A stretch of 64,000 bases of DNA from Limnomonas spitsbergensis. Lineage: Eukaryota > Chlorophyta > Chlorophyceae > Chlamydomonadales. Location of the stretch: NCBI GenBank assembly GCA_037349105.1, contig JAYJMM010000011.1, positions 434,001 to 498,000 of the forward strand, read 5' to 3'. Of this stretch, positions 1-64,000 are shown piece by piece. The stretch's first letter is position 1; each line of letters begins with the position of its first letter. The notes under the pieces are model-generated. The model saw only the letters and a program-made list of their open reading frames with translations. It ran no database searches and had not been told where the DNA came from. Made by a program: the position numbers and the translations under genes.

Positions 1-3000
1 CAGCCCATGCACCAATCCATGCACCAGCCCATGCACCAGCCCATGCACCAGCCCATGCACCAATCCACGCACCAGGCCATGCACCAATCCATGCACCAAT
101 CCACGCACCAGCCCATGCACCAATCCATGCACCAGCCCATGCACCAGCCCATGCACCAATCCATGCACCAATCCATACACCAATCCACGCACCAGCCCAT
201 GCACCAGCCCATGCACCAATCCATGCACCAATCCATGCAACAATCCATGCACCAGCCCATGCACCAATCCATGCACCAATCCATGCACCAGCCCATGCAC
301 CAATCCACGCACCAGCCCATGCACCAATCCATGCACCAATCCATGCACCAATCCATGCACCAATCCATGCACCAGCCCTTGCACCAATCCATGCACCATC
401 TCATGCACCAGCCCATGCACCAATCCATGCACCATCTCATGCACCAGCCCATGCACCAATCCATGCACCAATCCATGCACCAACCCATGCACCAGCCCAT
501 GCACCAGCCCATGCACCAATCCATGCACCAATCCATGCACCAATCCATGCACCAATCCATGCACCAGCCCATGCACCAGCCCATGCACCAATCCACGCAC
601 CAGCCCTTGCACCAATCCATGCACCAATCCATGCACCAGCCCATGCACCAATCCATGCACCAATCCATGCACCAAACCATGCACCAACCCATGCACCAGC
701 CCATGCACCAATCCATGCACCAATCCATGCACCAACCCATGCACCAATCCACGCACCAGCCCATGCACCAATCCATGCACCAGCCCATGCACCAGCCCAT
801 GCACCAATCCATGCACCAGCCCATGCACCAGCCCATGCACCAATCCATGCACCAGCCCATGCACCAATCCATGCACCAGCCCTTGCACCAATCCATGCAC
901 CAATCCATGCACCAATCCATGCACCAATCCATGCACCAGCCCTTGCACCAATCCATGCACCATCTCATGCACCAGCCCATGCACCAATCCATGCACCATC
1001 TCAAGCACCAGCCCATGCACCAATCCATGCACCAATCCATGCACCAACTCATGCACCAGCCCATGCACCAGCCCATGCACCAATCTATGCACCAATCCAT
1101 GCACCAATCCATGCACCAATCCATGCACCAGCCCATGCACCAGCCCATGCACCAATCCACGCACCAGCCCTTGCACCAATCCATGCACCAATCCATGCAC
1201 CAGCCCATGCACCAATCCATGCACCAATCCATGCACCAAACCATGCACCAACTCATGCACCAGCCCATGCACCAATCCATGCACCAATCCATGCACCAAC
1301 CCATGCACCAATCCACGCACCAGCCCATGCACCAATCCATGCACCAGCCCATGCACCAGCCCATGCACCAATCCATGCACCAGCCCATGCACCAGCCCAT
1401 GCACCAATCCATGCACCAGCCCATGCACCAATCCATGCACCAGCCCTTGCACCAATCCATGCACCAATCCATGCACCATCTCATGCACCAGCCCATGCAC
1501 CAGCCCATGCACCAATCCATGCACCAGCCCATGCACCAATCCATGCACCAGCCCTTGCACCAATCCATGCACCAATCCATGCACCATCTCATGCACCAGC
1601 CCATGCACCAATCCATGCACCAATCCATGCACCAATCCATGCACCAGCCCTTGCACCAATCCATGCACCAATCCATGCACCATCTCATGCACCAGCCCAT
1701 GCACCAATCCATGCACCATCTCATGCACCAGCCCATGCACCAATCCATGCACCAATCCATGCACCAATCCATGCACCAGCCCATGCACCAATACATGCAC
1801 CAGCCCATGCACCAATCCATGCACCAACTCATGCACCAGCCCATGCACCAGCCCTTACACCAATCCATGCACCAATCCATGCACCAACCCATGCACCAAT
1901 CCATGCACCAACTCATGCACCAATCCACGAACCAATCCATGCACCAGTGCATGGGCTGTCGCAAGCACCAGCCCATGCACCAGCCCATGCACCAATCCAT
2001 GCACCATCCCATGCACCATCCCATGCACCAATCCATGCACCAATTCATGCACCAGCCCATGCACCAATCCATGCACCAGCCCTTGCACCAATCCATGCAC
2101 CAATCCATGCACCATCTCATGCACCAGCCCATGCACCAGCCCATGCACCAATCCATGCACCAGCCCATGCACCAATCCATGCACCAGCCCTTGCACCAAT
2201 CCATGCACCAATCCATGCACCAATCCATGCACCAGCCCGTGCACCAATCCATGCACCAATCCATGCACCATCTCATGCACCAGCCCATGCACCAATCCAT
2301 GCACCATCTCATGCACCAGCCCATGCACCAATCCATGCACCAATCCATGCACCAATCCATGCACCAGCCCATGCACCAATACATGCACCAGCCCATGCAC
2401 CAATCCATGCACCAACTCATGCACCAGCCCATGCACCAGCCCTTACACCAATCCATGCACCAATCCATGCACCAATCCATGCACCAATCCATGCACCATC
2501 TCATGCACCAATCCACGAACCAATCCATGCACCAGTGCATGGGCTGTCGCAAGCACCAGCCCATGCACCAGCCCATGCACCAATCCATGCACCATCCCAT
2601 GCACCATCCCATGCACCAATCCATGCACCAATCCATGCACCATCCCATGCACCAATCCATGCACCAACCCATGCACCAGCCCATGCACAAGCCCATGCAC
2701 CAATCCATGCACCATCCCATGCACCAATCCATGCACCAATCCATGCACCAATCCATGCACCAGCCCATGCACCAATCCATGCACCAATCCATGCACCAAT
2801 CCATGCACCAATCCATGCACCAATCCATGCACCAACCCATGCACCAATCCACGCACCAGGCCATGCACCAATCCATGCACCAGCCCATGCACCAGCCCAT
2901 GCACCAATCCATGCACCAGCCCATGCACCAGCCCATGCACCAATCCACGCACCAGCCCATGCACCAATCCATGCACCATCCCATGCACCAATCCATGCAC

Positions 3001-4457
3001 CAATCCATGCACCAATCCACGCACCAGCCCATGCACCAACCCATGCACCAATCCACGCACCAGCCCATGCACCAACCCATGCACCAATCCACGCACCAGC
3101 CCATGCACCAATCCATGCACCAATCCACGCACCAGCCCATGCACCAATCCATGCACCAATCCACGCACCAGCCCATGCACCAATCCATGCACCAATCCAT
3201 GCACCAATCCATGCACCAATCCATGCACCAATCCATGCACCAATCCATGCACCAATCCATGCACCAATCCATGCACCAACCCATGCACCAATCCATGCAC
3301 CAATCCATGCACCAATCCATGCACCAACCCATGCACCAATCCACGCACCAGCCCATGCACCAACCCATGCACCAATCCACGCACCAGCCCATGCACCAAT
3401 CCATGCACCAATCCACGCACCAGCCCATGCACCAGCCCATGCACCAATCCATGCACCAGCCCATGCACCAATCCATGCACCAATCCACGCACCAATCCAT
3501 GCACCAGCCCATGCACCAATCCACGCACCAACCCATGCACCATCCCTTGCACCAGTGCATGCACCAGTGCATGCACCAATCCATGCACCAATCCATACAC
3601 CAATCCATGCACCAATCCATGCACCAATCCATGCACCAGCCCATGCACCAGCCCATGCACCAATCCACGCACCAGCCCACGCACCAATCCATGCACCAGC
3701 CCATGCACCAATCCACGCACCAGCCCACGCACCAATCCATGCACCAATCCATGCACCAATCCACACACCAACCCATGCACCAGCCCATGCACCAATCCAT
3801 GCACCAGCCCATGCACCAGCCCATGCACCAATCCACACACCAATCCACGCACCAGCCCATGCACCAATCCATGCACCAATCCACGCACCAGCCCATGCAC
3901 CAATCCATGCACCAGCCCATGCACCAACCCATGCACCAATCCATGCACCAGCCCATGCACCAATCCACGCACCAGCCCATGCATCAGCCCATGCACCAAT
4001 TCATGCACCAACCCATGCACCAATCCATGCATCAGCCCATGCACCAGCCCATGCACCAATCCATGCACCAATCCATGCACCAGCCCATGCACCAATCCAT
4101 GCACCAATCCATGCACCAGCCCATGCACCAGCCCATGCACCAATCCATGCACCAATCCATGCACCAGCCCATGCACCAGCCCATGCACCAATCCATGCAC
4201 CAATCCATGCACCAGCCCATGCACCAATCCATGCACCAATCCATGCACCAATCCATGCACCAATCCACGCACCAGCCCATGCACCACTCCATGCACCAAT
4301 CCACGCACCAGCCCATGCACCAGCCCATGCACCAGCCCATGCACCAATCCATGCACCAATCCATGCACCAGCCCATGCACCAGCCCATGCACCAGCCCAT
4401 GCACCAGCCCATGCACCAGCCCATGCATCAGCCCATGCACCAGCCCATGCACCAACC
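1..4457. repeat. 12-bp minisatellite array (about 370 units)
   Basis: The array is built of 12-bp units CAATCCATGCAC and CAGCCCATGCAC with point variants, and it runs in from beyond the left edge. It contains higher-order repeats. A block with a CAAACC variant recurs 564 bp apart (671 and 1235). A block holding the unusual GGGCTGTCGCAAGC insert recurs 588 bp apart (about 1951 and 2539). On the minus strand it starts 16 bases after the 5' splice site of the exon at 4474-4620, so it lies in the next intron of that gene. Twelve is a multiple of three, so several frames stay open for more than 1 kb; this is not evidence of coding. Confidence 0.97.
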
Positions 4458-4473
4458 CTCCATGCGTGCATAC

Positions 4474-4620
4474 CTGTGTGTGCAAATCCCGCAGCTTCTC
4501 CACGTACTCCTCGCAATCCAGGTCCTTATACCTGGCCTGCAGCCGTTTGTACTGCAAGCCTGCGCGTACCGACCAGACCACGACACGCATGGAGCTGGGC
4601 ACCGACCGTACCGCCGCGAT
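4474..4620 (-). CDS. Exon 2 (internal) of a probable ABC1/ADCK-type atypical kinase gene
   Basis: This is a 49-codon exon with phase 0 at both ends. On the minus strand it follows the acceptor TGGTGTACAG and ends at the donor CAG|GTATGC. It encodes IAAVRSVPSS, then MRVVVWSVRAGLQYK, then YKDLDCEEYVEKLRDLH. ABC1/ADCK1-type proteins have the same arrangement before their kinase-like core: a hydrophobic N-terminal segment, an AVR...R patch, a tyrosine-containing stretch, an acidic EEY and a conserved L..LH. Family members are mitochondrial or plastid proteins linked to quinone and lipid metabolism. The catalytic exons would lie left of the window, so the kinase motifs cannot be checked. Base composition is GC-rich, unlike the flanking satellite. 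I am confident it is an exon and less sure of the family. Confidence 0.55.
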
Positions 4621-5087
4621 CTGTACACCAAAAGAGTGACAACGGGTGACCGCAATGGTACATGTACATGGGAAAGGAATAGTGAGGATAACAAATGGAC
4701 ATCAGTCACATTTTTTTCACATGTTGGTATTAAGTTTTTGGATATTAAAAATTACACTGGTGTGGCAAAGTGTGAAATTAGGGCATGGGCGCACGGCAAG
4801 GGCAGTGCTGGACGTCTCTGTCCGTCTTAGCAGGCGCCAGACCCAATCAAGTTACATTTCAACATGGCCAAGATGGCCTTGTGCAGCCATCCCTGCTTGA
4901 TGCGCCTGCGGCCACAGGGTCATTTAAGTTCGGTCGCAATCGGCTCAGTGGTGGTAGCCCTGCGGCCCTGACCAGAGGTATGCCAAGGAACAGGGTTACC
5001 CGGTGCGGTATGGAACGGTAAACGGTACGGGATTAGGGCCCAAACAACCCGATTGGGTAAACCTGCCAAGGAACACCATGTTCGGCT
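4621..5087 (-). other. Unique part of ABC1-like intron 1
   Basis: This is non-repetitive intronic sequence between the exon acceptor at 4621-4622 and the first satellite. I see no further exon or RNA gene in it. Confidence 0.5.
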
Positions 5088-5203
5088 AACTTGACTTACC
5101 GGATAACTTGACTTACCGGATAACTTGACTTACCGGATAACTTGACTTACCGGATAACTTGACTTACCGGATAACTTGACTTACCGACCGGATAACTTGA
5201 CTT
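5088..5203. repeat. 17-bp tandem repeat (about 7 units)
   Basis: Units of GGATAACTTGACTTACC are almost identical. The array abuts the 47-bp array, and both lie in intron 1 of the minus-strand ABC1-like gene. Confidence 0.95.
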
Positions 5204-8200
5204 TGGCACACACTAACGAAACAGTGTTCCCAGCGGCCTCCCAGGTGCTTTGGCACACACGAACGAAACAGTATTCCCAGCGGCCCCCCAGGTGCTTTGG
5301 CTCACACGAACGAAACAGTTTTCCCAGCGGCCCCCCAGGTGTTTTGGCACACACGAACGAAACAGTATTCCCAGCGGCCCCCCAGGTGCTTTGGCACACA
5401 CGAACGAAACAGTATTCCCAGCGGCCCCCCAGGTGCTTTGGCACACACGAAGGAAACAGTATTCCCAGCGGCCCCCCAGGTGTTTTGGCACACACGAACG
5501 AAACAGTATTCCCAGCGGCCCCCCAGGTGTTTTGGCACACACTAACGAAACAGTGTTCCCAGCGGCCCCCCAGGTGCTTTGGTACACACGAACGAAACAG
5601 TATTCCCAGCGGCCCCCCAGGTGCTTTGGCACACACGAAGGAAACAGTATTCCCAGCGGCCCCCCAGGTGTTTTGGCACACACGAACGAAACAGTATTCC
5701 CAGCGGCCCCCTAGGTGCTTTGGTACACACGAACGAAACAGTGTTCCCAGCGGCCCCCCAGGTGCTTTGGCACACACGAACGAAACAGTGTTCCCAGCGG
5801 CCTCCCAGGTGCTTTGGCACACACTAACGAAACAGTGTTCCCAGCGGCCCCCCAGGTGCTTTGGCACACACGAACGAAACAGTGTTCCCAGCGGCCCCCC
5901 AGGTGCTTTGGCACACACGAACGAAAAAGGAGTGTTCCCAGCGGCCCCCCAGGTGCTTTGGCACACACTAACGAAACAGTATTCCCAGCGGCCCCCCAGG
6001 TGCTTTGGCACACACGAACGAAACAGTGTTCCCAGCGGCCCCCCAGGTGCTTTGGCACACACGAACGAAACAGTGTTCCCAGCGGCCCCCCAGGTGCTTT
6101 GGCACACACGAACGAAACAGTGTTCCCAGCGGCCCCCCACGTGCTTTTGGCACACACGAACGAAACAGTATTCCCAGCGGCCCTTCAGGTGCTTTGGTAC
6201 ACACTAACGAAACAGTATTCCCAGCTGCCCCCCAGGTGCTTTGGCACACACTAACGAAACAGTATTCCCAGCGGCCTCCCAGGTGCTTTGGCACACACGA
6301 ACGAAACAGTGTTCCCAGCGGCCCCCCAGGTGCTTTGGTACACACGAACGAAACAGTGTTCCCAGCGGCCCCCCAGGTGCTTTGGCACACACGAACGAAA
6401 CAGTGTTCCCAGCGGCCTCCCAGGTGCTTTGGCACACACGAACGAAACAGTGTTCCCAGCGGCCCCCCAGGTGCTTTGGTACACACGAACGAAACAGTGT
6501 TCCCAGCGGCCCCCCAGGTGCTTTGGTACACACGAACGAAACAGTGTTCCCAGCGGCCCCCCAGGTGCTTTGGCACACACTAACGAAACAGTGTTCCCAG
6601 CGGCCCCCCAGGTGCTTTGGTACACACTAACGAAACAGTGTTCCCAACGGCCCCCTAGGTGCTTTGGCACACACTAACGAAACAGTGTTCCCAGCGGCCT
6701 CCCAGGTGCTTTGGCACACACGAACGAAACAGTATTCCCAGCGGCCCCCCACGTGCTTTGGCACACACGAACAAAACAGTGTTCCCAGCGGCCCCCCAGG
6801 TGCTTTGGCACACACGAACGAAACAGTGTTCCCAGCGGCCCCCCAGGTGCTTTGGCACACACGAACGAAACAGTGTTCCCAGCGGCCTCCCAGGTGCTTT
6901 GGCACACACGAACGAAACAGTATTCCCAGCGGCCCCCCAGGTGCTTTGGTACACACGAACGAAACAGTATTCCCAGCTGCCCCCCAGGTGCTTTGGCACA
7001 CACGAACGAAACAGTATTCCCAGCGGCCCCCCAGGTGCTTTGGCTCACACGAAGGAAACAGTATTCCCAGCGGCCCCCCAGGTGCTTTGGCACACACGAA
7101 GGAAACAGTATTCCCAGCGGCCCCCCAGGTGTTTTGGCACACACGAACGAAACAGTATTCCCAGCGGCCCCCCAGGTGTTTTGGCACACACTAACGAAAC
7201 AGTGTTCCCAGCGGCCCCCCAGGTGCTTTGGCACACACGAACGAAACAGTGTTCCCAGCGGCCCCCCAGGTGCTTTGGCACACACGAACGAAACAGTGTT
7301 CCCAGCGGCCTCCCAGGTGCTTTGGCACACACTAACGAAACAGTGTTCCCAGCGGCCCCCCAGGTGCTTTGGCACACACGAACGAAACAGTGTTCCCAGC
7401 GGCCCCCCAGGTGCTTTGGCACACACGAACGAAACAGTGTTCCCAGCGGCCCCCTAGGTGCTTTGGCACACACTAACGAAACAGTATTCCCAGCGGCCCC
7501 CCAGGTGCTTTGGCACACACGAACGAAACAGTGTTCCCAGCGGCCCCCCAGGTGCTTTGGCACACACTAACGAAACAGTATTCCCAGCGGCCCCCCAGGT
7601 GCTTTGGCACACACTAACGAAACAGTGTTCCCAGCGGCCCCCTAGGTGCTTTGGCACACACGAACGAAACAGTGTTCCCAGCGGCCCCCCAGGTGCTTTG
7701 GCACACACTAACGAAACAGTATTCCCAGCGGCCCCCCAGGTGCTTTGGTACACACTAACGAAACAGTGTTCCCAGCGGCCCCCTAGGTGCTTTGGCACAC
7801 ACGAACGAAACAGTGTTCCCAGCGGCCCCCCAGGTGCTTTGGCACACACTAACGAAACAGTGTTCCCAGCGGCCCCCCAGGTGCTTTAGCACACACTTAC
7901 GAAACAGTGTTCCCAGCGGCCCCCAGGTGCTTTAGCACACACTAACGAAACAGTATTCCCAGCAGCCCCCCAGGTGCTTTGGCACACACTAACGAAACAG
8001 TATTCCCAGCGGCCCCCCAGGTGCTTTGGCACACACGAACGAAACAGTGTTCCCAGCGGCCCCCCAGGTGCTTTGGCACACACTAACGAAACAGTATTCC
8101 CAGCGGCCCCCCAGGTGCTTTGGCACACACTAACGAAACAGTGTTCCCAGCGGCCCCCAAGGTGCTTTGGCACACACAAACGAAACAGTGTTCCCAGCGG

Positions 8201-8993
8201 CCCCCCAGGTGCTTTGGTACACACAAATGAAACAGTGTTCCCAGCGGCCTCCCAGGTGCTTTGGCACACACTAACGAAACAGTATTCCCAGCGGCCCCCC
8301 AGGTGCTTTGGTACACACTAACGAAACAGTGTTCCCAGCGGCCCCCCAGGTGCTTTGGAACACTCTAACGAAACAGTATTCCCAGCGGCCCCCCAGGTGC
8401 TTTGGTACACACTAACGAAACAGTGTTCCCAGCGGCCCCCTAGGTGCATTGGCACACACTAACGAAACAGTGTTCCCAGCTGCCCCCCAGGTGCTTTGGC
8501 ACACACTAACGAAACAGTGTTCCCAGCGGCCCCCCAGGTGCTTTGGCACACACGAACGAAACAGTGTTCCCAGCGGCCCCCCAGGTGCTTTGGCACACAC
8601 GAACGAAACAGTGTTCCCAGCGGCCCCCCAGGTGCTTTGGCACACACTAACGAAACAGTATTCCCAGCGGCCCCCCAGGTGCTTTGGCACACACGAACGA
8701 AACAGTGTTCCCAGCGGCCCCCCAGGTGCTTTGGCACACACGAACGAAACAGTGTTCCCAGCGGCCCCCCAGGTGCTTTGGCACACACGAACGAAACAGT
8801 GTTCCCAGCGGCCCCCCACGTGCTTTGGCACACACGAACGAAACAGTATTCCCAGCGGCCCTTCAGGTGCTTTGGCACACACAAACGAAACAGTATTCCC
8901 AGCGGCCCCCCAGGTGCTTTGGCACACACGAACGAAACAGTGTTCCCAGCGGCCCCCCACGTGCTTTGGTACACACGAACGAAACAGTGTTCC
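5204..8993. repeat. 47-bp minisatellite array (about 80 units)
   Basis: The unit begins TTTGGCACACACGAACGAAA and continues through CAGTATTCCCAGCGG and CCCCCCAGGTGC. It varies at a few sites (GAACG/TAACG, GTATT/GTGTT, CCCCCC/CCTCCC). One unit near 5925 has a short insertion. The array lacks stops on both strands in several frames, which gives long spurious open frames. It fills most of the 4.7-kb intron 1 of the ABC1-like gene. Confidence 0.97.
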
Positions 8994-9337
8994 CTATGGA
9001 TTCTTTGACTTAACAAGGGCATTTGGGGCGGTACACACTACATTTGTGTTTTGGGCGGTACTAAGGAACAAGACGCACGTGGGCATACTATTATGGGGGC
9101 ACACACACACCTGCGCATGCTCATGCACACACACATGCATGTACACGTGCACAAACATGTTTGCACATGGGCAGACATGCACACCCACCTGGGCACGCAC
9201 ATGGACATGGAGGTAATTAGACTGGTAAAACCGAGCGACTTCAACCCGATTCAGTCTAATTGAATTATGGCAACGCGTATTGCAAGGGATCCAACTCATG
9301 CCAGCACATTTGAAAGTAACAGCTAGGAGTTCCCCAC
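8994..9337 (-). other. Start of ABC1-like intron 1, with CA/TG-rich stretch
   Basis: Unique intron sequence follows the donor at 9337-9336. Positions 9098-9215 are rich in CACACA, CATGCA and ACATG alternations, a Z-DNA-prone purine-pyrimidine tract. I see no exon here. Confidence 0.5.
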
Positions 9338-9679
9338 CGTATGCTCGTACGCGCCAGAGGTAACGGCCATCACCACGCCCGCAGATGCCGTCAGGCCCAA
9401 CAGGCCTGCCATGGCGCGGCTGGTGGCCGCGGCTGCAGCCGCATGCACCGCCGCGGCTGCGGCCGTGGCCGCATGGGCCGCGGCACCGCCGCCGCCGCCT
9501 CTGCTGCTGCTGCCGCTGCTAGGGCTTGCCTCTGCATGGCGTGACATGGACCATGAGGTGTGCATGAACAGCATGCCGGAGGAGGCAGGGGCGCTGAGGA
9601 AGCCGGAGGATCCGAGGCATTCATGCTGCGGTTGCAGATGCGCGAGGCAGGACTGCCACTTTGCGACGAGGAAGCTCAT
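9338..9679 (-). CDS. Exon 1 of the probable ABC1/ADCK-type gene
   Basis: This minus-strand exon has 114 codons starting at ATG 9679, the first ATG after an upstream in-frame stop near 9780. It ends at a likely donor ACG|GTGGGG (phase 0), which joins in frame to the exon at 4620. The N-terminus resembles an algal organelle transit region: Ser/Ala-rich, few acidic residues, then a poly-Gly and poly-Ala/His tract at about residues 55-85. It closes with a hydrophobic segment GLTASAGVVMAV followed by SGAYEHT. In ADCK1-like proteins such a hydrophobic segment directly precedes the AVR motif seen at the start of exon 2, and that match in order is the main argument for joining them. A donor a few bases away is possible. 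The opposite strand is also open through the Ala-rich part and is treated as a shadow. Confidence 0.5.
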
Positions 9680-9779
9680 GGCGGGATGCGCCCTTGTCGC
9701 AGCTACCGCGTCCGTTGCTGCCCCTGATGCTGTTGCTGCTTTGTTCGGGATGCTTACTACGATAAAGTCCTATTGATCC

Positions 9780-11080
9780 TATTGATGCCTCTGCTGCTGC
9801 TGCCGCCGCTGCTGCTAGGTACTCTAATTTGTGGTAAGAGTACCGGGAGGAGCCAGGTTGGGCCGGCTGGTAATGGCCGGCTCCTTCAATCCGATATATA
9901 AGCCACGCGCGGAAAGAAGAGACACAAGCTCAATCGCTCAAATCGCTTCGAACACGTAACGTCTCCTCCGATGCGGTGGCGATCTCCTGCGATTAAAGGG
10001 AGCAGTGAGCAAGCTTCTACTGAGCAGCATGCATCAAGGACGCTGTTGCCTAGCATACATGATATGAATCTGGAAGATAGTGTATTCACCCACTGAATTT
10101 GGGTTCATGAGCTGCTGACGTGGGATGCGATGCAGCTGATGATCTTGAGGGTCATGCACAGTGTGACACAATGATTGCTGCTCATCTGCCTTATCAATTC
10201 AGATGATGTTTTGTATATACGCAACGATGAAAAATCACATGGCACTCCCTGGGATGTTTACAAAAAGGGGCGGGCTTCAATTCACCTAGAGGCGAGGGAA
10301 GGCAATGGGAAGGCCCTAGTCATGGCAAACACTATACCATGACATGCATGTTGGACGCAATTGTTGATAATCCCAGAGGAACACCCCATCTTCATTGTAT
10401 GCATGAAGGCTCATCCTGACATGTCACTCGGCGAGGCTAGCAACCAGTGGGCACGAAACGGGGCTGCCACTGTCCCAGTTAACCTACCGAGTCAAATGCG
10501 GCGCTCGACATGTGCAATGATACATGCATCCCGCATCGACATCACATCGCACTCGAAGCCCAAACCGCCCCCTCACAGTGCACATCTCACCAGGAGAAGT
10601 TGCAGGCGCACTAATGCGGCCGGCTCCCTTTTGCTGAGGCTCTGTAGGTTGCAGTTAGCAGGCTGGCTTAGTTTCGAAATAAGGGCACTCCTGTGCTGCT
10701 CGAGCGCGTAACTATCCCTTTGGGTGACCGGAAACTGGGGAGGCGTAGTCGACACGGGTGCACTATGTTCTGACATCAACGCCACGTCTTATTGTGCAAT
10801 GTTGATGTCTAAGAAATCCGAGTGTGTGGGTTGCTGGTATAATTAAGTGCGATGACGTATGCACGCACACTGTGGCGATGAAAGGTATCAACTTGCAGTG
10901 TAGAGGAGCGTTGATTGGGGCGTTTCGCACATGGGATGGGTGGGCGCGTAACTTGTCAGACAGTCCAGCTGTCAAGTTCGGAACACTCAGAAGTGTGAGG
11001 CGAAGATCTTTAAGATGACGCGACAGTGGACGAAACTCCCAAAACAAGCTCCAGCGCTTTCTTTCTTTCGCTTTGTTCAT
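9780..11080 (+). mobile_element. Possible degenerate LTR-retroelement remnant
   Basis: Two features suggest a decayed retroelement. A TATA box (GATATATAAG, about 9893) is followed by an LTR-like leader up to about 10100. At about 10744-10780 a short frame reads GGVVDTGALCSDI, which fits the D-T-G-A active-site loop of retroviral-type aspartic proteases. Stops interrupt all frames and no reverse transcriptase or integrase motif was found. No second LTR was recognised. An alternative is that this is simply the intergenic region between the divergent ABC1-like and OPR-like genes, with a promoter at the TATA box. Confidence 0.25.
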
Positions 11081-11944
11081 CCTGACATTCCAATGCGCGT
11101 ATGGTTATATCCCCAATATCTCCACCAGCAGCAACTCTGATTACTCGTCTGTCCTCCTCTCCCACCTTCACCTCCATACATCTCTGCCCGTTTAACGACA
11201 CAGCGCATGCATTCTAGATCGCGGCCATCATCTGCGTTACTACCGTGCTCACATTGAAACCTGGGACCCGGGACGAGCGACGGGGCAGCAGGGTGCGCGG
11301 CGGCCTCGGGCACGCATTTCAGCCATTGAGGAGTGATGCATCTCCAAAGAACGCCTTGTGTCTCTCAACGGTAAGTGCAGTGTGACGCAATTGGATCCCA
11401 TCCGAAAAGGACTCATTCCTCCATGCAGAACTGTTAAGCATAACTGCCTTGTCATGCAAATCTTGCATGCTCCAAACATGAATGTCATCCGAAAATGGAC
11501 CTCTGGCTTCCATGCGAGCCCAGTCATGCAGAACTTTAATGCATGGCTGTCCAGTCATGCAGCGCTTGCATGCACCATTATTTGACCCCATTCGAGAATG
11601 CGCCGCCGGCCCCCATGCCACCAGGCCTTCATGCCTCCATGCTTCCATGCCTCCATGCCTCCATGCCTCCATGTGCACACAGTCACCATGCAGATCTTGA
11701 ATGCATCCAACGAAGAAGGGCAAAAACACACTGGCCATGATGTAAGGAGCCGCTAGTGGGCGTCACATGCATGACGCATGGAGCGCATCGGAAAACAATA
11801 AGCAAGTGGGATATCATAGATTTGCTTTGCCCTCCCTCGTAATTAGGCATGTTGTTCGGGGTTTTGATGGGTCCATGAATTAATTGATTATAGATCATCA
11901 ACGCCAGTTTCTTGTCGGGAATTCAGATTTTGTGTTGACAAATT
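11081..11944. repeat. Intergenic sequence with imperfect CATGC-rich repeats
   Basis: From about 11390 to 11700, degenerate repeats of about 90-100 bp share GATCCCATCCGAAAA-like and TCATGCAGAACTTTAATGC-like segments. They end in a short tandem run of CATGCCTC units (about 11629-11672). No gene is supported. Confidence 0.5.
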
Positions 11945-11952
11945 GCCCTGAG

Positions 11953-12180
11953 AAGGGGCCTGTCACCAGGGGGGTCGGACTCGTCCCCCGACACCCCCCG
12001 GCTTACAATGCGACCCCATGGTTGGCGCCTTAGCACACAGAAGAATCGACTGGCGTCCAGGACTTAAGCCATTGAATACAAAATGGAACATTTTTTTTTC
12101 CTGGTCGATTCTTCGTTGTGCAAAGGCGCCATCCGGGCACTGAAAGCCCCTGTTTGGGGGATTCTAGTGACAGGCCCCTT
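11953..12180. mobile_element. 228-bp hAT-like MITE with 8-bp target duplication
   Basis: The two ends are inverted copies starting AAGGGGCCTGTCAC, and the arms stay similar inward for about 100 bp (GGCGCC and GAAGAATCGAC motifs). The direct repeat GCCCTGAG flanks the element exactly at 11945-11952 and 12181-12188. An 8-bp target duplication with short inverted ends is typical of hAT elements. There is no coding capacity, so it is non-autonomous. A partial relative lies at 54710-54790. Confidence 0.85.
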
Positions 12181-12395
12181 GCCCTGAGGGTAGCATTGAA
12201 ATAAATATGTTGTTGATGCCCGGGGTAAGGCAAGTCAAATCTACGCTAGCGAGATCGCTGGCTTGCAGAGTAGGTCTGACCTGAAGGCCCTCAGGGTCCC
12301 CCAGTTCAGCCGTTTGGGCCCCAAATCCCGTGCTGATTACCGCGTTGTACCGCAGTGTTTGCTGAACATTTCTTACCAGTCTGTCCATTTAGGCT
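12181..12395. other. Unique sequence upstream of the 17-bp array
   Basis: No supported gene. The first exon of the OPR-like gene could be in this area, but no convincing ATG exon ending in phase 2 was found. Confidence 0.4.
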
Positions 12396-13121
12396 ATACC
12401 GTACCAGTATCTGTACCGTACCGGTATCCGTACCGTACCGTACCGGTATCCGTACCGTACCAGTATCTGTACCGTACCGGTATCCGTACCGTACCGGTAT
12501 CCGTACCGTACCTGTATCCGTACCGTGCCGGTATCCGTACCGCACCGGTATCCGTACCGTACCGGTATCCGTACCGTACCAGTATCTGTACCGTACCGGT
12601 ATCCGTACCGTACCGGTATCCGTACCGTACCTGTATCCGTACCGTACCAGTATCCGTACCGTACCAGTATCCGTACCGTACCAGTATCCGTACCGTACCG
12701 GTATCCGTACCGTACCAGTATCCGTACCGTACCGGTATCCGTACCGTACCGGTATCCGTACCGTACCAGTATCCGTACCGTACCGGTATCCGTACCGTAC
12801 CAGTATCCGTACCGTACCGGTATCCGTACCGCACCGGTATCCGTACCGTACCAGTATCCGTACCGTACCAGTATCCGTACCGTACCAGTATCCGTACCGT
12901 ACCGGTATCCGTACCGTACCAGTATCCGTACTGTACCGGTATCCGTACCGGTATCCGTACCGTACCAGTATCCGTACCATACCAGTATCCGTACCGTACC
13001 AGTATCCGTACCGTACCAGTATCCGTACCGTACCAGTATCTGTACCGTACCAGTATCCGTACCGTACCAGTATCCGTACCGTACCAGTATCCGTACCGTA
13101 CCAGTATCCGTACCGTACCGT
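12396..13121. repeat. 17-bp minisatellite array (about 43 units)
   Basis: Units of CCGTACCGTACCAGTAT or the CCGGTAT variant are almost homogeneous. Seventeen is not a multiple of three, and the array lacks stops in several frames on both strands, so the long open frames here are artefacts. Confidence 0.97.
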
Positions 13122-13396
13122 TTGACAGTATTGTATCTCCGTACCGGGCAAGCCTGACGGAGCCGATTCACAGTTTTTTCCGAAAGGGCCAGGAAGGGAG
13201 GTCGGCCAGACATGCCCTGTTTGGCGAACTTTCGGTTCCCCTAGGCCTACCCCCACTTGGGCCTAGTAGCCGTTGTTTCTTCCTAAAAACCCGGGGGCAG
13301 CTGAGCATCACCAGATGCCTCTCGCATGCCCCTCACAGAGGTGTACGCTTGTCACTCATCACTCATCACTAGTTGCCTCTCGCATTCCCCTTACAG

Positions 13397-13967
13397 GTGT
13401 TTGCACTCATCCTCAGCACAACGTCCCACAGGCGCTTTGCCTCGAGTCATTGCCAGACGTCACCAGTGCCAGGCCAGCGCTCCGGTACGGACCATATTCC
13501 GATGTCCCCTAGCACATACAGGCGCTCCGGCGCAAACTGCCCCAGATCTCGGTCCCAGCCCTGCTAGAAGCCTGTCCAAATCTGCCACCGTCACTTGTGG
13601 GAGGATTGGCGCGGCACGTAGGGCTGCTGGCGGTACAGCTGGCGGGACAGCTTTCGGACGCCAGATTGTTGTAGCAATGTCTGGGATGTTTGTGTCCGGC
13701 GGCTCAACCTGCGGAGAAGCAGACACAACAAGCACGTCAGCGGCGGTGGCGGGTGCGTCAAGCGGGGTGGCTGGTGGGCGTCGGCGGCGGGTGGTGGCGT
13801 CAGGGATGTCCGGGTCAATGGGAGGAGCTGGCGCAGCGCCGGCGGCGGTGAATGCGTCAAGCGGGGTGGCTGGTGGGCGTCGGCGGCGCGTGGTGGCGTC
13901 AGCGCGCAACCCATTTAAGGAAGCGCAGAATATTGAGATCCTTCCGGGAGGCGCTCCAAACACAGTG
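13397..13967 (+). CDS. OPR-like gene, first recognised exon (A)
   Basis: The acceptor CCCCTTACAG precedes the first base, which completes a split codon. The donor is GTG|GTGGGT at 13968, phase 0. The start reads YRCLHSSSAQRP and then an Arg/Ser/Ala-rich stretch resembling an organelle transit peptide. A 99-bp in-frame duplication (13755-13801 and 13854-13900) repeats SSGVAGGRRRRVVAS. The exon closes with IEILPGGAPNTV. A copy of the acceptor region lies at about 13315-13345, and copies of the exon end plus donor lie at 14011-14135. The minus strand is also open here but gives no consistent exon chain. Confidence 0.7.
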
Positions 13968-16900
13968 GTGGGTTCAGGGTATGGGGTATAGGGTGTAGGG
14001 TTTTGGGCTAATGGTTTAAGGAAGCGCAGAATATTGAGATCCTTCCGGGAGGCGCTCCAAACACAGAGGTGGGTTCAGGGTATAGGGTGTAGGGCTAATG
14101 GTTCAAGGAAGCGCTCCAAACACAGTCGTAGGCTTAGGTGTGGGGATTTGGTTGACAAAGTAGGGGGCAGGGTAAGGGAAATTATGGTCATCTTTATGCA
14201 TTATAAGCCCCCTCCCCCCCCTCTCACCTACAGGTGCGGCGCATGAGCTATGCGACCAGCCATGCAATCACCCCCAACAGACTCCACCCCTCCGTACTAC
14301 ATTATAAGCCCCCCCCCCTCCCCCCTCACCTGCAGGTGCGGCGCATGAGCTATGCGACCAGCCATGCAATCACCCCCAACAGACTCCACCCCTCCGTACT
14401 ACATTATAAGGCCCCCCCCCCTCTCACCTGCAGGTGCGGCGCATGAACTATGCGACCAGCCATGCAATCTCCCCCAACAGACTCTACCCCTCCATAATGC
14501 ATTATAAGCCCCCTCCCCCCTCACCTGCAGGTGAGGCGCATGAACTATGTGACCAGCCATGCAATCACCCGCAACAGACTCCACCCCTCCATAATGCATT
14601 ATAAGCCCCCTCCCCCCTCTCACCTGCAGGTGCGGCGCATGAACTATGCGACCAGCCATGCAATCACCCGCAACAGACTCTACCCCTCCATAATGCATTA
14701 TAAGCCCCCTCCCCCCTCACCTGCAGGTGAGGCGCATGAGCTATGAGATCAGCCATGCAATCTCCCCCAACAGACTCCACCCCTCCATAATGCATTATAA
14801 GCCCCCTCCCCCCCCTCACCTGCAGGTGCGGCGCATGAGCTATGCGACCAGCCATGCAATCTCCCCCAACAGACACCACCCCTCCATAATGCATTATAAG
14901 CCCCCCTCCCCCCCCTCTCTCCTGCAGGTGAGGCGGATGAGCTATGAGATCAGCCATGCAATCTCCCTGGCTGACCTCAGCAGACTAGTACGGGCCAACA
15001 GGTGAGACGGGCAAAGAAATAAAGAAATGTATATGAGCGGAGATATATTCGATTTCCTTTGATGATTATGTGAGGCAGCCCCCATCAGACTAGTACAGGC
15101 AAACAGGTGAGGGGGGGGGGTTCAATTAACTTGGGTGGCTCTGACAAGAAAGGGAGGGTGGGCAAGGGACAGGCTGGTGAGGGCCAATAGGTGAGGAGGG
15201 TGGATTTAATTAACTTGGGTGGCTCTAACGAGAGAGGGAGGGTGGGCAAGGGACAGGCTGGTGAGGGCCAATAGGTGAGGAGGGTGGGCAAGGGACAGGC
15301 TGGTGAGGGCCAATAGGTGAGGAGGGTGGGCAAGGGACAGGCTGGTGAGGGCCAATAGGTGAGGAGGGTGGATTTAATTAACTTGGGTGGCTCTAACGAG
15401 AGAGGGAGGGTGGGCAAGGGACAGGCTGGTGAGGGCCAATAGGTGAGGAGGGTGGGCAAGGGACAGGCTGGTGAGGGCCAATAGGTGAGGAGGGTGGGCA
15501 AGGGACAGGCTGGTGAGGGCCAAAAGTTGAGGAGGGTGGACAAGGGACAGGCTGGTGAGGGCCAATAGGTGAGGAGGATCGATTCAATTAACTTGGGTGG
15601 CTCTGACAAGAAAGGGAGGGTGGGCAAGGGACAGGCTGGTGAGGGCCAAAGGTGAGGAGGGTGGGCAAGGGACAGGCTGGTGAGGGCCAAAAGTTGAGGA
15701 GGGTGGACAAGGGACAGGCTGGTGAGGGCCAATAGGTGAGGAGGATCGATTCAATTAACTTGGGTGGCTCTGACAAGAAAGGGAGGGTGGGCAAGGGACA
15801 GGCTGGTGAGGGCCAAAGGTGAGGAGGGTGGGCAAGGGACAGGCTGGTGAGGGCCAAAGGTGAGGAGGGTGGGCAAGGGACAGGCTGGTGAGGGCCAATA
15901 GGTGAGGAGGGTGGGCAAGGGACAGTCTGGTGAGGGCCAATAGGTGAGGAGGGTGGGCAAGGGACAGTCTGGTGAGGGCCAATAGGTGAGGAGGGTGGGC
16001 AAGGGACAGGCTGGTGAGGGCCAATAGGTGAGGAGGGTGGGCAAGGGACAGGCTGGTGAGGGCCAATAGGTGAGGAGGGTGGGCAAGGGACAGGCTGGTG
16101 AGGGCCAATAGGTGAGGAGGGTGGGCAAGGGACAGTCTGGTGAGGGCCAATAGGTGAGGAGGGTGGGCAAGGGACAGTCTGGTGAGGGCCAATAGGTGAG
16201 GAGGGTGGGCAAGGGACAGGCTGGTGAGGGCCAATAGGTGAGGAGGGACCTTATATCCTTAAGTAGCTTCGGCCCAGGCTGCGCTGTTTCGTTATCTCCC
16301 ATGCCCCCCACGGGGCTTAGCTTTATTTATTTATTTATTTATTTATTTGTAACCTTAAGTGGGATAGCCCGCTCACGACATTATGCGGGCTGCTTTCAAC
16401 CAAGCGCGATTTGTTTTGTGTTGGCTCTGACGTGAGGGGGCCGGCGCCGGGTACAGTCCAATAGGTGAGGATGGGTTATTAAAGTGATGTTGATTGTAAT
16501 GGGAGGCGGTGCTGGTTGAATACAAGGCCTGTTATAATATATTGGGATTCACATTATTAATGATGTATTATTAGTATTCACATTATTAATGATGTATTAT
16601 TACAGCGGTTCTGACTCATGTCTGCACTTTTCAGGTTTCAGATTAAAATTATAAAAGCATATTATGTCGACATAAGCATTATAAGTCGACATAAGATGAG
16701 CGTGTGGAAGATCACAGTTGCTGCCGATTTCGGTGCTGCATATCGATGACGTCGAGAAGCAGCAAGGGGTGCATCAAATGGATGTAGCACTCAATCTGAA
16801 GGTGCTCATGTTCAAGTTATGTCCACTGCGTATGTCAACATGTCATGTTTTACATTTCAATCATCCCCGGTGGTGTGCGGTTCGAACCCCCGAAATTCTT

Positions 16901-19900
16901 TAATCCCCGGTGGGCTCAGTGGAAATACACTGATTAGCAGCTCATCCTGAGGTGTGCGGTGCGAACCCTGCCAAGGTTCATTTGTTCAAGTTATGTCCAC
17001 TTGGTATGTCGGCATGACATGTTTTAGATTTCAATCCGAAACCTAGAAAGTGACGATAAGCCGATAAGTTAGAACCGCTATAATGATGAACCCCATTCCC
17101 CACATCTTTTCAGCTCCATTCCCCTTTGCATTTTCAGGCATAAGGCCCCTCAGGCACATGACGATTATAGCTATTAACTATCAGCTCCATTCCCCTTTGT
17201 ATTTCAGGCATAAGGCCCCTCAGGGTGTGTGGCGTGAGAAGCACGAGGCGGCAGTGCTCATGAGGGCGGCTGTGCTGCTTTACTACAAGGCAGTAACGGG
17301 TGAGTGGGAGCGGCCCGGCCAAGGAGCGTTGTTAAAGACGCAGCCTGACGCAGCCTGACGCAGCCTGGCGCAGCCTGACGCAGCCTGACGCAGCCTGACG
17401 CAGCCTGACGCAGCCTGACGCAGCCTGACGCAGCCTGACGCAGCCTGGCGCAGCCTGGCGCAGCCTGACGCAGCCTGACGCAGCCTGACGCAGCCTGACG
17501 CAGCCTGGCGCAGCCTGACGCAGCCTGACGCAGCCTGACGCAGCCTGACGCAGCCTGACGCAGCCTGACGCAGCCTGACGCAGCCTGGCGCAGCCTGACG
17601 CAGCCTGACGCAGCCTGACGCAGCCTGACGCAGCCTGACGCAGCCTGACGCAGCCTGACGCAGCCTGACGCAGCCTGACGCAGCCTGACGCAGCCTGACG
17701 CAGCCTGACGCAGCCTGACGCAGCCTGACGCAGCCTGACGCAGCCTGACGCAGCCTGACGCAGCCTGACGCAGCCTGACGCAGCCTGACGCAGCCTGGCG
17801 CAGCCTGACGCAGCCTGACGCAGCCTGACGCAGCCTGACGCAGCCTGACGCAGCCTGACGCAGCCTGACGCAGCCTGACGCAGCCTGACGCAGCCTGACG
17901 CAGCCTGACGCAGCCTGACGCAGCCTGACGCAGCCTGACGCAGCCTGGCGCAGCCTGGCGCAGCCTGGCGCAGCCTGGCGCAGCCTGACGCAGCCTGACG
18001 CAGCCTGACGCAGCCTGGCGCAGCCTGGCGCAGCCTGACGCAGCCTGACGCAGCCTGACGCAGCCTGACGCAGCCTGACGCAGCCTGGCGCAGCCTGACG
18101 CAGCCTGACGCAGCCTGACGCATAAAACCATAGCCCATTTGTATGATGATGATGCTGGACCATTTAAGATCCGGATCTGGCCGAGCAGCTGACGGCTCTC
18201 CTGGCGTTGTGTGCTGGTGCGGCCTGGAGGCCCGTCGTCATGCGGCTAAGTGCCAGAACCACAAAACCCTTTGTATGATGGCGCAGGACCGCAAGACCCT
18301 GAGCTAGCTGAGCAGCTGACGGCTCTCCTGACTTTGTGTGCTGGAGCGGCCCGGCGGCCGGGCGTCATGCGGCAATTGGAGGGCAGCCATGCTCGGCAGC
18401 TGCTGTCTGCCGCATGCCACATGGGCTGCACAGTGCCGCGCGTGCTTTCAGGAGCCATCATGACAGAGCTCGTCCGCGACTCAGGTACATGTGTGGGATG
18501 GGAGTATGAACAGGTATGAATGTGCTGTATTGGTGTGGATGGGTGGATGGGGCTGCCAGGCGGGGCAGCTGCTGCTCGCTTCATGTCACATGGGCTGCAC
18601 AGTGCCACGCTTGCTTTCTGGAGCCATTATGGCAGAGCTGTTTCGCGACTCAGGTGGATATGTGGGATGGGAGTGTGAACATGTATGGATATGTGTGAAG
18701 GGTGTGGATGGTTGGATGAGGTGGCAGCTGTTGTCTGCCGCATGCCACCTGAGTTGCACGGTTCTGCGCGTGCTTTCAGGCGCCATCATGACAGAGCTCC
18801 TCCGCGACGCATGTAGATGTGCGGGGCAGGAGTGTGAGTAAGTATGAATATGTGGATGGATGTGGAGGTGTGGATGAGGCAGTGGGGTGCAGCAGCTGCT
18901 GTTTTCTGCCTGCCAAATATCACTACACCATACTCAACACTCACCACCCACCACCCACCGATCAACACTCACCACACACCACTTACCACTCCATACACAT
19001 AACACACACAATGCACTGATCAACACATACCACACAACACACACCACTCACAACTCACCAACCACCACTCACCAGCCACCACACACCACTCACAACACAC
19101 CACACACCATTCACCAGCCACCACACACCACTCACAACACACCACACCACTCACCAGCCACCACACACCACTCACAACACACCACACACCACTCACCAAC
19201 CACCACACAACACACATCACTCACAACACACCATACACCACTCACCAGCCATCACACACCACTCACAACACACCAACCACCACCGTCCAGCCACCACACA
19301 CCACTCACCAGCCACCACACACCACTCACACATCACCAACCACCACTCACCAGCCACCACACACCAATCACCACACATCACTCACAACAAGCCACTCACA
19401 ACACAACACACACCACTCACCAGCCACCACACACCACATATCACCCACCACCCAACACTCACCAGCCACCACACAACACTCACACCTCACCAACCACCAC
19501 TCATCAGCCACCACACACCACACAATACACACCACTCACAACACACCATACACCACTCACCAGCCACCACACACCACACACCGCACACCAATCACCACAC
19601 ACCACACACCGCACACACCACACACCGCACACCAATCACCACACACCGCACACCAATCACCACTCACCGCACACCACCAACCACACCCACACACCACTCA
19701 CAACTCACTGCACACTACTCGTTGCACAACAATCCACACTCACCACACACCGCACACCACTCACCACACACCACTCACCACTCACCGCACACTACTTGCT
19801 GCACACCACTCCACACTCACCACTCACCGCACACCACGCATCACTCACCGCACACCACTCACCACTCAACACACACCACTCATCGCACACCACGCACCAC

Positions 19901-22900
19901 ACTCACCTCACCTCACACTACTCGCTGCACACCACTCCACACTCACCACTCACCCCACACCACTCGCTGCAAACCACTCCACACTCACCACTCACCACAC
20001 ACTACTTGCTGCACACCACTCCACACTCACCACTCACCACACACCACTCGCTGCATATCACTCCACACTCACCACTCACCGCACACTACTCGCTACACAC
20101 CACTCCACATTCGCCACTCACCGCACACCACTCACCGCACACCACACACTACTCACCGCACACCACTCACCACTCACCGCACACCACTCACCACACTCCA
20201 CTCACCTCACACTACTCGCTGCATACCACTCCACACTCCACACGCACCTTTCACTACTCGCTGCACACCACTCCACACTCACCACTCACCACACACCACT
20301 CGCTGCATATCACTCCACACTCACCTCTCACCTTTCACTACTCACTACACACCACTCCACACTCACCACTCACCGCACACTACTCGCTGCATATCACTCC
20401 GCACTCACCACTCACCTCACACCACTCGCTGCACACCACTCCACACTCACCACACACCACACACCACTCGCTGCATATCACTCCACACTCACCACTCACC
20501 ACACACCACTCGCTGCATATCACTCCACACTCACCACTCACCGCACACTACTCGCTGCACACCACTCCACACTCACCACTCACCGCACACCACTCGCTGC
20601 ATATCACTCCACACTCACCTCTCACCACACACCACTCACTGCACACCACACACTACTCACCGCACACCACTCACCACTCACCGCACACCACTCACCACAC
20701 TCCACTCACCTCACACGTCTCGCTGCATACCACTCCACACTCCACACGCACCTTTCACTACTCGCTGCACACCACTCCACACTCACCACTCACCACACAC
20801 CACTCGATGCATATCACTCCACATCCACCTCTCACCTTTCACTACTCGCTACACACCACTCCACACTCACCACTCACCTCACACTACTCGCTGCACACCA
20901 CTCCACACTCACCACACACCACACACCACTCGCTGCATATCACTCCACACGCACCACACACCACTCACTACTCGCTGCATATCACTCCACACTCACCACT
21001 CACCACACACCACTCGATGCATATCACTCCACACTCACCACTCACCGCACACTACTCGCTGCATATCACTCAACACTCACCACTCACCACACACCACTCG
21101 CTGCATATCACTCCACACTCACCACTCACCACACACCACTCGCTGCATATCGCTCCACACTCACCACTCACCACACACCACTCGCTGCATATCACTCCAC
21201 ACTCACCACTCACCACACACCACTCGCTGCATATCACTCCACACTCACCACTCACCTCACACTACTCGCTGCATATCACTCCACACTCACCACTCACCTC
21301 ACACTACTCGCTGCACACCACGCCACACTCACCACTCACCACACACCACTCGCTGCATATCACTCCACACTCACCACTCACCTCACACTACTCGCTACAC
21401 ACCACTCCACACTCGCCACTCACCGCACCACTCACCGCACACCACTCACCACTCACCGCAAACCACTCACCACTCACCGCACACCACTCACTACACTCCA
21501 CTCACCTCACAATACTCGCTGCATACCACTCCACACTCCACACGCACCTTTCACTACTCGCTGCACACCACTCCACACTCACCACTCACCACACACCACT
21601 CGCTGCATATCACTCCACACTCACCACTCACCACACACTACTCGCTGCTTATCACTCCACACTCACCACTCACCTCACACTACTCGCTGCTTATCACTCC
21701 ACACTCACCACTCACCTCACACTACTCGCTGCATATCACTCCACACTCACCACTCACCTCACACTACTGGCTGCACACCACTCCACACTCACCACTCACC
21801 ACACACCACTCGCTGCATATCACTCCACACTCACCTCTCACCTCACACTACTCGCTGCTTATCACTCCACACTCACCACTCACCTCACACTACTCGCTGC
21901 ATATCACTCCACACTCACCACTCACCTCACACTACTCGCTGCATATCACTCCACACTCACCACTCACCTCACACCACTCGCTGCATATCACTCCACACTC
22001 ACCACTCACCTCACACTATTTGCTGCTTATCACTCCACACTCACCTCTCACCGCACACTACTCGCTACACACCACTCCACACTCGCCACTCACCGCACAC
22101 TACTCGCTACACACCACTCCACACTCGCCACTCACCGCACACTACTCACTGCATCACTCCACACTCACCACTCACCTCACACTACTCGCTACACACCACC
22201 ACACTCGCCACTCACCTCACACCACTCGCTGCATATCACTCCATACTCACCACTCACCTCACACTACTCGCTACATATCACTCCACACTCACCACTCACC
22301 GCACACTACTCGCTACACACCACTCCACACTCACCACTCACCTCACACTACTCGTTGCATATCACTCCACACTCACCACTCACCACACACTACTCGCTGC
22401 ATATCACTCCACACTCACCACTCACCACACACCACTCACTGCATATCACTCCACACTCACCACTCACCTCACACTACTCGCTGCATATCACTCCACACTC
22501 ACCACTCACCGCACACTACTCGCTGCATATCACTCCACACTCACCACTCACCACACACTACTCGCTGCATATCACTCCACACTCACCACTCACCACACAC
22601 TACTCGCTGCATATCACTCCACACTCACCACCCACCTCACACTACTCGCTGCATATCACTCCACACTCACCACTCACCGCACACTACTCGCTGCATATCA
22701 CTCCACACTCACCACACACTACTCGCTGCATATCACTCCACACTCACCACTCACCTCACACTACTCGCTGCTTATCACTCCACACTAACCACTCACCACA
22801 CACCACTCGCTGCATATCACTCCACACTCACCACTCACCTCACACTACTCGCTACACACCACTCCACACTCACCACTCGCCGCACACCACTCACCGCACA

Positions 22901-25900
22901 CCACTCACCGCACACCACTCACCACACATCGCACACCACTCACCACACTCTACTCACCTCACACTACTTGTTGCACACCACTCCACACTCACCACTCACC
23001 TCACACTACTCGCTGCATATCACTCCACACTCACCACTCACCACACACTACTCGCTACACACCACTCCACACTCGCCACTCACCGCACACTACTCGCTGC
23101 ATATCACTCCACACTCACCACTCACCTCACACTACTCGCTGCACACCACTCCACACTCACCACTCACCTCACACTACTCGCTGCATATCACTCCACACTC
23201 ACCACTCACCACACACTACTCGCTACACACCACTCCACACTCACCACTCACCGCACACTACTCGCTGCATATCACTCCACACTCACCACTCACCGCACAC
23301 TACTCGCTGCACACCACTCCACACTCACCACTCACCGCACACCACTCGCTGCATATCACTCCACACTCACCTCTCACCACACACCACTCACTGCACACCA
23401 CACACTACTCACCGCACACCACTCACCACTCACCGCACACCACTCACCACACTCCACTCACCTCACACGTCTCGCTGCATACCACTCCACACTCCACACG
23501 CACCTTTCACTACTCGCTGCACACCACTCCACACTCACCACTCACCACACACCACTCGATGCATATCACTCCACACTCACCTCTCACCTTTCACTACTCG
23601 CTACACACCACTCCACACTCACCACTCACCTCACACTACTCGCTGCACACCACTCCACACTCACCACACACCACACACCACTCGCTGCATATCACTCCAC
23701 ACGCACCACACACCACTCACTACTCGCTGCATATCACTCCACACTCACCACTCACCACACACCACTCGATGCATATCACTCCACACTCACCACTCACCGC
23801 ACACTACTCGCTGCATATCACTCAACACTCACCACTCACCACACACCACTCGCTGCATATCACTCCACACTCACCACTCACCACACACCACTCGCTGCAT
23901 ATCGCTCCACACTCACCACTCACCACACACCACTCGCTGCATATCACTCCACACTCACCACTCACCACACACCACTCGCTGCATATCACTCCACACTCAC
24001 CACTCACCTCACACTACTCGCTGCATATCATTCCACACTCACCACTCACCTCACACTACTCGCTGCACACCACGCCACACTCACCACTCACCACACACCA
24101 CTCGCTGCATATCACTCCACACTCACCACTCACCTCACACTACTCGCTACACACCACTCCACACTCGCCACTCACCGCACCACTCACCGCACACCACTCA
24201 CCACTCACCGCAAACCACTCACCACTCACCGCACACCACTCACTACACTCCACTCACCTCACAATACTCGCTGCATACCACTCCACACTCCACACGCACC
24301 TTTCACTACTCGCTGCACACCACTCCACACTCACCACTCACCACACACCACTCGCTGCATATCACTCCACACTCACCACTCACCACACACTACTCGCTGC
24401 TTATCACTCCACACTCACCACTCACCTCACACTACTCGCTGCTTATCACTCCACACTCACCACTCACCTCACACTACTCGCTGCATATCACTCCACACTC
24501 ACCACTCACCTCACACTACTGGCTGCACACCACTCCACACTCACCACTCACCACACACCACTCGCTGCATATCACTCCACACTCACCTCTCACCTCACAC
24601 TACTCGCTGCTTATCACTCCACACTCACCACTCACCTCACACTACTCGCTGCATATCACTCCACACTCACCACTCACCTCACACTACTCGCTGCATATCA
24701 CTCCACACTCACCACTCACCTCACACCACTCGCTGCATATCACTCCACACTCACCACTCACCTCACACTATTTGCTGCTTATCACTCCACACTCACCTCT
24801 CACCGCACACTACTCGCTACACACCACTCCACACTCGCCACTCACCGCACACTACTCGCTACACACCACTCCACACTCGCCACTCACCGCACACTACTCA
24901 CTGCATCACTCCACACTCACCACTCACCTCACACTACTCGCTACACACCACCACACTCGCCACTCACCTCACACCACTCGCTGCATATCACTCCATACTC
25001 ACCACTCACCTCACACTACTCGCTACATATCACTCCACACTCACCACTCACCGCACACTACTCGCTACACACCACTCCACACTCACCACTCACCTCACAC
25101 TACTCGCTGCATATCACTCCACACTCACCACTCACCACACACTACTCGCTGCATATCACTCCACACTCACCACTCACCACACACCACTCGCTGCATATCA
25201 CTCCACACTCACCACTCACCTCACACTACTCGCTGCATATCACTCCACACTCACCACTCACCGCACACTACTCGCTGCATATCACTCCACACTCACCACT
25301 CACCTCACACTACTCGCTGCATATCACTCCACACTCACCACTCACCACACACTACTCGCTGCATATCACTCCACACTCACCACCCACCTCACACTACTCG
25401 CTGCATATCACTCCACACTCACCACTCACCGCACACTACTCGCTGCATATCACTCCACACTCACCACACACTACTCGCTGCATATCACTCCACACTCACC
25501 ACTCACCTCACACTACTCGCTGCTTATCACTCCACACTAACCACTCACCACACACCACTCGCTGCATATCACTCCACACTCACCACTCACCTCACACTAC
25601 TCGCTACACACCACTCCACACTCACCACTCGCCGCACACCACTCACCGCACACCACTCACCGCACACCACTCACCACACATCGCACACCACTCACCACAC
25701 TCTACTCGCCTCACACTACTTGTTGCACACCACTCCACACTCACCACTCACCTCACACTACTCGCTGCATATCACTCCACACTCACCACTCACCACACAC
25801 TACTCGCTACACACCACTCCACACTCGCCACTCACCGCACACTACTCGCTGCATATCACTCCACACTCACCACTCACCTCACACTACTCGCTGCACACCA

Positions 25901-28900
25901 CTCCACACTCACCACTCACCTCACACTACTCGCTGCATATCACTCCACACTCACCACTCACCACACACTACTCGCTACACACCACTCCACACTCGCCACT
26001 CACCGCACACTACTCGCTGCATATCACTCCACACTCACCACTCACCTCACACTACTCGCTGCACACCACTCCACACTCACCACTCACCACACACCACTCG
26101 CAGCATATCACTCCACACTCACCACTCACCTCACACTACTCGCTACACACCACTCCACACTCGCCACTCACCGCACACCACTCACCGCACACCACTCACC
26201 ACTCACCGCACACCACTCACCACTCACCGCACACCACTCACCTCACACTACTCGTTGCACACCACTCCACACTCACCACTCACCGCACACCACTCACCAC
26301 ACACCACTCACCACACACCACTCACCACTCACCGCACACGACTTGATGCACACCACTCCACACTCACCACTCACCGCACACCACTCATCACTCACCGCAC
26401 ACCACTCACCACTCACCACACACCACTCGATGCATATCACTCCACACTCACCACACACTACTCGCTACACACCACTCCACACTCGCCACTCACCTCACAC
26501 CACTAGCTGCATATCACTCCACACTCACCACTCACCTCACACTACTCGCTACACACTACTCCACACTCACCACTCACCTCACACCACTCGCTGCATATCA
26601 CTCCACACTCACCACTCACCTCACACTACTCGCTGCATACCACTCCACACTCCACACGCACATTTCACTACTCGCTGCACACCACTCCACACTCGCCACT
26701 CACCGCACACTACTCGCTGCATATCACTCCACACTCACCACTCACCTCACACTACTCGCTACATATCACTCCACACTCACCAGTCACCTCACACTACTCG
26801 CTTCACACCACTCCACACTCGCCACTCACTGCACACCACTCACCGCACACTACACTCACCGCACACCACTCACCACTCACCGCACACCACTCACCACACT
26901 CCACTCACCTCACACTACTCGCTGCATACCACTCCACACTCCACACTCACCTCTCACTACTCGCTGCACACGCACCACACTCACCTCACCTCACACTACT
27001 CGCTGCACACCACTCCACACTCACCACTCACCTCACACTACTCGCTGCACACCACTCCACACTCACCACTCACCTCACACTACTTGTTGCACACCACTCC
27101 ACACTCACCATTCACCACACACCACCTTGCCATTACCGCTCCCCGCAGCGAAAAAGATGCCCTGTGACGATGCCACATTAATGGCCGAGCTGGTGTGGGC
27201 ATTGGCCAAGCTGCGGGCGGGTTTTGTGCCCCCGACGCATTCTGCGACAGCAGGGGGACACACGGGCCGCACCGGCAGCAGCGGGCAGCAGCAGCAACAG
27301 GGGCCCAGGCAGAGGCTGGAGCAGGGGCAGCAGGGGCAGGGGCTGGAGCAGGGGCAGGCGGAAAGCCATTGGCCGAGAGACGGGGGCTCAGGGACGAAAC
27401 AAGAACAAGGCCGAGAGGATGAGGATGGGGATGAGCGTGTTTCAAGGGGCCAAGGCCTCAACAGCCAGAGTGGCGCTGCGGGTGTGGGGCAGGGCGCAAC
27501 GCCGGCGTGGCTGCCGAGCAGCCGAGCTCGGCCGCGGCAGCGACAGCAGCAGGTGACGGGTTTGGGTGGGGGTGGGGGAGGGGGGGAGAACAGAGGGGGG
27601 GGGGGAGGGGTCTGCAGGAGAGGGGGGGTGCTTTGATATGAGCCCGTCGTCTTTAATAGGGTTTCCCTATTTCATTTTATTTTCTATTCTTTTTATTTCA
27701 TCTTTGGGTTTCCGCCAACAAGCAGCTGGGCTGACTGAACCAGGGGTTTGTGGCCGGGGGGGACATTGTATCTGAGCTGTAGTTGATAGTGGTATACGGT
27801 ACCACTCACAAAAAAAAAACTGCTCCGGTGTCTTTGTGATCCCTCGGTCCCGGTCTGTATCCTTCTCAGAAATATGAATTGGATTAATTTTCATGACTTG
27901 GATTTCTTTCACTGTTTGGATTTATTTTAGAATTTGGATTATTTTTTAATTGGGTTTATTTCATGTCAGGGATTTCTTTCATAAATTGGATTTCTTTCAT
28001 GACTTGTGTTTTTTGATATGTGGATGCCTGCGTTTCCTCGTAGGCTGCGGTGTCCCCCCTCTCCAACATGGTCCTAGCCATACATTTATACCGGGCAAAT
28101 CCATGAATGATGTTAATGATCATTAATTGATTTTAATTATAACAAAGATAATTAATTGATGATTATATCGTGTATGCCCTTCTCCTTGAAGAAAGGTTAG
28201 CGTAAACCATCCGCGCACCCCGATTCAGAATAATTGTATTAAATTTGTCGCGCAGCAAAAAAGTATTGTTTGAATATTTTTGATGTTGTTTCATTGTTTA
28301 ATATTTGTATGCCCGTGTTTCCTCGTAGGCTGCGGTGCCCTCCAGCTCGCTTGGTCCCGGAGCAGCTGCCTGGCGTCATGAGGGGAGCGGGTCCCGGCTG
28401 CTGTGGCCGGAGCTGCGGCGGAATGCTTTCAAGTCTCTCTTGGAGGAGAAGAAGCTACAGGTAGGGTGTCGAAATGATGTGAACATAAATGGGAAGATAT
28501 GGATCATAGTTTTCATTGAGAGAAACCAATGGGGGGATGTTGCCAGGATCAGCTGTGCGGTGGCCGGAGCTGCGGCGGAATTCCGCCAAGTCCCTTCAGG
28601 CAGAGCAGGAGATGCAGGAATGATTCAGGAATGATTTTTAAATTAATGCTGAAACGAAGCTGGAACGTAGCTGAAATGTAGCCGAATGTAATGGATTCTG
28701 CATAACACGCAGGCCCAGAGGCATGCGTCTTGACCGTGTCCGGGCTGTCCCTGTTCAAATGTAGCTGGGAGGTAGCTGAAATGTAGCTGAAATGTAGCTG
28801 CCATGTAGCTGAAATGTAGCTGAAATGTAGCTGAAATGTAGATGAAAGCAAAGGATATTGCATGAAACGCAGGCGCGCGGGGACAAGGCGTCTTGACCAT

Positions 28901-31900
28901 GCCCGGGCTGTCCCGGATGGCCTGGGGGGTGGCCGTCGCCGGCCCACATGACCAGATAAAAAGTAACTGACATGTAGCTGAAACGTAGCAGACGTGTAGC
29001 TGAATACAAGATGTTATTATCGCAGGCCCAGAGGCAGGGCGTCCTGTCCGTGTCCGGTCTGTCCCGCATGGCCTGGGGATTCGCGGTTTCCGGCCAACAC
29101 GACCCGGAGCTGTTCAACCTCATGGAGGAGCTGGCTGTTGGATCTGCTGCCAGATCTGCTTCAGGATCCGGAGCCGGCGGCGGCGGGGGCCCGCCGGTTG
29201 ACCTTCCCGCCTCGGACCCACGGTCGCTGTCCAACCTGGCCTACGCCTTCGCGCGGGCAAAGGTGCGGTGCATTTCGTGGCTTAGAGTTTAACCATAAAC
29301 CGTGGTTAAGGGTTTATCGTGCAGTGTTAACCATAAACCAAGGGGCAGAGGTGTGTTGGTTTGGGGTGTACGGTTTAGGGGAAATATGTTCAAACCTTCA
29401 ACCAAGGAGCATTTATGGTTGAGGGTACAGGGTACAGGTTTTCAACCCAAAACCAAGGGGGGCAAAGGTGCGGTGCATTTATGGTTGAGGGTACAGGATA
29501 GAGGGTACAGGTCTTTAACTCTAAACCAAGGGAGGCAAAGTTGAATTTAGGGTGCAGGGTGCAGGGTAGAGGGTGCAGGGTAGAGGGTAGAGGGTGCAGG
29601 GTAGAGGGTGCAGGGTAGAGGGTAGAGGGTGCAGGGTAGAGGGTAGAGGGTAGAGGGTGCAGGGTAGAGGGTGCAGGGTAGAGGGTGCAGGGTAGAGGGT
29701 AGAGGGTACAGGGTAGAGGGTGCAGGGTAGAGGGTAGAGGGTGCAGGGTAGAGGGTACAGGGTAGAGGGTGCAGGGTGCAGGGTAGAGGGTAGAGGGTGC
29801 AGGGTGCAGGGTAGAGGGTGCAGGGTAGAGGGTGCAGGGTAGAGGGTACAGGGTAGAGGGTACAGGGTAGAGGGTACAGGGTAGAGGGTGCAGGGTAGAG
29901 GGTGCAGGGTAGAGGGTGCAGGGTAGAGGGTGCAGGGTAGAGGGTACAGGGTAGAGGGTACAGGGTAGAGGGTACAGGGTAGAGGGTGCAGGGTAGAGGG
30001 TAGAGGGTACAGGGTAGAGGGTGCAGGGTACAGGGTAGAGGGTGCAGGGTAGAGGGTACAGGGTAGAGGGTAGAGGGTAGAGGGTGCAGGGTAGAGGGTA
30101 CAGGGTACAGGGTACAGGGTACAGGGTGCAGGGTAGAGGGTAGAGGGTAGAGGGTAGAGGGTGCAGGGTAGAGGGTACAGGGTACAGGGTACAGGGTAGA
30201 GGGTGCAGGGTAAAGGGTAAAGGGTAGAGGGTGCAGGGTAGAGGGTGCAGGGTAGAGGGTGCAGGGTAGAGGGTGCAGGGTAGAGGGTACAGGGTAGAGG
30301 GTACAGGGTAGAGGGTGCAGGGTAGAGGGTGCAGGGTAGAGGGTACAGGGTAGAGGGTAGAGGGTAGAGGGTGCAGGGTAGAGGGTACAGGGTACAGGGT
30401 ACAGGGTAGAGGGTGCAGGGTAAAGGGTAAAGGGTAGAGGGTGCAGGGTAGAGGGTAGAGGGTAGAGGGTAGAGGGTGCAGGGTAGAGGGTACAGGGTAC
30501 AGGGTACAGGGTAGAGGGTGCAGGGTAAAGGGTAAAGGGTAGAGGGTGCAGGGTAGAGGGTGCAGGGTAGAGGGTACAGGGTAGAGGGTGCAGGGTAGAG
30601 GGTAGAGGGTACAGGGTAGAGGGTGCAGGGTACAGGGTAGAGGGTGCAGGGTAGAGGGTACAGGGTAGAGGGTAGAGGGTAGAGGGTGCAGGGTAGAGGG
30701 TACAGGGTACAGGGTACAGGGTACAGGGTGCAGGGTAGAGGGTAGAGGGTAGAGGGTAGAGGGTAGAGGGTGCAGGGTACAGGGTACAGGGTACAGGGTA
30801 CAGGGTAGAGGGTGCAGGGTAAAGGGTAAAGGGTAGAGGGTGCAGGGTAGAGGGTAGAGGGTAGAGGGTGCAGGGTAGAGGGTGCAGGGTAAAGGGTGCA
30901 GGGTAGAGGGTGCAGGGTAGAGGGTAGAGGGTAGAGGGTAGAGGGTGCAGGGTACAGGGTACAGGGTAGAGGGTACAGGGTGCAGGGTACAGGATAGAGG
31001 GTGCAGGGTACATGGTAGAGGGTGCATGGTACAAGATATAGGGTACAGGGTAGAGGGTGCAGGGTACAGGGTGCAGGGTACAGGATAGAGGGTGCAGGGT
31101 AGAGGGTACAGGGTAGAGGGTACAGGGTAGAGGGTGCAGGGTAGAGGGTGCAGGGTACAGGATAGTGGGTGCAGGGTGCAGAGTAGAGGGTGCAGGGTAC
31201 AGGGTAGAGGGTACAGGATAGAGGGTGCAGGGTACAGGGTAGAGGGTGCAGGGTACAGGGTAGAGGGTGTAGGGTACAGGGTAGAGGGTGCAGGGTACAG
31301 GATTTAGGGTGCAGGGTACAGGATTTAGAACATCAACCAAGGGGCAAAACAGCATGGTGCATTTAGGGCTCAAGGTACTGGTACAGGTACAGGTTTTGAA
31401 CCCTAAACCACATGGCAAAGGTGCGGTGCATTTAGGGTACAGGGTGCAGGTTTTGAAACCCCCTAACCAAGGGGCAAAGGTGCGGTGCATTCACTTAGGG
31501 GCAGAAGGTGTGGTGCAACGCCTACTATGAGCTGAAGTTCTAAACCCAAACCCCGACATGCTGAACCCTGAACCCGAAACTCGCCCTCAGGTGCTATGCC
31601 CGCAGCATATGCCTCTGATATGCCCAGATTCAAAGTAGCTGACATGTAGCTGAAACGTGGCAGACGTGTACCTGAATACAAGATGTTCTTACTGCAGGCC
31701 CAGAGGCAGGGGTTAAGTAAACCCACGAAGCTTAAACCATGAACCCTAAATGCTAAACCGTTCACTGATACAACCTCTTCACCTGAATCAGTGTTTCTTA
31801 GTGGATGCTGGACCTCCTTTGATGGGCCGTGCTGCGGCCACCCTGGGCTGATTGACACCAAACCTGGACCGGCCTCCGGCTAGTGGCCTTGGCAGCAGGG

Positions 31901-34900
31901 CTGGCCGAGCCAGGGGCTGGTGGCCATAGGCCACAGTGTAGCTGAACTGTATAGCTGAAAGTGATATGTAGCTGAAAGTGATGCGGTAACCACTGCAAGA
32001 AACCCTAATCCCGAAACTCGAAACCCAAAACCCTTATCCTGCACCCAGGTGCCATGCCCGCGGCTTATGCCCCTCGTCTGCAACGCCTTTGTGACTGCTT
32101 TACGAGGAACTGGAACGGGAGGAACGGGAGGGAGAGCAACGTTTTCAGCAGCAACAGCCGCATCAATATCGACGGCCTCCTCGTCCTCCACGTCCTCCTC
32201 GTCCTCCTCTTCGTCTGAACGGGTCGAGGCGCCTCATGTTGCCAAGATGATGTGGGCGACTGCTGAGCTGCAGTACAAGGACACTGGGCTGATGTACGCG
32301 GTGTGCGATGTACTGCCGGGGGCGCGGTACAGGTGTGTGGGTAATGGTATTATACAGGCACAGGGTGTGCTGTGTTGCCTTTGTTGTATTTTTACACTTT
32401 TGATGTGGGCGACTGCTGAGCAGCAGTTCAAGAACACCGGGCTGATGCACGCGGTGTGCGATGTACTGCCGGGGGCGCGGTACAGGTGGGTGGGCAATGC
32501 TGTAAGACAGGGTACAGGGTGAGCTGTATTGCCTTTGTTGTATTTTTACACTTTTGATTTGGGCGACTGCTGAGCTACAGTACAAGGACACCGGGCTGAT
32601 GAACGCGGTGTGCGGTGTACTGCCTAAGGCGTGGTACAAGTGTGTGGGTAAGGCTGCGGGACAGGGTATGTAAGATCAGCTCCGCGGTGCTTGAGCTGGC
32701 GCATGTGGCCTGGTGATCCAGGGTTCTAGAACGAACCTTTCACCCTGAAATATAAACCTAAACCATGTTCCTGCAGGTTCACAGCCGAAGAGCTGGCGCA
32801 TGCGGCCTGTCGATTCAGGGTTTAAAAAGGGATGATAAACCCTAAACCCAAAGCCATGTGCCTGCAGGTTCACTTCTGATGAGCTGGCGCATGTGGTTTG
32901 GCGATCCAGGGTTTCCAAACAAACCCTTAACATGAAACCCTAAACCCTGTGTCTGCAGGTTCACAGCCGAAGAGCTGGCGCATGTGGCCTGGCGATCCAG
33001 GGTTTTGAAACAAACCCTACACCCGGAACCCTAAACTCTGTGTCTCCAGGTTCACGGCCGATGAGCTGGCGCATGTGGCCTGGGGGTTCAGCCAGCAACT
33101 GCACTACAAGCCACAGGTGTTTGAAGCCCTGGCCAAACAGTTTGTGAACGGAAAGTGAGTGCTTTCAGGGGATCAGTTGAGATTTTCATCGTCAGTTTAG
33201 GGTTTCAGTGTCAGTTGGGGGTTCAGCCGGCAACTGCACTACAAGCCACAGGTGTTTGAAACCCTGGCCAAACAGTTTGTGAACGGAAAGTGAGTGCTTT
33301 CAGGGGATCAGTTGAGGTTTTCATCGTCAGTTTAGGGTTTCAGTGTCAGTTGGGGGTTCAGCCGGCAACTGCACTACAAGCCACAGGTGTTTGAAACCCT
33401 GGCCAAACAGTTTGTGAACGGAAAGTGAGTGCTTTCAGGGGATCAGTTGAGGTTTTCATCGTCAGTTTAGGGTTTCAGTGTCAGTTGGGGGTTCAGCCAG
33501 CAACTGCACTACAAGCCACAGGTGTTTGAAGCCCTGGCCAGACGTAAAGTGAGTGCTTCACAAAAGCCTGTTCAAGTTACAAAAATGCTTGGTAGTGCTT
33601 TGAGGGGTTTGTTTCAGTTCAGGGTTTCATCGTCTGTTGAGATTTTTAATCGAGGAACTAAACCCTCATTACATAACTGAACCCTTATCCCGGAACTAAA
33701 CTCGTATCTTAGAACAACCGCTAAACCCTTATCATATAATTAACCTATAACTAACCTAAAACTAACAACCGTGAGCGAGTTGCTTCTTGCTTGCTGCCTG
33801 ATGGTAACGGTGCAGATTTGGCTACGGCCCCAAGCTGCGTTGTTTCCTTAACCTCCACGTAGCTTTATTTATTTCTTATCCTATAACTAAACCCTTCTCA
33901 TTTAACAAAGTGCCTTGGACCCTGCACATGCACCCTGGACCCTTAACCCTTAACCCTAAACCATAAACCCTCAAACCTTAACCCTAAAGTACACAGCCAG
34001 CTGGCACTACTTACGTACCCTAGGTCCCTAAACCCAAAACCAAAGCCAAAAACCAAACCCAAAACCTTATACCAGAACCAAGACATAAGCCCTGGAACAT
34101 ACTTCCACATACATGCAGGATGTACGGCATATCAGACAGCCAGCTGGCGCTGCTGGCGTGCGCTTTTGCAACCGTCGGCCACGACAGCGTCCCGCTGTTC
34201 TTCACCATTGCGCGGCTGGCGGGCGCCAGGCTGGACACTTTGACGCCAGGGGATCTGGCTGGACTGGCCTGGGCGCTGGCGACGGTGAGTCAAGTTCAAA
34301 TTAGAAATTAAAAGAGAAATGAAACATGCGTGTTAGGTGAAGACATGGAGGACTGGCAGACATGCCAGGCTGGCAGCTATGCCCGGCTGGCGGCATCAGA
34401 CCGGACACTTTGATATAGTGTGTTGTAAGATTAAGTGTGGAAAATTTGTACCAGTGTCAGGCTGGCAGCCATGCCAGGCTGGCGGGCGTCAGGCTGGATA
34501 CCCTGACAACTGGGGATGTGGCAGGACTGTCCTGCAATGACATCAGACTTGCCAGGCTGGCGCCCCGCTGTACTTCACCATTGCACGGCTGGCATGGGCC
34601 AGGCTGGATACAGTGGATCCGCTTGCGCCCAGAGACCTAGCGGGACTGGCATGGGCGCCAGAAACGGTGGGTCGAGCTAAAAACAATAATATTTTAAAAT
34701 ACACCGTTGATGAAACAAGAACCGATATTAAAAATAAAAATGCCTTCCTTGTCCTCACCTCCCTAAACCCTAAACCCGAAACGCCTTCCTTGTCCTCACC
34801 TCCCTAAACCCTAAACCCTAAACGCCTTCCTTGCCCTCACCTCCATAAACCCTAAACCCTAAACGCCTTCCTTGTCCTCACCTCCCTAAACCTCAAACCC

Positions 34901-36874
34901 TAAACGCCTTCCTTGTCCTCACTTCCCTTTGCCCTTTAACCTTAACCCTAAACGCCTTCCTTGTCCTCACCTCCCGATGTTTGTAGGCTGGCCATCATAA
35001 CACGTTAATATTGGATGCTGCAGCAGAAGCCACCGCAGGGAACCTCCATGCGCTCACCGCAGGGAACCTCCATGCGCTCACCGCAGGGGACCTCCATGCG
35101 CTCACCGCAGGGAACCTCCATGCGCTCACCGCAGGGAACCTCCATGCGCTCACCGCTCGCCAGCTGGCTGATCTGACCGTGGCGCACCAGTACCGGTTAT
35201 TAAGAAATGCCTCTCTTATCCCCACCCCTCCCTTGCCCTTGCCATGACCTGTGCCCAGACTCACCTACCCACCCACCCACCCCTCCCTTGCCCTTGCCAT
35301 GACCTGTGCGCAGGCCAGCTACCCACCCACCCACCCCTCACTTGCCATGACCTGTGCGCAGGCCAGCTACCCACCCACCCACCCACCCACCCCTCACTTG
35401 CCCTTGCCCAGACTCACCCACCCACCCACCCACCCACCCCTCACTTGCCATTGCCCAGACTCACCTACCCACCCACCCACCCCTCCCTTGCCCTTGCCAT
35501 GACCTGTGCGCAGGCCAGCTACCCACCCACCCACCCCTCACTTGCCATGACCTGTGCGCAGGCCAGCTACCCACCCACCCACCCACCCACCCCTCACTTG
35601 CCCTTGCCCAGACTCACCCACCCACCCACCCACCCCTCACTTGCCATTGCCCAGACTCACCTACCCACCCACCCACCCCTCCCTTGCCCTTGCCATGACC
35701 TGTGCGCAGGCCAGCTACCCACCCACCCACCCCTCACTTGCCATGACCTGTGCGCAGGCCAGCTACCCACCCACCCACCCACCCACCCCTCACTTGCCCT
35801 TGCCCAGACTCACCCACCCACCCACCCACCCCTCACTTGCCATTGCCCAGACTCACCTACCCACCCACCCACCCCTCCCTTGCCCTTGCCATGACCTGTG
35901 CGCAGGCCAGCTACACACCCACCCACCCCTCACTTGCCATGACCTGTGTGCAGTCCAGCTACCCACCCACCCACCCACCCACCCACCCCTCACTTGCCAT
36001 TGCCCAGACTCACCTACCCACCCACCCACCCCTCACTTTCCCTTGCCATGACCTGTGCGCAGGCCAGCTACCCACCTACCCACCCGCCCCCCCCCTCACG
36101 TGCCCTTGCCCAGACTCACCCACCCACTCACCCACCCCTCACTTGCCCTTGCCATGACCTGTGCGCAGGCCAGCTACCCACCCACCCACCCACCCCTCAC
36201 TTGCCCTATCTTAGACTCACCCACCCACCCACCCACCCCTCGCTTGCCCTTGCCATGACCTGTGCGCAGGCCAGCTACCCACCCACCCACCCCTCCCTTG
36301 CCCTTACCTTGACCTGTGCGCATGCCAGCTACCAGAGACGACATGGGAGAAGTGCACGCTAACATGCAACCCTTCTGTTCCTCTGAGCTCTCATCCTCTC
36401 CTCCACGTTAACGGCGCGGATGTGGCTTCGGCCCAGGCTGCGCTGTTTCCTTGACACTCACGCCCCCCATGGGCGGAGCTTTCTTTCTTTCATCCTCTCC
36501 TCCCTATCCTTGCTTTGGCCGGTGCGCAGGCCGGCCATCAGAACACTTTAATTATGGATGCTGCAGCGAAAGCCGCCGCACGGAACCTCCATGCGCTCAC
36601 TGCTCGCCAGCTCGCTGACCTGACCGCGGCGCTCAACGCGACGTGTCCCTCCAGCGGCGCGAGCCGCGAGCTCTCTCGGGCGGTGGCGGCGCGCGGAAGG
36701 GGCGAGGAGTACCACCAGCAGAGGGAGATGATGATGATGCGTTGGCAGGAGGCGATGGATGTTCATGCGAAGCGCGAGGGGGAGGAGGGAGCTGAGGTTG
36801 ACTCGACGGGAGATGGAGCAGTAGCAGTAGCAGCACCAGCACCAGCACCAGCAGCGCAAATAGATGGGGTATGA
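13397..36874 (+). CDS. OPR/FASTK-like helical-repeat protein gene, 11 exons (5' end incomplete)
   Basis: Eleven exons join without any phase conflict: 13397-13967, 14928-15001, 17208-17299, 18287-18484, 27149-27552, 28329-28460, 29026-29262, 32049-32332, 33050-33154, 34119-34284 and 36530-36874. They give 2,608 coding bases and at least 868 residues. The first part is basic and Ser/Ala-rich like a transit peptide. The remainder carries degenerate repeats of about 36-40 residues built on L..lAWAfa, for example LMAELVWALAKLR, LSRMAWGFAVSG, LSNLAYAFARAK, LAHVAWGFSQQL and LAGLAWALAT. This pattern is that of octotricopeptide/FAST-kinase-like alpha-solenoids, which in green algae bind plastid or mitochondrial RNAs; that role is inferred. 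An upstream first exon ending in phase 2 is still missing. Introns total 20.9 kb, mostly satellites. No RAP domain is visible at the C-terminus. Confidence 0.85.
13968..14215 (+). repeat. Duplicated donor edge of exon A
   Basis: Positions 14011-14085 repeat the last roughly 55 bases of exon A and its donor (GGAAGCGCAGAATATTGAG, GCGCTCCAAACACAG, then AGGTGGGTTCAGGG). A shorter third copy is at 14097-14135. They lie directly downstream of the exon. Confidence 0.85.
14216..14927 (+). repeat. Seven tandem copies of the acceptor and start of exon B (97-102 bp units)
   Basis: Acceptor-like ACCTGCAGG or ACCTACAGG sites occur near 14226, 14328, 14426, 14523, 14622, 14719 and 14818. Each is followed by GTGCGGCGCATGAGCTATG or a close variant, the same sequence that opens the real exon at 14928. 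Each unit then runs ATCAGCCATGCAATC or a variant, CAACAGACTCCACCCC, CATTATAAGCCCC and a pyrimidine tract. These are complete 3' splice-site modules repeated upstream of one exon. Confidence 0.93.
14928..15001 (+). CDS. OPR-like gene, exon B
   Basis: The acceptor is CTCTCCTGCAG; the donor is AACAG|GTGAGA, phase 2. The exon encodes VRRMSYEISHAISLADL and SRLVRANR, resembling the opening helix of an OPR repeat region. It is the only member of the local repeat family that continues into unique coding sequence and a donor, which is why it is taken as the true exon. Tandem copies of its 5' edge lie upstream and of its 3' edge downstream. Confidence 0.85.
15075..16252 (+). repeat. 42-bp minisatellite derived from the donor of exon B
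   Basis: The unit is GGGCCAATAGGTGAGGAGGG followed by TGGGCAAGGGACAGGCTGGTGA. The exon B end reads CAGACTAGTACGGGCCAACAG then GTGAGACGGGCAAAG. The array unit has the matching order CAGGCTGGTGAGGGCCAATA then GGTGAGGAGGGTGGGCAAG. A less diverged copy (CAGACTAGTACAGGCAAACA) sits at 15087-15106. Longer blocks containing TTCAATTAACTTGGGTGG give a higher-order structure. Nearly every unit carries a GGTGAG donor core. The transcribed strand is G-rich. Confidence 0.92.
16265..16352 (+). mobile_element. SINE-like element, copy 1 (5'-truncated)
   Basis: It shares the family body (GCTTCGGCCCAGGCTGCGCT...GGGGC.TAGCTTT) and ends in an (ATTT)n tail. CCTTAAGT occurs immediately before (16257-16264) and after (16353-16360), an 8-bp target duplication. 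It is inserted at the end of the 42-bp array in the intron between exons B and C. Confidence 0.8.
16361..17106 (+). other. Intron B-C unique stretch
   Basis: It contains a diverged donor-type copy (CCAATAGGTGAGGA, about 16459), a duplicated 30-bp AT-rich motif (ATTCACATTATTAATGATG, 16548-16604) and a repeated GTTCAAGTTATGTCCACT motif (about 16812 and 16985). No exon is needed here, since exon B joins exon C in phase. Confidence 0.6.
16904..16972 (+). mobile_element. tRNA-like / tRNA-derived SINE candidate
   Basis: A GGGCTCAGTGG stretch (16912-16922) resembles a pol III A box. GGTGCGAACCC (16958-16968) resembles a B box at roughly tRNA spacing. A second B-box-like GGTTCGAACCCCC is at about 16879. 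I cannot fold a convincing cloverleaf with a clear anticodon, so a tRNA-derived repeat or chance match is more likely than a functional tRNA. Confidence 0.3.
17107..17207 (+). repeat. Duplicated acceptor of exon C
   Basis: TCAGCTCCATTCCCCTTTG, a TTTCAG site and GCATAAGGCCCCTCAGG occur at about 17110-17155. The same sequence recurs at 17181-17222, where it leads into the exon. Confidence 0.88.
17208..17299 (+). CDS. OPR-like gene, exon C
   Basis: The acceptor is GTATTTCAG; the donor is ACGG|GTGAGT. The exon enters after phase 2 and leaves in phase 1. It encodes HKAPQGVWREKHEAAV then LMRAAVLLYYKAVTG, consistent with helical-repeat sequence. Exons on both sides fit in phase. Confidence 0.85.
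17338..18122. repeat. 10-bp array CAGCCTGACG (about 79 units), nearly homogeneous
   Basis: The only variant seen is GACG to GGCG, in a minority of units, some clustered (17931-18025). There are no indels. It lies 38 bases after the donor of exon C. All minus-strand frames stay open and give spurious long open frames. Confidence 0.98.
18123..18286 (+). repeat. Partial copy of exon D and its upstream flank
   Basis: Positions 18175-18247 repeat the start of exon D (GAGCAGCTGACGGCTCTCCT, then a CGTCATGCGGC end). They are preceded by a TTTGTATGATG flank also found at 18270-18280. The copy lacks a clean acceptor. Confidence 0.85.
18287..18484 (+). CDS. OPR-like gene, exon D
   Basis: The acceptor is GATGGCGCAG; the donor is GACTCAG|GTACAT, phase 1. 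It encodes PQDPELAEQLTALLTLC, ARRPGVMRQLEG, ARQLLSAACHMGCTVP and LSGAIMTELVRDS. These are alternating amphipathic helices as in OPR/FASTK solenoids. The next exon is 8.66 kb away but fits in phase. Confidence 0.85.
18556..18840 (+). repeat. Two copies of the 3' half and donor of exon D
   Basis: Positions 18561-18660 and 18720-18815 repeat GGCAGCTGCTG, ACATGGGCTGCACAGTGCC, GGAGCCAT.ATG and CGCGACTCAGGT or diverged forms. Each continues into the intronic TGTGGGATGGGAGTGTGA sequence or a variant. They accumulate frameshifts and stops, so they are not extra exons of the same frame. Confidence 0.9.
18930..27115. repeat. CA-rich 42-bp satellite in intron D-E (8.2 kb)
   Basis: From about 18930 to 19900 the array is irregular, built from CACACACCACTCAC-like words. 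From about 19900 on, a 42-bp unit dominates: CTCGCTGCATATCACTCCAC then ACTCACCACTCACCTCACACTA. A block of about 2.7 kb (roughly 20.5-23.25 kb) is repeated almost exactly 2,752 bp downstream (to about 26.0 kb). The absence of TAA/TAG/TGA in the unit yields plus-strand open frames of more than 2,000 codons that are not credible proteins. Confidence 0.97.
27149..27552 (+). CDS. OPR-like gene, exon E
   Basis: The acceptor is CTCCCCGCAG; the donor is CAGCAG|GTGACG, phase 0. It starts KKMPCDDATLMAELVWALAK, a clear OPR/FASTK helix pair. It then becomes a Gln/Gly-rich low-complexity linker of about 100 residues. The exact donor is less certain because the low-complexity frame continues open beyond it, but this one matches the phase of exon F. 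Confidence 0.78.
27553..28328 (+). other. Intron E-F with G tracts and a decoy acceptor
   Basis: Positions 27563-27631 are dense G runs (G-quadruplex potential). Positions 27885-28010 are AT-rich with repeated GGATTTCTTTCAT-type words. Positions 28021-28063 repeat the acceptor of exon F (GCCTGCGTTTCCTCGTAGG followed by CTGCGGTG). Confidence 0.75.
28329..28460 (+). CDS. OPR-like gene, exon F
   Basis: The acceptor is TTTCCTCGTAG; the donor is CTACAG|GTAGGG. It is a 44-codon exon, phase 0 at both ends, ending LLWPELRRNAFKSLLEEK. A partial copy of its middle (GTGGCCGGAGCTGCGGCGGAA) occurs downstream. Confidence 0.82.
28461..29025 (+). repeat. Intron F-G: copies of exon F and of the exon G acceptor; TGTAGCTGAAA repeats
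   Basis: Positions 28550-28606 repeat part of exon F. Positions 28690-28760 and 28858-28945 repeat the acceptor and start of exon G (ACGCAGGCCCAGAGGC..GCGTC and CCGGGCTGTCCC). Positions 28663-28680 and 28755-28850 are an 11-bp repeat TGTAGCTGAAA, which recurs at 28973-29003. The same 11-bp word forms the tail of a dispersed repeat found at 31.8, 53.2, 59.9 and 62.9 kb. Confidence 0.85.
29026..29262 (+). CDS. OPR-like gene, exon G
   Basis: The acceptor is TTATTATCGCAG; the donor is GCAAAG|GTGCGG. It is a 79-codon exon, phase 0 at both ends. It encodes LSRMAWGFAVSGQHDPELF then NLMEEL, a Gly/Ser/Ala linker, and LSNLAYAFARAK. These are the most typical OPR/FASTK motifs of the window and identify the family. 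Confidence 0.88.
29263..29547 (+). repeat. Copies of the exon G donor
   Basis: GGCAAAGGTGCGGTGCATTT, the exon G end plus donor, recurs at about 29461. A diverged form occurs at about 29343, and GGCAAAG without the donor at 29532. Further copies lie beyond the 7-bp array at about 31415 and 31472. Confidence 0.85.
29548..31325. repeat. 7-bp telomere-like G-rich array (about 250 units)
   Basis: Units are GGGTAGA, GGGTGCA and GGGTACA with occasional GGGTAAA, in higher-order blocks. The 7-bp period and GGGT core resemble degenerate TTTAGGG-type repeats. The G-rich strand is the RNA-like strand of the gene, so transcripts would carry hundreds of GGG runs. It lies in intron G-H. Confidence 0.95.
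31326..31819 (+). repeat. Intron G-H: mixed splice-edge copies
   Basis: Donor copies of exon G lie at about 31415 and 31472, with a diverged one near 31505. An acceptor copy of exon H (CCTCAGGTGCTATGCCCGCAG) is at about 31587-31610. An acceptor copy of exon G (CTGCAGGCCCAGAGGCAGGG) is at about 31693-31712. Confidence 0.85.
31820..31987 (+). mobile_element. Dispersed ~160-bp repeat, copy 1
   Basis: It starts TGATGGGCCGTGCTGCGGCC, contains GATTGACACCAAACC, GGCCTCCGGC and GGCAGCAGGGCTGGC, and ends in TGTAGCTGAA repeats and GATGCGGTAA. Related copies are at 62928-63079 (same strand) and about 53191-53320 (inverted). There is no coding capacity. Confidence 0.75.
32049..32332 (+). CDS. OPR-like gene, exon H
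   Basis: The acceptor is GCACCCAG; the donor is TACAG|GTGTGT, phase 2. It encodes VPCPRLMPLVCNAFVTAL, completing the repeat begun at the end of exon G. A Thr/Ser/Gly linker with poly-Ser follows, then APHVAKMMWATAELQYKDTG and LMYAVCDVLPGARYR. Copies of its last part and donor follow downstream. Confidence 0.87.
32397..32655 (+). repeat. Two copies of the exon H 3' end and donor
   Basis: Positions 32400-32500 and 32559-32650 repeat GTGGGCGACTGCTGAGC.GC, GGGCTGATG.ACGCGGTGTG, GTACTGCC and a TACAGGTG or TACAAGTG donor-like site. They sit in 155-160 bp units with the intronic CTTTTGAT lead sequence. Confidence 0.92.
32670..33049 (+). repeat. Four decoy copies of the exon I acceptor and start
   Basis: GGTTCACAGCCGAAGAGCTG or variants, then GCGCATGTGGCCTGG and GATCCAGGGTTT, occur at about 32775, 32867 and 32957. 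A truncated copy is at about 32688. They form units of about 90 bp ending with CCCTAAACCCTGTGTCTGCAG-type acceptors. The real exon follows at 33050. Confidence 0.93.
33050..33154 (+). CDS. OPR-like gene, exon I
   Basis: The acceptor is TGTCTCCAG; the donor is GGAAA|GTGAGT. The 105-base exon enters and leaves in phase 2. It encodes FTADELAHVAWGFSQQLHYK then PQVFEALAKQFVNG, a full OPR/FASTK-like unit. It is embedded between acceptor copies upstream and donor copies downstream. Confidence 0.88.
33155..33560 (+). repeat. 135-bp tandem copies of the exon I 3' part and donor
   Basis: Copies ending GAACGGAAAGTGAGTGCTTT recur at 33290 and 33425, each 135 bp after the exon's own donor. A truncated copy ends near 33550. 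Each retains the exon's last roughly 70 bases and a perfect GTGAGT, separated by a repeated intronic segment (CATCGTCAGTTTAGGGTTTC). Confidence 0.95.
33561..34118 (+). other. Intron I-J remainder
   Basis: AT-rich sequence with CCCTAAACC/CCCTTAACC telomere-type words and a SINE-like copy (33804-33876). A short ACAGCCAGCTGGCACTACTT at about 33990 resembles the exon J start (ACAGCCAGCTGGCGCTGCTG). Confidence 0.6.
33804..33876 (+). mobile_element. SINE-like element, copy 2
   Basis: The body is GTAACGGTGCAGATTTGGCT, ACGGCCCCAAGCTGCG, TTTCCTTAACCTCCACGTAG, then a CTTTATTTATTTCTT tail. It is more diverged than the others. CCTATAACTA flanks may be a target duplication (about 33750 and 33880), but nearby repeats make this uncertain. 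Confidence 0.65.
34119..34284 (+). CDS. OPR-like gene, exon J
   Basis: The acceptor is TACATGCAG; the donor is GCGACG|GTGAGT. Its first base completes the Lys codon split from exon I, and it leaves in phase 0. It encodes MYGISDSQLALLACAFATVG, FFTIARLAG and LTPGDLAGLAWALAT, two further solenoid helix pairs. Confidence 0.88.
34285..34735 (+). repeat. Degenerate copies of exon J
   Basis: Three partial copies lie at about 34350-34415, 34455-34530 and 34560-34680, with GCCAGGCTGG, CCGGACACTTTGA and CTGTACTTCACCATTGCACG-type matches. The last ends in an AACGGTGGGT donor-like site. All are disrupted. Confidence 0.8.
34736..34980. repeat. ~40-bp repeats with CCCTAAA telomere-type words
   Basis: Units of CTTCCTTGTCCTCACCTCCC followed by TAAACCCTAAACCCTAAACG occur five to six times. 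The CCCTAAA heptamer is the Arabidopsis-type plant/algal telomere repeat. It lies directly upstream of the decoy exon at 34987. Confidence 0.9.
34987..35247 (+). CDS. Duplicate or alternative last exon (K') of the OPR-like gene
   Basis: A TTTGTAG acceptor is followed by a frame nearly identical to the start of the last exon: AGHHNTLILDAAAEATAGNL. A 24-bp tandem repeat follows, giving LHALTAGN five times, then ARQLADLTVAHQY. It ends at TGA 35245-35247. Phase 0 matches the donor of exon J, so splicing to it would give a protein with a different, shorter C-terminus. It may be a decayed duplicate rather than a used exon. Confidence 0.5.
   Translation, partial: AGHHNTLILDAAAEATAGNLHALTAGNLHALTAGDLHALTAGNLHALTAGNLHALTARQLADLTVAHQYRLLRNASLIPTPPLPLP
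35248..36345. repeat. Array with ~12 acceptor-like TGTGCGCAGGCC sites
   Basis: Units of about 50-150 bp combine CACCCACCCACCCCTCACTT, GCCCTTGCCATGACC and TGTGCGCAGGCCAGCTACC, in a higher-order period of about 196-200 bp. The TGTGCGCAG|GCCAGC core matches the real acceptor of exon K (GGTGCGCAG|GCCGGC). Sites occur near 35308, 35358, 35508, 35558, 35704, 35754, 35900, 36055, 36165 and 36265. Confidence 0.9.
36405..36489 (+). mobile_element. SINE-like element, copy 3, with 14-bp target duplication
   Basis: This is an 85-bp element ending in CTTTCTTTCTT. TCATCCTCTCCTCC flanks it exactly (36391-36404 and 36490-36503). The duplicated target is the pyrimidine-rich tract of the exon K acceptor. A long target duplication with a short-repeat tail is typical of LINE-mobilised SINEs. 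Confidence 0.88.
36530..36874 (+). CDS. OPR-like gene, last exon (K)
   Basis: The acceptor is CCGGTGCGCAG, phase 0; stop TGA is at 36872-36874. It encodes AGHQNTLIMDAAAKAAA, NLHALTARQLADLTAAL, an Arg/Glu-rich helix with MMMMRWQEAMDV, and an Ala/Pro-rich tail. No RAP domain is seen, so the protein ends with a charged helix and a low-complexity tail. The stop codon lies at the junction with a SINE-like element. Confidence 0.85.
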   Translation, partial: AGHQNTLIMDAAAKAAARNLHALTARQLADLTAALNATCPSSGASRELSRAVAARGRGEEYHQQREMMMMRWQEAMDVHAKREGEEGAEVDSTGDGAVAVAAPAPAPAAQIDGV

Positions 36875-36960
36875 AAGAAAGAAAGAATGCTACGCCACCG
36901 TGAGGGGCGTGAGAGTTAAGGAAACAGCGCAGCCTGGGTCGAAGCCACATCCATACCGTT
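36873..36960 (-). mobile_element. SINE-like element, copy 4 (reverse orientation)
   Basis: Read on the plus strand it runs GAAAGAAAGAAAGAATGCTA, GTGAGGGGCGTGAGAGTTAA and GGAAACAGCGCAGCCTGGG up to CCACATCCATACCGTT. It begins at the stop codon of the OPR-like gene. A clear target duplication was not found; AGCGCAAA at about 36852 and 36993 is one candidate. Confidence 0.7.
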
Positions 36961-38645
36961 AGCGCGAGAGAAAGGACAGGAGCGCAAAGAGTTCTAGGGT
37001 CCCTGCTTTACCAATCATCTCGCCTGGTGCTGTTTGGACACTGCTGCGATTCCGTTGCGAATCATTGGGTTGATCGTGCGCTCATGCGCTTCCGCCTAGC
37101 TCGCTGCCAGCCTGCGTTTTGAATTGAGTTTGGGTGTGCACCGTGTGAGCAATCCATAGAATGAGGCCCCAGACTAGCTTACTCTTGTTTTCTATGAATA
37201 AGTAGAGACGGATGATCGCAATTGGCTGGTCATGATCGACAGGCATTCTCTGAGGCAGCCCTCGATGCATGAAGTCGGTCATCCGTTCTCACACTAAGTA
37301 ATCTGTGCCCTGCATGGTTTGGCAGAGGTTGTCCCGGTTGGTTCCTTTGCCCCAGCAGCACACTGCAGAAATTCTGCAAATTGGATGGTGTCCACAACTT
37401 TTTTGTCTCACCCCGCATGACGGATATGCCGGGCTGCAAGGACGTGAAGTTTTGTGAAGTTTTTACAGTCCAACGGGGCATCACATTTGATGCATGGGAC
37501 TTGTGCCCGTAAACCGGTACAGGCACTAAATATGCTAGGACAGCGAGCGAAAACCAGTGACCCCCCTGGGCAAGCAACCAACACACAACCACTGAGCAGT
37601 GGCGTGGGAAAGGGACGTAGAGCGAAAGGGGCGTTTTTAGTCGGCGGGTGCCGGTGCACATCATGTGCCCAACCTGAGATCCACCCGCGTCCGCATGGAC
37701 AATAAGTATGATATGGAATTAAGATTTCGTCCCTGTACCAAGTACCTCGCTCCGGTCCGGCCGTTGACCGACGAACGGTAGGTCATCAGCATGCCATCCA
37801 CATGGCAAATATTTGGACCCCCGACATTGTGAGCATAGCCACGGTCTCCCTTCACCATGTTCTTTCCTATCCCACACCACATGCGTGCGTAACCAGATTA
37901 GAAATACGAAGGGCATCATCTGCTTATATCAGAGCGAGTAGAGTGCTTGTTGAGATACTCTAGTGTCCAAGGCAAGCTTGGGTCGTACTTAAATTGCATT
38001 CGTGGCGCATTGGCTCTAGGACTCTCCTCGCAAACCTGATTGGCAGTGCATGATCCCTTGATATCAAGCACGATGCGTATGCAACTTGGCACACACCTTG
38101 CTCCACTATCACAGAAACGTGGGTATTGATTCAATCATAATCATGGCTGATGATTGGGATGAGAGTGAGACAAAGATTCCTACCAACCTGACAGGACGTC
38201 GGAAAGCCCACAGACAGGCGTGAGAGGCCCTAGATTTGTTCTTTTAGTTGAGCTTTTTGAAGGCTGGTCTCTTCATGGGCAGGGGATACGGTCTGCCCGA
38301 CCTTTGTCTTCTTTTTGTTTGGTGGGTGATCTTGCCACCTTTCTTTCCTCGAATGCCTTCTCCCTTGCCTTAAGTTCCTACCTGTTTTTTGTTTACCGAC
38401 GTGGCCGCGCTTCAGTTCAGCATGGCCCAGGATGCAGTGTGATTAGTAACATGCCAGTTCTGTTACACAGCCAGCTCATCAACATCATAACATAACTGGA
38501 GATGAGCATGATACTTCATAAGGTACCAAATGAGCCAGCAATGCGCCAGCAATACAGCCAATCAAGTGCGTGCATTAGAAGGCGACCGTCTTTTATGTCA
38601 ATACCATTACACCTCTGGGCCCGCTCAAAGCTCGGCCGAGTGGTC
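36961..38645. other. Intergenic, downstream of the OPR-like gene
   Basis: Unique sequence. On the minus strand, fragments such as CIKCDAPLDCKNFTKLHVL (about 37410-37500) and VGGPNICHVDGMLMTYRSS (about 37760-37830) look protein-like. They are interrupted by stops and no family is recognised; they could be decayed transposon genes. No plus-strand gene is supported. Confidence 0.4.
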
Positions 38646-38822
38646 CAACCTAGGGCTTTCCACTTCACTCTATAGCTTGATTTCCACTTCACCCCAGGAC
38701 TTTCCACTACTTCACCCCAAGGCTTTCTACTTCACTGACCCCAGGGCTTTCCACTTCACCCCATGGCATTCCACTTCATCTCATGGCTTTCCACCTCACC
38801 TCAGGGCTTTCCACTTCACCCT
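38646..38822. repeat. Degenerate ~22-bp tandem repeat
   Basis: CCCAGGGCTTTCCACTTCAC-like units are repeated about eight times with variable spacing. Confidence 0.85.
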
Positions 38823-38859
38823 AATAACAACATGTGGAAAATTGAAGCCTTTGGATATG

Positions 38860-39420
38860 GAAAATCGGACACTTAGGAAAATCGGAACAACATCGCTAAC
38901 GTTTTGCAAAAGACTCACGTAGAGCTACCGAAACAATCGACATCGACAGCAAAATATAAGCGTACGACTCACGAAAGTAACGAAAGACTCACGAACTAGT
39001 TCACTTTTCGGTAGTGAAGGACTACCGAAAAACAAATCGCTAAAGAACTAACGTAAGGCTACCGAAACATTGTCTAAATGAAGTCAGCGACAGAATCACG
39101 ATAGGCTACCGAAAAACATCGATACCGAACAACAACGCTGACACTTTGCGAAAGACTGACGAAATCCACCGAAAAAAGCGAAATTGGTAAGCGCTGGCTA
39201 CGGAAAATAGGATTTTCAACGGATATTCTGGGGACGATCTATCGTAATTTACACAGCCCACTATTATCCCTTACCACGCTTCGGGAGAACGTCGCGAAAG
39301 CTTTGCGAACGACTGTCGAAAGCCTACCGAAAACATTGTCAGCGACCCAGCGGAAAATAAGCGGAACTTGTATGCGAGAGTTGCGGAAAACATTACCGTG
39401 TGAACAGGTTTTCGGGCGAA
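38860..39420. repeat. ACCGAAA-rich region with hairpins
   Basis: Dispersed short words (CTACCGAAA, GACTCACGAA, GCGAAAGACT) occur on one strand. A perfect hairpin TTTTCGGTAGT/ACTACCGAAAA lies at 39005-39031. This may be a decayed foldback element. No gene was seen here or in 39421-40121, apart from CTAC-rich microsatellite words near 39545. Confidence 0.5.
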
Positions 39421-40142
39421 AAAACGGAATTCACACTTTTGCATGCTTTTGGCACGGTGAATACATCACGCAGTACGTGCATGATCCATTGCATCAAATT
39501 TTATTTAACTTTAAAAAATGAATTGTTAACCCAATCAGACACATACCTACCTACCTACATACCTAAGTACACATTTTACCCCCCCCACCTAATATGATCC
39601 CTTACGTTACGCTACGCTTCACACGGAATCATATTCACCATTGATCACGAGTGGGTCGAAAGAATACTACCAGCATCACTGATTATATAAGCATGCATCA
39701 GCTACAATTAAGCTACATCATGGTCTACGGCCGCCGTGGGGGCCTTGTGCAGTACCTTGCAAACTAATCACTAAGATCAGCGTGTGAGCAGACAGGGTTG
39801 CAGGCGTTGCACGGCTCCGCGACATTGTGCAAGCAAGCACAATGTCATTTAAAACAATAACGATCTTGACAGGAAAGATCGCTGCAACTCATCAGTCCAG
39901 CCGCAACGATGGGGGTCCTAGTAGGGAGCGAAATGTATGGCCTTTGGTCGCATGCATGGCCACAACCATTGATTGTGCACTTTGCTTGAGACATACGACC
40001 AGGCAATCCAGCGTAGTCCCCCATCCCATGCTGCCCCATGCCCCATCTAGAAACATGCATGGAATGTCACCCACCCCTCCTGGCTTGCATACCGTACCGT
40101 AGCGCACTAGGCCGTAAGAAACGGAGGCTAGAGGGGTCCGAC

Positions 40143-40650
40143 GGTAGGGGGAAAGTCGTTTTCGCTGTGTCCCTAGGCTACTTTCGGCGTGCTGTCAGTT
40201 TTCGACAGCAGAAAGCGACAGCCTGTCGCTTTCGGCGATCGGCTGTCGATATTGTGCTAAAACGAACAGCGAACAATGTGAAACACGCTGTCGCTGTACA
40301 GCTTTCTCAACAGCCGTTTCTTGTAGCTGAACGTCTGCTCTCGCTCCCCACTTTTCCTCGTCTAAGGTGTTCCTCGGAATCCGTCATATCTTATTCTCAT
40401 ACAGGCTATTGCATTCCCTGCACTTCAGGTTGGACGTTTGATTTATACTAGTAGATTCGACTCAGACGGAATGAAATCGCAACACTCCAATTGCTTGGTG
40501 ACCCAGCCCTCGATTATTATCGTGAATACTACCATCCCATCCCATGCTGGTTCAGAGATTGCACGCATGAGTGTGCGGATGAATACCGTTACGATCTTCT
40601 GACGCAACCAGTTTGTCATGTTTGTTGGATGCTCTTAATGTCATCTTGCC
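40143..40650. other. Left subterminal region of the TIR element
   Basis: It is dense in CGACAGC/GCTGTCG and CAACAGC/GCTGTTG words up to about 40320, in both orientations, like transposase-binding subterminal repeats. The rest is unique; a frame near 40491-40630 reads ALDYYREYYHPIPCWF but has no known family. Confidence 0.5.
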
Positions 40651-40654
40651 CTCC

Positions 40655-41912
40655 TGTCCTCCTACCCTGCCTCCTGCCCACCTACCCTCTCGCCTTGACG
40701 CCCTCCTGCCCTCCTCCTACCCTCCTACCCTCATGCCCTCCTGCTACTACTACTCATAGCCATCTACTGCACGACCAGGTGCCGATTGTGCGTTAAATTC
40801 ATAGCATAGCATGGCATTAACAATTCTCAAGTACTAGCACTCCATGCTATGCGTGTTGATAATATACATGAGTGTGAAGATAAATAGGCTCATGACTACA
40901 TTCAACTGCAATGGGAAACACTGTTCCCTTCAGATTAAAGGAAAGCGCCGGTCAACTAAGCCGTCATCATCGAGTATCGATCTTCCTACGCAACCTGCGA
41001 AAAAGGTGTGTCGTGTTTCTAGAATATTTTGTAGCTAGGTAAAATAGGCTCATGTCCCTGCTCCGGTCCCTGCTCATGCTCATGTCCCCTGTCACTGCCC
41101 CTGTTCCCTATCATACACATGTCCCCTGACCATGCTCCTGACCCTTGTCACTGCTCATGCCCCCTGTTCCTGCTCCTGTCCCCTTTCATGCACATGTCGC
41201 ATGTTCCTGTCCCTGGTCATTGCTCAAGCCCCATGGCCATGCTCTTGTCCCCTGTCCATGCTCATGCTCCTGTCTCCCATCCCTGCTCCTGCCCCTGTCC
41301 CTGCTCCTGACCCTTGTCCCTGCTCCCCTCCCCTGTCCCTGCTCATGTTACTGCTCCTGTCCCTTGTCACTGCTCCTGTCCCCTGTCACTGCTCCCGTCA
41401 CTGCTCCTGTCACTGCTTCTGTCCCTTGTCCCTGTCCCTGCTCCTGTCCCATGTCCATGCTCCTGTCCACTGTCCATGCTCATATCACTGCTCCTGCCCA
41501 TGTCCCCGCTCCTGTCCCTTGGCAGTACTCCTGTCCCCTGCCCCTGCTCCTGTCCCTTGACACTACTCCTGTCCCCTGTCCCTGCTCCTATCCCTGCTCC
41601 TGTCCCTCGTCCCCCTGCACCCATCTCTTGTCACTGCTCCTGGCCCTGCTCCTGTCCTATGCCCCTGTCCTTGCCCTTATACCCGCCTGCCCTCCTACCA
41701 TCCTGCTCTTCTACCCTCTTGCCCTCCTACCCTCCTGTTGTTCTACCATCCTACCATTCTACCCACATGCCATTTACCCTCCTGCCCTTTTACCCTCCTG
41801 CCCTCCTACCCTCCTCCTCTTCTACCCTCATGCCTTTCTACCCTCTTGCCCTCCTACCCTCCTGCCCCTCTACCCTCCTACCCTTCTACCCTCCTGCCCT
41901 TCTACCGGGTCT
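40655..41912. repeat. CT-rich minisatellites (CCCTCCTGC, GCTCCTGTCCC units)
   Basis: Positions 40655-40755 and 41660-41912 are built of CCCTCCTACCCTCCTGCC-type units. Positions 41047-41660 are GCTCCTGTCCCCTGTCACT-type units of 12-18 bp. Between them (40760-41046) is unique sequence with no gene seen. Long open frames result from low stop content. Confidence 0.85.
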
Positions 41913-42120
41913 GCCCTTCTCCGCGGACATTTCACGCGCAATATGGCCGCAGCTATAGCGCATAGGTTGCAGCGTCATGACCATTGCCTGTATTGGGAGT
42001 TGATGCAAGACAGGCGGCATGCTTGCCCCACTACTATCGTCTTCTCCCTGAGGTGGGAGGCTCATTTGCGGCAGCACTTTACTGCCATCTCCCCCCCTCT
42101 GCCACAACGCCACAGACCAA

Positions 42121-42412
42121 TATGTCCCTAGTCAGCACGCAGTATGACGACATGGACGTGTCTGCCGATCAGCTAGCCTCTTGCTTTCACCGGGCTTTCT
42201 CCCGGTCTCTAGCTCAGGCAGCAGACAAGTGGGCGCAACAGATTGCAGCTGTCAATGGAGACCCAAGAAGTCCTGCCATTGCACTGTGGTCTGCGGCCGC
42301 CTATCGCACCTGGTTTCAGTATATGACGGGCATTGGGCAGGGGCCGCACCAGCCCAAGGAGTGTGCTTGGCACAAACTTTATGTTGCGGCTCGGTGTTGT
42401 CAGAATGGCTGA
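42121..42412 (+). CDS. Hypothetical protein fragment inside the TIR element
   Basis: A 96-codon frame starts MSLVSTQYDDMDVSADQL, then SCFHRAFSRSLAQAADKWAQ and YRTWFQYMTGIG, to a TGA at 42410-42412. Composition is ordinary and it is the only non-repetitive frame of this quality in the element. The frame is open upstream to about 41984, and an overlapping frame (WELMQDRRHACPTT) also looks plausible, so the start and even the frame are uncertain. No family is recognised. It might be a remnant of the element's own gene. Confidence 0.3.
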
Positions 42413-42540
42413 CACTCGCGGACAGCACAGCCGTCAGCAATGTGTCAAACGGTGTTGCCCATGATGTTCGGGTAGGTGAGACAGCAAGCATGTGAAGAAT
42501 GCGTTGGGATGAATGGGATGGATTGGATGGATTGTATGTG

Positions 42541-45500
42541 ACCAGCAGTGCACACTCTCTTCAACCAGGAAGGAATGCTGCAGCAAATGCCTGAAGAGAT
42601 TGCGCAAATGAATACGGACCAGGCCAGCAGTGCACACTCTCTTCAACCAGGAAGGAATGCTGCAGCAAATGCCTTAAAAGGTTGCACAGATGAATACAGA
42701 CCAGACCAGCAGTGCACACTCTCATTAACCAGAAAGGAATGATGCAGCCAATGCCTTAAGAGGTTGCGCAAATGAATATGGACCAGGCCAGCTGTGCACA
42801 CTCTCTTCAACCAGAAGGGAATGCTGCAGCAAATGCCTTACTAAGTTGCGCAAATGAATACGGACCAGACCAGCAGTGCTTATTTTCTTCAACAAGGAAG
42901 GAATGCTGCAGCAAATGCCTTAAGAGGTTGCGCAAATGAATACGGACCAGGCCTGCAGTGCACACTCTCTTCAACCAGGAAGACAAGCTGCAGCAGATGC
43001 CTTAAGTGGTTGCGCAAAGGAAAAGGGACCAGGCCAGCTGTGCACACTCTCTTCAACCAGGAAGGAATGCTGCAGCAAATGCCTTAAGAGGTTGCGCAAA
43101 TAAATATGGACCATGCCAGCTGTGCACTATCTCTTCAACCAGAAAGGAATGCTGTAGCAAATGCCTGTAGAGGTTGCGCAAATGAATACGGACCAGGCCA
43201 GCAGTGCACACTCTCTTCAACCAGGAAGGAATGCTGCAGCAAATGCCTTAAGAGGTTGCGCAAATGAATACAGACCAGACCAGCAGTGCACACTCTCATT
43301 AACCAGAAAGGAATGATGCAGCCAATGCCTTAAGAGGTTGCGCAAATGAATATGGACCAGGCCAGCTGTGCACACTCTCTTCAACCAGAAGGGAATGCTG
43401 CAGCAAATGCCTTACTAAGTTGCGCAAATGAATACGGACCAGACCAGCAGTGCTTATTTTCTTCAACAAGGAAGGAATGCTGCAGCAAATGCCTTAAGAG
43501 GTTGCGCAAATGAATACGGACCAGGCCTGCAGTGCACACTCTCTTCAACCAGGAAGACAAGCTGCAGCAGATGCCTTACTAAGTTGCGCAAAGGAAAAGG
43601 GACCAGGCCAGCTGTGCACACTCTCTTCCACCAGGAAGGAATGCTGCAGCAAATGCCTTAAGAGGTTGCGCAAATGAATACAGACCAGGCCAGGAGTGCA
43701 CACTCTCTTCAACCAGGAAGACATGCTGCAGCAGATGCCTTAAGAGGTTGCGCAAATGAATATGGACCAGGCCAGCTGTGCACACTCTCTTCAACCAGAA
43801 GGGAATGCTGAAGCAAAAGGCTTAAGAGGTTGCGCAAATGAATACGGACCATGCTAGCAGTGCACACTCCCTTCAACCAGGAAGGAATAATGCAGCAGAT
43901 GTCTTAAGAGGTTGCGCAAATGAATACGGACCAGGCCAGCAGTGCACACTCTCTTCAAACAGGAAAGAATGCTGCAGCAAATGCCTGTAGAGGTTGCGCA
44001 AATGAATACGGACCAGGCCAGCAGTGCACAATCTCTTCAAACAGGAAAGAATGCTGCAGCAAATGCCTCAAGAGGTTGCGCAGATGAATAGGGACCAGGC
44101 CAGCAGTGCACACTCTCTTCAACCAGGAAGACATGCTGCAGCAGATGCCTTAAGAGGTTGCGCAAATGAATAGGGACTAGGCCAGCTGTGCACACTCTCT
44201 TCAACCAGAAAGGAATGCTGCAGCAGATGCCTTAAGAAGTTGCGCAAATGAATAGGGACCAGGCCAGCTGTGCACACTCTCTTCAACCATGAAGTAATAC
44301 TGCAGCAAATTCTTAAGAGGTTGCGCAAATAAATACGGCCCCGGCCAGCAGTGCACACTCTCTTCAACCAGGAAGGAATGCTGCAGCAGATGCCTTCAGA
44401 GGTTGCACAAAGGAATAGGGACCAGGCCAGCTGTGCACACTCTCTTCAATGAGAAAGGAATGATGCAGCAAATGCCTGAAGAGGTTGCGCAAATGAATAC
44501 AGACCAGGCCAGCAGTGCACACTCTCTTCAACCAGAAAGGAATGATGCAGCCAATGCCATAAGAGGTTGCACAAATGAATACGGACCAGGCCAGCTGTGC
44601 ACACTCTCTTCAACTAGAAGGGAATGCTGCAGCAAATGCCTTAAGAGGTTGCGCAAATGAATACGGACCAGACCAGCTGTGCACACTCTCATTAACCAGA
44701 AAGGAATGCTGCAGCCAATGCCTTAAGAGGTTGCGCAAATGAATACGGACCAAACCAGCAGTGCTTATTTTCTTCAACAAGGAAGGAATGCTGCAGCAAA
44801 TGCCTTAAGAGGTTGCGCAAATGAATACGGACCAGGCCTGCAGTGCACACTCTCTTCAACCAGGAAGACAAGCTGCAGCAGATGCCTTAAGAGGTTGCGC
44901 AAAGGAATAGGGACCAGGCCAGCTGTGCACACTCTCTTCAACCAGAAAGGAATGCTGCAGCAAATGCCTTAAGAGGTTGCGCAAATGAATACAGACCAGG
45001 CCAGCAGTGCACACTCTCTTCAACCAGGAAGACATGCTGCAGCAGATGCCTTAAGAGGTTGCGCATATGTATATGGACCAGGCCAGCAGTGCACACTCTC
45101 TTGAACAAGGTAGACATGCTGCAGCAGATGCCTTAAGAGGTTGCGCAAATGAATAGGGACCAGGCCAGCTGTGCACACTCTCTTCAACCAGAAAGGAATG
45201 CTGCAGCAAATGCCTGAAGACGTTGCGCAAATGAATACGGAACAGGCCAGGTGTGCACACTCTCTTTAACCAGGAAGGAATGCTGCAGCAAATGCCTTAA
45301 GGGGTTGCGCAAATGAAAACAAACCAGGCCAGCAGTGCACACTCTCTTCAACCAGGAAGGAATGCTGCAGCAAATACCTGAAGAGGTTGCGCAAATGAAT
45401 ACGGACCTGGCCAGCAGTGCACACTCTCTTCAACAAGGAAGGAATGCTGCAGCAAAAGCCTTAGGAGGATGCGGAAATGAATACGGACCGGGCCAGAAGT

Positions 45501-46316
45501 GCACACTCTCTTCAACAAGGAAGGAATGCTGCAGCAAATGCCTTAAGAGGTTGCGCAAATAAATATAGACCAGGCCAGCTGTGCACACTCTCTTCAACCA
45601 GGAAGTAATACTGCAGCAAATGTCTTAAGAGGTTGCGCAAATAAATACGGTCCCGGCCAGCAGTGCACACTCTCTTCAACCTGGAAGACATGCTGCATCA
45701 AATGTCTTAAGAGGTTGCGCAAATAAATACGGACCCGGCCAGCAGTGCACACTCTCTTCAACCAGGAAGACATGCTGCAGCAGATTCCTTAAGAGGTTGC
45801 GCAAAGGAATAGGGACCAGGCCAGCTGTGCACACTCTCTTCAACCAGAAAGGAATGATGCAGCCAATGCCTTAATAGGTTGCGCAAATGAAAAGGGACCA
45901 GACCAGCAATGCTTATTCTCTTCAACAAGGAAGGAATGCTGCAGCAGATGCCTGAAAAGGATGTGGGAATGAATACGTACCGTGCCAGCAGTGCACACTG
46001 TCTTCAACCAGGAAGGAATGCTGTAGCAGATGTCTTAAGAGGTTGCACAAATGAATACGGACCGGGCCAGCAGTGCACACTCTTTCTACCAGGAAGGAAT
46101 GATGCAGCAAATGTCTTAAGAGGTTGCGCAAATGAATACGGACCATGCTAGCAGTGCACACTCCCTTCAACCAGGAAGGAATAATGCAGCAAATGCCTTA
46201 ACAGGTTGCGCAAATGAATACGGACCAGGCTAGCTGTGCACACTCTCTTCAACCAGGAAAGAATGCTGCAGCAAATGCCTTAAGAGGTTGCGCAAATGAA
46301 TACGGACCGGACCAGT
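42541..46316. repeat. 82-bp satellite array (about 46 units)
   Basis: The unit contains CAGCAGTGCACACTCTCTTC, AACCAGGAAGGAATGCTGC, AGCAAATGCCTTAAGAGG and TTGCGCAAATGAATACGGAC. A seven-unit higher-order repeat (574 bp) is evident: the rare GTGCTTATTTTCTTCAACAA variant recurs at about 42874 and 43448, and again near 44759. Confidence 0.97.
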
Positions 46317-46451
46317 ATGTACGTTACAAGGGAGATTGAAGGCTGTGGATGTAAAGAAATGATAAAAGGCTTCAAATGATAACTTGTTGATGGAAAGCAT
46401 TGAGGGTATCTCTGTAAGTATCATACGCATGAATGATGTGGCGACATTAGA
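46317..46451. other. Spacer between 82-bp array and foldback element
   Basis: Short unique AT-rich sequence; no gene seen. Confidence 0.4.
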
Positions 46452-46940
46452 TCGGTGGTGAGCTTTCTATCGCCGCGGAAGTGGGGAAATCACCGCGGAA
46501 GTGAGGAAATCAACGCGGAAGTGGGGAAATCAACGCGGAAGTGGGGAAATCAACGCGGAAGTAGGAAATCACCGCGGAAGTGGGGAAATCACCGCAGAAG
46601 TATGACAATCAATTCACCACTGTTGATTGTCAACAGTGACGGTAGAATTTCGACAGCGGCTGTTGCGAATCTCAACGGTGACGGTACTATTTCGACAGCG
46701 GCTGTCGCGATTTAACAAATGAAGTCCGACAGGCGCTGTTGATTACCAACAGTCACGGTTTACAGGCAACAGCCGCTGTTGATAGAGTACCGTCACTGTT
46801 GGGATTCGACAGTTGAGAAGTGATTTCATACTTCTGAATTGATTCTCATACATCTGAAGTGTTTTTCATCGTTTGTAAGTGTTTTTCATCGTTACGCGTT
46901 GATTCTCATACTTCCGCCGTGATAAGAAGCCCACCGCCGA
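46452..46940. mobile_element. ~0.49-kb foldback element nested in the TIR element
   Basis: The left end (TCGGTGGTGAGCTTTCTATC, GCCGCGGAAGT) is an inverted copy of the right end (ACTTCCGCCGTGATAAGAAG, CCCACCGCCGA). The left arm contains 20-bp tandem units AACGCGGAAGTGGGGAAATC. The centre has palindromic CGACAGCGGCTGT/ACAGCCGCTGTTG clusters. These resemble the subterminal words of the enclosing 10.65-kb element. No clear target duplication was found. Confidence 0.7.
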
Positions 46941-47645
46941 CTTCTGCTTTATTACCATACAGTGCCTACGTATGACATCGCCCACAGAGACGCCCTTCGT
47001 CATCATGGCTTTTCCTCAACGAGATATCGTATGAACCCTTGCGCACATTGTTGCAATTATTGCAATGTAAATCGAAGGTGTACTGGTTGCAAGTTTTTCG
47101 CATTCATGGTTCCAAAAGTGTCTCTGAAAACAAGGCAGCTGTCGCCCTAGAATTGATGAAGACGCTAGGCGCCAACCGTGATGACTCCAATGAACAGTGT
47201 GTCGCACCCACCTGGAATCAAAGCTTGGATGTGAGGTACGCTGCTGCCAGCATCGTCATGGCCGCTACTGAGACGACACAACTCCGTTGCCCCACTCGCG
47301 AAAACTCCATCCGCCGGTGACCACACGAAAGAAGTAGTATCGCCCGCCGTGACTCTCACGACTTCCGGACTGACACGAGACTCGCGTCTAAATCCCAGAG
47401 TAGTTACGGCCGTTTGACCAAGGGAGTTGAACCCAAAGAACGTTAACATCATTTCATAGGCAGACTAACACAACATTTACAATTGAAAAGTGATCAGTTA
47501 CGATTATGACTAGGCCTTGAAGATTAGAGCAACAAAGCACCGTCCAAAGATAGACCGAACAAGGCTATGTTGTCACTAGCCTACTGTAATGCCTGCCGGT
47601 TGGAGATGATCTGGCCGCTTACAAATACATACCGGAAGGTCTAGA
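46941..47645. other. Unique block between arrays, hypothetical frame on minus strand
   Basis: A minus-strand frame of 95 codons (47165-47452) reads MMLTFFGFNSLGQ, GDTTSFVWSPADGVFAS and IQALIPGGCDTLFIG. It looks more protein-like than its surroundings but has no recognised family. An overlapping plus frame (MNPCAHCCNYCNVNRRC) is Cys-rich. Neither is supported by splice sites or neighbours. Confidence 0.25.
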
Positions 47646-50025
47646 AGCAATGCCGCACTATCAACCTGAAGAAATGCCGCACACACTGAATAAATAACGC
47701 ACAACTTGAGAAAATGCCTCACAGCTGGAAGGAATGCCACACAACCTGAAGGAATGCCGCACAGCCTGAGAAAATGCCACACAGCCGGGAGGTATGCCGC
47801 ACAACCTGAAGAAATGTTGCACAGCCTGAGAAAATTCCACACAGCCGGAAGGAATGCCGCACAACCTGAAGAAATGCCTCACAGCCTGAGAAAATATCTC
47901 TCAGCCGGGAGAAATGCCGCACAACCTGAAAGAATGCCTCACAGCCTGGAGTAACGCCGCACAGCCTAAGGAATGCCTCACAGCCGGGAGGAATACCGCA
48001 CAACCTGAAGGAATGCCTCACAGCCTGAGAAACTTGCTGACAGCCGTGACAAATGCCGCACAACCTGAAGGAATGCCTTACAGCCAGAGAAAATGCCTCA
48101 CAGTAGGTTGGAATGTTGCACAACCTGAGGGAATGTTGCACAGCCTGAGAAAATGTCGCACAGCTGGGAGGAATGCCGCACAACCGGAAGGAAAGTCTTA
48201 CAGCCTGAGAAAATGCCGCACAGCTGGGTGTAATGCCGCACAACATGAAGGAATGCCTCACAGCCAGAGAAAATGCCGCACAACAGGTTGGAATGCCGCA
48301 CAACCTGAAGGAATGCCTCACAGCCTGAGAAAATGATGCACAGCTGGGAGAAATGCCGCACAACCTGAAGAAATGCTGTACAGCCTGAGAAACTTGCTGA
48401 CAGCCGGGCGAAATGCCACACAACCTGGAGGAATGCCACACAGCCTAAGGAATGCCTCACAGCCGGGAGGAATACCGCACAACCTGAAGAAATGCCTCAC
48501 AGCCAGAGAAAATGTCTCACAGCCAGGAGGAATGCCGCACAACCTGAAGAAATGCTGCATAGCCTGAGAAAATTCCGCACAGCACGGAGGAATGCCGCAC
48601 AACCTGGAGGAATGCCTCACAGCCTGAGAAAATGCCGCACAACCGGGAGGAATGCCGGACAACTTGAAGGGATGCGTTACAACCAGAGAAACTTGCTGAC
48701 AGCCGGGAGGAATGCCGCACAACCTGGAGGAATGCCTCACAGCCTAAGAAATGCCTCACAGCCGGGAGGAATGCAGCACAACCTGAAGAAATGCCACACA
48801 GCCTGAGAAGATGCCTCACAGCCGGGAGGAATGCAGCACAACCTGAAGAAAATGCCACATAGCCTGACCAAATGCCTTACAGCCGGGAGGAATGCCGTAC
48901 AACCTGAAGAAATGCCGCACGGCCTGAGAAAATGCCTCACAGCTGGGTGGAATGCCGCACAACCTGAGAAATGCCTCACAACAGGGAGGAATGCCGCACA
49001 ACCAGAGAAAAGCCTCACAGCTGGGAGGAATGCTGCATAACCTGAAGAAATGCCGCACAGCCTGAGAAAATGCTTCACAGCCGGGTGGAATGCCGCACAG
49101 CCTGGAGAAATGCTGCACGGCCTGAGAAAATGCCTCACAACCTGAAGAAATGCCGCACAACCTGAGAGATGCATCACAGCCGGTAGGAATGCCGCACAAC
49201 CTGAAGAAATGCTGCAGAGCCTGGGAAAATGCCTCACAACAGGGAGGAATGCCGCACAACCTGAAGAAATGCCACACAGCCTGAGAAAATGCTTAACAGC
49301 CGGGAGGAATGCTGCACAACCTGAAGAAATGCTGCACAGCCTGAGAAAATGCCTCACAGCCGGGAGGAATGCCGCACAACCTGAAAAAATACCACACAGC
49401 CTGAGAAAATGCCTCACAACCGCGAGGAATGCTGCACAACCTGATGAATCGCCTCACAGCTAGTAGGAATGCCGCACAGCTGGGAGGAATGTCGCACAAC
49501 CTGAGAAATGCCTCACAGCTGGTAGGAATGCCGCACAGCTGGGAGGAATGCCGCACAACCTGAATAATGCCTCACAGCTGGGAGGAATGCCGCACAGCTG
49601 GGAGGAATGCCGCACAGCTGGGAGGAATGCCGCACAACCTGAGAAATGCCTCAATGCTGGGAGGAATGCCGCACAGCTGGGAGGAATGCCTCACAGCTGG
49701 GAGGATTGCCGCACAGCTGGGAGGAATGCCGCACAACCTGAGAAATGCCTCACAGCTGGGAGGACTGCCACACAACCTGAAGAAATGCTGCACAGCCTGA
49801 GAAAACGCCTCATAGCCGAAGAATGCTGCACAACCTGAAGAAATGCCACCCAGCCTGAGAAAATGCCTCACAACCGGATGGAATGCTGCACAAACTTAAG
49901 AATTGCCACACAGCCTGAGAAAATGCCTCACAACCGGGAGAAATGCTGCACAACCTGAAGAATAACCACACAGCCTTACAAAATACCTCACAACCGGGAG
50001 GAATGCTGCACACCTTGGAGGAGTG
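47646..50025. repeat. 20-bp/60-bp satellite array
   Basis: Three related 20-bp subunits (GAATGCCGCACAACCTGAAG, AAATGCCGCACAGCCTGAGA, AAATGCCTCACAGCCGGGAG) form a 60-bp unit with frequent single-base gaps. The region 49440-49760 is enriched in the CAGCTGGGAGGAATGCCGCA variant. Confidence 0.95.
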
Positions 50026-50462
50026 CCTCATGCAAGCAAGCCGGCCAGCAGCTCTAGGCAGGTGCGCAAGCTGGGCAGTAGCTCCATGCTGGCGTCATAG
50101 CGTGGCAGCATGTCCAGGCTCCACACTGGTGCGCAAGTAATCTAGCCAGCAGTACAAGGCCTGTGCGCAATCTGGGCAGCAGGTCCATGCGGGCGCGGAA
50201 GCTTGACAACATGTCTAGCCTGGCGCATAAGCAAGCAGTCATGCAGCTCCAGGATGGGGCATAACCTGGGCAGATGGTCTATGCTGGCGTGGAAGCTTGG
50301 CAGCACGTCCAGGCTGACGCGGCAACAGGTCTAGGCTGGCGCGCAGTACTACGATGGTGCGCAAGTTGGGCAGCAGGTCCATGTGGTCGCGAAAGCTCGG
50401 CAGCACGTCCAGACTGACGCGAAAGCTATTTAGCCAGCAGCTCAAGTAATCCAACTGTAGTG
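50026..50462. repeat. Degenerate ~30-bp/90-bp repeat
   Basis: Words GCGCAAGCTGGGCAGCAGGT, CCATGCTGGCGCGGAAGCT and GGCAGCACGTCCAGGCTG recur. On the minus strand the units read like LDLLPNLRT/LDVLPSFR. That resembles a leucine-rich repeat, but the frame breaks and the period is irregular. Confidence 0.7.
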
Positions 50463-50763
50463 AGGGCATATGACATCCGCCATCGTTACATACACATATA
50501 TATATGTATGAGTCACGACGTTATACTTTGATACAAGGCAAAGCCAGCGAACGCGCAAACTGTTGGGGCGAAGACGGAAAGAGTGGGCATTCCGCTACTC
50601 GGCTACTTGGCTGTTGTTTTTTCGCTGTTGAAAGAGCGCTCAAAGGTACAGCACAGTTATCGACAGCGAACGCAATTTTCAACAGTGGAAATCAGTAATT
50701 GACAGCGCGCTGTCGATTTCAACAGTACGTCGAAAGTAGCCTAGGGACACAGCGGTTCTATGG
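50463..50763. other. Right subterminal region of the TIR element
   Basis: It is rich in CGACAGC, CAACAG and GCTGTTG words and carries the right inverted-repeat arm. An ATATATATAT run is at about 50497. No gene seen. Confidence 0.55.
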
Positions 50764-50777
50764 GTCGGACCCCTCTA

Positions 50778-51422
50778 CGGAGGCAAGACCCGCCCGAATG
50801 GCGCCCAATTCGCTAGACACAACCCTTGCTTACACATTTCAGGTCATTGACAAGCCAAGCACCGTGCCCAACATTGCCTTTCAATGAGCAATACTAACAT
50901 GGAATGGGTTTGGTGTAGTGTCTTTTCTAAAAAAAATCATGTCCCATGTCACACATCCCGGTGTTCAACAGGCAACATGCCAAATGGCAGGCCGCAAGGT
51001 CGTCACCAAGTTAACTGGCATACAAAATCATTCACTACTTTCAACTACGTTCCATCTTACGAGACCTGTCCGACCTAGTCAATTCAGAGTGTCCACACTT
51101 TCTCTTCGGACAGGAAACGCACATTTTTGAGTGCTTGTTGATCGTGTGCCTTTTCTGATCGTGCTCGTCTTTTCTCAGCTGACGACGAGGGCCCCATGCG
51201 CACCGGGCTGTTTTTTGTGTGTTGGCGTTGTAGGGCTCCTAGGGTTGGGCGGCCGGCCTTACACCTTGTTAAGTCCAAAGAAAATATGTTTTCCATCTTA
51301 GCAACATGCTCCATTTTCACCTCCTATGCTCTTCATTTCAGCCGCTTCCCCACCCTACGGACCTTTCTCGATGCCGGCCCGGAGCAACTCCATGCCTGCA
51401 CCAGGTGGAATCCTCTTGGCAA
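50778..51422. other. Intergenic sequence
   Basis: Unique, mixed composition, no convincing exon. Pyrimidine-rich CAG sites occur (for example TTTCTCAG, about 51178), but no phased chain could be built. Confidence 0.4.
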
Positions 51423-51844
51423 TGTACCGTACTGCTACTTTGATTTAAGAGTTCGATGCCTTTGGGGGTCCGTTTTGAGGCCTTTTAAAATACTCTGGGG
51501 GTTTACATTGGGGGTTTCCAAAAGCCTTCAATACATTCTGGTGATTCGACTTTGGGGGTTGATTTTTTCCAGAATGAACAGCATGCGCGTGTACCATAGT
51601 GCTCATCTCATTACATAACTTGGATGGTCGTGGAGGAGGGGTGTTGCCCTCCATAGTGAGAATTCCGTTTTTAGACGGAGCTGGTCAGTGTCGGCTGTGT
51701 ACCACTGAAATTCCACACTTAGGAGGAAAAAGTGTGGTGATTCGACTTTGGGGGTTCGCGCGGACCCCTAATATCGAAGGTGCTACTATTGGGGGTTGCT
51801 ACCCCCAAAGTCAAACTCCCAAATCAAAGTAGCAGTACGGTACA
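51423..51844. mobile_element. 422-bp terminal-inverted-repeat element
   Basis: The left end TGTACCGTACTGCTACTTTG followed by ATTT is a perfect inverted copy of the right end (51821-51844). Imperfect similarity continues through TTTGGGGG/CCCCCAAA. GATTCGACTTTGGGGGTT occurs twice inside (about 51543 and 51740). A CAA triplet flanks both ends (51420-51422, 51845-51847) and may be a 3-bp target duplication. There is no coding capacity. Confidence 0.72.
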
Positions 51845-52718
51845 CAAAAAATACACTCAGCACCCTTTATTCGAATGCCAAACGATCCCTACCAGCCTCG
51901 CATGCTATTGCATACATTTGTCCAGAACAGTGTCACAAAACAGGGTGATTCAACTTCGTGTAAACTTGAGTAAGAAAAGAAGAATGCCTGGAGCGAGCCA
52001 GGCATTCTCGAAGCACCACAACAAAGGCTGGATTTGAAACCGAAAAGTGTACGTGCCACCCATACGTGCGGTGCACCCATACGTTGTGACATCCCTGCCT
52101 ATGGTCAATAATATGATCCTCCATTATTTTAGTGTCCGCATGCCCCCCGGCCATGCCAATATCAAATCTGCATGCATGGACTAGTTACCTCCGTCACCCC
52201 CATCAATGCTTCCTCTACTCAGCACACTAGTACCCATTAACCCCACAGCTCGCATTGCATGCCATGTATGATGGATGATGATATCCGCCTCTCTACCAAC
52301 CTCCCCCGCCATATGTATGCATGCATGACAGACGGGACTGGCTACCTCCCAATCCAACAAATGTCAAGAGGAAATATCCGCCCGTTTGCATTCTGACATC
52401 ACTGTCCTCTTCTTTGCCCGTCGTTCCTCATGCGTCTGCCTGCTCAATTCTCCAGAGTTGCCCGCCTCCGCCCATCCCAATACCGCCCCCCTCATTGCCC
52501 CTCGTGCCCGGCTCCTCCTTGCATCACAGTCTGAAACTTGCCTTTGTCATACATATTTGTCCTGCACAATATAGGCTGAAGTGCTAAACCACAAGGATGT
52601 CGTGAGTGAGTGGGCTATCCAACCAACTTGGATAGAGCTGCTGTGGGGGTATAAACAAAACAATTTCTCGGCGTTCGCGGCGGTTGAGTCGGCGGAGGCA
52701 AATAAAGTCAACAATAGG
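51845..52718. other. Intergenic sequence
   Basis: No supported gene. Small open frames have no recognisable product and no splice-phase partners. Confidence 0.4.
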
Positions 52719-53010
52719 CCATCATGAGGTTTGCTGGGATGGTGCAAGTTTCGGGGGTTGTCGGTCTCTTTCAGAAGGGGCAGTATTTTATATTAGTGAG
52801 TGGTATTAGTGGTATACAACTATCATGAGGTTTGCTGGGATGGTGCAAGTTTCAGGGGTTGTCGGTCTCTTTCAGAAGGGGCAGTATTTTATATTAGTGA
52901 GTGGTATACAACTATCATGAGGTTTCCTGGGATGGTGCAAGTTTCAGGGGTTGTCGGTCTCTTTCAGAAGGGGCAGTATTTTATATTAGTGAGTGGTATA
53001 CAACTATCAG
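52719..53010. repeat. Three ~92-101 bp tandem repeats
   Basis: Copies beginning ATCATGAGGTTTGCTGGGAT occur at 52721, 52822 and 52914 (the last with TTTCCTGGG). Each holds GTCGGTCTCTTTCAGAAGGG and ends GTGAGTGGTATACAAC. The TCTTTCAG and GTGAGT words are splice-site-like. Confidence 0.92.
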
Positions 53011-53190
53011 GTACAGTTCAGCTACACCGTCGCTCCCCAAACCATGATACATAGGCCCCCGGATCGATTGCCCATGCATCCATGCATCCATGCAGGTCCC
53101 CGCGGGTCTGATACCCCTTGCTGTCCACCTTGCCAGCACCTACCTCCCCCCTGATCGATTCACACGCCCCTGATTCACACGACTATCAGG

Positions 53191-53320
53191 TACAGTTCAG
53201 CTACACTCTGGCCCCGGCCACACGCCCCTGGTTCGACCTGCTCTGCTGCTGGGGCCGCCGGCCACTGGCCGGAGGCCGGTCCATGTTTGGTATTCTGAAT
53301 CGGGTCAGGGTTGGCCGCGG
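53191..53320 (-). mobile_element. Dispersed ~160-bp repeat, copy 2 (inverted)
   Basis: Its reverse complement matches the copies at 31.8 and 62.9 kb: GGACCGGCCTCCGGCCAGTG, CAGCAGAGCAGG, and a tail GTGTAGCTGAACTGTACCTG. A short extra piece of the tail (GGTACAGTTCAGCTACAC) is also at about 53010-53027. Confidence 0.65.
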
Positions 53321-53968
53321 GGCGCGGGGGCGGCCCAGCAAAGCGGTCCCTTACCCACTACAATAGATACTGGGGGGGAGGGGGAGTTGTTCGAAACAGA
53401 GGGTTCAGATCAGGGGTTCAAATTGTTCCACACGATTCACACTCAAATCGCAGGTGCTGAAATAATTGGCCGGAGAACCTTGGCCTCGACGATGACGATT
53501 TGCCAGGTTGCATTTCCTACATCACAATCTTACTGCGTTCACATCTAGGCTCATTCTACCGTGTTTCACGTTGAAATTCAAAAAGCGAGTGTGCATCCCG
53601 TGCACCAGTGTTGATCGGGCGTTCGCGAATCTAGCATTTTGCCTCATGAATCCTACTACAGACGACGGATAAACGAATTCTAGGATTGCTGAGCACGAGC
53701 GAGGAGAGAGGGAGCTGCTGCCACGTGACAGACACACCTCGGATTTACTGCGTGAGAGGAAAGCTGCGAGCCGGGGAGAAGACAGTGCACATCGCAAGGC
53801 GCTTACTCAGACAGACTGTCAGTACAATTTGCACGTACATCGCAGCAAGGAACCCCCCTCCGGCAAACCTAAAATTGAACCAGAGACGAAGAATACGAGG
53901 CTACGTCGAGACGGAAATAAAGAGAGGGAGACGCATCGCAAGGGAGGCAGTGCAAGTCGAACCCTATC
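53321..53968 (+). other. Upstream region / 5' UTR of the carrier gene
   Basis: This region precedes the carrier start codon. No TATA box is obvious. Short open frames on both strands overlap it but lack family resemblance. The stretch from about 53690 to 53968 is purine-rich and could be leader. Confidence 0.35.
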
Positions 53969-54018
53969 ATGGCTTCGGCAGAAAGGAAGCCGAGCACCAG
54001 CTTACTCGACTCCTCGAG
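53969..54018 (+). CDS. SLC25 mitochondrial-carrier-family gene, exon 1
   Basis: ATG at 53969 opens MASAERKPSTSLLDSS. The donor CTCGAG|GTGAGA follows after two bases of the next codon (phase 2). Exon 2 begins with the single base that completes an Arg codon and then the carrier domain, so the join gives ...LLDSSRMFIAGG. Carriers of the SLC25 family often have such a short hydrophilic N-terminus before the first transmembrane helix. The start is chosen because it is the ATG whose frame and phase lead into exon 2. Confidence 0.65.
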
Positions 54019-54709
54019 GTGAGAGCCCTAAACGCGAAGGGATTACACATCTCAATACCTTCAAGCGGATGGTGTCCTTGTCCTGTGCATGCTCGTCTTC
54101 CTTCTGGGTGGGACCCATACCACGCGCCATCCAATGTAGGTGGCATGCATGGGTCGTGCGATTGGGCATATGGCATGCATGGGGTAGGTGTCATGCGCCA
54201 TGCAAGGGGCGCGTCCCATGCGGTGACTCTGTCAGCTCATGTCTCTGAGCACCACACCCTATGACTGATCCTCTACCTTTCTCCAGCTTCTTCTACCTTC
54301 GCAACGCCGGTGGCCCATTCGAAGTAGGCTTTTGGTTGATTGCGTTCACGTCATGCCATCTGTCTGATCACCGAGTGATTGTGCAAAGAAAGGAAGAAAG
54401 AAAGCTGGGCCCCGTGAGGGACGTGGGAGTTAAGGAAACAGCGCAGCCTGGGCCGATGACTCATCCGTGCCGTTACCGATTGAACTGCATCATCACCCAC
54501 GCACGTCAGTACATTTTTTTGTGTCACAGCAACAGTTCAGGTGAATCAAGGCCTATGGCTAAGCTGACCTAGCGCTGCAAGCCGTTATACATGGGCCACC
54601 GGCCAGAGGCTGATTTAAGTTTGATCCCCATTGGCGGCCTGGTCAAAGTTTGATCCAAATTGGTGGTCTGGTCTAAGTTTGATCCCCAGTGGCCCAGTGG
54701 CTGCCTAGT
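54019..54709 (+). other. Carrier intron 1, first part
   Basis: It contains GGCATGCATGGG words (54140-54200), a SINE-like copy (54385-54477) and three degenerate units of about 38 bp with AAGTTTGATCCCCA.TGG (about 54613-54700). A pyrimidine-rich CTTTCTCCAG at 54277-54286 is a possible acceptor but is not needed for the phase chain. Confidence 0.5.
54385..54477 (-). mobile_element. SINE-like element, copy 5 (reverse)
   Basis: Plus-strand reading is AAGAAAGGAAGAAAGAAAGC, CCCCGTGAGGGACGTGGG, GTTAAGGAAACAGCGCAGCC, GGGCCGATGACTCATCCG, CCGTTACC. Only a weak 5-bp flank (GATTG) can be proposed as target duplication. Confidence 0.8.
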
Positions 54710-54790
54710 AAGGGGCCTGTCACCTAAGGGGGCGGCTCCTGCCCCCAAAAAGAGGGGCTTGGGGTCCGGGATGGCGCCTTTGTGCAGCAC
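54710..54790. mobile_element. Half copy of the hAT-like MITE
   Basis: AAGGGGCCTGTCACCTAAGG and the GGGATGGCGCCTTTG motif match the inverted right arm of the element at 11953-12180. The opposite end is missing, so this is a truncated copy. Confidence 0.7.
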
Positions 54791-54928
54791 GAGTTTGATT
54801 AAGAAAAAAACGAATAATTTCAGAAGAAAAAAACGAAATAAAAGGCACCATTGTAATTCGGCTCATAGTGTTCAAAGCTGGCGGGCCTGCAGGCTCACAC
54901 GTGATGGAATGTATTCAAATTTTGTCAT

Positions 54929-55016
54929 GAAGAAAGAAAGCTACGCCCTATAAGGGCGTGGAGGTTAAGGAAACAACGCAGCTTGGGGCCGTAGCCACAT
55001 CCGCGCCGTTACCATT
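54929..55016 (-). mobile_element. SINE-like element, copy 6 (reverse), with target duplication
   Basis: Flanks AATTTTGTCAT (54918-54928) and AATTTTGTTAT (55017-55027) form an 11-bp duplication with one mismatch. The body matches the family (AAGAAAGCTACGCC, GTTAAGGAAACAACGCAGC, CCACATCCGCGCCGTTACC). Confidence 0.87.
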
Positions 55017-55262
55017 AATTTTGTTATAAAGAATAAAAATCCACCGGATTGCAATCCGGCTAACAATGTGTTCAAAGCCGGCATAAATTCAATTTGTTGT
55101 CATACAAAATAAAAAATCCTCCATTGCAATCCGGCTGAGGATGTGTTCAAAGCCGGCAGGGGTGCAGGTGCACACACACACGGAATAAACTCAAATTTGT
55201 TGCCATAAAAAAAAAAAAAACTTGTATTCCGGTCGAAGATGTTCAAAGCCGGCAGTGCTTCC

Positions 55263-55263
<1 letters not shown>

Positions 55264-55352
<89 letters not shown>
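55264..55352. repeat. (AC)n microsatellite, 44 copies
   Basis: An uninterrupted AC run grows out of the short CACACACA present in each surrounding 105-bp unit. It lies in carrier intron 1. Confidence 0.99.
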
Positions 55353-55355
<3 letters not shown>

Positions 55356-55969
55356 TAAACTCAATTTATACAAGACAGCCATACAAGACAGCCGCCATTG
55401 CAATCTGGTTGAGGATGTTGAAAGCTGGTGGGCCTGCAGGCGCACACAAGGAATGTTTTGTCAATTGACAATATATGCCAGCATTGTAATCCGGCTCAGA
55501 AGCTTTATAGCTGGCAGGCCTGCAGGCGCACACACACAGGCGATCACACACACAGTTTTTTCGTCATACACAAAAAGGGCAACGTTGTGATCCAGCTGAG
55601 GATGTGTTCAAAGCCAGCGGGCCTGCAGGTGCACACACACAGGCGATCGATAAAATTGCTTATTTACCACATTTTAATCCACACTGTTCTAAACAAGGTC
55701 ACACGATATAAGAAGTCAGCATATCTTGTTCATATCGATGGAGCGTTGACTCTGCTTGTGTTGTGGCATTCTCACTTCTTGATTCCGTATCTGGAAAGTC
55801 CACAGTCTGATACGAGGGAATTTCGAGCTCCGAAGCCTAACCTCCCATGTTAACCCCTTGATACGGTTTGTCAAAAATGCTATATCGGACGATATGATAT
55901 GATGTGATGGCCCAAAAGTCTATATCGTGCTACCTTTTGGTTTTAAGTGTGCCTATTATTCTTGAATAG

Positions 55970-56057
55970 GATGTTCATTGCTGGCGGAACCGCGGGCGCT
56001 TGCGCAAGGACCGCGACGGCGCCGCTGGATCGGATAAAGCTGCTGTTCCAGGTCCAG
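55970..56057 (+). CDS. SLC25 mitochondrial-carrier-family gene, exon 2
   Basis: The acceptor is CTTGAATAG; the donor is GTCCAG|GTGCGT, phase 0. It encodes MFIAGGTAGACARTATAPLD then RIKLLFQVQ. This contains the glycine-rich first transmembrane helix and the carrier signature P-x-[DE]-x-x-[KR] (PLDRIK) that defines the family. SLC25 proteins exchange nucleotides, cofactors or metabolites across mitochondrial, and in some cases plastid, inner membranes. The helix motif resembles nucleotide/cofactor carriers, but substrate cannot be assigned from this part. About six-sevenths of the protein (roughly 250 residues) must lie further right. Confidence 0.88.
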
Positions 56058-56194
56058 GTGCGTTTCAGTCTGGGGGCTTCCCTCGCTTTTCATGGGCTAG
56101 GGGCTCAGATGCAGTTCATCTACGTTCAGATGCATCGCAGCTGTTCCAAGTCCAGGTGCGGTGTGGTGATGGGCCGTTTGTTTTTCCAGCAGGC
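56058..56194 (+). repeat. Start of carrier intron 2, with donor copy
   Basis: Positions 56136-56163 (GCAGCTGTTCCAAGTCCAGG then TGCGGTG) repeat the end of exon 2 and its donor (GCTGCTGTTCCAGGTCCAGG then TGCGTTT). Confidence 0.82.
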
Positions 56195-59100
56195 CCCTAC
56201 CGGCCCGATTAGGACCTTACCTTGCAGTGCAGTGTTTATATTACCGCTCCTGGTCCTACTTATGCAGGCCGCCCAGTGGTCGCTAACGGCCGCATTAGGA
56301 CCTTACCTTGCAGCGCAGTGTTTATATTTCCGCTCCTGGTCCAACTTATGCAGCCTGCCCAGTGGTCGCTAACGGCCGCAATAGGACCAGACCTTGCAGC
56401 GCAGTGTTTATATTTCCGCTCCTGGTCCAACTTCGGCAGCCCGCCCAGTGGTCGCTAACGGCCGCATTAGGACCAGACCTTGCAGCGCAGTGTTTATATT
56501 ACCGCTCCTGGTCCTACTTATGCAGCCCGCCCAGTGGTCGCTAACGGCCGCATTAGGACCAGACCTTGCAGCGCAGTGTTTATATTTCCGCTCCTGGTCC
56601 AACTTCGGCAGCCCGCCCAGTGGTCGCTAACGGCCGCATTAGGACCAGACCTTGCAGCGCAGTGTTTATATTACCGCTCCTGGTCCAACTTCGGCAGCCC
56701 GCCCAGTGGTCGCTAACGGCCGCATTAGGACCAGACCTTGCAGCGCAGTGTTTATATTACCGCTCCTGGTCCTACTTATGCAGCCCGCCCAGTGGTCGCT
56801 AACGGCCGCATTAGGACCAGACCTTGCAGCGCAGTGTTTATATTTCCGCTCCTGGTCCAACTTCGGCAGCCCGCCCAGTGGTCGCTAACGGCCGCATTAG
56901 GACCAGACCTTGCAGCGCAGTGTTTATATTTCCGCTCCTGGTCCAACTTATGCAGCCCACCCAGTGGTCGCTAACAGCCGCATTAGGACCAGACCTTGCA
57001 GCGCAGTGTTTATATTACCGCTCCTGGTCCAACTTATGCAGCCCACCCAGTGGTCGCTAACAGCCGCATTAGGACCAGACGTTGCAGCGCAGTGTTTATA
57101 TTACCGCTCCTGGTCCTACTTATGCAGGCCGCCCAGTGGTCGCTAACAGCCGCATTAGGACCAGACCTTGCAGCGCAGTGTTTATATTACCGCTCCTGGT
57201 CCTACTTATGCAGCCCGCCCAGTGGTCGCTAACAGCCGCATTAGGACCAGACCTTGCAGCGCAGTGTTTATATTTCCGCTCCTGGTCCAACTTCGGCAGG
57301 CCGCCCAGTGGTCGCTAACAGCCGCATTAGGACCAGACCTTGCAGCGCAGTGTTTATATTACCGCTCCTGGTCCTACTTATGCAGCCCGCCCAGTGGTCG
57401 CTAACAGCCGCATTAGGACCAGACCTTGCAGCGCAGTGTTTATATTACCGCTCCTGGTCCTACTTATGCAGCCCACCCAGTGGTCGCTAACAGCCGCATT
57501 AGGACCAGACCTTGCAGCGCAGTGTTTATATTTCCGCTCCTGGTCCAACTTATGCAGCCCGCCCAGTGGTCGCTAACAGCCGCATTAGGACCAGACCTTG
57601 CAGCGCAGTGTTTATATTTCCGCTCCTGGTCCAACTTCGGCAGGCCGCCCAGTGGTCGCTAACAGCCGCATTAGGACCAGACCTTGCAGCGCAGTGTTTA
57701 TATTACCGCTCCTGGTCCTACTTATGCAGCCCGCCCAGTGGTCGCTAACAGCCGCATTAGGACCAGACCTTGCAGCGCAGTGTTTATATTACCGCTCCTG
57801 GTCCTACTTATGCAGCCCACCCAGTGGTCGCTAACAGCCGCATTAGGACCAGACCTTGCAGCGCAGTGTTTATATTTCCGCTCCTGGTCCAACTTATGCA
57901 GCCCACCCAGTGGTCGCTAACAGCCGCATTAGGACCAGACCTTGCAGTGCAGTGTTTATATTACCGCTCCTGGTCCAACTTCGGCAGGCCGCCCAGTGGT
58001 CGCTAACAGCCGCATTAGGACCAGACCTTGCAGCGCAGTGTTTATATTTCCGCTCCTGGTCCAACTTATGCAGCCCACCCAGTGGTCGCTAACAGCCGCA
58101 TTAGGACCAGACCTTGCAGCGCAGTGTTTATATTTCCGCTCCTGGTCCAACTTATGCAGCCCACCCAGTGGTCGCTAACAGCCGCATTAGGACCAGACCT
58201 TGCAGCGCAGTGTTTATATTACCGCTCCTGGTCCAACTTATGCAGCCCACCCAGTGGTCGCTAACAGCCGCATTAGGACCAGACCTTGCAGCGCAGTGTT
58301 TATATTACCGCTCCTGGTCCAACTTCGGCAGGCCGCCCAGTGGTCGCTAACAGCCGCATTAGGACCAGACCTTGCAGCGCAGTGTTTATATTACCGCTCC
58401 TGGTCCAACTTATGCAGCCCACCCAGTGGTCGCTAACAGCCGCATTAGGACCAGACCTTGCAGCGCAGTGTTTATATTACCGCTCCTGGTCCAACTTGGG
58501 CAGGCCGCCCAGTGGTCGCTAACAGCCGCATTAGGACCTTACCTTGCAGCGCAGTGTTTATATTTCCGCTCCTGGTCCAACTTATGCAGCCTGCCCAGTG
58601 GTCGCTAACGGCCGCATTAGGACCAGACCTTGCTGTGCAGTGTTTATATTTCCGCTCCTGGTCCTACTTATGCAGCCCGCCCATCGGTCGCTAACAGCCG
58701 CATTAGGACCAGACCTTGCTGTGCAGTGTTTATATTTCCGCTCCTGGTCCAACTTATGCAGCCCGCCCAGTGGTCGCTAACGGCCGCATTAGGACCAGAC
58801 CTTGCTGTGCAGTGTTTATATTTCCGCTCCTGGTCCTACTTATGCAGCCCGCCCATCGGTCGCTAACAGCCGCAATAGGACCAGACCTTGCTGTGCAGTG
58901 TTTATATTTCCGCTCCTGGTCCTACTTATGCAGCCCGCCCATCGGTCGCTAACAGCCGCATTAGGACCAGACCTTGCTGTGCAGTGTTTATATTTCCGCT
59001 CCTGGTCCAACTTATGCAGCCCGCCCAGTGGTCGCTAACGGCCGCATTAGGACCAGACCTTGCTGTGCAGTGTTTATATTTCCGCTCCTGGTCCAACTTC

Positions 59101-59845
59101 GGCAGCCCGCCCAGTGGTCGCTAACGGCCGCATTAGGACCAGACCTTGCTGTGCAGTGTTTATATTTCCGCTCCTGGTCCTACTTATGCAGCCCGCCCAT
59201 CGGTCGCTAACAGCCGCAATAGGACCAGACCTTGCTGTGCAGTGTTTATATTTCCGCTCCTGGTCCTACTTATGCAGCCCGCCCATCGGTCGCTAACAGC
59301 CGCATTAGGACCAGACCTTGCTGTGCAGTGTTTATATTTCCGCTCCTGGTCCAACTTATGCAGCCCGCCCAGTGGTCGCTAACGGCCGCATTAGGACCAG
59401 ACCTTGCTGTGCAGTGTTTATATTTCCGCTCCTGGTCCAACTTCGGCAGCCCGCCCAGTGGTCGCTAACGGCCGCATTAGGACCAGACCTTGCAGCGCAG
59501 TGTTTATATTACCGCTCCTGGTCCAACTTCGGCAGGCCGCCCAGTGGTCGCTAACGGCCGCATTAGGACCAGACCTTGCAGTGCAGTGTATCTTTTCCCC
59601 CGCTTCTGGTCCAACTTCGGCAGGCTGCCCAGCGTCGCTAACGGCCGCATTAGGACCAGACCTTGCAGTGCAGTGTATCTTTTCCCCCGCTTCTGGTCCA
59701 ACTTCGGCAGGCTGCCCAGCGTCGCTAACGGCCGCATTAGGACCAGACCTTGCAGTGCAGTGTATCTTTTCCCCGCTTCTGGTCCAACTTCGGCAGGCCG
59801 GCCAGCGGTCGCTAACGGCCGCATTAGGACCAGATTTAGACCTTA
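56195..59845. repeat. 86-bp satellite array (about 42 units)
   Basis: The unit contains GACCTTGCAGCGCAGTG, TTTATATTACCGCTCCTGG, TCCAACTTATGCAGCCCGC, CCAGTGGTCGCTAACAGCCG and CATTAGGACCA. Subfamilies occur in blocks: CGGCCGC then CAGCCGC variants on the left, a TTGCTGTGCAG variant from 58.6 to 59.4 kb, and CTTTTCCCCCGC variants at the right end. A four-unit (344-bp) higher-order repeat is visible (57254 with 57598; 58802 with 59146). It lies in carrier intron 2. Confidence 0.97.
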
Positions 59846-60063
59846 TCTGGTCTAGCCTGCAACTGGGTGCCTGAGAGGCTTACCACAATAAGGGCCTTTC
59901 AGCCAGTGGCCATAGTGTAGCTGACATGAAGCTGACCTGAGCTGACATGTAGCTGACATGTAGCTGACATGTTGCTGAGGCAAGATAATATAAACACTGG
60001 GTGCGGCGCAAGGCTGAAAATCACAGCCGATGGACAACCGGACAATTGCAGAGGAATATCCCC
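59846..60063 (+). repeat. Fragment of the dispersed repeat tail and TGTAGCTGACA repeats
   Basis: CAGCCAGTGGCCATAGTGTA at about 59900, followed by GCTGACATGTAGCTGACATG units to about 59972, matches the 3' end of the dispersed family at 31.8 and 62.9 kb. Confidence 0.65.
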
Positions 60064-62735
60064 AACTTGCTGCTATCACTGCTGACACATGCTGCCGCAT
60101 AAACGACCCTCCTTGCAGGGAATAAATACCGAAAGCCCCAACTTGCTGCTATCACTGCTGACACATGCTGCCGCATAAACGACTTCCCTTGCAGGGAATA
60201 AATACCGAAAGCCCCAACTTGCTGCTATCACTGCTGACACATGCTGCCGCATAAACGACCCTCTGCAGGGAATGAATACCGAAAGCCCCAACTTGCTGCT
60301 ATCACTGCTGACACATGCTGCCACATAAACGACCCTCCTTGCAGGGAATAAATACCGAAAGCCCCAACTTGCTGCTATCACTGCTGACACATGCTGCCGC
60401 ATAAACGACCCTCCTTGCAGGGAATGAATACCGAAAGCTCCAACTTGCTGCTATCACTGCTGACACATGCTGCCGCACAAACGACCTTCCTTGCAGGGAA
60501 TGAATACCGAAAGCCCCAACTTGCTGCTATCACTGCTGACACATGCTGCCGCATAAACGACCCTCCTTGCAGGGAATAAATACCGAATGCCCCAACTTGC
60601 TGCTATCACTGCTGACACATGCTGCCGCATAAACGACCCTCCTTGCAGGGAATGAATACCGAAAGCCCCAACTTGCTGCTATCACTGCTGACACATGCTT
60701 CCGCATCAACGACCCCCCTTGCAGGGAATGAATACCGAAAGCCCCAACTTGCTGCTATCACTGCTGACACATGCTGCCACATAAACGACCCTCCTTGCAG
60801 GGAATAAATACCGAAAGCCCCAACTTGCTGCTATCACTGCTGACACATGCTGCCGCATAAACGACCCTCCTTGCAGGGAATAAATACCGAAAGCCCCAAC
60901 TTGCTGCTATCACTGCTGACACATGCTGCCGCATAAACGACCCTCCTTGCAGGGAATAAATACCGAAAGCCCCAACTTGCTGCTATCACTGCTGACACAT
61001 GCTGCCGCATAAACGACCCTCCTTGCAGGGAATGAATACCGAAAGCCCCAACTTGCTGCTATCACTGCTGACACATGCTGCCACATGAACGACCCTCCTT
61101 GCAGGGAATAAATACCGAAAGCCCCAACTTGCTGCTATCACTGCTGACACATGCTGCCACATGAACGACCCTCCTTGCAGGGAATAAATACCGAAAGCCC
61201 CAACTTGCTGCTATCACTGCTGACACATGCTGCCACATGAACGACCCTCCTTGCAGGGAATAAATACCGAAAGCCCCAACTTGCTGCTATCACTGCTGAC
61301 ACATGCTGCCGCATAAACGACCCTCCTTGCAGGGAATAAATACCGAAAGCCCCAACTTGCTGCTATCACTGCTGACACATGCTGCCGCATAAACGACCCT
61401 CCTTGCAGGGAATAAATACCGAAAGCCCCAACTTGCTGTTATCACTGCTGACACATGCTGCCGCATGAACGACCCTCCTTGCAGGGAATAAATACCGAAA
61501 GCCCCAACTTGCTGCTATCACTGCTGACACATGCTGCCGCATAAACGACCCTCCTTGCAGGGAATAAATACCGAAAGCCCCAACTTGCTGTTATCACTGC
61601 TGACACATGCTGCCGCATAAACGACCCTCCTTGCAGGGAATGAATACCGAAAGCTCCAACTTGCTGCTATCACTGCTGACACATGCTGCCGCATAAACGA
61701 CCCTCCTTGCAGAGAATGAATACCGAAAGCCCCAACTTGCTGCTATCACTGCTGACACATGCTGCCGCATAAACGACCCCCCTTGCAGGGAATGAATACC
61801 GAAAGCCCCAACTTGCTGCTATCACTGCTGACACATGCTGCCGCATAAACGACCCCCCTTGCAGGGAATGAATACCGAAAGCCCCAACTTGCTGCTATCA
61901 CTGCTGACACATGCTGCCGCATAAACGACCCTCCTTGCAGGGAATGAATACCGAAAGCCCCAACTTGCTGCTATCACTGCTGACACATGCTGCCGCATAA
62001 ACGACCCTCCTTGCAGGGAATAAATACCGAAAGCCCCAACTTGCTGCTATCACTGCTGACACATGCTGCCGCATAAACGACCCTCCTTGCAGGGAATAAA
62101 TACCGAAAGCCCCAACTTGCTGCTATCACTGCTGACACATGCTGCCACATAAACGACCCTCCTTGCAGGGAATAAATACCGAAAGCCCCAACTTGCTGCT
62201 ATCACTGCTGACACATGCTGCCGCATAAACGACCCTCCTTGCAGGGAATAAATACCGAAAGCCCCAACTTGCTGCTATCACTGCTGACACATGCTGCCGC
62301 ATAAACGACCCTCCTTGCAGGGAATAAATACCGAAAGCCCCAACTTGCTGCTATCACTGCTGACACATGCTGCCGCATAAACGACCCTCCTTGCAGGGAA
62401 TGAATACCGAAAGCCCCAACTTGCTGCTATCACTGCTGACACATGCTGCCACATGAACGACCCTCCTTGCAGGGAATTAATACCGAAAGCCCCAACTTGC
62501 TGCTATCACTGCTGACACATGCTGCCGCATAAACGACCCTCCTTGCAGGGAATAAATACCGAAAGCCCCAACTTGCTGCTATCACTGCTGACACATGCTG
62601 CCGCATAAACGACCCTCCTTGCAGGGAATGAATACCGAAAGCCCCAACTTGCTGCTATCACTGCTGACACATGCTGCCGCATAAACGACCCTCCTTGCAG
62701 GGAATTAATACCGAAAGCCCCAACTTGCTGCTAAC
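60064..62735. repeat. 76-bp satellite array (about 35 units)
   Basis: The unit is CCCCAACTTGCTGCTATCAC, TGCTGACACATGCTGCCGC, ATAAACGACCCTCCTTGCAG, GGAATAAATACCGAAAG. Every unit carries CCCTCCTTGCAG|G, a good 3' splice-site match. Homogeneity is high; main variants are GAATGAATA, CACATGAAC and CCCCCCTTGC. It lies in carrier intron 2. Confidence 0.97.
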
Positions 62736-62927
62736 CCGGCTAAAAACCAGCTGTGGCGCAAATTCACACTTTTTGCACTTTTCGGAAAACCGGATACTTC
62801 AAAAAGATGACTCCGGCTCAGAAAAAAAACGGAGAGGGGGGAAAAGTGCGAAACCTGTCAGTTCCCGGACCCCATTGTAGACCCCTGGTGCCTACAGTTT
62901 TTTTGTTAGTGGTGACGGGACCACCAT
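62736..62927 (+). other. Unique intron sequence
   Basis: Between the 76-bp array and a dispersed repeat copy. Purine-rich at 62808-62850. No exon seen. Confidence 0.45.
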
Positions 62928-63079
62928 TGATGGGCCGTGCTGCGGCCACCCCTGGTCCGATTGACACCAAACCTTGACCCGCCTCCGGCCGGAGGCCTTG
63001 GCAGCAGGGCTGGCAGAGCCAGGGGCTGGTGCCCGCAGGCCACAGTGTAGCTGAAATGTAGCTGAAAGTGACGCAGTAA
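62928..63079 (+). mobile_element. Dispersed ~160-bp repeat, copy 3
   Basis: TTGATGGGCCGTGCTGCGGC, GATTGACACCAAACC, GCCTCCGGCC, GGCAGCAGGGCTGGC and a GTGTAGCTGAAATGTAGCTG tail ending ACGCAGTAA match the copy at 31820-31987. Confidence 0.8.
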
Positions 63080-63169
63080 GCTCTTCTACATCCTACCCAC
63101 TGCGTAAAACACATCTGCACAGAGCCTTCTTCACCTTCTTACAGGCTGTTTTGACTTTTGATTCATATT

Positions 63170-64000
63170 GTGTGATCGGGCTGTTGCTGGATCTGGCGCA
63201 TCAGCTACGGCGTTTGTGCAGGAGGGAATGTCCTTGCTTTCTTACAGGCATCCCTCACCTCTCATCTCACCTTTACTTTTAAGGTGTCTGCACAGTCGGT
63301 TGCTGGATCTGGCGCATCAGCTACGGCGTTTGCGCAGGAGGGACTGCCCCTTGCTTTCTTACAGGCATCCCTCACCTCTCATCTCACCTTTACTTTTAAG
63401 GTGTCTGCACAGTCGGTGCTGGATCTGGCGCATCAGATACGGCGTTTGCGCAGGAGGGACTGCCCCTTGCTTTCTTACAGGCATCCCTCACCTCTCATCT
63501 CACCTTTACTTTCAAGGTGTCTGCACAGTCGGTTGCTGGATCTTGCGCTTCAGATACGGCGTTTGCGCAGGAGGGACTGCCCCTTGCTTTCTTACAGGCA
63601 TCCCTCACCTCTCATCTCACCTTTACTTTTAAGGTGTCTGCACAGTCGGTGCTGGATCTTGCGCTTCAGATACGGCGTTTGCGCAGGAGGGACTGTCCTT
63701 GCGTTCTTACAGGCATCCCTCACCTCTCATCTCACCTTTACTTTCAAGGTGTCTGCACAGTCGGTGCTGGATCTGGCGCATCAGATACGGCGTTGGCGCA
63801 GGAGGGACTGCCCCTTGCTTTCTTACAGGCATCCCTCACCTCTCATCTCACCTTTACTTTTAAGGTGTCTGCACAGTCGGTGCTGGATCTTGCGCTTCAG
63901 ATACGGCGTTTGCGCAGGAGGGACTGTCCTTGCGTTCTTACAGGCATCCCTCACCTCTCATCTCACCTTTACTTTCAAGGTGTCTGCACAGTCGGTGCTG
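63170..64000 (+). repeat. 115-117 bp array carrying copies of the probable exon 3 acceptor of the carrier gene
   Basis: Units contain CTTACAGGCATCCCTCACC, TCTCATCTCACCTTTACTTT, AAGGTGTCTGCACAG and then TCGGTTGCTGGATCTGGCGC with CGTTTGCGCAGGAGGG. After the CTGCACAG acceptor, phase 0 (the phase left by exon 2) reads SVAGSGASATAFAQEG at 63296. That is a plausible loop sequence after the carrier signature. Several units have lost one T (CGGTGCTGG) and are frameshifted. By analogy with the other gene these are decoy copies and the real exon lies beyond 64000. The array runs off the right edge. Confidence 0.7.

Follow-up and report, generated by a model that had tools for sequence, protein, structure and literature searches.

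The window analysed here is a stretch of 64,000 nucleotides from the green alga Limnomonas spitsbergensis, and positions given below are those of the window unless another contig is named. Between 13397 and 36874 it carries, on the plus strand, a gene of 11 exons in which all introns are GT..AG, AG|GT junctions are present, and the phases all match over 868 amino acids without a stop; as the splice sites were chosen by eye to fit, this continuity supports the model and is not independent proof of it. A Pfam search of the 868-residue product at an E-value of 1 matched no family, and "OPR-like" is a putative label from an earlier note, which had drawn attention to tandem repeats beside the exons that copy the exons' own boundaries.

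Exons of the window gene, plus strand:
13397-13967, exon A
14928-15001, exon B
17208-17299, exon C
18287-18484, exon D
27149-27552, exon E
28329-28460, exon F
29026-29262, exon G
32049-32332, exon H
33050-33154, exon I
34119-34284, exon J
36530-36874, exon K

Using blastn of the 60 nt on either side of each junction, and requiring at least 30 bits and at least 7 to 8 nt on each side of the junction, we found a junction-crossing direct copy at 15 of the 21 junctions of this gene, involving 10 of its 11 exons. The count is 14/21 with 100 nt on either side and an E-value of 0.01, and also 14/21 when identity limits are added on both sides, the acceptor of exon H then dropping out. Acceptor copies belong to exons A, B, C, D, F, G, H, I and K, and donor copies to A, D, G, H and I and, in degenerate form, J; the donors of B, C, E and F and the acceptors of E and J fall below the rule, and exon E has no copy at all. 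The observation in the earlier note holds for the most part: its estimate of at least nine of the 11 exons is borne out, as are all of its upstream copies (A, B, C, F, G, H, I and K, with H lost under the strict rule), to which D is to be added, and all of its downstream copies except that of B. The donor of B has look-alikes, consisting of about 20 nt of exon end plus GTGAG near 15087 and 17 exact 16-mers GGGCCAATAGGTGAGG in a 42-bp array, which by eye fail the rule because the match ends about 5 nt beyond the junction. The carrier gene, said to behave alike, gave the same outcome at the single junction tested: a look-alike is present (exon end plus GTGCG near 56138), and it falls below the rule, its match ending about 5 nt past the junction.

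Junction copies of the window gene, plus strand:
13306..13369, exon A acceptor copy, -33..+23, 80% (blastn)
14015..14145, two exon A donor copies, 86% and 82% (blastn)
17110..17154, exon C acceptor copy, 96% (blastn)
18146..18217, exon D acceptor copy, 81%, absent from the earlier list (blastn)
28009..28058, exon F acceptor copy, 84% (blastn)
28649..28927, two exon G acceptor copies, 77% and 76% (blastn)
31639..31711, third exon G acceptor copy, 93%, in the intron after exon G (blastn)
29460..29480, exon G donor copy, 21 bp exact; a second one, 20 bp, at 31472-31491
31542..31616, exon H acceptor copy, degenerate, 73%, fails the strict rule (blastn)
34626..34682, exon J donor copy, degenerate, 74% (blastn)

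Tandem arrays at the locus

The introns of the window gene hold 24 tandem arrays, five of which run over an exon edge where random sliding would lead one to expect 2.7 (P 0.08). These junction-crossing arrays hold 2,140 of the 15,223 array bp, the other 13,083 bp lying in arrays that cross no junction, and no junction copy was found on searching inside the 8-kb CACTCACC array, the 1.8-kb array of 14-bp units or the 0.8-kb array of 10-bp units. Because only 5/24 arrays and 2,140/15,223 array bp cross an exon edge, the description of satellites that start at splice junctions fits some satellites only, and the assertion that the copied segment always spans the junction is untrue of them.

Arrays of the window gene, plus strand:
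14196..14967, array of ~98-bp units with exon B acceptor and exon start (TRF); 7 intronic copies; its end runs into exon B
15153..16247, 42-bp array, units with a 16-nt look-alike of exon B end and donor (TRF); below the copy rule
18395..18880, 169-bp x3 array, exon D end and donor, 2 intronic copies (TRF, blastn); crosses the junction
18932..27125, 8.2-kb CACTCACC-type satellite, intron D-E; no junction copy found inside, a counter-example
32248..32668, 154-bp x2.7 array, exon H end and donor (TRF, blastn); crosses the junction
32760..33083, 91-bp x3.6 array, exon I acceptor and exon start, 3 intronic copies (TRF, blastn); crosses the junction
33081..33540, 135-bp x3.4 array, exon I end and donor, 2 intronic copies, 98% identical to the junction; crosses the junction
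35252..36333, 196-bp array, units with acceptor-like GTGCGCAG|GCC; its end (36284-36336) aligns with the exon K acceptor at 74% and stops short of the exon

The 64-kb window is rich in tandem arrays overall, with very large satellites outside the window gene at 5201-8994, 42542-46315, 56208-59834 and 60060-62733 (units of 47, 82, 86 and 76 bp; 35-81 copies). By eye, telomere-like CCCTAAA runs, which we take to be of the plant type, are mixed with the junction arrays in the introns between exons H and K (32700-35000). A dispersed element with the core GGCCCAGGCTGCGCTGTTTCCTTAA occurs in the window at six places on both strands with at most 3 mismatches, where none would be expected; some of its copies are followed by a T-rich tail, and it looks like a short interspersed repeat. 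The motif ATGTAGCTGAAA, with 15 matches at no more than 1 mismatch against 0.22 expected, is found in small arrays and lies twice, by eye, near a common GGCCGTGCTGCGGCCACC element.

Dispersed motifs of the window:
16271-16295, 33827-33851, 36430-36454, 36916-36940, 54430-54454 and 54965-54989, both strands, GGCCCAGGCTGCGCTGTTTCCTTAA-core element
28665-28983, 31644-31655, 31966-31977, 59947-59969 and 63045-63067, ATGTAGCTGAAA motif

Junction copies in an independent sample of genes

Profile searches for kinesin, TCP1 and HSP70 yielded a sample of 48 merged regions (31 kinesin, 9 TCP1 and 8 HSP70; 232,652 bp) in which genes and splice sites were picked without regard to repeats. Since preference was given to genes with many exons in a short span, and isolated scattered hits were set aside, the sample is biased towards compact genes. 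With a small script for spliced alignment we positioned 164 introns, keeping 142 and discarding 22 because of a low site score or a mismatch to the profile. Under the strict rule, 34 of the 284 sampled junctions have a junction-crossing copy, distributed over 16 of the 44 gene regions with kept introns (36/284 under the looser rule), and both boundaries are duplicated, at 19 of 142 acceptors and 15 of 142 donors. The frequency differs strongly between gene families, junction copies being present in 16/49 kinesin, 12/48 TCP1 and 2/45 HSP70 introns, and the window gene stands well above the sample as a whole (14/21 versus 34/284 junctions, Fisher P 5e-8). The highest copy number is 18, at one kinesin acceptor.

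No inverted copy crossing a junction was found at any of the 284 sampled junctions, nor was any found in trans (0/284) when each junction was compared with one randomly chosen region of another family. With 34/284 direct copies against none in either control, junction copies exceed chance, and the earlier view of a recurrent process is upheld by their presence in many sampled genes. The same controls bear on the possibility that the copies are assembly artefacts or chance similarities: repeats are hard to assemble, and the assembly is described in the available text of the genome paper as polished PacBio (PMC11228838), but 16/44 gene regions are affected and most copies differ from their junction (approximately 69-99% identical in the sample) and so are not one read assembled twice, leaving this reading with next to no probability. 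An introner-like spread of one sequence through the introns of unrelated genes was also considered and set aside on the 0/284 in trans, a comparison that covered one other-family region per junction.

Two sampled loci illustrate the forms that such arrays take. At the kinesin acceptor with the highest copy number (G000:C82:946050-951640, L050), the 18 upstream copies are arranged in units of 57 bp, in which telomere-like CCCTAAAC is present as well. At a TCP1 donor (G000:C37:664398-674224, L038), an array of 2.3 kb with 41-bp units begins within one base of the junction. A degenerate exon-end copy lies at its far side, so that the array may have expanded within a junction duplication that was there before it; an initial count of this array as 50 donor copies was rejected, as its units lack the exon end and the single far-end copy is the one that passes the strict rule.

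Position of the copies relative to the junction

In a profile of ungapped copies (24 of 30 positions matching; 128 introns), acceptor coverage was 19/88 at -120, 16/107 at -100, 8/125 at -40, 12/128 at 0, 15/128 at +10, 6/128 at +50 and 0/128 at +70, and donor coverage was 11/107 at -100, 6/128 at -30, 13/128 at 0, 13/128 at +10 and 2/128 at +70. Coverage is broadly level over the junction, where it rises slightly above a minimum close by on the intron side, and it drops farther into the exon. In the cores of sampled exons, at least 75 nt from the ends of the profile hit, copies occur at 92/12,243 positions (0.0075), as compared to a coverage of 0.044 in introns when each array is counted once. 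The exon interiors of the window gene are less clean, with copies at 576/2,278 positions and three small exon-only arrays. Raw coverage as a test (window gene: junctions 9/21, intron core 0.776, exon interior 0.253) was dropped because large arrays inflate intron coverage, and each array was then counted once.

Counted in this manner, the junction/intron ratio in the sample is 1.93 (CI 1.31-2.62), 1.60 (1.02-2.25) and 1.63 (1.07-2.24) at three sizes of the scanning interval, rising to 2.4-2.8 in introns of at least 300 bp (2.80 at the setting that gives 1.93 overall); in the window gene it is 1.96 (CI 1.10-3.05), 2.26 and 2.23. When the sampled arrays are slid within their introns, 12/48 cross a junction where 5.9 would be expected (P 0.005; 13/47 against 5.4 in an earlier array set), as do 10/21 against 4.8 among those with a period of at least 40 (P 0.008) and 5/16 against 2.2 among those with a match of at least 90% (P 0.04). 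Such figures would be expected if duplication were targeted to junctions, with R-loops, polymerase pausing or replication conflicts raising its rate there. However, the symmetric 30-mer ratio of 1.93 owes part of its lean towards junctions to the slower divergence of exon halves, and for this reason an intron-seeded test and a simulation of passive duplication were added. With intron-only seeds the ratio is 1.19 (CI 0.59-1.90), falling to 0.93 (0.33-1.69) for closer copies, though it is 1.53 (1.02-2.10) for looser ones; the corresponding values in introns of at least 300 bp are 1.84 (0.95-2.91), 1.42 (0.50-2.63) and 2.34 (1.58-3.25). Also against targeting are the lack of a strong peak in the coverage profile and of a clear 5'/3' asymmetry, and the P of 0.08 for the arrays of the window gene taken alone. 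The simulation (600 introns, noisy, and run with neither insertions nor deletions) gave 1.14 for the symmetric window and 1.09 for intron seeds, and as the simulated exon-half bias is only ~1.14 versus the 1.93 seen, the tests leave room for a modest junction excess, at most about twofold, without establishing it. The comparison of satellites with random placement that the earlier note had proposed gives an excess of about twofold in some tests and no significant excess with intron-only seeds, and we consider targeted duplication unlikely, although it is the most serious of the alternatives weighed here.

The copies were also said to be directional, upstream of acceptors and downstream of donors. 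In the window and sample together, 107/110 copies do lie on the intron side of their own junction, an exon G acceptor copy in the next intron (31639-31711) being an exception, but the direction follows from geometry, because a duplication crossing an acceptor can leave exon starts only upstream.

Fate of the copies

If a copy drifts while the real site stays fixed, its AG/GT identity is expected to fall halfway between the intron identity and one. The splice dinucleotides of the copies are 0.920 identical as compared to 0.921 expected (48 junctions, window and sample; Wilcoxon P 0.18), and 0.922 as compared to 0.918 under the looser rule. The earlier note had suggested that selection for splice-site redundancy keeps the spare junctions, and under the looser rule every copy does keep its AG or GT at 40/51 junctions with copies. 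Retention at the neutral level, however, indicates that redundancy is not being kept, and the copies have a mean site score of 4.46 versus 6.02 for the real sites (simple matrix, P 1.6e-5), so that we regard this suggestion as very improbable. The same neutral-like retention argues against strong selection destroying the copies. On the simple matrix, at least one intronic copy scores equal to or above the real site at 26/48 junctions, which suggests that position helps the spliceosome to choose among sites; judging from the reading frames, the exon-proximal site would be the one used. Identity gradients run along some of the sampled arrays, and any unit-by-unit growth would give such gradients.

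Paralogous introns bear on the turnover of the copies. Forty pairs at the same position and in the same phase, with flanking protein at least 60% identical and with some introns reused, gave 80 junction pairs, in which (looser rule) copies were present in both partners in 3, in one partner only in 9 and in neither in 68. Because 9 of the 12 copy-bearing pairs differ though both partners have the intron, copies are gained and lost after the intron exists. One could otherwise envision the copies as relics of intron birth, the introns having arisen when exon sequence was duplicated in tandem (Rogers-type AGGT duplication), a mechanism documented in the literature (PMC3443670, PMC2891723, PMC4974935) and one with which the AG|GT junctions of the window gene would agree. 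Apart from the one-sided pairs, though, the copies include junction-adjacent intron sequence and not exon sequence alone, and we think such an origin improbable.

Introns that carry a junction copy have a median length of 760.5 bp, versus 298 bp for the others (30 and 112 introns, P 1e-8), although long introns also give more room for finding copies. The earlier idea that the process grows introns is in keeping with this difference but not with the paralogous pairs, in which the copy-bearing intron is not consistently the longer, and the earlier interpretation as a whole is partly supported.

Discussion

The junction copies are a real feature of a known kind, present over many sampled genes, and we think that they probably reflect general tandem duplication, purged in exon cores and tolerated where splicing hides the copies. 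On this explanation, the repeats would be stretches duplicated in tandem, some of them since extended to arrays, in which the repeated unit takes in an exon-intron junction by chance. The genome would duplicate short stretches, of tens to a few hundred bp, as direct tandems, presumably through slippage or unequal exchange. A duplication within an exon would alter the protein and tend to be purged by selection, while one in an intron or over a junction would be hidden in the mRNA provided that splicing occurs at the exon-proximal junction, the extra copies being spliced out. The junction copies would then drift like ordinary intron DNA, sometimes expanding to satellites, and be lost.

Direct computed support for this explanation comes from the tandem copies themselves, their presence in many sampled genes, their scarcity in exon cores, their neutral decay and the differences between paralogs. 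It is further favoured by the absence of a marked 5' or 3' preference (19 acceptors versus 15 donors of 142 each), by the placing of 107/110 copies on the intron side, by coverage in exon cores as compared to introns (0.0075 versus 0.044), by the empty inverted and trans controls (0/284 each) and by the intron-seeded ratio of 1.19, for which the passive simulation gave 1.09. Against it stand the array count (12/48 versus 5.9), the ratio of 1.93 versus a simulated 1.14 and the slight rise in coverage at the junction, as well as the window gene itself, which exceeds the sample (14/21 versus 34/284) and carries copies in its exon interiors (576/2,278). A stronger picture, in which junctions are moderate duplication hot spots (up to ~2x), introns lengthen from their exon edges and the spliceosome must pick the exon-proximal among near-equal sites, strikes us as doubtful; were it true, with hot spots and reliable exon-proximal choice, this genome would be a natural experiment in exon definition.

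Passive duplication offers a simple neutral explanation for the satellites and surplus splice sites that introns can acquire. Series of almost identical acceptors or donors next to a single real exon are natural test constructs for spliceosome choice, and partial exon copies may mislead gene finders.

Two known systems share some of these properties. Intron gain by tandem genomic duplication (AGGT duplication), reviewed in what is available of PMC3443670, is likewise a local tandem duplication involving splice motifs, but there the duplication of exonic sequence creates the intron, whereas the algal intron pre-exists and the edge-crossing stretch is repeated inside it; accordingly, 9 of the 12 copy-bearing paralogous pairs are one-sided with the intron in both partners. 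Human genes in segmental duplications have internal tandem repeats at exon-intron boundaries, minisatellites placed like those of the alga, according to the accessible part of PMC2812944. Those repeats lie in paralogs of recent origin, where they alter exons or give rise to introns, whereas in the alga the frame of conserved genes would be unaffected if the exon-proximal site is used. For Limnomonas spitsbergensis, an Arctic snow alga, the available text of the genome paper covers tandem repeats and intron length without junction copies (PMC11228838). Among the matches listed from the open-access literature, there was no report of junction-spanning repeats in algae.

The closest counterpart is found in amphioxus, where the structure already has a name, "mirage", although the earlier note knew of no named mechanism. 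The original mirage report is said to be that of Canestro in 2002. In the portions available, mirage minisatellites are described as tandem duplications across intron-exon boundaries in Adh3 and in the globins BflGb6 and BflGb9 (PMC3087553) and are also present in TnC (troponin C) and PGBD5 (PMC3902484); they affect either boundary, have units of 10 to ~160 bp in which many, not all, copies keep AG/GT, and show haplotype and somatic length variation (PMC3087553, PMC3902484). In the globins, RT-PCR suggested undisturbed splicing, and there too the mechanism was called unclear (PMC3087553). The algal repeats resemble mirages in that their units span the exon-intron boundary (15/21 junctions in the window gene, 34/284 in the sample), that both boundaries are duplicated (19 acceptors and 15 donors in the sample) and that many, not all, copies keep AG/GT (mean identity 0.920, 48 junctions). 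They differ in their green algal host, in involving 10/11 exons of one gene and 34/284 sampled junctions, and in reaching up to 18 copies per junction. For the alga, reading-frame continuity would agree with undisturbed splicing, and the differences between paralogous introns are an indirect sign of variation in copy number. What is new here is the occurrence in a green alga, the multi-gene frequency and the neutrality test. The algal case suggests that mirages may arise generally as a side effect of tandem duplication where genomes are rich in introns, and most striking are the frequency of the feature in this alga and the chance that it offers to test choice among near-identical sites.
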